Positions 1 to 64,000 of a stretch of DNA of 64,000 nt are shown one piece after another. The stretch covers positions 36,046,420-36,110,419 of the forward strand of contig CM067343.1 of assembly GCA_034190875.2 (NCBI GenBank). The letters run 5' to 3'. This stretch comes from Urechis unicinctus. Its lineage: Eukaryota > Annelida > Polychaeta > Xenopneusta > Urechidae. Both the position numbers and the translations under genes were made by a program. Numbering within the stretch: the first letter of the stretch is position 1; each line of letters begins with the position of its first letter. The notes beneath the pieces are model-generated. The model ran no database searches, had not been told where the DNA came from, and saw only the letters and a program-made list of their open reading frames with translations.

Positions 1-51
1 CGCGTCCATACACGTTACCCCGGTAAAAAAAAAGAAGTTCATGTTCACAAC

Positions 52-297
52 ATGGCGCACAAAACAGATTTTTCGCGTTGGAAAGTCGAACAACTGCGGA
101 GTTTTGGGAAGGATAGAAGGGTTACAACGACGGATTACCGACGTCAAGATCGAGTTAAACTTCATTTACCCTGTGATCCTGACTTTAGTCGTGCGAAGTT
201 GGTATTGCCCCCGTGCTCGGAGTATAGTTTTCAGTTCTGCGCTGACTTTTCTGTGGTAATCCGGAGATTACTCTCTACTATATTTTCAACTATTTAA
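52..297 (+). pseudogene. SAP-like N-terminal exon of the broken nuclease gene
   Basis: An 81-codon open frame from the ATG at 52. Residues 9-37 carry the spacing of a SAP helix-extended-helix motif: W-K-V-E-Q-L-R-S-F, then K-D-R near residue 21, then T-D-Y-R-R-Q-D and V-K-L. SAP motifs bind DNA, often AT-rich DNA. Beyond about residue 40 the frame loses family character, so the real exon probably ends before 200. The stretch 330-470 may hold another eroded exon (a short F-E-D-Y-R-L-F segment at about 344-364) but is too damaged to define. Confidence 0.45.
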
Positions 298-570
298 TAG
301 CATCGCGCTCTGACTTCGACCAAAGGAAAGTGAAGAGCAACCAGTCTTTCGAAGACTATAGACTTTTTTTGCTGAAAGCCATGTGCTTCAGCAAAGACGT
401 TCAAGACAGCATGACTGTCCTGTGCCAGTACAGGATATAGCAATTAGAAATGCGAGGTGAGACAAATATTTTGGTTCATATGCGATAAGATTAGCTATAT
501 TCCTCCCAGGCTAAAGTTGTCAGTTAAGATTATTAGGTCCATGAGTAATTTCTACTATAATTTTTGTATC

Positions 571-578
571 TGTTCTAG
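571..578 (+). other. Putative 3' splice acceptor (internal exon)
   Basis: A T-rich run from about 559 leads to a TTCTAG. Directly after it, 579-625 reads as E-S-H-V-V-N-K-V-M-P-L-T-L-V, and a second frame (from 627) continues S-D-R-L-P-T-T-E-E-Q-L-Q-D-L-A-H-K-I-R-Q. The abrupt start of protein-like sequence at the AG supports an acceptor. A possible donor (cag/gtatgg) lies at 684-692. Confidence 0.35.
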
Positions 579-821
579 GTATAGAATCACACGTGGTAAA
601 CAAGGTGATGCCTTTGACCCTTGTCAAGTGACAGGTTGCCCACCACAGAGGAACAGCTACAGGACCTGGCACACAAAATCAGACAGGTATGGAAATGGAA
701 TGCTTCAGTTTATTGCACATATGCTGAATTGAAGCCGAATAAAGTGTAATATTTATATAACTGATTGTTCAAAATAGATAACTGGGGTATGCAAACAAAA
801 TGAAGTCACTTTATTAATTCT

Positions 822-834
822 TTCTGTTTAACAG
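822..834 (+). other. Putative 3' splice acceptor before the nuclease exon
   Basis: A pyrimidine-rich tract ending in AACAG at 834. The nuclease-bearing frame opens just after it and runs from 836 to 1336 with a single stop. If the candidate donor at 687 is real, the intron is about 148 bp. Confidence 0.4.
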
Positions 835-835
835 A

Positions 836-1663
836 GAAATCCTCACGCTCAAGTCCTCGAACTACTCAAAAGACCCAAGTCAACCTTCATCTCAGTCTCC
901 AGAGCCAGAGCCCACATGCCTCTCACTTGGTGTGCTGGATAGAGCAAAGGAGTTTGTCTGGCACATCATACAGTCTGCTCAAGCCATACTGGGAGCCACC
1001 ACAGTTGCCTGCACTGCAGATGATTTTGTCCGATTTGTCAAATACGCCCCTGCTGATATTTAACTCACTGATTCATATGCTAAAGGGCAAGCCGATAACT
1101 CAATCTGGCATCCAACGAGGCGAGGACGAATCGTAGTCTCGGTGTTCCACCAGGTGTGCACCAGGATGCACACCACCATGAACAAACCAGATACTGACCC
1201 GTCTGTGCTCATTTCTAAAATAATGGGAGACAATTTACCCGTTACCACTCCAGCTCTCGATTGGGTTCCAAGAAAGAGAAATGTACCCGTTCTTTATACA
1301 CTAATTATTAGAAAGACGCACAAGCACCTCAAGTAGTCACTGCAGGACTACTTGTGTCTTCAGACAGACCGTATATGGCTTGCTCCGCTGATGGCATTGT
1401 AAGTTGTTCATGTCACCCAAAAATGACTTCTCGAGATTAAAGTGCCCATATGCACTGAGAAAAAAAATCCTTTTAACCTCAAGCACAACAGTGCTTAATA
1501 CACTCAAGTGCAGGGACAGATGGGAATTTATGGTGTACAGAATTGTGACTTGGCAATAAAAGGCTTCCACATTATGAGTGTACCTTTTGATGAAGAAAAG
1601 TTTACAGAAATTGTGTGTAATGTGTCACGTTTTTCTTTTCATCATTTCTCTTTCCAGAAATAA
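836..1663 (+). pseudogene. YqaJ-like nuclease domain remnant
   Basis: Residues typical of YqaJ nucleases appear in order. R-R-G-R-I is at about 1112-1126, P-S-V-L-I-S-K-I-M-G at about 1199-1228, and T-P-A-L-D-W at about 1247-1264. After a shift to the next frame at about 1333 comes G-L-L-V-S-S-D-R-P-Y-M-A-C-S-A-D-G-I-V, where the D is the metal-binding acidic residue. L-L-E-I-K then C-P-Y-A-L at about 1423-1460 gives the E-x-K pair, split by another frameshift. From 1505 the frame V-Q-G-Q-M-G-I-Y-G-V matches the region after the active site, ending in an F-D-E-E-K-F segment and the stop at 1661. One in-frame stop (1061-1063) and two frameshifts inactivate it. Confidence 0.65.
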
Positions 1664-2104
1664 TCAAGTTGGCACAACAATAGTGTTCTTTTTTCCCTGA
1701 TTATTAATGTTATGCCGTATAGTTTGTTTTAATTTATAATATTTCTTTTCATGTTCTCTTTTCATGCTAAGAAAAAGCTTGTTAAGGGTAGCAACAAGAC
1801 GAGGTACGGGTCACCGGGAAATGGCCTATTGTAAGTGTTAGCACCTGCTATCAGTAGCCGAGCTATTTTAATGTGTATAACGGACAAACGTAGATAAAGA
1901 AATGTAAATTCATGTAAACAAGGACCACAAATATCGTTTGTTCGCTTGAATGTTATGTTATTAACAGCATTGTGGCTTTATTTCAGCAATTAAATGCATA
2001 TCCCGATCAAGATCTATGACCATCAAGGCAATTTTGAACTGTTCCCCTTGAGTCCCGTTGTTGTCGATGATATAATGCTTTCCTTTTAGCTAAGCTAATT
2101 GTTG
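1664..2104. other. AT-rich spacer without a recognised gene
   Basis: Lies between the nuclease remnant and the repeat array. I see no reading frame with family character and no match to other parts of the window. It may include the 3' end of the broken gene. Confidence 0.5.
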
Positions 2105-2170
2105 CAGACGACTACTTTGATATATTGATATGCAAAACAGACGACTACTTTGATATATAGATATGCAAAA
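2105..2170. repeat. Two-copy 33-bp tandem repeat
   Basis: The unit at 2105-2137 is repeated head to tail at 2138-2170 with one visible change (ttgat versus tagat). Nothing like it is seen upstream of the matching point in copy B (about 35.7 kb), so the duplication looks private to copy A. Confidence 0.9.
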
Positions 2171-2224
2171 CGTATAACAGTATAAGTGATACTTAAACAT
2201 TGAATAACTTCAGTTAAGTCTGGA

Positions 2225-2238
2225 CGCGCGCGCGCGCG
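2225..2238. repeat. (CG)7 run
   Basis: Seven uninterrupted CG dinucleotides in an AT-rich, CpG-poor neighbourhood. Alternating CG can adopt Z-DNA; no copy is seen at the homologous position in copy B. Confidence 0.85.
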
Positions 2239-2370
2239 TTGACAAATCAATATGTCATAATGCTGCATAAATTTCTGTATCTTCATAGTATCATTGATAC
2301 CGATTACACGCTTTAGTGTATCATATTTCGTCAATGATTGAATGGATTTTGAGACAGCTATATATATAAA

Positions 2371-3590
2371 GTCTGAAATCTCCGGATAGTTTGGCGTCCC
2401 GCAAACTTGTCTTTTCACAGATATATCTTATGCTGTAAACTGATTTATTGCTTCGCATTAAGCGCTATCGCGCTTTCACGCCCCCGCTACATTACAGCAT
2501 AATACATGCGCAAATTATTACCCACTCTCTTTATAATGCTGCACAATAAGGACCAAATGCCGAGCGGCAGCCATCTCGATCTTAAGCCAAGAACAATGAT
2601 AACGCATTTTTAACTGTTTTCTTGTAGTATGGCTTATTCCTTTCAATGTTCGTTGTGTCTTAAGTGCGCTACCTAAGGTGTACCTTTTTGTTTGATAAAC
2701 GTTGACTAATATTTGTGGATTAATTTAACCAATAAAACCCAGCTACCTTTAGAGAGAGCTTTGATAATATATATATATGCAATCAGAAAAGGAGTAACCA
2801 TTAACATCGCGGAACCCTTACAAATAACACCCGTTGCATCATGTGATTTTGTGTAATCGAGAATGGGATTTGTGGCAGAGGCTACTTCGACTTGTCCAGT
2901 TACATCCAAAGGCCTGTTTTATGCTTGACCAGACCGGGTAGAATCATTTTCACACCGCGTATAACTGAGCCGGCTTAACTAACAGCTTATGGTTACAACA
3001 TCCTAGTTAATGCTTCAATTTCGGTAGCGACAAGCTATTGTGATCAACCGATAAAAACACATGAACAAGGGCTTCACTGTTTTAAGAACCGGTAGCACAT
3101 TATCACCTTCATTTGCCAAGGCTGTCTATGCTTCCACGGTCATTTCCTAATCCATTTGTAGTTTTGACGAAGCCACTGATTGATTCTACATCAGCACGTG
3201 AACTGTACAATATCGGCTTGGTAAGATTGTGGATGATCGGTCTGCCAAAGATAAAGTGACCGAAGAGCCAGAACAATTAGTAGTCTGTTCTTTTTCTAAA
3301 CACATAATCAAAACAAATCAATCGCGCGGTTACCCGCAGGCTCAATAGATGTATTGACATCACAATACAGTAGCAATAGTTAGGATACGCCCCCCATCGG
3401 TCCATATGCATGATATATACAAACTGCAACATTGGGAGGGACGTTCTGCTTTTATTTAACTCATCACATGCGTTGTTTATCAGTGCAGATTTTTTAGGAC
3501 TGGATTGCGGGATACCAGTAATGTATATATGAGGAGTAAATAGATGGCAGATCATCAAGAGGTGATTGTTAGCTGCTTACTGCACAAGTA
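2371..3590. repeat. Large repeat copy A, block 1
   Basis: Matches 35,721-36,785 in copy B in the same orientation. The 20 bases at 2381-2400 are identical to 35,730-35,749, and a further anchor at 2851 matches 36,170. Most bases agree with frequent small indels. A more diverged relative lies at about 29.4-30.3 kb, and its partner at 59.2-60.1 kb. No coding frame survives between copies. Confidence 0.85.
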
Positions 3591-4660
3591 CCGCTCTACC
3601 ACTCATAACTCAGCTAACCAGATGCACCATTGTGTAACACTGCATCTGAACTGACGCTGCAAGTTTGCTATAATTAATGATTCTAAACAACTAATTATCG
3701 TGAGAGATGAGCTCTCGGTTTTTCGTTTAAGCAGAGATATGTCTTCTCCATCCGCGACCTTGAGTAATACTTTTAAGGTGTTACCTGTGCCACGGATGGA
3801 CTAGTATTATGAGTGCTCATACATTAAATCACAATTACTTCGTCCAAAACCACCAACAAACCATGATGGATAAGTCTATAATATAACGATTGACAATAGG
3901 AGCCGCTATACAACAATGCATATGGACAAGATTCGAATATGTATACTAATTGCTTTCAAATTGATTCGTATGAAATGCTGACCATGTCGTGAGGGTGTCG
4001 CGCGAAGTAGGCCTGCTTGATCGTCCTTTACCCAGCAATTCTCGAAGCCATTCTTCTCGTTAGGCTTAGAATTCATTTTGGAATGGAAATGAAATAGAAG
4101 ACAATATGTTGCTGATCGGATTTTTAAACCGCTTTCAAAATATCATATTAAAAAACTACACGCGGGGCGCTCGCCCTATAACATTCATTACGTGGGTTGA
4201 GATTTGTCGACTGTGGTGCAAGGAAGTATTAGACTGGTTGGGTTATGGAGGACATCACTGCGCCGATGCTTGGGGTATTTAACAAGAAAACGAGGTCAGC
4301 AATGAATGTAAACGCTATTAATCATTTATAACGCGACCGTCTGGCGCATGCGTGTGGGTGCAATATCCATCTTGGCAGTGCGTGTCAAATTGGGATTTTT
4401 TCCCGTCCCTTCTGTGTCTTTGATAGGCAGCTTCCTTGTGTGGTCATGGCATGTGACATTTTAGAGAGGACGTTGTTGGCATGTGCCAGGTATGCACTGG
4501 CAAAGGTGACAGTGAACTGGCAAAACTGTAGGCTGCAAAAGGACATTCAGAGCTCTGATTTCTAGGTGCTGATATGTTGGATCTGATTTTCGTCGAGTCT
4601 AAGTAAACATTCCACATATGCTCTTTAAAGATTTGTTGATCTGAGGTTCGAATGATTGAC
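3575..4660. repeat. Large repeat copy A, block 2 (three copies)
   Basis: Present in all three units: here, 38,215-39,235 (B) and 62,400-63,490 (C). The 20 bases at 3981-4000 recur at 38,618-38,637 and at 62,831-62,850. A 16-base anchor at 4475 recurs at 39,087 and 63,311. This is the best block for judging the order of copying. A minus-strand open frame (4444-4797) is partly kept in all copies but changes frame and length, so it does not look selected as protein. Confidence 0.9.
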
Positions 4661-4799
4661 ACGGTTAAAAAAGCGTAAGTAGAGAACATTAATAAAAATC
4701 GACATATTTCGATACATTTATTATTTTTTCGAGCATTCAATCGAAGGTGCAAATACTCTGTTACCGACACCAAATCAACCCAGCAGATGTCCATCACAA

Positions 4800-5200
4800 T
4801 ATGATGTCTCTGCTATTGCTCAAACTTACATGCCTAACGACGCCCAAAAGCATACATGAACTAACTACAATCCCACTAAACTGATGCAGAGTATTTTAAC
4901 GAATGAAACTAATGAATGGTTATTGGTTGAAGCGCGAGAAATACAACCTTTGTCAATTGTTAAGCCAGTGCAATTCAAGCCAAATATATCAGCCCAAAAA
5001 ATTGGCAAAAACTAAGCATCACCAATAAGGGTTTGTGGAGTAACCGAGCATGGGATTTTACGACTGCTGTACATCAAACTCGTTCAATTTTATAAGGAGG
5101 TTTGGTACATGCTTACGTAAGCGCCATGTAAAGCATAACTGTAAAGCGACGCAACACTCATTGCAAAATAAACCATGCTATTTTTGTTCATTCTATAAGC
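4800..5200. repeat. Segment shared by copies A and C, absent from B
   Basis: Matches 63,600-64,000 closely, including the run around 4815-4850 (63,615 onward) and a G-G-G-A-T-T-T-T-A-C-G-A-C-T-G-C-T-G core near 5050. Copy B jumps from its equivalent of 4645 straight to its equivalent of 5698 (at 39,238), so about 1 kb was lost in B. Diverged fragments of the module also occur at 57.6-57.9 kb and at 33.9-34.1 kb. Confidence 0.85.
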
Positions 5201-5697
5201 AAGAAATTTAGAAGTAACAAATTCGTCATTAACACAATATACGTTGACATTGATGCAAATATAACACAATGTGCTAGTTGTATGAGTCGATTGTAATAGT
5301 AAACATTACCAACCATCTTTGAAAGCATATCGAGAAGAAACCAGAACCGTTCTTCTTGCTACCTACTCTATGTTCAAAAGCATGAACATCAACACCACTT
5401 CAATTGTCGATGGTCAGCATGTGTAGGATACAACTATATATAATCAGACACAACTGGCGAGTCTGCAACTAAAGTTCGTACTTTTATGCCACAGATAGCA
5501 TATCACTCAATAACCACCTGACAATAAACTAATACGCGGTGTTACGGATAGCGACACATCTTCAATTCAAGTGTCCTGGTAGTACCACATCGCCAGATAC
5601 CTATCAACAAGTAGTACCAGTGCAAATATGTTGACGATCAAGCCAAGCATTGCGTAATTTTGGCATAATAACATACTGCCACAGTTTCACATTGACA
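5200..5697. other. Copy A segment without recognised gene
   Basis: No partner in B; C runs off the window before it. Weak similarity to 57.9-58.25 kb (for example a shared AAACTAATACG run at about 5526 and 58,234). No coding character. Confidence 0.45.
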
Positions 5698-6945
5698 ATG
5701 AATCATACAAACTGAGCGAAGGCCTCTATGCGTTAGTGCCCAAATTATATGTCTATCTGTACAATATTGAAATGAATTTGATCAATCTCAGTAGCTGGAG
5801 TGCTGATGGATTCATGCTACCGACTTATATATGCTTTTTTTCAGGGCATGGAAGCATATTAGGTTATGAGCGATTATGGATGAGTTGCACGTTTATGGGC
5901 TGTAATCGGTACCTATTACCATGGAATTACACGGCAACAGTTGCTTGCAATAAAAACCCACTGTGCGCTTTCAGCAAGCCGGCAAGCCGACCAGCTGTAT
6001 AATTGCCATAATTCAAATAACTCCAATACATATGATGTCGGTTTCAAAAGCCAGCACACCCCAAAGGTAATTAAGCTAGTCTTTCAGCTTGTTGTAGAAT
6101 GTTGGTTTCTCGCCTGCACGCAGTTCATTCATATAATTTTAGAACTGTCTAGCTGCCTTATATTCAAACCAAGCGAGACATTAAAGTAATCTACTGAGCT
6201 GTTTAAGATGCATGGTGGCCGCGCATGCAGTGCGTGGAACGTATTTCGGTTGCTAGTCTATTGCTGCCTGTTTTTTCATCGACATCTTTGTTAAACAGAC
6301 GAAATTCATGGCAGCATATTCCATGTTTTCAAGGTCAACTGTAGCATTCCTCTCCTGAGTTCATTTTTGTGCTTCATATTAGCACAAAATAACCCTGTAT
6401 TGTCCTATTTCTAAAATATAGAACCCCAGTATGAGGCTGCATTGCGATAGCATGCCAGCACACATTACAGGCATTGTGGTTGGCTTCTACCTAGGCAAAT
6501 ATTATGATGTATTTCTGGGACATATATTATTCGTTGATTGATGAAGCAACTTTAGCTATAAGACATCGTTAGTAAGTGGTCAAGTGTTTGATTGATATTT
6601 CCATATGCCATGGTGTTATGCTCTCTTAAGACCTATATATAAGAGTAGAAACATGGTGCAAACTAGTTCGATTACTTCTGGGAAATATATTTTGACTCGC
6701 CAGCATGATTGTATCAAGCAAATGGGAGTGATACCCACCCATTTAACAGCCCCGTGCTTTTGCATAGGAGGAACTGCTGCCGTGAAAGTAAGTAGTTTTC
6801 AGAAGCAGGTGAGAATACAACGGAGCGCAATGGAACATGTTACAGGGGATTTAAACTTTTGGCTGATTTAATGCTACGGGCCAGGCTTAGTGTAATGTAT
6901 TGCATCGATCTGCACGTGATCATAAAGAGGGTTAGGAAATGGGAT
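5698..6945. repeat. Large repeat copy A, block 4
   Basis: Matches 39,238-40,605. The 20 bases 6421-6440 are identical to 40,091-40,110, and 5741-5755 equals 39,280-39,294. B carries an extra piece at about 39.70-39.80 kb and further differences to 40.03 kb. The plus-strand frames here (5736-6002, 6605-6871) are shifted in B and are not genes. Confidence 0.88.
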
Positions 6946-8074
6946 TTTCATATGAACTTGCTTAGCGGGTGACTGCAACAAATGGCCAGATGGACGCTTC
7001 CCTTAGGAGCTGCTCACTCGCCCGTTGCTCTTTTCGTTGCACTATTGGGCTTAGCACGTATAGTTGGCATGCTCAACTGCGGCAAAGATTTTGCTACATT
7101 GAGAGTTTGAAAACATTCATTTTGTGGTTTCAGTTATGGATGTCTATCACTATAAATACGTGTCCCCACTGCAAAGAAACTCAATCCTTGTACGGAGAAG
7201 TTCTCTGAAAGCTAAAATAGATAGCTGTGATAAAACAAACCTTTTAATGCTACTATTTGTAGTGGCGATTTTGCCATTTGTTTATTTGTCAGCTTCTAAG
7301 ATATGGTTCACCTTTTCAACCCATTATGCTCCCATTACAATCTAATCAAATCTTACGAATTAGATATATTCATCGCCTACAATGTCAGTTGCTGCATGAT
7401 GCGTTACTAATGGTCGCATTAAGTGCTTATATTTGGATTTTATTCCTTTTGATGTACACTGCAGGCAATCTATCAAGATAAACTCCAACTTATTGCCAAC
7501 CTTGTGGCTCAGTTCATAAACTTATTAAAAATATTTGTATAGGAATGCAAGATATGCGTGCCGGAAGATGTTGGAGAGCATTTTGTCCATACTGAAGCCG
7601 CCAATTGGATCTGATTCCCAATCCATGACCCGGCAGTCCATTCGTTTGTCTACTAGAATACATTTATATTTCTTTATTCCCTGTTTGTAAAGACGGTATC
7701 TAACTCGATTTATCAATCGAAAGATATTTGCATCAGACAAGAGGATAAGCTCTGTTATTTTATATTGACAATGGTCTCGTCGACTGTTACTTCGGAGAAT
7801 GTATTGCTGTCCATTTGATACTGCTTGTTGTTTGCGAAAACCACGTAAAGCAGAGCTTTTGTCTAGCACACAGCAACACATTTTAGCAGCATATGTTCAC
7901 AGTGAGCGGCTGCTTTATCCCTTATTTTGCGCCTGTCCACCCTGGGTAATCTCGGTGGTGATTTCTGCTTCTTTCAAGTTGGCATTCTGAACTCGTTGCC
8001 AAGTCATCCGCTACTGCTCTAATGTGCAGTGAATTGCAAACTTGAATTGCCTAAATCACCGCCCTCTGATTTTC
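6946..8074. repeat. Copy A module related to 30.4-31.4, 37.2-37.9 and 60.5-61.4 kb
   Basis: The direct B counterpart at this point is replaced by 40.6-45.2 kb, but diverged relatives exist elsewhere. 6955-7000 resembles 60,513-60,575. 7378-7440 resembles 31,119-31,175 and 61,009-61,070 (a GTCAGTTGCTGCATGATGCG-like core). 7540-7590 resembles 31,290, 37,430, 61,180 and 62,050. It therefore belongs to the older repeat layer. Confidence 0.6.
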
Positions 8075-9790
8075 AGTCCCTGTGATTTATATCCGCAAAT
8101 GTTTTTGTCCCGACCTCTTATAGTGCATAGCGTCATTCGCACGGCTATGATGTTTGCTACTTCGCTGCAGCACTGTCCTCAAACATCGTATGTTTTGCAT
8201 CAAATACTTGAACCATTATACTTTCAACCCACATGGTATCATTGCGTTTACGTCTATCCTCATGCGTGTTACCTCTTCATAATCATTTTCTTACAGCTAC
8301 AAATGCCGATATTTTGCAAGGATTTATTCCAGGTATTGTAATGATTCTCATTATTACCTAACACCTGGTCACAACAACACCGATAGCAGCCTCTTGAAAC
8401 ATGTTGAAGTAGTTTAACTACCAAAGACGATAAGAAGCTTGATGTATGCTGTATGCGTGTAAACGAATTTTATATGGGCTGCGATAGTTGTTATTTGTGC
8501 GCAGTCAATTTGATGCAATGCTGCAAACCTTGTCAAAAGAAATTCATTGGAAAAGAAAACATGTAGTACCGTAAAGCCAACGTCGCCATGGTTAATGTGC
8601 ATGTACAATAATAATATATTTGTATGGAAGTTAAAGTCGAGTTGATACAATTTTAATATATTACCCGCAAACTAATGTACACACTGCGTTCTATAAACCC
8701 TCGACTCCTTTTCATAGCTTTCGTCTACTAACAGCACCATTCAATAGTATGTTTCATCATATTTATTTATATATTGAATCCATTCCCTTGAAATATGCAC
8801 CCCGCACCATCAGATTCACAATCAACTCCATCAATTTATAACCTTGCAATATTGACATAATTAGAGTTTACACAAAGCCCCTAACTTTGGTCTCGCTACA
8901 AGATAAAGCAATGTATGGCATAATAGATGCCTACGCCATCGTACCTAGTACAAAACAGAAACGTTATTTTATTAAGCGTTGAACTGCACAGTAATGATGA
9001 GTGATACTTCACATATCCATTCGTAGTTGTCGATTGATGTTATGTATAAAAACCCGCTTTACCCGCTCTTCAATAACACACTCATTACCAGTAATGCCAA
9101 CTGACAAGTTACTAAGTGTTTCATGCAAAACGAATGTTACAAAAAACACGCAATGTTTGCGGTTTGCAATAGATAAATGACTTTTCCGCCACACAATCGG
9201 CTGAATGCGTTCTTCTCCAATACATTCCCCGATTTGCATTGCATTTGGCATTCTTGCATTGAAGAACCAACTGGAGCATAACCCGACTCGTCTTACCCTG
9301 TTAAGCACAGACTACAAATGTGCTTTCAAACGCAAATGGTAGTTTCCAGGGTAACTGACCTCTTACCATCCCGACAATTAATCAATATCAATATGAAAGG
9401 TCGAAGGTTTCTGATAGTGCAAGTCGCCCTGCATCTTTGATATTCGGCGATAAGAAGGCAAATGGGCGGCATCATATTACAGAGCTGAGGTATTGTAATG
9501 GCGTATATGCTGACTTTGCATGTCAATCGAACCTACTACATGCCCGTTAGTACCTATGATATCATAGGTGCAGACGAAATTTGACAAGCACCAATTAACC
9601 TGTATATGCGCGCGCACGTTAATCCTTATATTTGACGATCATGCGGACTTAGGTGTACATATCACTTTTATACGTGGCAAAACCAAGCAGAATAATTATA
9701 GTTTCAACTATCAATAATACAGGCGAGGTATTTTAAGATTTTGGTTAGTTAATGTGTATCCTATACCCATTTCATTCGATTTCCCAGTTG
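8075..9790. repeat. Large repeat copy A, block 5
   Basis: Matches 45,195-47,020. The 20 bases 9431-9450 are identical to 46,641-46,660 (offset 37,210, the largest in the window because B gained 40.6-45.2 kb). A shorter, more diverged relative is at about 32.55-33.05 kb. Confidence 0.85.
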
Positions 9791-12720
9791 ATTTTTTTCT
9801 TTTCATTTGAACACAAACATAGGCACTAAAGTACACTGAATAACTCAAACAATGGTGCGTGGCGGAAATTCTATTATTAGTCAAGTCATGGCCTCACGAT
9901 ATTCCACCCATCTTCGATTCCCGTCTCTAATTCACCTGCCAATACATTTGCATTCAAAACCAATTATATGTGTAGCTTCTGGTATGCCTAAAAGGTACTC
10001 CAAGAATTACTCTTCTCAGACGACATCGCATATACACGCATTATAATAGACACTAAATGAACCTCGATCATTTAGCGATCGTTTATTTATCATCAAAACG
10101 GTGCAAACCATGATAAGATGATCGCACTATGGTGGCGACAGTCTTTTATGTTGTACAATTTCATGTAAGATGATGCGGCGCCATTTGCTAAATTTACCTT
10201 AAGCGCAATAAGAATTTGTCCAATCCGAATGTATTTGCTCATTTAGATATATGTCTATACCCGACTGATGTTTTACGTGTTTGTTAATTCGTAATATTGA
10301 GCTATAATGCGTTAGTGATATGTTCAATACGCTACTAGCCAATTATTGGAATTCAATGCTTATACAACCGAAATACTCGCGAACGCATTGGAAAAACTCA
10401 ATACAGACTTTGCTTATTAAGAACATTTGCATTCCCAGAAAACGAATAGGCAGCACCCTGCAAAGAAATATCCGGAATAATAATCGCTAACTTGGGTCTG
10501 TTAGCTATTTCCTCTACATTTGTTGTAGGTGCAACAATATTATCAGGATTATCAGGCTGTCGAATATGCCTGTATATTTAACTAGCTTATTGTTCAGAGC
10601 ATCTATGTTATTTTCGTCAATATGCGGCCTCAGATATTTGGAACAGTCGGTTTTATATATATTTGCATCATTTAGGGTATAGTAGGGTTCTCATAATATA
10701 TCCGATTTGTTTCTGGGCTGACGAATTGTGTAGGTAATTATTCCAATATGTAGAGTTAGATAGAGATTGTCCCATAGGCGCATGAATACAATATCTGTCT
10801 ATATCATTCTTAAGCCACCTCAAGAAGACGTGCCGCCCTTGAACCGGAAGTTTCCGTGGATGATTTCTAACAGCTAACATAAAAAGGCTCACAGTATTTG
10901 TGCTTAAAGTTGCGATAGCTAATTGTGGTGGGACCGAGTGGTAGACAGGGGGTTGGGGAGGAGGGGGTTTAATGAACGTCACATCATGTTGGAGAAAGCC
11001 ATCAACGAAAGCTAGCAAATATGGTAAATTGCAATCCACAATTCAAGGCAAATCGCTCACTAGCTGCAAAGAAAACTGGTTTTCAGCTGTGGTCAATGCG
11101 GGAATGACTTATATTTTCTTATGAGATTTAAATTAAATACCATCGTTATTATGTAAAAAAGTAGGATATTTATGTCGCTGTTTTACATCGAGGCCGAGAT
11201 GCCAATTGACTTTAACGCTGCTCGTTTAATACTCAGTCCTTCACCAGCTACCAGCGAACACGTTAACTCGACCTTAAACGGTAATTGCCTTTCTGAATTA
11301 ATCCATGTTTAGCATCCTTGTTTAGCATCGATGCTTAGCATCCACCTTTAGCATCTATGTTAAGCATTTATGTTTAGCACTCTCTCGTCACATCATCAGC
11401 CTCCAGTTGATATATAGGATACCCATCATACCGTTTATGGCAAGCAGAAAATGTTATTGCAAGAACAATGAATCATTTTACCCAATTAGATATTTACCCG
11501 TGATGAACACTAGATTTGGATCCTTTTGTTGGTTTTCGTAATACAGCCTTGTTCTGTGCAAATATATTTGCTGCAAATTGCACGAAAGCATTGGCGGTGA
11601 AGTTTAACAACATTACTATGTTATACTGCCTATTTAAGCAATACACTAATTAAGTCTCTACAAAAAAATTTCTTCGAAAAATCTAGTCCCATATTTGCAT
11701 TATTTGAAGAGAAGTCAACTATTGTGTACACAATAACGTATGAGTTACACCGACAAACAAGTGATGTAACACACGGCGACGATAAGCGATGTAATGTCCA
11801 ACTATGTGACAACTTTGTTTTTAACAAATTGGTAATCGTTGACAGATGTGTTTACACGTTGCTTTACCTGGCAAGACAATGTGTCGAAAATGGCAAGCCA
11901 AGCCAAAACGTCCTTTACATCGACCGAGATGTACCAGAGCGAACACCAGGGTACAGTGTAACAATATTTAATGGTCGCTCAAAATATTTTCATGGAATAT
12001 GCGATGTGTTTTAGAACGCATGAGCATTATTCGGATAACCAATTTTCGGAGGGCGCAAGCACCTTTTTAATCTGCCACTTATAGGGAAACGTTCACGATA
12101 TTAGGATATGCAGGACAAGCAGTTGCAGTTGGTGATGGAAAAAAAATTGCCGACCTAACGGATGTTTATTCAGTACCCCTAAAGACATATAACGCTCAAT
12201 TAGAAATATATACTCTCAATGGTGAGGCTCGCATGATTTTCGGTACCACATTTAGTCATATGTGCCTTGCATAGATATCAGCGTCATAGCACTATTAAAA
12301 CGGTGCAAGTATAATTTGAACAGCCGTAAGCTCAACTCGTATTCCATACTAGGACGAACGGTTTCTTTAGAACTCTTTAAACAACTCATCGCAGATCTGT
12401 AGGGTTAGAAAAAGATGAACAGCAAATCGGAGTGAGTTACTTTTTAGAATCTGTCGCCTAACCGGACACATTTTTGCGCTCCTTTTTATTCTGTCTCGGC
12501 TTCTTAATTAAACCAATTGGGTTAATGCCAGCTGTTTTTCTCAATATGAACCCGTTTCTGACAAGGGGTTCCTTAATTTTCACCAGATACCCTTCCTCAA
12601 AATCATCAGCATTATTAAACATATATGTCTATATATATAGATTCGCCAATTTCACAACGCTTACAATTAGACAGTCCAGTTAGACAGCAATAAAAAATGA
12701 AAATATTTGACCATATTTAG
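9790..12720. other. Copy A-specific 2.9-kb segment
   Basis: In B the flanks join directly (CCAGT at about 47,020 then the equivalent of 12,721 at 47,024), so this is an insertion in A or a deletion in B. CCAGTT occurs at both ends (9784-9789 and 12,675-12,680). The left edge begins with a T-rich run and the right edge has an A-rich run, but no clear terminal inverted repeat or polymerase-like frame is visible. The longest frames (10,668-11,039 minus; 11,724-12,014 plus) match no family I know. Confidence 0.55.
11305..11382. repeat. 13-bp minisatellite, six units
   Basis: Six contiguous 13-base units of the form ATGTTTAGCATCN with one to three changes per unit and no indels: units start at 11305, 11318, 11331, 11344, 11357 and 11370. 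Sits inside the copy A-specific segment. Confidence 0.9.
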
Positions 12721-13645
12721 CACCATTGGTATCTCCATGTACATATGAGCCAGCAGTACCTGAATGACCAACAAGTAGCATGGTTAGTGAAAAAGTTATC
12801 AGTTGCACACTTATTTTAAGGATAGAACATAATTAGCTTCTAATTCCGTAGGTACAAAAGGTGCACCGAATGTAAATATACTTGAACAAAAATTACAATA
12901 TTCAAAAGCGATATAGTAACACATCTGGTGAATTATGATTGTAAGATAAATTACGGAGGAGCTTAATGGGAAAATCCACAGTAACACCATGTACGGCGAT
13001 ATACGAGCAGACGTATTGCTTGATCGAAGCAGTGAATAATGATGGTCGATCATCGTTCTCTTTCATTCGTAAAACGTCTCGGTTGAGTACCACCTATGAA
13101 GAGAATCACAAGATTGGCAATTGCGCGCGATTGCAGGCAATGTAGAAGATTCTTATTTGGGACAGCTCAAGGACAATTGAGGGCTTGTGAGGCAAGCGCA
13201 ATGGGGACCATACGCTTAGTGTGTGTTGTTAAGCAAGGTGGTATGCTGGTGAAAACACATACCACTCTTTCGCATTGTTGCTTCACATATTTATACTGAC
13301 ATGTTATATAAATCGGATATAATTTTTCACAGTGGATTTACGTTATCATGGTGAATTATTTAGCGTATACGGCATGGTAAGGGGTCTTGTGCCCGACCGC
13401 TTTATTAAAGGGTGGTCGATTAATCATAGAATAATGGTTGCACGCGCATGCACCCATATAGTCGTCAGAATACCAATGACTTACTGCATTAAGCTGCAAT
13501 GACAAAGTTTAAAGGTATTTTAAGTGTCATGTCACCGCCATGTTGCAAATCTTAGAATAAGTAGTTATTTTCTCTCATAATCGTACCTTAATGGTTCTGC
13601 CAGGCGGTCAGATGACATTTCGTGATATGAACAAATCCATAATCT
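12720..13645. repeat. Large repeat copy A, block 6
   Basis: Matches 47,024-48,025. The 20 bases 12,736-12,755 equal 47,039-47,058, and 13,046-13,065 equals 47,422-47,441. The central part (about 13,020-13,130) has older relatives at 24.98-25.09, 33.33-33.40, 41.40-41.50, 42.08 and 56.72 kb, and inverted at 44.45-44.52 kb. B has about 80 extra bases near 47.17-47.25 kb. Confidence 0.88.
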
Positions 13646-13732
13646 CCACCGAAAATTCAATAACGGCGCAGATAAATTGGCAGAAACCATTACTCGCCCA
13701 GCAAACATCGCATTAAAGCATGGTTACGCCCA

Positions 13733-13762
13733 AATATGATACCCCTGAATATGATACCCCTG
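13733..13762. repeat. Two-copy 15-bp tandem repeat
   Basis: AATATGATACCCCTG occurs twice without change, at 13,733-13,747 and 13,748-13,762. Confidence 0.9.
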
Positions 13763-14937
13763 ACGTTTTAAGACCCACTGGAATCTCACCTTACTAATAA
13801 AGATTTGTTCTGTGAATAAAGCAGGATGGAGAGTATGGCAATCGAACGCTAATGACAAAACATCCATATATCACTGTTAGGCCGTAGGAATTCTCGACGC
13901 ACACACTTGATATATATTTTGCGAATTACCTTGACATTTATGAGTAATTTAGAATTGGATTTGTGGCAACTGTCCTTCACACGTGTCTAATTACATTGTA
14001 AGGCGTGGTCATTCACACGTGTGCGTAGAGAGTTATCGCAAAAAAAACCACGTGACCCGGCCTATCAGGTTATTTCAAGATGGCAGCATGAAAACAAATC
14101 ATGACATATCCAAAAATTCAATTATCACAATAGATAGGATGTGATCATTTCAGATGTATTCCTTTACTAGTTTTATTTCTTGATTAAACTATTAATAGTA
14201 CTGACGCAAGTTCCACTTAAATCACAAATTGCTCATTTAATTTTGGCCAAGATACCAGCTCGTAGAATAACCCACTAAAGACTGTCAATTACACACACAC
14301 TATCTTTCCAAACTCACTGAATGGTTATTTCGCAATAAACAGTTCGTTGCATAACTTGGACATTGTACTATCATTGGCGAAAATTAATGCTCTGTGCATA
14401 CGATGAAATGTGTTTATCAGACTAAGCTTATACAATTACGCACAAATTGAATATTTGTTTGGGCTTGATTGTAGAGAGCTCAATACTTTCCTCATAGATG
14501 TATGCCACCGTAACATTATGCTTACTCCACAGCGCGACACAGCTTAAAACTGGGGTATGTATTGGACTGGGGTGAGTAAATAGCGACGACAAACTGAATA
14601 AATTTCAATGACATTGTACAGCAATAGGTGGTTATTATCTCAACAAGATGCAGGCTTCAAGCCAACACGGCCAATCGTGTAGAAGCCAGCGATCTGTAAT
14701 GAGCTTTATCAGTTGCCTATGTTGCCGCGTGTGACGTCAGAACTTGTTGGTAAGCAGGGATCGCGATATAAACATATAATGGCATTCAAAGAAGAGAGCA
14801 AGGATCATCCAGTTAGTAGCTAGAAAGACGGATCTCGTAATTGTTATTAATTCTTTACTAACGCTTGGGACTGATTGGTTCGGGATCAGGTCAAATATGC
14901 GTGACGTATTTATTTCGTTCAATTAGGTTCAAACAGA

Positions 14938-15248
14938 ATGCTGAGTAAAACAAAGCACAAGTTGGCAATGTCGTGGATCATTTATCTAAAATATGCGGCT
15001 GCAGAGAAAACCTTAAAGCCCTACCTCCTTAACACCCTACAAACTTCATACCATGAGGAACGCACTACGCGTGCCCTCATTGGTCAACTAATTAAAGGCT
15101 TTAAGCCTCAACCCTAACTACACAGTGGCTGCCCGCCAACTTAGACAGTCCCGAGCAAGCCCTCAACCAAGCAGCATCTTCTGGTATCTCCTCCTACAAT
15201 AGTCTTCAGGCACACCTTTCGGCAGTCATCAAAAAAACCTTAAACTGA
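14938..15248 (+). pseudogene. Decayed coding fragment of unknown family
   Basis: An ATG at 14,938 opens a 59-codon frame to a stop at 15,115. A one-base shift then lets about 43 more codons read on to 15,246 with similar composition. The joined segment is K/A/L/Q-rich and looks helical: it includes E-K-T-L-K-P-Y-L-L-N and R-A-L-I-G-Q-L-I-K-G, then after the shift T-Q-W-L-P-A-N-L-D-S-P-E-Q-A-L-N-Q-A. Local base use is richer in C than the surroundings. I recognise no family; a gag-like or other transposon-derived helical domain is possible but unproven. Confidence 0.35.
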
Positions 15249-15830
15249 ATAAAGAGAAGTTTATATTTCGGCCCCCTACAACGTCGTTGACTTGTTTCTA
15301 CAACAACACATAGCCATCAAGAGAATATAGCCACAACAGCAAACTTGTTTGAGACTACATGCAATGAATTGTTGTACATGCTTTTATTGGCGCCAACCAG
15401 TATCAACGAACCCGAATTAACGCTCTTGGAATTCATATTGCTTTTATTACTGAGGTTTCATTGCGACTATATGCAATAAATCTGCATACATGCCTAGTAC
15501 TGACAAGTACTGTGACATACTTAATACTAATGCACTCACCCCCGATCGTCTTGGTCACCTCTCCCTCAGTAGCATCCCCCCACACCCCCACGAATCATGT
15601 TCGAGTCGGGGATGGGATGTGTGACTGGTGCCTTTAGCTACAATGCTAAATCAGATCGAGAGTCTGGGCTAACCAAAACAAAAGAGCAACGGTTAAATGA
15701 TATATTGGGTAGCACTAACTGGTTAATATCTAAATGCATGAACATTGTAGCCTGTAATCCCCAGTACATTACCTGGAAGATGTATAGTATGATTTTATTG
15801 TGTGATATTATTGTATCTAAAATGCCTTAT

Positions 15831-15878
15831 GAGCTTATTCTAATCGAGGTTCTTGATGAATTCGAGTAGAATAAGCTC
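15831..15878. repeat. Perfect 12-bp inverted repeat (hairpin)
   Basis: GAGCTTATTCTA at 15,831-15,842 is the exact reverse complement of TAGAATAAGCTC at 15,867-15,878, with a 24-base loop. It overlaps the end of a short open frame (15,597-15,869) that I do not recognise. It could be a transposon end, a recombination site or a transcript hairpin. Confidence 0.85.
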
Positions 15879-16479
15879 AAAATGTATAGTGATGATTAAG
15901 AGTACTATTAACCAACCAACTCTTGTGCGCATGTTTGCGAGCTTCCGTTAATAGCTGCCGCACTTCGCGCTGGGGACCTAATCAGTTACCCATGGTCCAA
16001 AAAGACTGCATGCTCCAATGGCAAATGTACTGCTGCGTTTTCACTTTTGCATATGTATTCCAGAAAAGTACATACTTGGGTAACCAGTAGCTGACAAACA
16101 TCGGACATATTTATACCATTATCCTTAGTAATTGCTCGTTGCCACTTGCACTCTGAGTCTCTAATATTGCCATAGAAAAACAGATATTCTTTAAAACACA
16201 GTAAATAGTTCCGTTGTTTGCCTGTTTTATTTGAATGCGCTAGCACGTAGTGATGAAGACGTATTTTATTACGTCTAGCTTAAGACAGATAAACGGAGGG
16301 AAAGAGAGATACAGCAGAACGCTGGGGTATCTATACCTGTTAGAGTGACACGTGACAACTAGAGGTCACTGTTATATGTGCAATAATATGGGGGTTACTC
16401 GTGTATAGCATACATAATATAACATCCCTTTTCTAAAATACGTTACCGTCCGTAGTTAAAATATGACATATTGATATAA

Positions 16480-16572
16480 ACATAACCATAAATGTCGTAC
16501 ATAATTAACCTTAAATGTCATACATACTTAACCATACATACATCACTCATAATTAACCATAACTGAGTCTGT
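16480..16572. repeat. Imperfect 23-bp minisatellite
   Basis: About three and a half units of 22-25 bases with a TTAACCATAAATGTCATACA-like core, at about 16,482, 16,503, 16,527 and 16,551. Units are visibly diverged. Confidence 0.7.
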
Positions 16573-17247
16573 CGGGTGGCTTGGATATGCGTCTAGAGTG
16601 TGTAAGATATGCACTAATGCGACCGTCCTTATCAATTATATTTTACGTATCAACCGTGATAAGCGTCGTCAACCGGTGTGGAGTCACAATCCCCCCACCC
16701 TTCAAATACCATGCCTAGATATCTGAAATTAATGTTACGAACGGGTCACTCTTCAAATTAAATAGTCCCGGTGTAGCAAGTAGAGCCTCTTGAAGTGAGC
16801 ACTCCAAACCCGTCGATTACCATAACAATTAACATCAGCCCGTTAGATCTTCAATTAAAGCTACAATTAATTGTTCCTCTACGCTATCTAACGACGTCAC
16901 ACACTTTTATCAATCTCCACCCTTCACATTCAGTATTCACATGGTGCTTAAGTAAACGTCGTAGAGACCAAGGTGGAAGGCCAAACCCGTACGGCACGTA
17001 GCAGTTTGGAATTCTAGCTCCGCAGTGGCCTCTTGAGATCTCCAGAGTAACTCTATACCGCAGTTTGTAGTTTTTAGTCTGTTTTGCGAGATACGGAATC
17101 CTCACCCCGCATTGAGACCTAAACATTTAAACGTTTTCCAGTTACCATTCACCTGACGTCTCGTCTTCTTTACTACGACCATAAAATATACCGACGTTTA
17201 CGGTGAAACTGCCACATGTACCAAATACAGATTGTTACTGAAATGTC

Positions 17248-17547
17248 TCACTGGTGCCTGCTGTATTGCGAATGTGACTGCTGTTCCGTCTCAAGGTGTT
17301 GCCCCGTGAAGCATGCCAAATATGAGCGAGGTGAGTCAGCTTGTTTCTCAATTTGTGCGGGTTTCCATAACCTACAAATAGGATGCTGAATATTGACAGG
17401 TTGATTTGGTGAGTAGCCTGGCCGCTTCATGGCGCCGCAATTGTAATTATCGTTTTGTTGCGCTCGACTTTCTTCTTGTCGACTCCTGTGAATTTCATTG
17501 TTTCTTGGACCTGTTGTTTTGACTATTAATATGAATAAGAAGGTCAA
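17248..17547 (-). pseudogene. Possible LTR-retrotransposon gag zinc-knuckle relic
   Basis: A 99-codon minus-strand frame. Its central part (residues about 28-75) has the layout of two CCHC zinc knuckles of Gypsy-type gag proteins: Y-N-C-G, then P-G-Y-S-P-N-Q, then I-C-R-L-W, then K-P-A-Q-I-E-K-Q. Most zinc ligands are replaced (only two cysteines fit) and spacing is off, so if real it is dead. No capsid frame is seen upstream (17.55-17.84 kb) and no protease motif downstream. A chance frame is the main alternative. Confidence 0.3.
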
Positions 17548-17846
17548 TGTCAGCCATCAGGATAACTTCCATATTTTCGTCTCGGTCTGAGAGACTTTTG
17601 ACAGATTTGACACCCTCGCCATCACTGTCAAGTTCACTTAGTGCAGGAGCACCATTAATTGTTTAGAGGTGATCTACCCTTGAGCTCTTGTATCTGCCAC
17701 TTTTAGCGGTCGTCCAGAACATCGAGGCGCTTCCTCAAGGCTGCCAAGTCTTTAGTCGTATGAGCAAGGAGGATATTGACAGCGACAGTAGAGCAGTCAA
17801 GCGACACAGACGCGGATCAAAACGACGTCTCGCCCAATGAAACAAG

Positions 17847-17849
<3 letters not shown>

Positions 17850-17892
<43 letters not shown>

Positions 17893-17963
17893 TATATATA
17901 TATAGATAGATATAGAGATATAGATATAGATAGATATATATAGATATATATATAGATATATAT

Positions 17964-18025
<62 letters not shown>

Positions 18026-18036
18026 ATATATATATA

Positions 18037-18093
<57 letters not shown>
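17850..18093. repeat. (TA)n / (GATA)n compound microsatellite
   Basis: About 244 bases of almost pure TA with interspersed GATA/GAGATA and one TCTCTA/TATCTA patch near 18,020-18,040, making the tract partly self-complementary and likely to extrude a cruciform. Positioned 0.2 kb before homology with copy B resumes at 18,310. The minus-strand frame ending in a Y-I-Y-I run is just this repeat. Confidence 0.97.
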
Positions 18094-18095
<2 letters not shown>

Positions 18096-18309
18096 TTTCA
18101 CTATAAAGACCCTAAAAATGGAAGGCTTATTGAATGACAGGGCTGTATCCACAATAGAATGCAAGCTTAGCAGTACCGTTAACCTACCGACCGACTCCGA
18201 GAGCATTTGCGCACTTCTATTTCAGTCGTTTGTATAAATGGCCACAAATTACGTAAGACCGCATGTTGTTATTCAAAATGGCGTTTTCCGCCATAAATAT
18301 CCGTGATAT

Positions 18310-18600
18310 TGCTTTAGTGCACGAAGTATAACATTACTGCTAAGGAGTGGCTGCTGTTAGATAGCTTCAATGTGCAAATGCACGTGGAGTATCACATGAA
18401 ACTAACATGCACATGCTGCATTATTTGCTGCCCGACACAATTTAATCTTTATTTGGAACAGAAACGGGCGGTGGAACGAACCCCTTCGACTTTAACCGAT
18501 TGGACACGATTCATTTATAAACTTCTCGGTTTTTAATTAGGAGCGAAGGTTTACTTCCGGACGAGCGGTGGCTCTCTATCCCTTATGCCGACCCTACTGA
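18310..18600. repeat. Large repeat copy A, block 7
   Basis: Matches 49,373-49,625: the anchor CGAAGGTTTACT at 18,544 is at 49,577, and the GCTTTAGTGCAC run near 18,311 is at 49,374. In A it is followed by about 0.77 kb (18.60-19.37) that B lacks. Confidence 0.8.
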
Positions 18601-19369
18601 CATGGCAATTGGCATTTTTCCCATTTGTATTATGAACAATGGGTAATCTGTGCGCTAAAACGTAATAATTAATCATTTGATTTTAAAGAAAATTATTGAT
18701 TTATTAACCAAGCGTATATCCGTCGTATGATTGGTTTATACATAGTTACTAATGACTTGCGCCTACACTTATCACATGGTATGTTTGATTGCAGCATTAC
18801 AAGATTGTTTTAAAAAGGTCAGTCGTTGGTACAGTGGCTACAGACGCAGACACCTGATACGGTGTAGCTGTCAAGTATGGATAATTTATTATTTGCTAAT
18901 AATGTTTTAGCACAAAGGCTCGCATACAATGCTGTTTACGTTGCGAAACTCCCGAGTATAGCAGACCCACTATTTATCACCCATGAAATAAGTAGTTCTC
19001 CGCATGATTCGCTTCATGAATGCAAGGCATTTTTCAGCTCAAAATGGACATCCCTGTCTGAGCGGAGATATGTTTCCCAAAGTAAATATTGCATCCGGTA
19101 TGTATTTGGGCTAGCCGGATTTCCGAATATATCACCACCCTCATATCGTATGTATCGTATTTTCTGAGTCAAGAAGAACCCTTAGAGACAGCTAACAATA
19201 AATCCTATGGCTATATAGAAGAGAAATAATAGAATAAATTTGCAGTTTCGATTTCCATGTTTGTGTAGCATTTTACTTCGTGTTTTCTCAGAATTACCGG
19301 TGTATTTTTCTATAATGGCAGACAAAGACAGCTTTACTTTATGCATGCAAGCGCAAAAGTCAACAATCA
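18601..19369. other. Copy A-specific 0.77-kb segment
   Basis: Inserted relative to B, where 49,625 runs straight into the equivalent of 19,370. The 96-codon frame at 18,877-19,167 has no family I recognise. A weak tRNA-like stretch at 18,828-18,890 was considered and not accepted. Confidence 0.5.
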
Positions 19370-22300
19370 ACATTTGCTTTTCGAAGATTTTCTCGTATGA
19401 ATCTCATTGTGTGATTATGAAATTGAACGTACAACTCTTTTTGGCTAACGCATGACTCAGATATCAATTACACGATTCGTGAGCATAATCTATGAAGCAA
19501 AAATCCCACTCCCAACAAAATGTAGCCTTCTCTTTTATTTACTGCAATCGATTGGTTATCTAATATCATAATATTCCTTGCTATTAATTAAATGCCTTAT
19601 TACAATCATCCACATTATCAAACAGAAAACATGCTTTCCATTGTTAAAATTATCGCTTCGCATATACATCCGATATTCATTTGTTGAATCTTGGCAAACA
19701 GAATATTTGCAGACTTGCCATGGCAGGGGACAATCTTGAGCTTGCGCTTCCTTTGGTACTCACTGTACTTTGAATCATACTATGGATTTTGTTTCCTATA
19801 TATTGAAGGCTATCCCAATAGTAACAAACAGGAATAGATGCAAGTGGCTCGACACTGCCATTGTTTGCCTTACCAGAAACATGCTTTCCGCATATGAATT
19901 TATATAAGCAGTGAGAAAACCGCTATCCCTCGCTGATTCAGATGCAGATGTTTTGACAGCATCTTTCCGCACTACTAGCGTATACGCAAGACAAGGGTTC
20001 ACCTGTGACCAGTGTCGGAGCGTGCGTATTATTGCCCGTACATCAAGGCCATGTGTTAACCATTGACATGTTTACGTATATACATGTTCAAGTTTGTTTA
20101 TCTGCACTAGTAATTAGGTCTTCATTAGTGATATGCCATTCCGTCCATGTTCCTCTCTATTCTTTGGGCACAATAATACAGAAACGCGCATCAGTATAGA
20201 CCCGATGCTTATAACTACAGACGGATTTATAGAGCTTAAAGTTTAACTACCTCCATTTGCACTGGTCCTGCAATTTAACATACTTTAAGGCTTAAAATTA
20301 AACTGGCTCCAAGTACCAATATCTTATCATAAATAACTTGGTTCCCTGTAACATCTACTGATATCTTATTCATCATATGTGTCTGTGCAGTTGCATGCAG
20401 GTGTTGCGCAAGGTTATAAAACATGGACTGTCCCTATCAATGCATACAATCTCTTGTAAAAGAGCAGCCGACCTTTTCAGTTGTACAGAAAACAGAAGAA
20501 GCAAATCTACTCGGTCAGTATTTGCTTATGTCCACGGTTTGGTCTTATGTTAACATACATGTTTATGATCACGACAATCAATAGCACACAATACATGAGG
20601 ATTTAGATGCAGACGACTGCGTCCTTTCTGGCAGCCGGTAGCATAGCAAAAAAAAAAAACCCCATAATATTGGAACAAGGACTGCCGCAGTACTGGCTTT
20701 TATCGACAATGCACGCAGCTTGCTTATCATTGATGTTTATGAGCTTTTACAGGAGGTGGGCGAGACACATCATCTCGTGGAGGGTGGGGGGTTGGGGGTG
20801 TTGGTGGATCAAATTGCACTTGTATTTATACTTGTGTTCCCTTTGGAACTGCTACAAACTTAATTGAATGCAACTAATTAAATCCGTCAGCATGTTATAT
20901 TAAGTAGAAGGCAACACCGGTGCAGAAATGTATGATATGATGCATCACAGCTGCTTTTTGCATTTAATGTGTTATTTATTTATATATTGATTTTATAAGA
21001 GGTAACTAAATATGAATGTTACTACGCACATAACATTAAGCCCAACGACAATGCTTCCTCATATACTGTCTCTTAAGCCATTGCAGGCCATAATATCGCA
21101 TTGTTTTATCCTTGTTTAAATTTGATATGCTATCTAAGCTTTCTAAAATAACAGTATATTTCGCCAAGCTATTTAACTTGCAATATTAATTATACAGCAA
21201 TCGATATTTAATCAATGACTTGTATTCCATATCCGTAGCATCCAATCATTTCATTCCAGACGCGAGAGCTCCATAAAAGCTGCTACAATCAGCATGGGCA
21301 GAACATCGCTTTGGATAGTCGACCATACAAAGGTTCGATTCCCTCCTTAATGGTAAATGTTCTTTGTCACTTGAACAGAGCATTTTAGATTGAAATCCAG
21401 TGCGACACGATTGGAAATGCCAAATTCACTTCTCAACGCCAACTAACAAATGGCATAGTGATGCGTTGTGATCTTTTATAGTAGATGTATTAAACACACC
21501 ATTTATGGTGAAACAATCCTCGTGTTTCTAAATTACACAGTAAAACTTGTTTTGAAAATCAGATGAGGATAACAAAATCATACACACTATGGAGATGTAA
21601 TGGGTTGCTAACAAAAATAGTCTACTTATATTTCGCACCAAATCTTATTGACACTGCCTAGCAAAATCCTAAAAACGAAAAGGCTTCGGTTATTCACTAA
21701 CCATTCTGTTGATATTTATGCATCATCAGCTGAACAGAATATCTTTTATTACATGTTCTGATCAGAATCGGATATTTGGGATAGAGCGAATTCATCCAGT
21801 TCTCAAATGAAAAGATATGTCCATTTTACGAGTTGCAATTGATCTCATAATAATCAGTGACATGCTACTATTGTACGCTCATAAATGTTCTCAAATAAAC
21901 TGGGCTGCGTTTTGTGGGAAGCACATCAATGCTTAACTCATATCAGCACATCGCGGCTTACAGTGATAGCATAGACTTATGAAATATGATATTCCCCACA
22001 TAAACCGACAGAGTGCGACCCAAACCATTGTGCAACTGTAATTTGAAAAAAAGTTTGATGAATAATTTGGCATCTTTCAGCAGAGGGTCACCTAAAATTG
22101 GCGGGTTTCTTTACGCAGGATTTCACCTGTGTGGTGGCATCATGTGAGGCCATATCGTCGCTTCTTCCCTTTTTCATCCTGTGGATTGTATTTGAAAACT
22201 TCATCAAGTCTTATATGTGGTTTCCTGATAGAGATGTGACCATACTCAACGCATATATGGCAGTGTATCTACTAGATCGCCCCTGCTACCTGCTGGTTGT

Positions 22301-24780
22301 TATGATTTAGTGTATTCAAAATAGGTTGCAATAGTTTTAATCGAAAAGCGGTAATGACAGACTTTGCTTTATACTATCTAGAGTAAGGTGACCTGCGTCG
22401 TGAGATAACAACAGCCGTATTTAACAATATAATCATATCAGTCTATTTGAATATCAGAACAAAATATGATGGCGTGAACTAGGATGTATAAAATACTGTT
22501 CGTGTGTTGCCATAACGGCTGCTATGTGGTATTCAGTCCCTTGGATTTCCATCTTTATCATATTTTAAAGCAAACCTCGCGACTGCCTATAATAAAACGC
22601 ACAGCTTTTGGGCTGAGGTGATCATGTTCGCCATTTCGCTTCATCATTATTGGTCCTCTCGTAAGTGCATCAACAATATACGTAACACACTAGTGTTGAT
22701 CATTATATCCGCATGTGCATAAGAGCAAATGACCTTTTCGCAAATAATCACATACAGATAAAAAAGCAAGTTTATCAGATCGCTATCTTGCAAGGATAGA
22801 TTCCAGGCATTCGTGCGATTCTGATTAGTATATCAGTGCATTGTATGTGGTGATGACAGGACCGGTATAATGCATTGTATGCAACACAGCTGTACATATC
22901 AGTCAAACTTGGTAAATAATCGAGATAATTAGCATGGACTACGGAAGAGTCGGCATGATCATGCGCCAATAGCCGCAACTAATTCCATGGTCATGGAGTA
23001 TTCACACTTTTCATATGTGCAGATCATTGGTTGATAGTAATCATCGCAAGCGTCAATAAAGATATCCAACGCCAAACGTTCGATCTAATGGGAATAAACA
23101 TATATGTCTATAAGCTCTTCATTGTATCCAGAACTGGGTAATCTGATGGTTTCAGGTTACCTAGCCCATATTGCGCCTGTAGACGATAGCATAGATCGGG
23201 ATATTTGCTATGCATCGGCTATAACGTTACCCAGCGATTTAATTATATTTACAGTGCATTCGTTAGTTATCAAGCTAGTGGAGGTATTTTCAATTCGTTT
23301 TATATTATCAATTACACCGAGAAGAAATCAACCCACTTGTTGATGCTCCACCAGTAAAGGTAAGAGGTTAGTGCGTCGTTAGATTTTGTACACCTATACA
23401 CTGTGCAGGCAAGAGGAATGATCGTGGAGAGTGATGGAATGCTAAAGGCCCCGTTAAGTGCTTTTTTACAACTATTTAACTTAATGCTTACAATGTACAC
23501 AGCTCTTTTTCAATCCTTACACCGCAATTAGCACCGTTAAACAATATCGCAATATCATTTCATTTATTCATGCATTCATTTTCCTTGTAATTAATACCCA
23601 GCCCGATGAATGTATATATATATCCCTACCAATATTGACCACACATAATCGGCACTTCACACATAGCCTGATTCCATAGCCATAGTTTTTAGATTACATT
23701 ACATTACAAAGTTGTCTTCCCTAAAAACCTGCTGCACTATAAATTTCCAGCGCGAAACATTGTATTGATTGGGTTGATCCTGCTTCGGCGATGTTGCTAT
23801 AGGTGGTAATACATGCCTCCATTTGTAGACATAAGGTTGGGAATAAAACAGCTCTTACCGCTTTCCCATGCCGCATCTAATGCAACCAATGCCAACTAAC
23901 AAATTGTAACATCGCATTTTCTTAAACTCAATGTAATATATCCATCATCTAGATATTGGTTACATTGGTCGTCTTACCGAAGTGTTTGGATACGTATCTA
24001 CAATCGGATTTACAAGCAGTGTATTTATTCACATATATAGAACCGCCCTTTTTTCAAACACATTGAAATAAATGAGTCTATGTATTCGGGTGGTGCAGAG
24101 TGTGAGGTCATATAGAGAGCGTGGGGGGGAAGCTGTGTTGCACTGCCTGTTGTATCACATAGAATTATCAACCTCGTTGATGATGTGCCACTGATGGACT
24201 AGTACCATGAGTGCTCTTACATAAAATCACTTTTATCGGTCGATGGCCGCAACAAACTGGCATGGTGCCACAGTCTATAATGTAAAGGGTAGATACAGGT
24301 GCAGCCACACAATTATGTTTAAACGTAAGAAAAATATCGAATATATGACCTATTAGACAATTATTGTCTCTAACCGAATTTGCATGCGATGTCGACTAAG
24401 CTGTGAGTTTATCCTCCCTAGAGCAGGATTGTTTAATCCTTCTCTTGTTTAGCAATACCAATTCAAATCCATCCTTCCCATCAGCTAAATGCTTATGAAG
24501 ACCTGATAGAATGCAGAAAAATGTTTTGCTGCGACTCTTTTAGTCCACGTTTTCCGAATTTAATATTCAGCTACAACATTCGAAGCACTCGGTAGTAATT
24601 TGTCGCCATCTGGTGAAAGTGGATCCTATAAGTATCCAGACGTAAATACTTTAACAGTTTCCACATGGTTTCCATAATACGAGGCGAATAGATTATAATA
24701 ACATGAACATAGATCTATTATTAAAATAGAATCAAGTTATAGCAATGATTAAATCAGCTAACTTATCCTACCATGGCTAA
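19370..24780. repeat. Large repeat copy A, block 8
   Basis: The longest collinear block, matching 49,630-55,540. Anchors: 21,294-21,313 equals 52,051-52,070; 22,621-22,640 equals 53,361-53,380; 24,601-24,625 equals 55,351-55,375. Between these anchors the offset stays near 30,740-30,757, so indels nearly balance. B has extra sequence at 49.74-50.36 kb and a local 245-bp duplication (51.6 and 52.4 kb); A has some private stretches (for example about 21,480-21,660). No conserved reading frame. Confidence 0.88.
21284..21346 (+). other. tRNA-like sequence with intact B box
   Basis: GGTTCGATTCC at 21,332-21,342 is a perfect RNA polymerase III B box. Upstream, TCAGCATGGGCAGAACATCG (21,290-21,309) resembles a tRNA D arm (A box), and CGCTTTGGATAGTCG could be an eroded anticodon arm. 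T-stem pairing is imperfect and no clean acceptor stem closes, so this is a tRNA-derived element (SINE head or tRNA pseudogene), not a working tRNA gene. Confidence 0.5.
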
Positions 24781-24784
24781 AACT

Positions 24785-25250
24785 CCCCATTTTTAATGGC
24801 ACGAATGTGAATTTCAAAGAGTATGATTGATGCGCGTTGTATTCATACGATAGGTTCTTCCTAGTCAATACAATATGTTAATGTTATTCTGTCAGAACAA
24901 TTATGTTTTGATAATCGCTCTATATTTCAACAATGGAAATACAAGCTATTATTATCGCAAATTGATTTTGTGCACGCCGAAGCAGTGAATACTTATTGTC
25001 CATCATCGTTTGCTCCACTAACTGCCACGATTAAACACCCTCAGTGGGGAGATTCGTAAGATTGGCAATAGCGCACGAATAGAGACAAGCCAGTAGATTC
25101 GTATACGGAGCACGCCCGCTGGCGAGGAGAACACAACCACAGCATTACGTATATAGAGTATGTCGACCAACGTGGCAGTCTACTGATGACCAAAGAATCA
25201 TATTATGCTCATTATTCAAACGTTGCACAAAGTATTAAAAGGACATTTCA
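24785..25250. repeat. Large repeat copy A, block 9
   Basis: Matches 56,510-56,970 and also 41,205-41,620. The 12-base anchor TGTCCATCATCG at 24,997 recurs at 41,423 and 56,743. In B this block is separated from block 8 by about 1 kb of extra sequence. From about 25.26 to 26.08 kb I see no match and no gene. Confidence 0.8.
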
Positions 25251-26084
25251 GTACCCTAACTATGCCTGAATAAACGTTATTTAATGCCTCTTTTACATTA
25301 TGTCATTCGCAGCTCGTCTCAGTTAAGTTTCACCACAAGGGCATAGGCGTTACCACTTATACATTCTGAGCAAACATTTATCGAAGTACGGAATCCCGTG
25401 GTAGTACAGGCACATATGAGCAACTTGACCTCCAATTACTATAGACTACCTGTCCCTTTACGACCGTTGGAGCAGGCAATCTATCTTGCATTCATGTTTT
25501 GATGGGCATATCTCGTCTGACTCCAGAAGCATTTTATGTGCGATCTAGTATGCAATATTTGTCAGAAAGACTGACAATTTGAGATCCCGATAATTAATCT
25601 ATACTATCATAAATACATGAAGGCCAGAGGGAAAATATGTCTAGATACCGTTTAAGGTCATCTGACTTTCAACAGTATCTGGACAAATGGATGAAATGCA
25701 AAGTACATTTATACACTTGGAATATTCTCAACAGCTATTAGCCCTGTGAAGCTTGAAGTAGTTTTCTGCCAGGAACCTGGCCACTTGCATTCAGGTCAAC
25801 TTTCCAAGTGCAGATACCATCCAGCGATCTAGCATATATTATATACCATTTTATCAGCGTTGACAAAAGTTAAGCTTACCGGTGGTGCGTAAGAATATAA
25901 GCGGTAGTTTTATTAGAGATTTGTAGAACAACACATGCATATCAAATCAAGAAGAGGTGAACTATTCAATAAATACCCGTACAATAAGGCGCATGGAAAT
26001 AGTTTCCTAATTAAACGCATCTTGCTATTTGGTACTACCAACTTGTTGCGTGCTTTTCTTTCTGGTGCGCAAGTCAGTTCTTGC
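25251..26084. other. Gene-free stretch before the LINE
   Basis: No coding frame of note and no clear partner in copy B. I looked here for a target-site duplicate of the sequence following the LINE tail (28,876 onward) and could not find a convincing one. Confidence 0.4.
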
Positions 26085-26150
26085 TGATGTATTGTGGTGA
26101 CTCGTTGGTACTCCTGCTATCAACATCCGAAGAAGCCCACTAGAATGGTT

Positions 26151-27048
26151 GTTAGAAATAGATCTTGCTCAGCTCGAGCATCGCATAGGTGATGTATCAG
26201 TTACAGGCATTTCTGGTATGGATGACTCTGATTTGATTAAGGGAAGACCTTATGGTGGCTGTGCGTTTATACACAAAAAGTCGTCAAAATTAACTATATC
26301 CCCGATCGATGGTGTACATAATAGAAGGTGTCACGCTTGCATTTTAACCCTGCACTCTAACAATATGTCCCACAGGATTCTAGTTATCAATTTGTATATG
26401 CCATGTGATGTTAGCCCAAGGTCAGCACCTTCCAATGAGTATGTCGAGCTGCTTGTCCACGTCAACTCAGTCATAATGTCTTGTACGGATGTCGATGGTA
26501 TAATTATTGGATGTGACCTAAACACAGACTTCACTCGCGCCGATTCCCCTCACACTGTTACCTTGAAGACTTTTTGTCAGGAGCAATGTTTAATTCCTTG
26601 CGATTTGTTAGATAATAACTGTGTAGATTTTACCTATGAGAGTGATATGTCACATACAAGGTCAACATTAGATCATTTTATGTTGTCCGAAAGTCTGAGT
26701 TCATCAGTGTCAAAATACGAATGTCTTCATGAAGGAGACCACAGTCCTGTACTTGCACGGCTAGATAAACATGTTGCACGGGTGGTTAATGATGAGCGCC
26801 CAACCACTAATAGACCAAAATGGAGGGAATGTGATGTCAGCGATATTCATAGTTATTTGCGTAAATTGAGGAAGTTATTACTTGACCTGAATGTTTCAAA
26901 TGATGCAATTAGTTGTACACAGATTAATTGCAATAACCATTATGAAGATATTGATCGTTACTATGAGAAAATCGTGAATGCGTGTGTCAGAGCAGCTGTT
27001 CAGTGTATTCCTGGGACTAGGAAACGTAAATATCGGCCGTGTTCGTAA
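26151..27048 (+). pseudogene. LINE endonuclease domain (truncated)
   Basis: Open for 299 codons but begins without a real start: similarity already exists at the first residues, and the preceding bases read E-E-A-H then a stop in a neighbouring frame, the eroded place of the usual Q-E-H-W motif. Counted from the TTG at 26,149: G-R-P-Y-G-G at 32-37, I-N-L-Y-M-P at 80-85, G-C-D-L-N-T-D at 121-127 (normally GDFN), S-T-L-D-H-F at 172-177, G-D-H-S-P-V at 196-201 (catalytic Asp-His). The enzyme nicks target DNA to prime reverse transcription. The frame ends soon after this domain at an apparent deletion. Confidence 0.85.
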
Positions 27049-27980
27049 TGGATGGCGTGCACGGCGACAACGAGATATGCAATGTCTTTAAAGATAAATA
27101 TGAAATACTTTACAATAATGTGTCTTATAGTAAGTCTGCAATGGATGCCCTTAATGTATCATTGAGTCATGATGTACACTCTAATTGTGCCGGTGGTACA
27201 TGTGGCTCTTTGCATGCTATCGACATTTCACAAGTTAGGCAAGCAGCTTGTAAGCTTAAAAGAGATAAGACAGACGGTGTTTGTGAAATAACTTGTAATC
27301 ATATACTGAATGGCTGCGATGAGTTATATGCCCACCTATCAAAACTTGTTACTATGATGTTGAATCATGTACATACGCCACGTGGTGTGCTAACATCTAC
27401 GCTTGTTCCTATTCATAAGAACAGAAAAAAATCATTGAATAGTAGTGATAATTATCGATCAGTAGCTCGTAGTAGTATCATTGGGAGACTGTTAGATAAT
27501 GTGATTATTGACTATCAAAGTGATGTATTGAAATCGGGTAGTTTACAATTTGGATTTAAACCGTCACACTCAACAACACAGTGCACTTTTGTATTAAAGG
27601 AAATCATAGATAATTATGTCAGCGAAGACTCACCATGTTATGTCATATCATTGGATGCTTCCAATGCGCTTGATCGAGTTAATTTTATGAAATTGTTTGG
27701 TTTGTTACGAGAGCGTGGTATGTGTGCTATGACTGCTAAACTCTTTCTGAACATGTATACGCATCAAACGTTAAGAGTCAAGTGGAACAATAGCTTCTCT
27801 GACAAGTTTAATTGTACTAATGGAGTCAAACAAGGCGCGGTTTTGTCACCTATTTTGTTTGGTGTGTATATCGATGAATTATTGTCACTCTCAAACAGAG
27901 GAATCGGGTGCCATGTTGGTCACCGCTATGCAGGCGCACTGAGTTATGCTGACGACGTCGCTCTCATTGCTCCTTCTTAA
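27045..27980 (+). pseudogene. LINE reverse transcriptase domain
   Basis: A 313-codon frame in a different phase from the endonuclease. Counted from the GTG at 27,039: N-Y-R-S-V-A at 138-143, L-Q-F-G-F-K at 169-174, motif A L-D-A-S-N-A-L-D-R-V at 205-214 with catalytic D206, N-G-V-K-Q-G-A-V-L-S-P at 261-271, and Y-A-D-D at 303-306. All three catalytic aspartates remain, so decay is by frame breaks, not active-site loss. The frame ends at TAA 27,978-27,980, where the next frame continues the family sequence, pointing to a one-base deletion. Confidence 0.92.
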
Positions 27981-28778
27981 ATGCGGCCAAATCTATGCTT
28001 AAAACTTGCGAAGAGTTTGCCAAGGAATATAATGTTATATTTAACACATCAAAAAGCAATTTGTTGCTTTTTAATTGTCAAAAGCGCGATGTGAATCTAC
28101 AACTGAACAGTGTTAGATTAAATGTAAGTGAACAGGCTATCCATCTTGGATCCTATATAGGAAGAAATTCCGAACAATTGAATATTCATGCTGCATGTGG
28201 TGATGTTGTGGCAAAAACTAACATGCTGATGTCAAGATTCGGTCACTGTACAGTAAATGTTCGTAATACACTATTTGACAAATATTGCACAAGTTTTTAT
28301 GGATCCCCATTATGGACGCTCTCAAGTAATTCATTTCAAAGCTTATGTGTCACTTGGCGCAAATGCATCCGCCATATATAGAAATTACACCCTAGAACAA
28401 GATCAATGTATATTCCTTTTTTAGCTGGTAGATTACCTCTAAGAGAACAATTAATGTTGCGATGTATGAAATTTTTCGTAAATAGTCTTAATAGCACGAA
28501 TCATCTTGTATCGGCGGTTAGCCTTTAGTAATTCGAATGTCGCAAATAATGTAAGATATATTATGAGTATCGTTAATCTTAATACTGCTGCGATTTACGA
28601 CCAGAACATTACTTTTAATGATATTTCGTGCAAAATTTGTCTACCGAACATTGATCAAGAAAGATTGAACTTTGTTAACTCAATACAAGAACTTTGTAGG
28701 GCCCGTGAATGTGAATATATTCCCGATTTTTCTCAAGACGATATCAATGTTCTACTTAATTTTATTTGCACATTATGA
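27975..28778 (+). pseudogene. LINE RT thumb and C-terminal region
   Basis: Continues the reverse transcriptase in the +2 phase: A-K-S-M-L-K-T-C-E-E-F, then N-T-S-K-S-N-L-L-L-F, H-L-G-S-Y-I-G and W-R-K-C-I-R-H-I. A TAG at 28,379-28,381 stands where the family usually has a tryptophan (TGG to TAG). The frame then reads on through L-A-G-R-L-P-L-R-E-Q-L to about 28,520, where another shift leads into the last 90 codons, ending at 28,778. Confidence 0.8.
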
Positions 28779-28855
28779 TGGCACCCCACGCTTTGTTAAA
28801 TGATTGCACTTGAACTTGATCGTCATAAAATATCTGTACCATGAGTGAGAAATAA

Positions 28856-28875
28856 ATGCTATTATTATTATTATA
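28856..28875 (+). repeat. (ATT)n 3' tail of the LINE
   Basis: Four to five ATT units directly after AATAAATGCT, about 80 bases past the last stop. Microsatellite tails replace poly(A) in several CR1/L2-group families; the tail fixes the 3' boundary and the strand. Confidence 0.9.
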
Positions 28876-29084
28876 ACGTTAACCGTTATTCATTTTTGCT
28901 TATGCCAAAATATAAACAGGCGTGTTTTTTTATGTGCGTTTACATTCACCCGATTAATAGCCATTGACTCTGGAGGAAACCTACGACGAATAAATAGGGA
29001 AATATGACTTTGAATCAACAATTATTCAAACGCGACGTTGATATACGGCTAGTGCATGATAGAAGCAAATAAATTTGAATTCTG

Positions 29085-31900
29085 TCTTCAATCTATCAAA
29101 TGGTGCTACATGCCCAAGTTTATTTCAAAGTAAACATAGAGAAAAATTATTCTATTGTTTACATGAGACTTTCTGCACAGCTTCCAGGAAGATGTTTAGT
29201 AAAAATGCAGGCTTGCGCTTGTGAGGCTGTTGATGATTGTTTTTAAAACTATACTTTATTAAATAAGTAAGTTGCCAGAAGTCATTAGTAACACGTATCG
29301 ACAGCAATGGTCCGTATTAATGTTCGCGGGGCGAATTAAAATGGTAAATGTCTGTACCTGTATAATAATCAAGTGAACAAAATATATACCTGCGACCACC
29401 AGAAAGAGATCTTTACTATCAAATTAGGACGAGCCTCTAATAATAAGCCTAACTCCAGTGAACATTATGCATCGGTAAAACAATTAAATGAACCAAATAT
29501 GCACCAGTGAGCATATAAACGAGCTTTGATTAGATATCTTAATTATCACAATAAGACGAGCTTTCAATATCTTGAAAGCCAATCCAGCAACCTCAGTTGT
29601 TCTCCATCATGCAACTTAGCATAAATGAGTATGGGATTTGTGGAATAGGCCATTTCAAAACGTCCAATTGCATTAGAGGCGTCTAGATCCAAACGTGTGT
29701 GTAATGCTTAGTCACACATGGTGGAATCAGGTATTCTGCTGCAGGAAATAACACCATGTATTACTGAGAACACGGAATGAACTGTTTTTGTATAAAGCAA
29801 CCTAGCTAATTCTTCTATGTTGACAACTAACAACTCTTTTGAACAACACCCCCTGCCAAAACAAAAACAAACAAAACATAACTGCGATGTTTTAAAAACA
29901 GAAACACATTATAAGATACGTTTGCCCCAATGCTCTGTGCTTCAACTGTCATTTAGTAACGCATTTGTTGTACTGGCGATGCTACTGATGGCTTAACGCT
30001 ATGTGTAGTGTGCCATATCAGCATTGTGGGTCATGAGTGTACCAAAGATAGAGTGACCGTACTTCCAGACCAATTAGTACCAAGCAATTTGCAAGTGAAT
30101 CACGCTATGACCTACAGGTTCTATAGGTGTGTTTACATCAAACTGCAATAGCCAAATTTGGGCTACCTATCCGTATTCATGATAAAGTAATACCGTAAGA
30201 ATAGGATGCATGTTCTACGTTAATTTAACTGATCACATGCCTTTTTTTGGAGCAACCATATTTGTGCAGTGCCGCGTTTGAAAAACAGACAGGTGCATGT
30301 TTCGGGAACATTGAGGGCAAGCCATTATGAGGTAAGTTTGCAAGGTAGCAATGATTGCACTGTGCTTTCTAACGATTTATTTTCATTGCACATGGTCCAA
30401 ATAGCAATTTGTACATGACGGTCTGTACTTTATGGCTACAATGATTGTAACAAAACTAGCCTGAGTTTCAAAGCTGACATTCCTCGCAACATTTTAGGGA
30501 TAATACCTGTGGGTTAAAATTCCTCAATTATTTTGAACTGCCAGGAAAGACCTAATTCTGTCATCAAAATCTATTGATACCTTTTTGGTTAAGCCGTTAT
30601 ACTAATACATAATAATACTCACATAACGTTTCATTCGGGGCGCTGTAGCGCATGGGGTAGCGCATTGGTTTTGATTGAAAATGGGCGTTAAGGGAAAAGC
30701 CAAGCGCTCGCCTGCTGAGCATAAACAATTAAATATAGAACTGTAATGTGCTCCTTCCGTTGCGTCAATGAGCTTGACATGTACCATTTGTGGTTAGCAT
30801 GCTCCGACAGTGATTTCGCTATGTCTTGAGTTTCAATGATATATTTGAATTACATTCTAAATATATATTGTGCTGTTTTATGTGAAGGATACCTATCAGT
30901 ATGTGCCCCCACAGCACTGTAACGCAGTTCGTGTACGGACGTTCTCTGCAAAGTAGATAATATAACCGTGATATGGAAAAACTGAGACATTGTGTTAAGG
31001 TAATAATTCTGGTTGGGATTTGGTCATTAATTGATTTAATGGCTTCGAAGTTTAAACTTATTTCACTTCTATAAAAATATAATGGATATAACAAAATCAG
31101 TAAATTGATCACTTAGAATGTCAGCTGCCGTGTGATGCATTAATGTTCGAATAAAGTGCTCAAATATGCAGTGTTACAAACAAGATCATTGGCTTCATTT
31201 CCCTTTCATGTATGCGAAGTACGCTTAATGCCAATGCACTCAAGCTCTTAAAGCTCAATTCCAAAACCCATGAAAAATATATGTAAAGGAATGCAAGATA
31301 TTCAAGCAGGAAGATAGCGGATATAATTCGGCCCGCCTGTAACGTTTATGTATAATCATTCGTTGTGTTGCTTGTTTTGTATTTTTCTCATATGCTTTCA
31401 TTCGCTGCGGTTTTATATAGTTCAGTTGTCTTATGGCTCACTCTTAGATATGCTTCCCCCTTACTCGTGTGGTGACAATTTACCGTAACATATACCACAG
31501 ATTGCACGTCGTATAGCTAAACGGCCCATCCGCAAAACTGGCTATCACACTGTTCATTATTATCGATAACCTAACCAACTTGAGCGAAATGTGTTCAACC
31601 CAGTATTGCCAACCTAATAACAGCATATACGGTTACGTGTGAAAATATGCATCAACTTTGTAATAAAAGCTTTCAGCCCTATTGGATGCGGGTTTCACGC
31701 CTCAAAGTGATGGAATGGACCATATTCTATGCTATACTCGAAGTACAATGAAAATTAACGATCGATCGCTTTCCTCTCCTCATCAGTAATACCATTAATA
31801 TGCTCTCAGAGGAGAGATCGTTGAGAACAACGCCACATAGACCTACTTAACAGGGAGTTGCAATTGTAGTGCGCATTATTTATGTTGTTTTACAATTTGT
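29085..31900. repeat. Large repeat copy A, block 10
   Basis: Matches 58,858-61,790. Bases 29,678-29,695 equal 59,432-59,449, and 31,761-31,780 equals 61,653-61,672. Parts are diverged relatives of 2.8-3.5 kb and 6.9-8.0 kb, so this block is itself an older duplicate of block 1 and its neighbour. Near 31,772-31,820 both copies keep an imperfect stem (CTCTCCTC with GAGGAGAG). Confidence 0.87.
30636..30680 (+). other. A-box-like, possible tRNA-derived head
   Basis: TAGCGCATGGGGTAGCGC (about 30,645-30,662) resembles a tRNA D arm. The partner at 60,460-60,480 reads TAGAGCATGGGGTAGAGC, and a third relative at 37,170-37,215 has GTGCATGGGGTAGGG followed by GGGGATCGAATAGC, close to a B box. Together they hint at an old tRNA-derived element; no complete cloverleaf is visible in any copy. 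Confidence 0.3.
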
Positions 31901-33090
31901 CGCAATTCAACTGGTCTAGATTCCTAGTAAATAACCCGATAAATCCCCGATAAACTTCCTATTTCTTGAAACTATCTTAATGAAGAAATTAATTTGCACG
32001 ATTAATCAATTAAAAGATGTTGGCTCATCAAATACGCGAATGGGCTCCCTTTGCTTTATATTGTCAGTGGTTCCATTGATTAGTACGTCGTGGATTGTAT
32101 GGTTGTCTCTAGTATGTTGCTTGTTGTTTCTGCTCACGAATGATCCGAACAACGCATACAGTGATGATTCTCTTTGGCGCACACCAGCGAATTCTAAAAA
32201 ACACTCACTGTTTGCGATGGCTTTCGTGCTTAATGTGCGCCATGTAACTGCTTTATCAGCTCATTCTATCGGGACGGTACTTTCTGCTGCTGTCGAATTT
32301 GAATCCTGAATCCATACAGTTCTAATGTACAGAACACCGCTAAAATTTATCCAATGCATTTTTATTGGTAAAAATCGGATGAGATGTCCTCCCTCGACAA
32401 CTTCCAAAATGCACAGCGTCATACTGCAGTATTATTTCTCGTAGCATTGGATATGAATATATTCTCATCTTTCCACACTCATTTGACCTCTGCATATGTA
32501 CCTACTCACTACGAAAACCAGACCGCCATCTTCCAATGATATGTTCCATGCCTTCAGGTGATTCTGATTAGTGTTAGTGACAACGCAGCTGTGTTGTGTA
32601 ATATCACGCCCCAGTTTATGTGCTGTCTGCTCATGATGTTCACAATATATTTATGCCAATACAAGTCGAGTTGATACATAAACCCTATGCTCATTAGCAT
32701 AAGATTCTATCACGAACAGAACCTCCCAAAGATGTTTATATCAATTCTAATTGTTGATTTAATCCCAAAAATATGAACAAACCCGCCTAGGCAGATTCGC
32801 AATTAACTTAATCAAGTTATTTATCTGGTAATACCCTCAGTCGATAATGTTGTCCTCACGGCCCACAGTACCATGATGACGCTCTTAGTAATCAGCGGAA
32901 AGCATCATGTGGCATTTTGAATGCCTACGTCATGGTATCAAGCGGAAATCAGAAAGCTTATTATATTTAGCGTTGATCTGTGCTGTAGTTAAGGGTAATG
33001 GTTTACTTGTCCATTGCAATACATTCATTTATTTTATGTGCACTTAGTGTCTCCACGTCCTCAACCAATGCCTGCAATCTAAACTGTTAT
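31901..33090. other. Inter-unit segment with a diverged relative of block 5
   Basis: The 109-codon plus frame (31,980-32,309) has a hydrophobic middle but no recognisable family. 32.55-33.05 kb resembles 8.33-9.0 kb at low level (shared GAGTTGATACA, GCCTACGTCAT and TTTAGCGTTGA runs). No gene supported. Confidence 0.4.
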
Positions 33091-34373
33091 CGCTATAGCA
33101 GCCAATTGCGCTGCTAGCATTTAAGTTTGCATGGCACCAGAATCCTGCTATGACCCAGCGGCATTTAACGATGATATTCAAACGTGATTTTGTAGCGAAA
33201 GCACACGGTGCATTATGATAGTAGGATCTATTTCAGTAGAGCATAATGAGTAGATCAATATTCACGACAGATTTGAAGACAATTGACCATGCACGTGCCA
33301 TGATTATTGCAAATTGAGTTTGCACGCAGAGAGGCAGTAAATACTGATGGTCCATCATTGCTTGCTCTCCTTCATAAAATGCAGCCATTAACTACCCCTA
33401 CCCAAATTTGCAGCGTACTGGTGTATAACTAGTCATTTTAATCTAGATCGTTAATACATATTCATACCCACATATTTATGTAAGTTGCAAAGCAATAATC
33501 ATGAATTGTTGCCCTTATAGCATATCATGCCGATACAGCATGAGTTCATGCAATGCGTCTTGTCCCAAACCGCAACGCGCACCACGAATGGTCTATTGGC
33601 ATTCGAGTTTTAGAATGCCAAACAAGTACATGAGCCCACGCGAAAGCCCATTTAAACGAAGACATACATTTATACGCACACGCATGCCCTTAGGGATTAA
33701 GAGCATCAAGCTTGCCATGTAGTCTGCGTTCGGAAAAAGAAGATTTGTTTAGTCGGGCGTATGTCACAGCAAGTAATCTCTTGGTGGTGATCCTTGTGCC
33801 GTTTTGAACTGATCATGAACGAAAGTGAAGATTGGTTTGAAAAAATGAAACAAAAGTGGAAATGAGGTAACTGGTCGTTGATGCTCACGCAACGGACCCT
33901 TGTTCTGGCGCTTAGCCATTGCAAGTCTAATCTAACACCTCCGTCGAAAACCGCGGCAAAGTCTAAAGATTTCCGACAAGGGATTGCATAGTAATTGAGT
34001 ATAGGATTATGCGACTCCAGTTCGTCACACTGGAAGGCTTGGTCCGGTCGTGCGTGAGCGCAATTCTGATTCCACGCAAAGCTTAATTGAAAAGCGAAGG
34101 CAACAACCGGGGCAGCTCGTAATACTGCCTGTTGACTTCGCACCAACTGGCATGGATAGTGGGATCCAACGGCTTAAATTCATTAAAACCTATCTTGCAG
34201 GGTGATTTTCAATATCCACTTGTGTTCCGGATAGTGGCCCATTACCGTAAGCAATATCGATAATTACTGCAGAGCCACATCACTAGATATGTTTCGTCAG
34301 TGCTGTAGATTTGTTGATGATCAAAGAAAACAAAGTGTGCGTTATGTAACCTAGGCATTGTAAAATATCAACA
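33091..34373 (+). repeat. Left arm of a 1.3-kb inverted repeat pair
   Basis: Reverse complement of 43,449-44,740. The 17 bases at 33,091-33,107 match the complement of 44,724-44,740, and the CCTAGG-centred run at about 34,350 matches the complement of about 43,468. Similarity extends through the whole arm with small indels. A partial direct copy lies at 42.0-42.6 kb. Subfragments are related to block 6 (33.33 kb) and to the module at 4.9-5.1 kb (33.90-34.03 kb). Confidence 0.85.
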
Positions 34374-35720
34374 CGGTAACGCTTAGGTTATCAGGGTATG
34401 GAAGCAGCTTGTAGTTTGAGCGATGATGGGTGGGTGGTACTCTTATGGGCTTCAATTATAACCAATTTAATTTGAATTAGACACAACATGTGCTTGCTAC
34501 AATAGTCAAAAGGACGCTCCCAGATATTTCGCCAACTGACTCTCTGTGCAGAACTTTGTTCTGTAATCAACCTAGATTGGATCTATCAATTGCCCATGAT
34601 GTTACGCTATGATGAACTGCGGTAGCTAGCGAAAATAGTGATCTATTTAATTAGCGATTACAAGGATTTGTTCCGTTAAAACCGCTGCAAGTGGGACTAA
34701 CCTCAGAAGCATTGCAAATCAGACGTACCGAGCAAACTCCCGAAGCATTGAGACAATGTGAAATAAACACTCGTTTAAACTGTACTCATTTAATGTATAA
34801 AGCTCTTCTATCGGGCTGTAGATCCTCGGTTTCGCGCCTCCTTGATATTCAAACCTATCACATTGGAATGGGCTATATGTCACAAATATTCATCCATGTA
34901 GACATTTTCAAATAACCAAAAGTCATAAACACATAATCCACCTTTTCACTCTGCTCTCTTTTGAGAGCACAAACTTTGGGCTAAAAACATAAGCAACTAA
35001 GTTCCCGTAGATGCATGTGGCGCCGTCTGTATTTCTACTGCTAAACTGTAGCTGGCTGTTTTTCGTGTCGCGTTTTTCACGTCAAACAGTTAAAGTTTTC
35101 CTCTTTCTAAATTAAATGCCATACACGCTCACATTACAAACATTTTAGTTGATCTCTATCTTGCCAAATAGCATGGTGCTATACCGGTACATAAATTATG
35201 CATGGATAGACCTAACAAATGCAACTACCAGACAACCTTGGTAAGTTGTAAAAATGTTGGTTGGTATGTTCCATGATGGTTTTATTGCTCAGCTGAGACT
35301 TGTAGCAGCATTAGCAGAGTACACAAGTAGTTTCTGGAGGCAGATGACATAAGTTGTATCACAGTGAGAGGAATCAGGGTGCAGCGTATTCAAATTGACC
35401 AGCTTGTAGACCTAATCAATGCTACCGACAAGGTTTAACGCGATAGATTGAACCAGTCATCGTTTGATCATGTTGAAATACCGCAACCAAAGGTGTGTCT
35501 CGGACAATCAGCCCCTGCGATGCTACAAATTGTAATCGCTAATTTGTTGGTGTATTCTAACCGCCTCTAAGCATTTCCAGCATTTCTGCGTTGGCATCAT
35601 TCTTTGTTTCAGCGGCATTAATTTCTTTATTGACATGTGATATAGTAGCAAAATCACACGATTAATCATGATAGTAAGATCCATGATTTAATGCATTTTA
35701 AGACAGTTATATATATGAAG
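34374..35720. other. Gene-free stretch before copy B
   Basis: Holds only short frames (longest 74 codons at 34,691-34,915, not recognised). 35.59-35.71 kb weakly resembles 33.15-33.25 and 41.95-42.02 kb (GGCATCAT...ACATGTGATAT type), so it too has repeat fragments. Confidence 0.4.
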
Positions 35721-36785
35721 GAGGACATCTCCGGATAGTTTGGCGTCCCGCCAAGTTGTCATTTCACAGATATATCCTATGCAGTAAACTGATTTATTGC
35801 TTCACATTAAACGCAATCTCGCTTTCACGCCCCCGCTACATTCACAGCATAAAACATGCGCGAATTATTGACCACACTCTATATAATGCTGCACAATTAG
35901 GGCCAAATGCAGAGCGGTAGCCTTCTCCACCTTAATCCAAGATACATGATAAAGTATTTTGAACTGTTTTCTTGTAGTATGGCTTATTTCTTTGCAAAGT
36001 TCGTTGTGTCTTAAAAACGCTAAATGATTTAATAAATGTTTACTCTAATATGTGTTGATTAATCTAACAAAATTTACAACAGCTACCTTCAGAGAGACTA
36101 ATATACATATGCTATATAAAAAAAGAGTTTCCTTACAAATAAAACCCGTTGCCTCCATCATGCGATTTTGTGTAATCGAGAATGGGATCTGTAACAGAGG
36201 CTACTTCAACTTGTCCAGTCCCATCCGAAGGCGTGCTTTATGCTTGAACATACCGGGTAGAATCACTTGTACACCGCGCATTACTGAGCAGGCTTAACTA
36301 ACTGCTAATGCGCACACCTGCCCAGTTAATACTTCAATTTCGGTAGCGACAAGCTATTTAGATCAACCACTCTAACAATAAAAACACATGAACATAGCTT
36401 GTTACATTTTGCCCAGGTTGTCTATGCTTCCACGGTCATTTCGTAATCCATTTGTAGACGAAGCCACTGATTGATTCTACATCAGCACGTGGAATGTACA
36501 ATATGGGCCTGGCAAGATTGTAAATGATCGGTCTGGCAAGGATATCGCGCGGTTACCACAGGCTTGATAGATTTATTTACATCATTTTACAGTAGCAATG
36601 ATTGAGGTACGCCAGCATCGGTCCATATTCGTGCTTAAGACAAACCGCAACATTGGGAGGGACGTTCTTGTTTTAATTAACTGGTTTCTGATCAGTGCAG
36701 TTTTTGCAGGACTGGATTGCGGGATAACAGCAGTGCATATTTTAGAAAAAAATAGATGGCAGGTCATCACGAGGTGATTGGTGGG
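35721..36785. repeat. Large repeat copy B, block 1
   Basis: Partner of 2371-3590. B lacks the (CG)7 and 33-bp repeats that precede the block in A and has several deletions (for example near 36,545, where A has 60-70 more bases). Confidence 0.85.
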
Positions 36786-38214
36786 AAATTTTTATTGGAT
36801 GTTGCAAAGATTGCTTTGTGATTACTAGCGATGTACGTGGTCAACATATCAATGTATATATGCGTCGTTATTCTATGAATACTTTTCCCACTAACACAGA
36901 ATCATCATATCAAGTAGTCACTTAATTAAGCGACGAAGGTGTTCGAGGAAGGAGCCGGTTGGTTCGACCTGGATTGATCAAAGAACCAGCCTAACTTTCC
37001 CGCTGGCAATCCTAACCACGTTTTCGTGATAATTAACCGTAAATTAAATATACCAAAATTAAAAGGTACTGAGAGCTTAACCTAAGTCGACAGACATTCG
37101 TAGGTGTTTCTGGCTAAGCCATTAGATTGATGAATAATATTGCTCATTTTATGTTTCCTTCCGGGCACAGAAGTGCATGGGGTAGGGGGTCTCAATGGGT
37201 AACTTATCTAACGGGGATCGAATAGCTGCCTGCAGTCATGGCCAGATGTACGCATCCGCTACGCATGAGTTAGTGAGAAGAATAGTTCATATTTTCAAAG
37301 TTTCAAACAAAATAATTCGCTTTGTTTCCATATGTTGCACAAGCCGGGAAATCTATCAGGACGCACGCTTACTGCCAATGCACTCATGGCTTTTTGGATC
37401 AGTTCCATAAAACATCAAAGAAAGATGTAAAGGGATATGCGAGCAGGAATATTTCGGAGAGCATTCTTGACAAACTCGAGCCGCCTGTGCCATTACATTG
37501 CGAATCAATAAAATTAACCTGGTCCGTCGCTTACATACACTGTTATCATCTTCTAGTTAAGACAGCGGTGGTTGGTGCAACAACATATGAAATACAATCA
37601 ATGGCTTGATCAGCGTCCTGCTAGCATAACACATCGTAAGCATTGTCTGGGCGAGCGAGAGCTGGAGAGGAGTCCGCTCGATATAAATCAAGACGATGTG
37701 ATACACGCCTAAACAGAAGGTTGATGAACAAACAGATAATTCCAAATAAAACGGGATCATTTCGAGTTTTGTAAACCTTCCCTAGTTTTGTGGTGATAAG
37801 TAAACGAACGGCTTAGTCTGCTGGTAAGTGTATTTGTGAACACATGATCACAATATTGTTTCCTTTAAAGGGCATACTTTAATAAGCATGTATTCGAAAG
37901 CGCACACTGAGCATGTATGTTGCACTGATAGCTCCTAAAAATGTTGCCACATATGTCTATTGTTAGCTAAGAGATGCTCTTACATCACGAGGTGTAATAG
38001 GGAGTCACAACGACTACAATCAGTCAATGAGCGATGTAAGTGGTGTGAGACAACCAGCCCGTTACTCTCTAGAATCTTTACCAGAACCTAACTGGCCTGT
38101 TTACCTCGCGATTGAGTATGATTGAGTGTGGCCCGTCAACATGTCGAATGGCATCAGAAAGAATAGTGCATTCATTTGTGGGCCCAATGCTTTATTACAA
38201 ATGTTGTCGCTGCT
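36786..38214. repeat. Copy B insert, later half shared with copy C
   Basis: A goes directly from its block 1 to block 2 (at 3575-3590), while B has 1.4 kb here. 37,265-37,610 matches 61,901-62,230 closely (including the GTGAGAAGAATAGTTCATAT run), and 37,985-38,110 matches 62,233-62,350, so C had the B-type arrangement before a further loss of 37.61-37.98. The first part holds the tRNA-like head near 37.17 kb. Confidence 0.75.
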
Positions 38215-39237
38215 TCCTGCAAAAGTCCCGCTCTACCACTCTTGACTCAGCTAACCAGATGAACCATTAATTAACACTTCATCCGAACTGACGGTACAAA
38301 TGTGCTACAATCAATGATTCCAAACAATTGAGCATCGTGAGAAATGGGCTCTGTGTTTTTCGTTTAAGCTGAGTCATGTCTTCACCACCCGTGGCCTATG
38401 AGTGATGTTTTTAACGTGTTACCTGTGCCACTGATACTTTAAGTGCTCATACATTAAATCACTATTACCTCGTCCGAAACAACCAACAAACCATGATGGA
38501 TAAGTCTAAAATGTAACGATTGACAACAAGAGACGCTATCCTACATTGTGTAAAGGTAAAGACAAGATTCGAATAGGTATGACTAATTGCTTTCGCATTA
38601 ATTCGCATGCAATGCCGACCATGTCGTGAGGGTGTCGCGCAAAGTAGACTTGCTTAATCTTCATTTACCCAGTAAATCCCGAAACCATCCTTCACGTTAG
38701 GCGTAGATTTCATTATTGCATTTCAATTAAATAGAAGACAATATGCCGATCATATTTTAAATCAGCTTTCATAAAATCATATTCGCCCAATTACAATCAT
38801 TATATGGGTCGACATTTGTCGACAGTGGTTCCAGGAAGTATAAGGCTTGTTGGGTTTTGGAGGACATCACTGCGCCGATGCCATGGGTAGCTTACAAGTA
38901 AACGCAGTCAGCAATGAATGCCTAAGCTATCAATCATTTATAATACGACCGCCTAGCGCAGGCGTGTCGGAGCAATATCTTTCTAGGCAGTGCGTGTCAA
39001 ATTGGGATTTTTTTCCGTCCCCTCTGTGTCGTCGATAGGCAGTTTCCTTATGTATTCATGACATGTGGCATTTTAGAAAGGGTGTTGTTGGCATGTGCCA
39101 GGTATGCACTGGCAAAGGTGACAGTAAACTGGGCAAACAGAGCTCGGATTTCCAATTGCTGATATGTTGGATCTGATTTTCGTCCAGTCCGAGTAAACAT
39201 TCCACATATGCTCTTTAAAGATTTGTTGATCTACAGT
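38215..39237. repeat. Large repeat copy B, block 2
   Basis: Partner of 3575-4660 and 62,400-63,490. Ends at 39,237, where about 1.05 kb present in A is missing and block 4 begins at once. Confidence 0.88.
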
Positions 39238-40605
39238 TGAATCATACATACTGTGCGAAGGCCTCTTAGCATTAGTGCCCAAATTATATGTCTACCTGTG
39301 CAATATTGAAATGAATCTCAGTAGCTGGAGTGCTGATGGAGTCATGCTACCGACTTATATATGCTTTCTTTCAGGGCATGTAAGCATATAAGGCTATGAG
39401 CGATGATGGATGAGTTGCACGTTTAGGGGCGGAAATCGGTATCAATTACCAGGGAATAACACGGCAACCATTGCTTTTAATAAAAACCCGCTGTGCGCTT
39501 TCAGCAAGCTGGCAAACCCACCAGCTGTGTAATTGCCATGATTCAGATAACTCCAATACATTTGATGTCGGTTCCAAAAGCCAGCACACAGCCATGTAAT
39601 TAAGCTAGTCGCTCATCTTGTTGTAGAATGTCAGTTTCTTGCCTACACGAATCTCGATAATATCATGTTGGAACTGGCTAGCTGTCTTATATTCCAACCA
39701 AGAAGGACATTTTCGAATAACTTACATAGTTCCTGGACACATTAATCGCCTCTTCGTTGTGTTATCTTTGTAGTGACATTTTCTTACTCGTTCAAAGTAA
39801 TCTACTGGGCTATTTAAGATGCATGGTGGGCGCGTATTTACTCTGTGGAACGTATTTCTGTCACTAGTCTATTGCTGCCTATTTTTTTCGCGTTCAACTG
39901 TAGTATTCTTCCTAACATTGCACCTCTCAACTGGCTTTACCGTACTCTTCAGTGCGGTACGCTCGAATTTGTGCTTGTTTGTTTTGCCATATGCGCTACT
40001 AATAGTCACCCTTTTTGATGTTTAGAGAGTTCATTTTCTTGCTTCAGATTAGCACAAAATAACACTGTATTGTCCTATTTCTAAAATATAGAACCCCAGT
40101 ATGAGGCTGCATTGCGATAGCATGCCAGCACACATTACGGGCATTGTGGTTGGCTTCTACCTAAGCACATATTATGGTGTAGTTCTTGGACATATATTAT
40201 TCGTTGATTGATGTAGCAACTTTAGCTATCGGACATCGTCGGTAAGTGGTCAAGAGTTTTATTGATATTTCTTTATGCCATGGTGTTATGCTCTCTTAGA
40301 ACCTATATATAAGAGTAGATAAATGGTTTTCTATTACTTGTAAGAAATATTTGGATTCGTCAGCATGATTGTATTAAGCATCTGGGTGCGATACCAACCC
40401 AAGTAACAGCCCCTTGCCTTTGCCGAAGGAGTTACTGCTGCAGTGAAAGTAAGCAGTTTTCAGAAGCAGGTGAGAATACATTGGAGCGCAATGGAACTGG
40501 TTACAGGGGATTACAACTTGTGGCTTATTTGATGCTACAGTCCTGGCTTAGTGTAATGTATTGAATCGATCTCCACGTGATCATCAAGAGGGTGAGGAAA
40601 TTTCG
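39238..40605. repeat. Large repeat copy B, block 4
   Basis: Partner of 5698-6945. Between 39.70 and 40.03 kb it carries about 120 bases not in A, including a 68-codon hydrophobic frame (39,819-40,025) broken in A; I do not regard it as a gene. Confidence 0.86.
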
Positions 40606-41204
40606 CATCAAATGCTTGTCTTGCAGAACGAATGTACTGTAAGGCTTATTTGTACATTCTGAATTATTTGAGCAACCATTGGCCTTATGTAGCTTGTCTT
40701 GACTTTGTGTTTAGAATATATATCTTATGCCCAAAAAACCAACATCGGTATAGCTAGGCAGCCGGTCAAACTATGACACGAAATAACACACAATGTCTTT
40801 GAGTCCTCGCAAACAAAAACGTCTTTCGTCATTACCTCAAATTGTATCATCAAATAAACGTGAATATATATTGTGAGTTTTCACGCGACCATACTGAATT
40901 TCGTTTATCATTAGTCTCTTACTGTACAGTGTATTTTAATGTGGGGAGTAAAAAATTGTATATATATTTTGATATTGTATGAAACTATCTGTTAACGCTG
41001 TATTCTCAGGGATTACTTCCTAATGCATCAAATCGGCTGAACATAAACTGCATCGAATTTCGTTGATTGTAGCAGAAATACAAATGCCTCTTTGATTAAC
41101 TTAATGCTACAAAGCATCGCAGGTATGCTTAATATTTGAACACAGCAGTACCTGCAAGATCTCATACACGAGAGTATATTGCAGTTGATGGCGTGTATAT
41201 ACCT
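40606..41204. repeat. Module shared with 56.1-56.5 and 57.0-57.15 kb
   Basis: 40,728-40,850 matches 56,115-56,235 (AACATCGGTATAGCTA, then CACACAATGTCT and GAGTCCTCGCAAAC). 41,005-41,200 matches 56,318-56,505, with a diverged third relative at 57,030-57,130. Not found in copy A, so it arose or was lost between copies. Confidence 0.75.
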
Positions 41205-41790
41205 ATTGAATGGTACGAATGTGAATTGCAATGAGTACGATTAATTCGCGTTGCATTCTTACGATATTTATTTATTGTTATTCTGTCAGAACAATGATGT
41301 TTAAATAATCGGTCTATATTTCAACATTGAAAACACAAGCTATATAGATACTTTATCAATATTCAGGTTTTCCATTATCATCGCAAATTGCGTTTTTGCA
41401 CGGCAAGGCAGTGAATACTGATTGTCCATCATCGCTTGGTCCACTTAACTGCAACGATTAAACACCCTCCATGGAAAGATTCGGAAGATACGCAATAGCA
41501 CACGAATAGGGACTGGCCAGTAGGTACTTATACGAAAGATGCTCGATGGCGAGGCCAACACAACCGCAGCATTACATATATAGAGTACATCGATCAACGT
41601 TGCAGTCTACTGATGACAAGAAAATAATTTCATACTATATCGCAACAGAACATAATTTTGCTGCCGTATTTACACAATTCATAATCCCAAGCTACCACCA
41701 TGTATTTTTTTTGCATAATTGCACTCGGCATGATATTGTGATCGGAACAAGTGCGTGGGCGCGGACACATAAGCACCATAAGTGACAATA
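41205..41790. repeat. Extra copy of block 9 inside copy B
   Basis: Matches 24,785-25,250 and 56,510-56,970. Its tail 41,690-41,780 (GCATGATATTGTGATCGG) matches 56,925-56,945. So B contains block 9 twice, here and at its expected place. Confidence 0.8.
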
Positions 41791-41959
41791 GTAAAGACAG
41801 CACTGAAATTGCTATGCCCTTTTAATTAAATGGTTGATAGCAAGTGGTAACTGTGGAATATTACGTTGAAGACCGACCAAATAGCAGCAAGCGAATTTTT
41901 TCAGGCGGCGATGGTTTCCTCTATAACTCGAATAAGCTGCACAACAAGGCGTTGGCATC

Positions 41960-42640
41960 ATGCTTCGTATTATATCTGTCATTCACATGTGATATTGTAA
42001 CAAAACTACACTGATAGAGGATCTATTTCAAAGTTTGACCATGCACGTGCCTTTATTATCGCAAATTGGATTTCTGAGCACCTATACAGTCGAAACTGAT
42101 GGTCCATTATCAAATACTTCTCTTCGTACAATGCCGCGGTCTACTACCCTCTGTAGAGGGTTCTTATACTGATAATGCACGATGGCGCCTGAGGGCTAGC
42201 TAAGCCAACACAATCGTGGAACTATGTTTATATTGTACGTCGATCAACGTGGCCGCCTACTGATGAAAATATTTTTACACTATATCGTTGCAGCACATAT
42301 TCGTGCAGGCATATTTTCAAAAATAATGAATCATAAGTTGCCATTATGAATTGTCGGTCTTGTGTACAGTACTATTATGCATTGCGATTCGCCCAAACCC
42401 CTACTACCAAAACCAAGGGCTGCCATTTGGCATTAGAATATCAGATTGCCATACAAGCACTGGAGCGCACGCGCGGTCGCTCATTAATCGTATGCATACA
42501 TGTATAGGTAAATACATGCCCTCGGCGACCTATAACATAAACATGCAATGTGACCTACTTTCTGTTAGCCATTCGGGGTTTTGGCTATAGAATCTCTTTG
42601 GCGGAGATCGTCTAAATAGAAGTGATTTTGCACTAGTTGT
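41960..42640 (+). repeat. Partial direct copy of the inverted-arm module
   Basis: 42,044-42,150 resembles 33,288-33,380 (GACCATGCACGTGCC is shared), and 42,360-42,530 resembles 33,560-33,690. 42,590-42,700 resembles 57,260-57,400 (TTGGCGGAGATCGT). More diverged from both arms than the arms are from each other. Confidence 0.65.
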
Positions 42641-43448
42641 TATACACGTATATCGGAATTCATCGCTGAATATAACTATCGCCGCCACATTGGGCTTCAT
42701 TGGGGATAGTCAGGGAAAATGAGCGCATACTATGTAACCTGTATCACCCCAAACAAACGTGCCCATCCCATACACGATCACACGCCATCTTCTCGCCCCC
42801 TCGCACATAAACAATCCATTCTCTATTACAACTTCCGCTTTCGGCACGGGGGACAAACACAATTGACCTCATTTAGAACCGTTACTCTAAATTAACACTT
42901 TACCTTGTCAATATGTCCCACTCTAAACTATTGCGTTCGTCAACAGATACTGCTTTCTTTACATAATCCAACAAGCGATGAATACAGGAAAATGCCATCC
43001 TTTTAAGATACGCACAATCCGCCCCAAACCACTCGCAGTTGGCTACCAAAGTCTTACATCCATTTCCCTTCATCGACTGAAGCTCCATTCAAATATACAC
43101 ACATTCAAGACATATGACACCACGAGGCTCCTACTAAAAACCAAATTGTCAAAACAACACAGCGTACACTAGTTACAACTCAGTGCGTGCCAGTAGATCT
43201 TGCTCAGATGAAGCAGCAACAACCCAAGATAACCACGTTCATATAACTTGCGTTGAAAGGCATAACCACTGTAACTATCAGACAAACGTGGGACGGAGGC
43301 GTGAATCCATTGGCACTCCAGCTACTGAGATGTCTCTAATTCATAACGATATAGCTCAGGTCGATATATAATATATGCAAAAGTGAAAAGTGGCCATCGC
43401 TTAATTTGTATTACGCAATATGATTGGCTACAGTGTAAAGTGTTTACG
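42641..43448. other. Copy B segment without recognised partner
   Basis: No match seen elsewhere in the window. A 62-codon minus frame (42,900-43,088) has a plausible protein-like composition (C-E-W-F-G-A-D-C, then D-Y-V-K-K-A) but no upstream continuation and no known family. C-rich on the plus strand at 42.75-42.87 kb. Confidence 0.35.
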
Positions 43449-44740
43449 TGTTGCTATATACCTTGCCTAGGTTATATAATGCACACTGCTCTTCGTTTGA
43501 TCATCAACAAATTTACACCACTGTGCGAAAATATCTTGTAATGTGGTACTACAGTAATTATCGTTATTGAAATGAAAATAGTTTTCAGTAATTTGCCAAT
43601 ATCTGCAACACAGTTGGATATTGTGAATCATCCTAAAAGATAAGGATTAATAAATCCCACTATCCATGCCAGTTTATGCAAAGTCAACCGGCAGTCTAAC
43701 GTGGTCGCCGTCGCTTTTATATTAAGCTTACAATGGATTCAGAATTGCACTCACGCAAGGCCGTACCAAGCCTTCCAGTATAATTGGACGAGTGTAACGA
43801 ATTGCGGTTGCATAATCCTATACTCAATTATTCTGCAATGCCTTTGTCGGGGTTAGAATTGTAATGGCTAAGCACCAGAACAAGGCTCAGGTGCTTGAGC
43901 ATCAACGATCAGTTACCACATTTTCACTTCTGTTTCATTTTTAAAACCAATCATCACCTTCTTTCATGATCAGTTCACAACGACTTACACGATCCCACAA
44001 AAGAGATAACCTGCTACGACATACGCTTGACTAGACCGAAAGCCAACTACATGGCAGATTGATGCTCTCAATCCCTTAGGGCATGCAAGTTTGTATAAAT
44101 GTATGTCTATGTTTAAATGTAGGCCTGAGTGGTATGTGAGTTGCGGTGAGGGGCGAGGCGCATTGCATGATCTCATGCTATATCGGCAAGATATACTATA
44201 AGGCCGACAAAAGCTTTAGATTTAACGCAAATATGTGGGTATGAATATGTGTATTAACGATCTAGCTTAAATGACTATTTTTACAACTTTGATTGACATG
44301 CAATATATACAAAATGCCCCGATTGTGTTTGCCGCACTTGCCCTTAGGCGCCATCAAGTGCTCTAAGTATAAGAATGAACTGGGTTTTCCAGATTTCTAT
44401 GCTGTTGCCAATCTTGCGAACCCCTCAGCTGAGGGTAGTTAATGGCCGAATTTTATGAAGGGGAGCAAGCGATGATGGACTATCAGTATTTACTGCCTCT
44501 CTGCGCGCAAACTCAATTTGCAATAATCATGGCACGTGCCTGGTCAAATGTCTTCCAATCTGTTGTGAATGTTGATCTACTCATTATGCTCTACTGAAAT
44601 AGATCCTACTATCATAATCTACCATGTGCTTTCGCTACAAAATCACTTTTGAATATCATTGTTTGATGCCGCTGGGTCATGGCAGGATTCTGGTGCCATA
44701 CAAACATAATCGCCAGCGGCTGGAATTGGCTGCTATAGCG
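43449..44740 (-). repeat. Right arm of the 1.3-kb inverted repeat pair
   Basis: Reverse complement of 33,091-34,373. The spacer between arms is about 9.1 kb and contains the start of copy B. If the arms ever recombined, the start of copy B would be inverted. Confidence 0.85.
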
Positions 44741-45194
44741 GTGAGTCCACGGCATATATATTGAAGGCGGAGTTCAGGTAGCTACTGCTTTCATCAATAT
44801 AAGCCATCTACAACAGATACAGCTAAACACTTTCCAATAACAATCTTCATAATGTAGGCACTAACTCGAGATACAATAATGAATTCTATAATGATAAGCA
44901 TATCATTTCGTTTAATAAACGCGCTCCACTGTGTATTTGCCGTCAATTGATAAACTGGTTGACTCGTTGTGCAACTGAGTCGTGGTGCAGAGGAAACCGT
45001 CGCTCTGTGACAAACGTTTGCTGGTTGCTAGTTGGTCAATTTTCAACTAACAGGTTGTGCGTACACGAACATTTTGCATTCATAAACATTCCCTCTGAGA
45101 TCAGATGATGTTGCGCATTAGTCTTATACATATCGCTAATCGCCCGCAACATAAATTTTCTCTACGTTTCTGTTGCATGATTCACATTTTATTT
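44741..45194. other. Junction segment with a 90-bp inverted match to the B/C junction
   Basis: 45,016-45,104 is the reverse complement of 61,792-61,880, including the AGTTGAAAATTGACCAACT core. Both sites lie exactly where one module ends and another begins, which suggests a small mobile element or a shared breakpoint sequence. Rest of the segment has no match. Confidence 0.6.
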
Positions 45195-47023
45195 AGTCAT
45201 TGTGATTTATATCCGTCAAATGGTTTTTTTCCTCGACCTCTTACTGTGCATAGCGTCATGCAAGAGGCTATATTGCCACTTCACTGCAGCACTAATTGTC
45301 CTCAAACATCGTATGTTCTGCATCTAATAGCCGGACCGATATACTTACAACTCATATGTATATCATTCACGTCTATCTTCATACGTGTGACCTCTTCATA
45401 TGAATATTCTTACGGATACAAATACCGATATTTTGGAAGGGTTTATTCTAGGCATTGTAATGATTCTCAATTTTTATCTTACACCTGGTCAAAACAAGAC
45501 AGATATCAGCCTCTTGATTCATGTTGAAGTAGTTAAACTACAACAGACGAAAAGCAGCTTGATTTATGCTGTATGCATGTAAACGAATTTTATATGGGCT
45601 GCGATAGTTCATATTTTATGCCCTCAAGTTGATGTAATGCTACAAGCCTTGTAAAAAGAAACTCTTTGGATAAGAAAACATGTAGTCATATATAATGCAA
45701 TCAAATAATTGGCTAAGCAGCACTGCACGCTGAGCCCATAAAGCCAACGTTAATGTGCATGTACAATAGTAATATATCTGTGTGGAAGTTTAAGTCGAGT
45801 TGATACGGTTTTAATATATTACCCGCAAACTACTATACACACCGAGAATTATAAACCCTCGACTCCCTTTCATAATTTTCTTCCGCAAACACCACTATCT
45901 AATAGTACATTTTATCATATTTAGTTATTGAATCCATTCCCTTGAAATATACACACCGTACCATCAGATTCTCAATCAACTCTATAAATTTATAACCTTG
46001 AAATATTGACATAATTCGAGTTTTCACAAATCTCCTGAATTCGGTAACTTGGCCTCGAGACATACAGTACCAGATTGACAAGATAAAGCAATCTATGGCA
46101 TAATAGTTGCCTACGTCATCTTACCTAGTGCAAAACAGAAGCACTATATAAAGCGTGGAACTGCACAGTAATGATGAGTGATACGTCACGTCTCCATTCG
46201 TAGATATCAATTGATATTATGTGAAAAATCGCTTTACCCGCTCTTCAATACCACACTCAGTACCAGCAATGCTAACTGAAAAGTTAGCGAGTGATTCATG
46301 CAAAACAATTATTACAAAAAATACGCGAAGTTGGCGGTTTGCATTTGATGAATGACTTTTAAGCCACATAAACTGACTAATTGTTCACATTGTGAAATGC
46401 GTTCTACTTCAATACATTCTTTGATTTTCACGGCGTTGGGCATTCATGCATTGAAGAATCACCTGGAGCATTACCCAACTCGTCTTACCCTGCTAAGCCC
46501 AGACAACACATGTGCCTTCCAACGCAAATGGTAGTTGCCAGGGTAACTGACCTCTAGCCATCCCGGCAATCAATCAATATCAATATGAAAGGTCGAAGGT
46601 TTGCCGGAATATTTGTCATTCTGATTGTGCAAGTCGCTCTGCATCTTTGATATTCGGCGATAAGAAGGCCATTGGGCGGCATCATATTACAGAGCTGAGG
46701 TACTCTAACGGCGTATATGCTTACTTTGCATGTCAATCACACCTACTACATGGTAGTTAGTACCTAAAATATCATTTGTGCAAACGAAATTTGACAAGCA
46801 CCAATTAACTTGTAATTGCGCTCGCGCGTTAATCCGTTAGATACCGGAGAATAGCCTTCTTATATTTGACGGTCATGCGGACTTAAGTGTACGTATTTTT
46901 TTTATACGTAGTGAATCCAAGCAGAATAATTTTAGTTTCAATTATCAATAATACAGGCGAGGTATTTCAATTATTTTTTCAGTTAATGTGACCTATATCT
47001 ATTTCATTCGATTCTCCAGTGGG
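45195..47023. repeat. Large repeat copy B, block 5
   Basis: Partner of 8075-9790. The 140-codon frame at 45,105-45,527 overlaps a shorter frame at 8042-8341 in A, but reading frames differ by indels, so not a gene. Confidence 0.85.
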
Positions 47024-48025
47024 CACCATTGGTATCCCCATGTACATATGAGCCAGCAGTACCTGAATGCACAACAAGTAGCATGGTTAGTGAAAAAGTT
47101 ATTTTAAGGATAGAACATGATTAGCTTCTAATCTTGTATGTACAATAGCAAACGGTAAGCCGAATGTATACTTACTTGAATGTTTATAAGAATATCTTTG
47201 CATTCGGAACATTTCAACACGCAGTTGATGTTAAACATACATTACAATATTCAAAAGTGATATAGTAACGACGCACGGGGTTGATTATGATTATAAGATA
47301 TATCACGGAGGAGCTTAATGAGAAATTCCACATTAACACCATGTACGGCTATATGCGAGCAAACGTATGGCTTGATTGTGGCATATTTAGTTCGGCATAA
47401 AGAAGCAGTGAATAATATGGGTCGATCATCGTTCTCTTTCATTCGTAAAACGTCTCGGTTGAGTACCACCTCTGACGAGATTCACAAGATTTGCAATTGC
47501 GCGCAATTGCAGTCAACCTTGTCGATTTTTATTTGGGACAGCTCAAAAACAATTGAGGGCGAGTGAGGCAAGCGCAATGGGGACCATACGCTTAGTGTGT
47601 GTTGTTCAGCGAGGTGGTATGCTGGTGAAAACACATACCACTCTTTCACATTGTTGCTTCACATATTTGTACTGACATGTTACATAAATCGGATATAATG
47701 TTTCACAGTGGATTTACGTTATCATGGTGAATAATTTGGCGTATATAGCATGATTGGGGGTCTTGTGCCCGACCGCTTTATCTAAGGGCGATCGATTAAT
47801 CGTACAATAATGGTCGCACGCGCATGCACCCATGTAGTCGGCAAAATACCAAAGACTTACTGCATTAAGCTGTAATGTCAATTTTTAAAGGTATATTAAG
47901 TGTCATGTCACCGCAATGTGGCAAATGTTTGAAGTAGTAGTTATTTTTACTCATTATCGAATTACCTTAAAGGTTCTGCCAGGCGGTCAGCTGACTTATC
48001 GAGATATGGACAAATCCATAATCAC
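47024..48025. repeat. Large repeat copy B, block 6
   Basis: Partner of 12,720-13,645. It follows block 5 with no gap, showing the arrangement without the 2.9-kb copy A segment. Confidence 0.87.
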
Positions 48026-49372
48026 ATAAAAGCCAGACAAGCTGTACAAACATGGTTGGAGAGCCATTATCTGGATGTGGTATTTTCTATTTGAAGCTCA
48101 GGAAAAACATCGTCTATTTTGAAGTTACTTAGCAGTAACCCATGGAGTTGTGGGGGTAGTTGAGGTTGACTCAATACAGCGCTTATTTGGACAAACCGTA
48201 CCTACAGTTGAACCATCTGGAATTCTAGTCCAAAAACTCATTTGATAGTATGCCAATGCAAGACCAGGCAAATAAAAAAACTATCGCTTTCCAGGAATCA
48301 AGGTACAACTGATGGGGAATTTGAGGTAATTGCCTCTCGCGCATGATCTTTAACATCATACAGCACTGCAAGATCTATGCCTGATCTCAACTACGACCAA
48401 GTCATCTCCAGCACCAAATATCAACATCGGCGCGGTTAAGCTGGCAGAGACCTTTTTGATAAAATCGCATAAAACGCGCTTCCGTTGGCACCGACACAGT
48501 TAATCGCCAAGTAGAACTCTATCCACTCTGCAACGTGATATGATGTCGGACAAAATATCAGTACCCTGACATTACTCAAACTAACCTTTAGTATGATTTA
48601 ATAAGCTATTAGATTGTATATGGTGTATTCACAGCGGTGTCGGAACTCTCTGCGGTGTGTTTTTCAAGCAACGTTGGTTTTTGGTCTGATACATGGCAAC
48701 ATATTGAAGAATTTCACGGCAAATGGTATTTCCTCTCCTTACATCGCACCACTCGGCTGCCTTGTCCGTTTTGCGCGGTATTTGCTGTTATTATCCAGCG
48801 TCTTTCCCGCTTTTGATGCAAAATCAGCTTTTACCTCTGTAATGTGCAAAATAAGGTTGACAGAATAGCCGCAATATTAACATTCAGCTTCTGTGACGTC
48901 TATCTAGTCCACTATCGAGTACAGGGAGTCTGCGTCGACCGCATCGTTAAAAACAAAGCTCTGGGGAAGAAGCGGTTTTGTCAGCTATGCAAGCAGCCCG
49001 TTAAAATAGGACAGTTTGTGAGGAAGCTTTTTTGATAATATAGTAGCTGTTTTAGAGGGTTGACATACCCGAAGTGGTCGGACCAAAACAGTTCCCGGTA
49101 AACAGGCAGTAGAGGAGTATACGAGGTTAAGTAATCCGCAAATCACAGTCACCATCATTATGAAAATACCCCAATAAGTATATAAAACACCTATCAAGAT
49201 GTATAATATCCCGAGTGAGAGACAAAGATTTGTAGGTTGATTAGCGGAAGGATTATGCAGGTGCGGTATTGCATGCACGTCTTTCTGCTGGATATAAATT
49301 GCGGCTCGTCGCTAGGCAGAAGCTTGGCGCGATGAAGCTTGGAATCTGGAGCCGAACGCCGACGCAATAAAT
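48026..49372. other. Copy B-specific 1.35-kb segment
   Basis: Replaces the 4.7-kb segment of A. Contains several moderate frames (48,614-48,868 plus; 48,985-49,278 minus with a hydrophobic run) and somewhat coding-like minus-strand stretches around 48.15-48.45 kb, none assignable. A decayed element is likely but not shown. Confidence 0.4.
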
Positions 49373-49625
49373 TTGCTTTAGTGCACAAAGCATAGCCTTA
49401 CTGCTAATGAGTGGCTACTGTTAGAAATGCACGTGCCCAGGCGCATGCTTGCTTTAATTGCTGCCCGACACATGTTAATCCTTATTTGAAATAGTAACGG
49501 GCGGTGGAACAAGTGCATTCGACCTAAATCGATTGGACACGATTCATTTATACAATTTCTCGGTTGTAATTCGGACCGAAGGTTTACTACCAGAAGAGAG
49601 ATGGCTATCTCCGCCTCATGCCGGA
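49373..49625. repeat. Large repeat copy B, block 7
   Basis: Partner of 18,310-18,600, with small deletions. Confidence 0.8.
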
Positions 49626-51090
49626 TACTTACATTCACTTTTCAAAGATTTTATCGTGTGAATCTCTTTTGTTGAGTATGAAATTGAATTTACATCTCTT
49701 AATGGCTAACGCATGACCCAGATATTTGCTGTAAAATGTTCAGCTTCCGGGAATAACCTTCACCTGCCCCTTCCGATAGCTAATTCATTAGCTGGAAGTA
49801 CCAATATTGTTCAGCATTTTGTATTATCATGTACGATCACATATCTCTGAAAAATACAACAGTGAGCGGACCCTCAGCTCCGACTGTTATTCAGAACATC
49901 CATATCTGTTCTGTGACTCAAGTCATTATATATGGTTTCACTCAACGATTCTTATGCACTAACGATGTGATAATGTTAAGACGTTCATGATATACATATC
50001 GACATCGATCAAAATAAAATTATTCGGGAAGCAAAATATGTCATGTATTGACAAGAATAGCGCATCCGAAACGCTAATAGCATTAATAGTGTTTTAACAT
50101 AAGCCCTCATTACCAGACATCTTTTGTCAAATATTTTCGCCCACACTTTGCTTTATATTACCAATATTATGGCTTTTAAAGTCATTATCCACCTTCTTAA
50201 CAGCTGCCCTATTTAACGGAGATGTTTCTTTGCGCGCAAGACAAATGAAAATTTATTTACCGAGACACAGCAATCATATTATTACCATTCAAACGTTTAC
50301 AAGATTAAATGAAGTACATAACTTTGCTGGCACTGGTTTTATAACTGAACTTACGTTCAAAAATGCCACCCCCCCCACAACAAAAAGTAGCCTTTTATTA
50401 CATTTACTACAATCGAGCGATCTAATATAATAATATTCTTTGCTATGTATTGAATGCCTCTTTACAATCATCCACGCTAACAAGCAGAAAACATGTTTTC
50501 TTTTGTTATAACTATCGCTTGGCACATATCTCCGATATTCCGTTGTTGCCCTGTTTATCATTTCTCGATTGAATTAAATCTTGGCAATCATACTATTTAC
50601 AGGGGACAATTTTGAACTTGCTCTATCTTTGGTATTCACCGTACGTTGAATCATATCATGGATTGTGTTTCCTGTATATTGAAGGCTATCCCAGTAGTAT
50701 CAAACAGGAATACATGCACGCGGCTCGACACAGCCATTGTTTGCCCTACCGGAAACATGTTTTCGACCTATGAATTGATGTACCGCTATCCCTCGCTGTT
50801 TCAGGTGCAGATGTTTTGACAGCATCTTTCCGCACTACTGGCGTATAAGCCAGACAAGGGTTCAACTGTGATCAGTGTCGGAGCGTACGTGTTATGGCCC
50901 GTACATCAAAGCCATGTTTAAACCATAGACATGTTAACGATTATACATGTTCAAGTTGGTTTATCTGCGCTAGTAATTCCATTTTCATTAGTGATACGCC
51001 ATTCCGTCCATATTCCTCTCTATTCGTTGGGCAAAATAATACAGAAATGTGTCTAAGTATAGACCCGATGCTTAAAACTACAAACGGATT

Positions 51091-51176
51091 TATAGAGCTT
51101 AAAGTTAAACTAGCTCCATTTGCACCTATTCTACAATTAAACTAACTTATAGAGCTGAAAGTTAAACTGTCTCCAA
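51091..51176. repeat. Two-copy imperfect tandem repeat
   Basis: TATAGAGCTTAAAGTTAAAC at 51,091 recurs as TATAGAGCTGAAAGTTAAAC at about 51,148, each followed by CTCCA-type sequence. The same doublet, more eroded, is in copy A at 20,230-20,315. Confidence 0.7.
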
Positions 51177-51557
51177 GTGCCAATTACTTCTCATAGATAA
51201 CTTGGTTCCTGCAACATCCACCTGTGATATCTCATTCACCATAATTGTCTTTGCAGTTGGATGCGGGTGTTGTGCAATGTTATAAAACATGGACTGTCCC
51301 TATCTATGCACACAATCTCATGCAGCCGACCGACCTTACCAGTTGTTCAGACAACAGCAGAAACAAATCTACTTGGTCAATCTTTGCTTATGCTCAAGGT
51401 ATTGCCTTTATGTTAACATACATATTTACATGTGTATGGTCGCGACAATCAATAGCAGAACATACAGGCGGATGTAGATGTAGCTCGCTTATCATGGAAG
51501 TTTATGAGCTGTTACAGGAGGCGGGCGAGAGCCATCATCGGGAGGGGGTTGTGGATT

Positions 51558-51798
51558 AAATTGCACTTGTATTTATACTTGTGATTTCTTTGGAAAGATG
51601 CACTGCTACAAACCTAATTGAATGCAACTAATTGCATCCGTCACCATGTTATATTATGTAGAAGGCGATAACCATGCTGCAATGTATCATATGTCGCATC
51701 ACATGATGCTACGACAGCTGCTTTTTGCATTAAACGTATGATTTATTTCTATATTGAAGAGGTAACTAATTATGAATGATACTACGCACATTAGATTA
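51558..51798 (+). repeat. Local direct duplication, copy 1
   Basis: Nearly identical to 52,436-52,683, about 880 bases downstream. The two are much closer to each other (for example GAAGGCGATAACCATGCTGC in both) than to the single equivalent in A (20,812-21,060), so this is a recent event within B. Confidence 0.9.
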
Positions 51799-52040
51799 AC
51801 CTTATCCTCTACTTAATCATATACTGTCTCTTAAGCCATCGCAGTTCAAAATATCGCTATGTTTCATCCTTATTTAAATTAAATCTGCCATCCAAGTCAT
51901 CTAAGATAACAAATATTTCACCGAGCTATTTAGCTTGCAATATTTATTACACAGCAACAGATGTTTAATCAATGACTTGTATTCCACATACGTAGCCTCT
52001 AATAATTTCATTCCGGACGCGAGAGCTGCAGAAAAGCGGC

Positions 52041-52104
52041 TGCAATCATCATGGGCAGAACATCGCTTTGGATAGTCGACCATACAAATGTACGACTCCC
52101 TCCC
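52041..52104 (+). other. tRNA-like sequence, B box destroyed
   Basis: Copy B counterpart of the 21.3-kb element. The D-arm-like part is identical over 20 bases (52,051-52,070), but the B box reads TGTACGACTCC instead of GGTTCGATTCC. Confidence 0.5.
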
Positions 52105-52435
52105 TAATGGTAAGTGATCTTTGACACTTGAAATCATAAAACCGAAAAGGCTTCAGTTATTCACTTACCATTCTGTTGATATTAATGCATCATCAGCTGA
52201 ACAGAATATCCTTTATTACATGTTCTGATCAGAATCGTATAATTGGGAAAGAGCGAATTCAAATTAAAAGATATGTTCATTTTACGAGGTGCAACTGATC
52301 TCATAATAATCAGTGGCATGCTACTATTGTACGCTCATAAATGCTCTCAAATAATCTGGGATACGTTTTGTGGGAATCACATCAATGCTTAACTCATATC
52401 GGCACATCGCGGCTTACAGTGATAGCATAGACATG

Positions 52436-52683
52436 AAATTGCACTTGTATTTATTTTTGTGATTTCTTTGTTAAGATGCCCTGCTACAAACCTAATTGAA
52501 TGCAACTAATTGCATCCGTCAGCATGTTATATTATGTAGAAGGCGATAACCATGCTGCAATGTACCATATGTCGCATCACATGATGCTACGGCAGCTGCT
52601 TTTTGCATTAAACGTAGGATTTATTTCTATATTGATTTTAGAAGAGGTAACTAATTATGAATGATACTACGCACATTAGATTA
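52436..52683 (+). repeat. Local direct duplication, copy 2
   Basis: Second copy of 51,558-51,798; retains about 7 bases (ATTTTAG) lost from the first copy, as in A, so this one is closer to the ancestral form in that detail. Confidence 0.9.
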
Positions 52684-55540
52684 CCCCAATGATAACGCTA
52701 TTATCCTCATGAAAACATGTTTTTATTTGAACGCAAATGGTATTCGCCACATAAACCGACAAAATGCGACCTAAACCGTTGTGCAACAGTAATTTAAAAA
52801 AAAATGTTTTATGGTTAATTTGGCATCTTACAGCCGAGGATCACCTAGAATTGGCGCAGGATGAAACCTGTGTGGTGGCATCATGTGAGAGCATATCGTC
52901 GCTTCTTCGCTTTTTCATCCTGTGGATTTTATTTGAAAAACGTTATCAAGCCTTATATGATGTTTTCTGATACAGATTCGACCATACTCAACACATATAT
53001 GCTAGTATATTGACTAGCTCGCCCCCGCTACCTGCTTGTTGTTATAATTTAGTGTTTTCGAAATATGTTGCAATAGTTTTAATAGAAAAGCGGTAATGAC
53101 ACAGACTATGCTTTATGCTATCTAGAGTAAGGTGACCTGCGTCGTGAGATAACAACAGCCGTATTTAACGATATAATCATATCAGTCTATTTGAATATCA
53201 GAATAAAATATGATGGCGTGCACTAGGATGTACAAAATACTGTTCGTGTGTTTCAAAACGGCTGCTATGTGGTATTCAGTCCCTAGGATTTCCATCCTTG
53301 ACATATCTCAAAGCAAACCTATCGACCTCCTCTAAAACACTCAGCTTTAGGGTAGCGGCGATCATGTTCGCCATTTCGCTTCATCATTATTGGTCCTTTC
53401 ATACGTCCTACAGAAATACCATCAACAATACACGTAACACACTAGTGTTTATCATTATATCCACATGTGCAAAAGAGCAAATGACCTTTTCGCAAATATT
53501 CACATACAGATAAAGAAGCAAGTAGACCAGATCGCTATCTTGCAAGGATACATTCCAGGCATTCGTGTGATTCCGATTAGTATATCGGTGCATTGTATGT
53601 GGTAATGTCAGGACCGGCATTATGCACTTGTATGCAACACCGCTGTACCTATCAGTCCAACTTGGTAAATAATCGTGATGATTAGCATGGACTACGGAAG
53701 CGTCGGTATAATCATGCGCCAATAGCCGCAACTAAATCCATGGTCATAGAGTATTCAAACTTCTTATGTGTGCAGATCATTGGTTGATAGTAATCATTGC
53801 AAGCGTCAATAAAGATATCCAACGCCCAACGTTAATTCTAGCATGTATAAACAGATATGTCCATAAGCTCTTCATTGCAACCAGAACTAGGTAAGTCTGA
53901 CGGTTTCAGGTTGCCTAGCCCATATTGCGCCTGTAGACGGTAGCATAGTACGGGATATTTGCTATGCATCGACTATAACGCACCGCGCGATTTCCTTACA
54001 GTTACGGTGCATTCGGTAGTTATCGAGCTAGTGGAAGTATTTTCAATTCGTTGAATATTATCAATTACACCGAGACGAATCAACACACCTGTTCATGCTC
54101 CACCAGAAAAGGTAAGCGATTAGTTCGTTTTTGCACTTTGTACGCCTATACACCGTTCAGGTAAGAGGAATGATCGTGGAGAGCGATGGCATGCTACAGG
54201 CCCAGTTAATTGCTTTGTTACAACGGCAGCTGCTGCGCGTCAAACTTCTGCCTAGTTGCATAACGCCCTGACTAATGCTACGGCACGTGCTGACTGTGTG
54301 TAATGAAGCGAAATGTAGTTATGCAAATTTAAGTCGAGTTGTACAAATATAGCAAATATTATGCGTACAATGTACTCAGCACTTTGGCAACTGTTAAATA
54401 ATATCGCAATATCATTTCATTTATTCATGCATTCAATCCCTTTTGTAATTAACACTCAGCCCTGTGAATGTATTTATATGAACCTCACAATATTGGCCAT
54501 ACATAATCGGCACTTCACACATAGCCTGATTCCATAGCAATAGTTTTAAGATGTCCACTACCAAGTTGTCTTCATTTAAAGATGCTGAAAGCTGTAGGGT
54601 GTCTGCACTATAAATGTCCAGCGCGAAACATAGCATTGATTGGGCTAAACCTGCGTCGGCGCGGTTGCTATAGGTGGTAATACATGCCTCCATTTGTAGA
54701 CATAATGATGTGAACAGAACATGTCATACAGCTTTACTATGCCGCATCTAATGCAACCAATGCCAACTAACAAATTGTAACATAGCATTTGCTAATGAAC
54801 AATGAAATTTCTCCATCATCCAGATATTGGATATATTGGCCGTCTTACCTACGAAGTGTTTGGATACGTCACTACACTCGTAGGCAGCAGCAATTCGACA
54901 CTGGACATACATAGAGAACTAATATCAGCAATGCAAGTAGTGAAGGAGTGAATTAGGTGGAACAAGCATTTTTGCATCGATTGAATTCACCAGAAGGGAA
55001 TTTCAATCAATATCTTCGCCTTTAACCCCATTTATTTGAATTTACACCCCATGCAGTGGACGCAATCAATAACTTGAGTATTTATAGTTCACATCTCAAT
55101 TACAGACATATCAGTAAAACTACTCCAAACGATGAGGCTCGCAATATTAAGCAGGATTGTTTTATCCTTCTCTTTGCGAGACCATTCCAAAGTCCTCCTC
55201 CTCATCAGCCAAATGCATTTAAAGGCATAATGGAACACGGGAAAACGTTTTGTTGCTCATATTTTAGTCCGCGTGTCAATAAAATGCCGCTTTCCGTATT
55301 TAATATTCAGCAATAACTTTCGACGCACCATCATTATCTGGGTAGAAATGTGTCGCCATCTGGTGAAAGTGGATCATGTAAGTATTCAGACGTAAATTAT
55401 TTTACAGTGTTTACATGGTTTATATTATACCAGGCGAATATATTAATATAACATGAACATAGATCCATTGTCAAAATGGAATCACGTCATAGAAGTGATT
55501 AAATCAGCCAACTTCTCCTACCGTGACTAAAACATGCACG

Positions 55541-56509
55541 GTTGATGTTAATCAGGGGAGTCTGAGGATCGCTATCTGATGGAGATATGTATCTGAAAAT
55601 TCAAGCAAGTTAAGATACTTTATAACGGGGAGATGGTGTGATGCTAATTATCTGATATATGATTTTAGAATGAAACAGTAATGTAGTGTGTACTATTCGT
55701 GGACACATAAGAGGTCTTGTGAACGTTGCCACGGGATCCCACCAAATAATTGCATTTTCTGTGAAATATTGACATGCCTGATATAATTGCTCCGCAAAAC
55801 TGATAACAGCGATAGGTGTAATATATCCCGCTGATGTAAATCACATAAGATATCGTGGCGCCACTTACTTAAACCAGCTGACTTATCACGACACGCATTC
55901 GTGGACATAACTATAATCTATTTCCTCGTCCAGCGGTTTATCGTTATTCGGAGTGACAAATTGGTACATTCATATCATTTTATATCAAGTTTGATGTAGT
56001 CAGTAGCCTAATGTCAAGTAGTAACACATATTCTCACAGCTACAACATTATCAAACTACTGTTATCATTTGACATCAATAATTGTGTTGGTGCAATATAT
56101 CTTACAGCGCGCATGCCCAAAAAACTAACATCGGTATAGCTAAGCAGACGGTCAAACTATGATATGAAATAACACACAATGTCTGTGAGTCCTCGCAAAC
56201 TAAAACGTCTATCGTCATTACCTTCAATCGCATCATCAATTATTTTGATCCATTGAGATCATGTCCTGTGTCGATATTGTATAAGCCCCAAAACCATCTC
56301 TTAATGTTTTGTTCCCAGGGATTGCTTCTAAGTGCATCAAATCAGAGAGACAAAAACTGCATCGAATTGCGTCGATTGTAGCAGAAATACAAATACCTCT
56401 ATGTTTGACTTAATGCTAAACAGCATCGTAGCTATGCTTAATATTTGAACGCAGCAGCACCTGCAGCATCTTATCAAGAGAGTATATTGCAGTATATGGC
56501 GTGTATATA
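55541..56509. other. Copy B insert between blocks 8 and 9
   Basis: A passes straight from 24,780 to 24,785. The second half (56,115-56,505) is the module also found at 40.73-41.2 kb; the first half has no partner and no gene. Confidence 0.6.
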
Positions 56510-56970
56510 CAAATTTAATGGTTCGAATGTGAATTGCAAAGAGACTGATTTATGCGCGTTGTATTTGTGCGATAGGTTCTTTCTAGTCAATACAATTTTA
56601 TTCTGTCAGAACAATGATGTTTAAATAATCGCTCTATATTTCAACGTTGGAAACAAAAGCTATATAGATAATATATCGATATTCATATTTGCCATTGTTA
56701 TCGCCAATTGCGTTTGTGCACGCCGAGGTAGTTAATACTGATTGTCCATCATCGCTTGCTCCACTAAACTGCCATGCTTAAACCCCCCCAGTGGAGATAT
56801 TCGTAAGTGGCAGTCAATTGATGACAAATGAATCATTTCATGATGCTATATCGTAACAGCAAATATTTTTGCTGCCGTATTTACATAATCATTATCCCAA
56901 TCATGCATTTTTTAGCATTATTGTACTCAGCATGATATTGTGATCGGCGCGAGAGCGTGGGCGCTGGGCA
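56510..56970. repeat. Large repeat copy B, block 9
   Basis: Partner of 24,785-25,250 and 41,205-41,790. Followed at 57,030-57,400 by a further diverged relative of the 41.0-41.1, 25.05 and 42.6 kb pieces. Confidence 0.8.
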
Positions 56971-57400
56971 CTTAAACAACGAAATAATGCATATTATATC
57001 ATATGTCGTCATATGTCAGTCATAACACCATCTCTTAATGTTGTGTTTCTAAGTATTGCATCTATGTTGATGAAATGAGAGCGACAACTGTCGTACTTAA
57101 ACGCATTGATTGTAAAGAATAATTACCCTGTATAGTGCGATTCGAAAGATTGGCGCAATCGCACGGGGAAAAGATCGGTAGATTATTTTACCGAGAAAGA
57201 CCTAACACAAGATAGCCGCAGACGCACTAAAATGCACGCGCTGTGCACATGACGTAGAGTCTTATTGGCGGAGATCGTTTATGTAGCAGTGATTTTTCGC
57301 TGATCATGAAAACAGTATAATAGTTCTACCAGGCAGTCATTTGGCGTGTTTTCATACACATATATCGAAATTCAGCACTGACCATTAATATAGGCGCAAG

Positions 57401-58857
57401 TTAACTTGCAAAAATGGTTACCCGTCCAGGAAACAATTTCGCTCACACCTTCGTTTAGCACAGTCATAGACTGAGTTCGTAATTTGTTAACTGTACCAAA
57501 TCCAACCTTCTTATGTTCACTCTGACATTACTAACAGCGCGAAATCTGTGCGCCTTTCAAAAGCCTGTATATATATTAACTTTGCATAACAATGAATAGA
57601 AAGTGTGGTTATCGCAAGCCGTTGGACGTTGTTCTTGGCTTAGCCATTACAATTCTCGCCAAACACATCAGTCGAAAAACCTAGGTAAAGTCTCGGATTC
57701 TCCGACACTGATACAGTTGAGTATGGAATTTTATGACTGCTGCTCGTCACATTCGTACAGTTAAATTGAAAGGAATGGTTCACTCACACATGAGCGCAAT
57801 GTTTAAAACATTTAAAGCGTCATTGTAAAACGATGCAACATTACACAGGCTATTAATTTACCCCAAAACAGCAGCGTGTTATCATTTTGTACCCTAAAGA
57901 AGTTGTTCGCAATCTTGAACTTGTACACTATAGTATAAAAAGAATGATTTGCAAGATGACATTTGCGCATATGTAATAATGAATATGCTAGTACATATAA
58001 ACATTTTGTAAATCATGCCTAGAATAAACCTGTACATAAATGTTATATGAACATAAATTTCTTTTCAAATATCAGTTGTCTTGGAATTGCGGCATGGCAG
58101 AGGAGCTATGAACCTTAGACAACCGACTGGCTACACACAATCATTCCAACTGTCATGGAGAATGGGAGTCAGCAATCAAAATTTACTGATACCTTTCTTG
58201 TAAAGATTGGGTGATACTCAACCACGTGGCAGTAAACTAATACGTGGCGTTACTAATAGTGGCCTATTATTTTACATTATTATTATCATTGTCTGTCGAT
58301 CGATATTTTTCTCATAGAAGTGTCATTGTAGTGGTGTTGACGAACAAACGAAAAAGTAATCAAACTTACGCGCTAAGTGGCCTTAGCCAATGCTACGAGC
58401 CAGGCTTAATGTCAACAATCGAATAAGTGTACACGTGACCCTATTTCAAGGTGATAATATTTCCGTCCAGTTAGATCACAGTCCATCAATATATGCAATA
58501 GACAGCTAAATCATTCAATAAATCACCCTATTCAAATTAATATCCAGTTTATATGCCTAGCAATATGTTCAACAACTTCATTAGTGACTTTACATAAAAC
58601 TTATCTTCTTTACCACGTTCTCCTTGGTCTACAAACAAACTGACTCTTGTACGAAAATAACAGTTACCATATCGTGGGTGTCATGCATGTGCTTTTCGGT
58701 TTGTTGTGTGTACCTGAGCAACAAGGCTTAGAGTGAATTTAACTTACGACAGCTACTAATTATCAACCAGAACACTGAGATCTAGCGGTATTGTATTCAC
58801 TGTATTATCCGAACCTTGATATCCATCAACCACTTAATAGGCTAACAAACCATAATA
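57401..58857. other. Stretch at the LINE-equivalent position in copy B
   Basis: No LINE sequence here. 57,590-57,900 is a diverged copy of 4,950-5,160 (GAATTTTATGACTGCTGCTC versus the A form), also related to 33.87-34.03 kb. 57.9-58.25 kb is weakly like 5.4-5.55 kb. No gene. Confidence 0.5.
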
Positions 58858-61790
58858 CACTACAATCGATCAAATGGTGCAACATGCCCAAGATTATTTC
58901 AAGGTAAACACAGAGAAAAATATTCTATTGTTTACACGGAACTTTCTGTGCGGCTCCAGGAAGATGTTAAGTAAAAATGCATGCTTGCACTTGTGAGGCT
59001 TTTGATGAATGCTTTTAAAAATATACTCAATTAAATAATTGCCAGATGTCATTATTGACACATATCGCAAGCAGTTGTCCGGATTAAAGGGCGAATTAAA
59101 ATGGTAAATGTATGTACCTTTAACACTGGCTTTTGACTCGAATATAGCCACTTCGGCCTGTTGCCAACCGATTGTCCATATTAAATGTCCCCTTCTGATC
59201 ATCTGTCATTTGATATTCAGTAGTTTCGCTTTGTCTAACAATAAACACCGGTATAATAATTAAGTGAACCAAATATATCTTTATATGATATCTTTATTAT
59301 CATAATAGGACGGGCCTTTAGTATCTTGAAAGGCCAACCAATAACTGCAGTTGTTCTCAATCATGCGATTTACCATAATTGAGTCTGGGATTTGTGGCAT
59401 AGGCCATTTCAAAACGTCCAATTGCATTGGAGGCGTCTAGATCCAAACGTTTGTGTAATGCTTAATCATACATGATGGAATCCGGTATTCTGATGCAGTA
59501 AGCAATAACATGTATTACTGAGAAAGCGGAAAGAACTGCTGTTGTATAATGCATCCTAGCTTATTCTTCAATGTTGACACTAACAAATCTTTTGAACAAT
59601 CACAACCCCCCCAAAAATAACTGCGATGTCGCTGCGTTTTTATAACGCAAACCCATTATTAGCTACGTTTGCCCCAATTCTCCTTGCTTAAACGGTCATT
59701 TAGTGACGCATTTGTTGTAATGGCGATGCCACTGATTGCTCCTATATCAACTTATGCTATGGGCAGTGTGCCATATAATCATTGCACGATTGTGGGTCAT
59801 GGGTCTACCAAAGATAGCGTAACCGTAGTACCAGAACAATTAGTAAAAACCAATTAGCAAGTGAATCACGCTATTACCTACAGGTTCTGTTATTTATTTA
59901 CAATAAAATGCTATAACCATATTTGGGCTACCTATGATCAAGTAATACCGTACGAAGAAGATGAATGTTCTACTTTTATTTAACTGATCACATGTCTTTT
60001 GGAGCAACCATTTTGTGGCAGTGCCGCGTTTGAAAGACATGTTTGCGAGGTGGATACAGACAGGTGCATATTTCGGAAAAATTGAGGGCAAGCCATTACG
60101 AGGTAAGTTTACAGATGGCAAAGATTGCACTGTGCTTTCTAACGATTCATTGTCGTTGCACACGGTCCATATAACAATTTGTACTTGACTATCGGTGCTT
60201 TATAACTACAATGATTATAATAAAACTAGAGTTTTTAAAGCTGGCATTCCTCGCAACTTTTTCGGGATAATAACCGTAGATTAAAATTACGCAATTATTT
60301 TGTACTGACAGGAAGGACCTAATTCTGTCATAAAGATCTATTAATACCTGTCTGATTAAGCCTTTATACTAAAATTCTGTCATACAAATCTATTGATACC
60401 TGCTTGGTTAAGCCGTTATACTAATACATAATAATACTCACATAACGCTTCATTTGGGGCGCAGTAGAGCATGGGGTAGAGCTTGGGTTTTGACTGGAAA
60501 CGAGCGTTAAGGGATTTCAATATGAACTTATTCAGTGGGGACTGAACTGCCGCCTGAAATCATTGGCAGATACACTCGTACAGCAAAAGCCGCTCGCTCG
60601 CCTGTTGCGCATAAACTTTTAAAAAAGAACTGTAATTTCCTCCTTCCGTTGCGTTTATGAACTTGACACATAGCATGAATGGTAAGCATGCTTCCACAAT
60701 GATTTCACTATGTCTTGAGTTTACAAATTCTATTTCAATGACATACTTGAATAACATTCCAAATATATATGTTGTGCTTTTTCATGTTACGGGTATTCAT
60801 CAATATGTGTCCATGCAGCATTGTTAGGCTGGTCATGTACGGAAGTGGAGAATATAACCGTGATATGGAAAAATGAAGAGATTGTGTTAAGGTAATAACT
60901 CCTGTTGCAACATTGTCATTAATTGATTTGTTGGCTTCGAAGTTTAAACTAATTTTGCTTCTATTAAAATATAATGGAATATAACAAAGTGAGTATATTG
61001 ATCACTTAGAATGTAAGCTGCCGTATGATGTATTAATGTTCGAATGAGGTGCTCATATTTGCAGTGTTTCAAACACATCGTATCCCTTTGATGTATAAGA
61101 AGTACGCTTATTGCCAATGCACTCGTGGCCTTAAGACTCAAAGAATATATATATACGCATGAAAGATATATGTAAAAGAATGCATGATATTCAAGCAGGA
61201 AGATAGTGGAGAGAATTCTGCCCAGATGTAACGTTCATGTATAATCAGTCGTTGTGATGCTTATTTTTGTATTATTTTCATATTTGCTTTCATTCGCAGC
61301 GGTTTTATACCATTCAGTTGTCTTATGGCCCTTTTTTAGATATGCTGTCCCCTTACTCGTGTGGTGACAATGTACCGTAACATGTACCTTGGTTTGCAAG
61401 TCGTATAGCTAAGCAGCCCTTCGACAAAACTGGCAATCGCACTGTTCATAATTGTCGATAGCATAACCATCTTGAGAGAAATGTGTTCAATCCCGTATTG
61501 CCAACCTAATAACATCATCTATAATTACTCGAGAAAATATGCATTAACTCATAAATAAAATCTTTCAGCCCTATTCAATGCAGCTTGCACGCCTCAAAGT
61601 GATGGAATGGACCATATTCGATGCTATACCCGAAGTACAAAGGGTAGTCACGATCGATCGCTTTCCTCTCCTCATCAGTAATAATAAAATGTGCTCTCAG
61701 AGGAGAGATCGTTGAGTAAAAAAGGCGACATAGTCATACTTAACAGCCAGTTGCAATTGCAACGCGAATTATTGATCTACCGTTTTACAA
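58858..61790. repeat. Large repeat copy B, block 10
   Basis: Partner of 29,085-31,900. B has extra bases at about 59.12-59.24 kb and at 60.52-60.60 kb, the latter preserved in diverged form near 6.96-7.03 kb, so A's block 10 lost it. Confidence 0.86.
60322..60425. repeat. Two-copy 52-bp tandem duplication
   Basis: AATTCTGTCATA...TTATACTAA occurs at about 60,322-60,374 and again at about 60,375-60,425 with several changes. Copy A has a single unit (about 30,550-30,606), so the duplication is private to B. Confidence 0.8.
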
Positions 61791-61791
61791 T

Positions 61792-61880
61792 CTGATCTCA
61801 GGTGGAATGTTTATGCATGCAAAATGTTTTTGTACACACAACCGGTTAGTTGAAAATTGACCAACTGGCAACTGGCAACT
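61792..61880 (-). repeat. Junction element, inverse of 45.02-45.10 kb
   Basis: About 90 bases, reverse complement of 45,016-45,104. Includes a short duplication (CAACTGGCAACTGGCAACTAG). Sits between block 10 of B and the start of C. Confidence 0.75.
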
Positions 61881-61899
61881 AGCACTCGCCGGTTCTGCG

Positions 61900-64000
61900 C
61901 ATTAGTTAGTGAGAAGAATAGTTCATATTTTCAAGGTTTCAAACAACATTATTGGCTTCGTTTCCTTATGTTGCACAAGCCGGGAAATTTCAAGTGCACT
62001 CATGACCTTTCAGATCAGCTCCAAAAAACATCAAAAAAAGATGTAAAGGGATGCATGATATGCGAGCAGGAATATTTCGGAGAAAATTCTGGACAAACTC
62101 GAGCCGCCGGTGCCATAATTGTGCGAATCAATAAAATTAACCTGTTCCGTCACTTACATACACTTTTATATCGGCTCGTTAAGACGGTGGTTGCTGGTAC
62201 AACAACATATCAAATGCAATCTATGGCTTGATCATGAGGTGTAATAGGAATTCATAACGACTACAATTAGTCAATGAGCGATGTAAGTGGGGTGTGATAA
62301 CCAGCTCGTTACTCTCTAACTTGCCTGTATATCTCGCGATTGAGTGAGATTGAGTTTGGCCGAAAGCCTAGTGTATCCAGTTGTGGGCACAAAGCTTCAT
62401 TACAAATGTTGTAGCTCCTTACTCTAAAAGTCCCACTCTACCACTCATAACTCAGCTAACCAGATGAACCATTGGGTAACACTACATCCAAACTGACAGT
62501 ACAAATGTGCTACAATCAATAATTCCGAGCAATTGATCATCGTGAGATATGAGCTCTCTGTTTTTCGCTTACGCAGAGTCATCTCTTCTCCTCCCGTGGC
62601 CAATGAGTGATGCTTTTAATGGGTTACCTGTGCCACTGATGGACTAGTACTATAAGTGCTCATACCTATAATCACTATTACCTCGTCCGATACCACCAAC
62701 AAACCATGTTGTATACGTCTATAATGTAACGATTGACGCCAGAAGCCGCTATCCAACAATACTTAAAGGTAGAGACAAGATTTGAATATGTATGACTAAT
62801 TGCGGTCACATTGATTCGCATGCAACGCTGACCATGTCGTGAGGGTGTCGCGCGAAGTAGGCCTGCTTAATCTTCCTCAACCCAACAATTCCCGAAGCCA
62901 TCCTTCTTGTTAGGCTTAGAATGACAACGAAATAGAAGACAAAATGTTGCTGATATTATTGTTAATCCTGTTTCACAATATCAAATTCGAAAATTACATG
63001 TGAGGCGTTCGCCAAATTACAATCAAATTACATGGGTCGACATTTGTTGACAGTGGTTCCAGGAAATATTAGACTTATTTTGTTTTGGAGGACATCACTG
63101 CGCCGATGCTAGAGGTATTTAACAAGTAAACGCAGTAAGCAATGAATGCCTACGCTATCATTCGTTTATAACACGACCGCCTGGCGCATGCGTGTGGGTG
63201 TAATATCCATCTTGGCAGTGCGTGTCAAGTTTTTTTTCCCGTACCGCCTGTGTCGTTGATAGGCAGTTTCCTTATGTAGTCATGCCATGTGGCATTTTAG
63301 AGAGGGTGTTGTTGGCATGTGCCAGGTTTGCACTGGCAAAGGTGACAGTAAACTGGCAAAACAATAGGCTGCAAAAGGGCAAACAGAGCTCTGATTTCTA
63401 GGTGCTGATATGTTGGATCTAATTTTCGTTGAGTCCATGTAAACATTCCACATATGCTCTTTAACATTTTGTTGATCTGAAGTTCGAACGATTGACACGG
63501 TTCAAAAAGCGTCAGCAGAGAACATTGATAAAAATCGACACTTCGACACTTCGGCAAAAGCCCTGTTACCCACACCAAATCAACCTGGCAGATTAGAATA
63601 TGTTGTCCCTGCTATTGCTCAAACTTACATGCCTTTCGACGCCTCAAAGCATACATGAACTTACTGCAATCCAACGTAACTAGTGCAGAGTATTTAAACG
63701 AATGAAACTAATGAATGTTTATGGGCTAAAGCGCAAGAAATACAACCTTCGTCAATTGTTCAGCCATTGCAATTCTAGCCAAATGTATCAGCCAAAAACA
63801 TTAGCAAAACCTAAGCATCACCGACAAGGGATTGCGAAGTAACTGAGCATGGGATTTTACGACTGCTGTTTAATTATATTATGAGGTTTGGTACATGCTT
63901 ACGTAAGCGCCATGCTGAGCCCATGTAAAGCATAACTCTAAAGCGACGCAACACTCCATGGACTATCAAATCATCGCAAAATACAGCGTGGTATTTTTGT
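61900..64000. repeat. Large repeat copy C (start; runs off the window)
   Basis: Begins at the equivalent of 37,265 in B, then carries block 2 (62,400-63,490) and the A/C-shared segment (63,600-64,000). It keeps features of both A (4.8-5.2 kb equivalent present) and B (37.3-38.1 kb equivalent present), so it is not a simple copy of either. Confidence 0.87.

Follow-up and report, generated by a model that had tools for sequence, protein, structure and literature searches.

Layout of the repeat array

The window, by which we mean the whole 64,000-nucleotide stretch of DNA analysed here, most probably holds an old array in which blocks of about 25-35 kb, themselves built of older, smaller repeats, follow one another head to tail. 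A blastn comparison of the window with itself finds same-strand, collinear blocks: those shared by units A and B extend from 2331/35680 as far as 31899/61794, and those that B and A each share with C lie from 61895 onward. Units A, B and C are collinear with 74-90% identity, which bears out an earlier note on this DNA that had recognised three same-orientation copies by anchors in fixed order; its anchor at 4475 maps exactly to 39,087 and 63,311. Permissive scoring shifts the start of the A/B alignment to 2236/35588 and yields 87 pairs at E<1e-3; the reversed-sequence control gave 19 matches at E up to 10, the best at 0.59. By this self-comparison unit A, in the extent that aligns with B, occupies 2236-31915, unit B 35588-61811, and unit C, which starts within module W (below) and is cut by the window end, 61895-64000, all on the plus strand. 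No repeat pair covers the left flank (1-2235), which is without detected array repeat. Bases that lie in repeat pairs of either level number 44,428 of the 64,000.

The tandem units are indeed long, but the period of about 25-30 kb first given for them is uneven: the A/B offset is 33.4 kb at the start, 37.1 kb inside and 29.8 kb at the end, and the B/C offset is 24.2-24.6 kb. The gap at 31.9-35.7 kb, originally placed outside the units, is mostly array as well, and the older module layer of the locus had been missed. According to the repeat alignments it is the remainder of a third monomer, with modules W2-V-U-P-Z (31916-35587, plus strand); its counterpart is absent from B, which passes at 61.8 kb into C.

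Modules, monomers and divergence

Seven modules (X, W, V, Y, U, P and Z), about 56-72% identical among copies, recur in loosely cyclic order. These deeper repeats were recovered by two methods, each with a reversed-sequence control (the second printed no reversed match below E 0.01). They make up most of the 31.9-35.6 kb "spacer" and fill part of the interior of each unit. The fullest monomer, X-W-V-U-P-Z, is 6191 bases long (29400-35590, plus strand; used as nhmmer reference against the window), and we estimate the general monomer length at 6-9 kb. In the repeat alignments the plus-strand copies of module X lie at 2236-3572, 29483-30665, 35588-37224 and 59237-60522, with a trace at 13853-14037; those of W at 7026-7628, 30749-31334, 37244-37612, 60757-61226 and 61895-62234; those of V at 8041-9790, 22501-23905, 32446-33085, 45190-47022 and 53254-54776; and those of Y, which ends in part of P, at 3566-5176, 24184-24783, 38204-39254, 55149-55533 and 62409-63974. 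Module U is found at 12720-13692, 24788-25385, 33172-33535, 41202-41708, 41961-42609, 47023-48069 and 56510-56984, P at 4892-5690, 33824-34382, 57572-58386 and 63682-64000, and Z at 5699-7076, 34388-35507 and 39238-40734. U, P and Z each have in addition a minus-strand copy, at 44091-44664, about 43709-43939 and 43289-43413, respectively.

The cyclic order of the modules is imperfect. Their steps are mostly forward-cyclic (13 forward, 4 back and 5 other, a result reached by 312 of 20,000 permutations), and collapsing the order gives 10, 1 and 3, respectively, matched by 51 of 20,000. A plain count of neighbour order (55 same, 39 opposite) does not discriminate, since tandem wrap-around would yield the same. 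By strand, 49 of the 64 deep pairs are plus and 15 minus; all of the latter lie inside 43.2-45.25 kb and involve the sole inverted block, a reversed Z-P-U-W stretch present only in unit B (43289-45185). Part of this block, 44433-44740, is 91% like 33091-33397, where that 91% identity stands beside 68.5%. The 18.3-22.5/49.4-53.2 kb region has a partner at the unit level and none at the deep level.

Divergence (K) falls in two groups, mostly 0.12-0.21 between units and mostly 0.37-0.58 between monomers or modules, which are not cleanly separated owing to intermediates: 0.24 for 40511-41487/55869-56807, and 0.26 both for 24788-25209/41202-41636 and for the inverted pair. Apart from these few intermediates and the imperfect monomer order, this is the arrangement of a higher-order repeat, with diverged monomers inside less diverged multi-monomer units, and monomer divergence preceded block copying. 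In 1027 columns of an A/B/C triple alignment the pairwise differences are 152, 143 and 149 and the unique changes 69, 75 and 66; this equidistance implies a common time of origin, or of last homogenisation, for the copies. As in a macrosatellite or large tandem array, the units are head to tail and exceed 1-2 kb in length, but they are not near-identical, as ongoing homogenisation would make them, and their K values are star-like. The form thus fits the macrosatellite or segmental tandem array that had been suggested for the locus, with shared DNA that has no coding signal (below), and the expected near-identity of units does not hold.

Divergence varies 1.74 times as much as binomial expectation in stringent alignments and 5.81 times in permissive ones, and the drop is probably due to misaligned gap-filled windows. 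The stretch 21664-21985 is unusually close (K 0.068). Many indels are unit-specific, and some are of kb size. The transition/transversion ratio is about 0.8. Gap lengths of 4 and 8 bases are in excess (22 and 15), and the gaps among the 8 aligned copies of U and the 4 of X are of mixed length.

Coding potential and alternative explanations

No host gene was detected in the window. Unit A alone carries a broken non-LTR retrotransposon (26101-28378, plus strand) with endonuclease and reverse transcriptase in three overlapping frames. These frames match Pfam RVT_1 (E 1.4e-17) and, under the curated cut-off, Exo_endo_phos_2 (E 3.9e-5), HTH_54 (E 0.037) and CDH (E 0.085), and 10 PDB sequences, including R2 and LINE-1 reverse transcriptases, match at E<=0.001. 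The units had been called gene-free; the shared DNA gives no coding signal, but unit A, with its element at 26.1-28.4 kb, is not wholly free of genes. No known RNA family reached its gathering score in the 64 kb, no tRNA was found in the window, and a lax RNA-family scan of 12850-24050 gave five weak matches, four of them in a TA repeat. Collections that are little informative here contributed nothing further: the X-module pattern had 0 matches in each of the viral and prokaryotic contig collections, 7 stretches in viral contigs fitted the pattern of the LINE reverse transcriptase with 0 confirmed, and 21.66-24.04 kb had no match in a plasmid collection. An all-frame peptide comparison gave many matches that recur in different reading frames of one stretch and so reflect DNA similarity, not coding.

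It is conceivable, though unlikely, that the array is the relic of a tandem gene family, in which each monomer once bore a gene whose exons have been lost or become unrecognisable, so that introns and spacers alone remain alignable. Tandem units of tens of kb that carry a gene are known, for example the 38.8 kb unit of AMY described in PMC2588610. The shared DNA has no coding periodicity, and a codon-substitution test against shuffles, for which 76 of the 87 alignments were taken (>=150 columns each), gave little signal, with a top score of 37.4 where the null maximum averaged 36.2; the tail of the scores (6 of 76, with 3.7 expected) is a weak hint in favour of genes. Exons planted at a length of 150-240 nt and w=0.1 were recovered in 119 of 120 trials, and power was low for 90 nt at w=0.3 (12/30 and 4/30), which leaves room for short or relaxed exons. 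A six-frame scan of 45 of the 64 kb (0-15, 30-45 and 47-62 kb) found no Pfam domain above cut-off; it was run in 5000-residue pieces, with some loss of sensitivity, as the ASTER match described next went unreported. When ten long ORFs (the three LINE frames and seven others) were scanned singly, one of the seven, 31935-32306, matched ASTER at E 0.0089 and 16.4 bits, under the cut-off of 22.7. This second weak hint is countered by the partner DNA, in which 4 of 101 codons are stops and many gaps break the frame. A third comes from a minus-strand frame of module X, whose translation in four copies gives a partly similar peptide; the two X subfamilies differ, stops lie nearby, and its codon-substitution signal is not significant. 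The units yielded no conserved coding exons, although exons of about 90 nt, or under weak constraint, would often escape these tests, and by periodicity, codon scores, power test and Pfam together a hidden multi-exon gene family is unlikely for strongly constrained exons of >=150 nt.

A single large non-autonomous transposable element, with copies nested or repeatedly inserted, had also been proposed, and we consider it distinctly improbable. The module set is multi-copy with one block inverted, the LINE shows that the region tolerates insertions, 7-base direct matches lie near 3 of 8 junctions of unit-specific stretches, and 9791-12719 has an imperfect inverted pair of 11 bases close to its ends (both may be due to chance). 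On the other hand, only that one block departs from a single orientation, the order is mostly cyclic, and modules merge directly into their neighbours. At the eight inspected junctions there are direct matches, 5-7 bases long, and inverted ones that are also short, but no clear element ends, and these matches belong to single unit-specific stretches rather than to the module set. The possibility that diverged haplotypes were joined in tandem during assembly can be almost dismissed. It predicts two copies at allelic-level divergence; there are three, with K mostly 0.12-0.21, which exceeds the heterozygosity of the animals known to us. The LINE, the inverted block and the many indels, some of kb size, are specific to single units, every unit contains the older repeat layer, and the window is without N bases.

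Origin and relationships of the array

In our view the locus is probably a non-coding tandem array with higher-order organisation, macrosatellite-like or segmental, that is old, no longer active, frozen and in decay. We take it for a degraded member of an already known kind of repeat and not for an assembly error. Monomers X-W-V-(Y)-U-P-Z diverged first, and a block of several monomers, some 25-35 kb long, was then duplicated in head-to-tail fashion two or more times to give A, B and C. Unequal crossing-over or replication-based tandem duplication presumably accounts for both steps. That A, B and C are equally distant points to a near-simultaneous origin or last homogenisation, after which homogenisation would have halted and the array would have decayed through substitutions, small indels and changes confined to single units. 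One such change is a W-to-W jump where B meets C, which probably left B's last monomer without its V-U-P-Z part; the LINE in A and the inverted block in B are others. Most likely the array has no sequence-specific role and is what remains of tandem duplication mediated by repeats. That it is instead a retired centromere-like or other structural array, which evolved in concert for a time until all units froze at once, is quite improbable; under such a reading the slowly changing islands at 21.66-21.98, 22.30-22.45, 13.18-13.33 and 6.36-6.51 kb would be functional remnants.

A decaying non-coding array of this kind suggests that higher-order tandem duplication of kb-scale monomers can occur without a detectable gene to select for. 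Since its three units were frozen together, the locus documents, in a manner that looks neutral, how substitutions, indels and rearrangements have accrued in this genome. Its importance would rise if the array were long and chromosome-structural; the present data give no sign of either.

Alpha-satellite higher-order repeats have diverged monomers inside more similar units, and identity between their units is very high. The present array resembles them in its two levels and differs in its kb-size monomers and decayed units; the alpha-satellite unit is 171 bp (PMC2588610). With the macrosatellites DXZ4 (3-kb units, described as not obviously protein coding; PMC3218863) and D4Z4 (3.3-kb units; PMC13138017) it shares head-to-tail units of several kb, but the 17 DXZ4 copies are >99% alike (PMC2588610) and the units here 74-90%. 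Its higher-order form has a human precedent in the LTR arrays of chromosomes 13, 18 and 21, for which PMC2588610 describes monomers of about 3.5 kb in higher-order units of 6 monomers, some units that lack a monomer, where unequal crossing-over is the presumed cause, and one monomer that carries a mobile-element insertion. Kb-scale monomers in higher-order units, monomer loss and mobile-element insertion are all features of the present array too. The human monomers are amplified LTR elements (PMC2588610), whereas no transposable-element origin is recognised for those studied here, whose units, two and part of a third in view, stand at K mostly 0.12-0.21.

Units, spacing and the older module layer

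The three head-to-tail units proposed in the earlier note are real; units A (2236..31915), B (35588..61811) and C (61895..64000, cut by the window end) align in the same order and orientation, and an anchor at 4475 recurs exactly at 39087 and 63311. In blastn the A/B alignment extends from 2331/35680 to 31899/61794, and that of B with C begins at 37259/61895. The offsets vary from 29.8 to 37.1 kb (A/B) and from 24.2 to 24.6 kb (B/C), so the period is uneven, and the earlier "roughly 25–30 kb" describes it fairly. The left end of unit A carries a (CG)7 run (2225–2238; no other CG run in the window reaches four repeats), and a 33-bp tandem duplication (2105–2171, 97% matches) lies shortly before it; a 52-bp unit is present in two copies at 60321–60424 within unit B.

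A more sensitive self-comparison gave 87 pairs at E<1e-3; its reversed-sequence control gave 19 hits, the best no lower than E 0.59. Seven modules (X, W, V, Y, U, P and Z) recur inside and across the units with about 56–72% identity, and additional copies of them were located by nhmmer with the most complete monomer (29400–35590) and two-copy profiles as queries. The region from 29.4 to 35.5 kb runs X-W-V-U-P-Z and then enters the X of unit B, so what had been taken for a spacer between A and B is mostly array DNA. Its counterpart is absent from B, whose W-bearing block ends at 61.8 kb, and the W of unit C starts at 61.9 kb.

Orientation, module order and age of the copies

The strand and the order of the modules both argue for tandem duplication rather than insertion. 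Same-strand pairs make up 49 of the 64 module-level repeat pairs, and a single block at 43.2–45.25 kb takes part in every one of the 15 inverted pairs. When the modules are placed on a ring, 13 steps between them are forward, 4 backward and 5 neutral or ambiguous, which was matched by 312 of 20,000 permutations; with unit-level copies merged the steps are 10, 1 and 3 (51 of 20,000), numbers that are approximate since the module lists were set by hand from the repeat comparisons, with Y, the inverted block and the reference monomer's own steps excluded. A plain count of neighbours (55 same, 39 opposite) does not decide the matter, because a cyclic array yields both. Within one inverted pair, 33091–33397 and 44433–44740 (minus strand) are 91% identical, and the adjoining part is 68.5% identical.

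Divergence (K) falls mainly into two groups across the 59 alignments that have 200 or more ungapped bases: K is below 0.30 in 19 (15 of them at 0.10–0.25) and 0.30 or more in 40 (36 of them at 0.35–0.55). Among alignments of at least 250 columns, three pairs are intermediate (0.24–0.26). All three units can be compared over one stretch of roughly 1 kb (1027 columns, aligned through A). There, 152 positions differ between A and B, 143 between A and C and 149 between B and C, and 69, 75 and 66 changes are unique to A, B and C, respectively. On this one stretch the distances form a star: the units arose, or were last homogenised, at much the same time and have diverged since. Four A/B islands (21664–21985, 22298–22447, 13182–13331 and 6357–6506) have 5–7% mismatch against a mean of 13.7%, for which local conversion and constraint are candidate readings. 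In unit B, about 250 bp were recently duplicated locally (51555–51805 and 52433–52690; 92% identical, K 0.054); unit A has a single match to them, at 20808–21062.

In the unit-level alignments of the whole window the transition/transversion ratio is low (1126/1349 = 0.83 overall, 0.56–1.02 per block); a ratio this low is unusual for animal DNA. The same alignments have more gaps of 4 and 8 bases (22 and 15) than of adjacent lengths, and the majority of them do not represent tandem duplications.

Gene content and the search for a coding signal

The window's DNA is eukaryote-like; it has 39% GC, a CpG observed/expected ratio of 0.91 and few long reading frames. Searches of the window found no tRNA and nothing at the Rfam gathering score. 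The feature that most clearly resembles a gene is a broken non-LTR retrotransposon at 26.1–28.4 kb. Overlapping frames in it match endonuclease and reverse transcriptase, and its PDB relatives include the R2 and LINE-1 reverse transcriptases. The element sits in a stretch of unit A (25.4–29.0 kb) that has no repeat partner. Another stretch of A without a repeat partner surrounds a TA dinucleotide repeat of about 121 copies (17851–18093, 90% matches).

No coding signal was found by mismatch periodicity, which stayed below the mean shuffled maximum in windows of 90, 150 and 240 bases (alignments of at least 300 columns), or by a codon-substitution score run on 76 alignments at the unit and module levels. 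The tail of the latter was little above expectation: in 6 of the 76 alignments no more than 1 of 40 shuffles did as well, where 3.7 such alignments were expected, and the top score of 37.4 compares with a mean maximum of 36.2 under the null. Power was measured with exons planted at 20% and 30% divergence (the deepest pairs have 30–40% mismatch) and called when above all of 20 shuffles. Under strong constraint (w=0.1), 90-nt exons were found in 20 and 25 of 30 trials, respectively, and those of 150–240 nt in 30, 30, 29 and 30 of 30. At w=0.3 recovery was 12, 15 and 24 of 30 (20% divergence) and 4, 22 and 30 of 30 (30%); unconstrained controls (w=1) were called in 2–6 of 30. Given the low recoveries, exons that are short or under weak constraint could escape detection.

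Six-frame Pfam comparison of 1–15, 30–45 and 47–62 kb gave just two matches under the cut-off, to YqaJ (E 0.059) and to SgrR_N (E 0.053). A single-ORF scan matched ORF 31935–32306 to ASTER (E 0.0089, also under the cut-off); its partner DNA at 7658–7991 is interrupted by 4 stops in 101 codons and by numerous gaps that break the frame, so we regard this match as chance. A minus-strand frame in module X (2780–2960 and its copies) gives partly similar peptides of about 25–35 residues and has no significance by the codon-substitution score.

Proposed history and unit-specific changes

Two ages of duplication are documented at the level of the DNA sequence. A monomer of several kb would have multiplied first and a multi-monomer block would have been duplicated later, each by unequal exchange or replication-based tandem duplication, after which homogenisation would have ceased and the array decayed; of these steps, the mechanism of exchange and the halt in homogenisation are inferred. 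As a precedent, the human LTR array of chromosomes 13, 18 and 21 fits best of those found; it has higher-order units of six 3.5-kb monomers and, as here, a missing monomer, attributed there to unequal crossing-over (PMC2588610). Macrosatellites such as DXZ4 share their form with this locus but are >99% uniform (PMC2588610). With this precedent and the macrosatellite form in mind, we judge the locus to belong to a known kind of repeat array, in decayed form.

Eight junctions of unit-specific gains and losses were inspected; they have direct matches of 5–7 bases (7 at three junctions) and no clear element ends. A 2.9-kb stretch of A at 9791–12719 is missing from B, where the boundary is sharp (47022/47023). 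It has an imperfect 11-base inverted pair close to both its ends, and may possibly be an inserted element.
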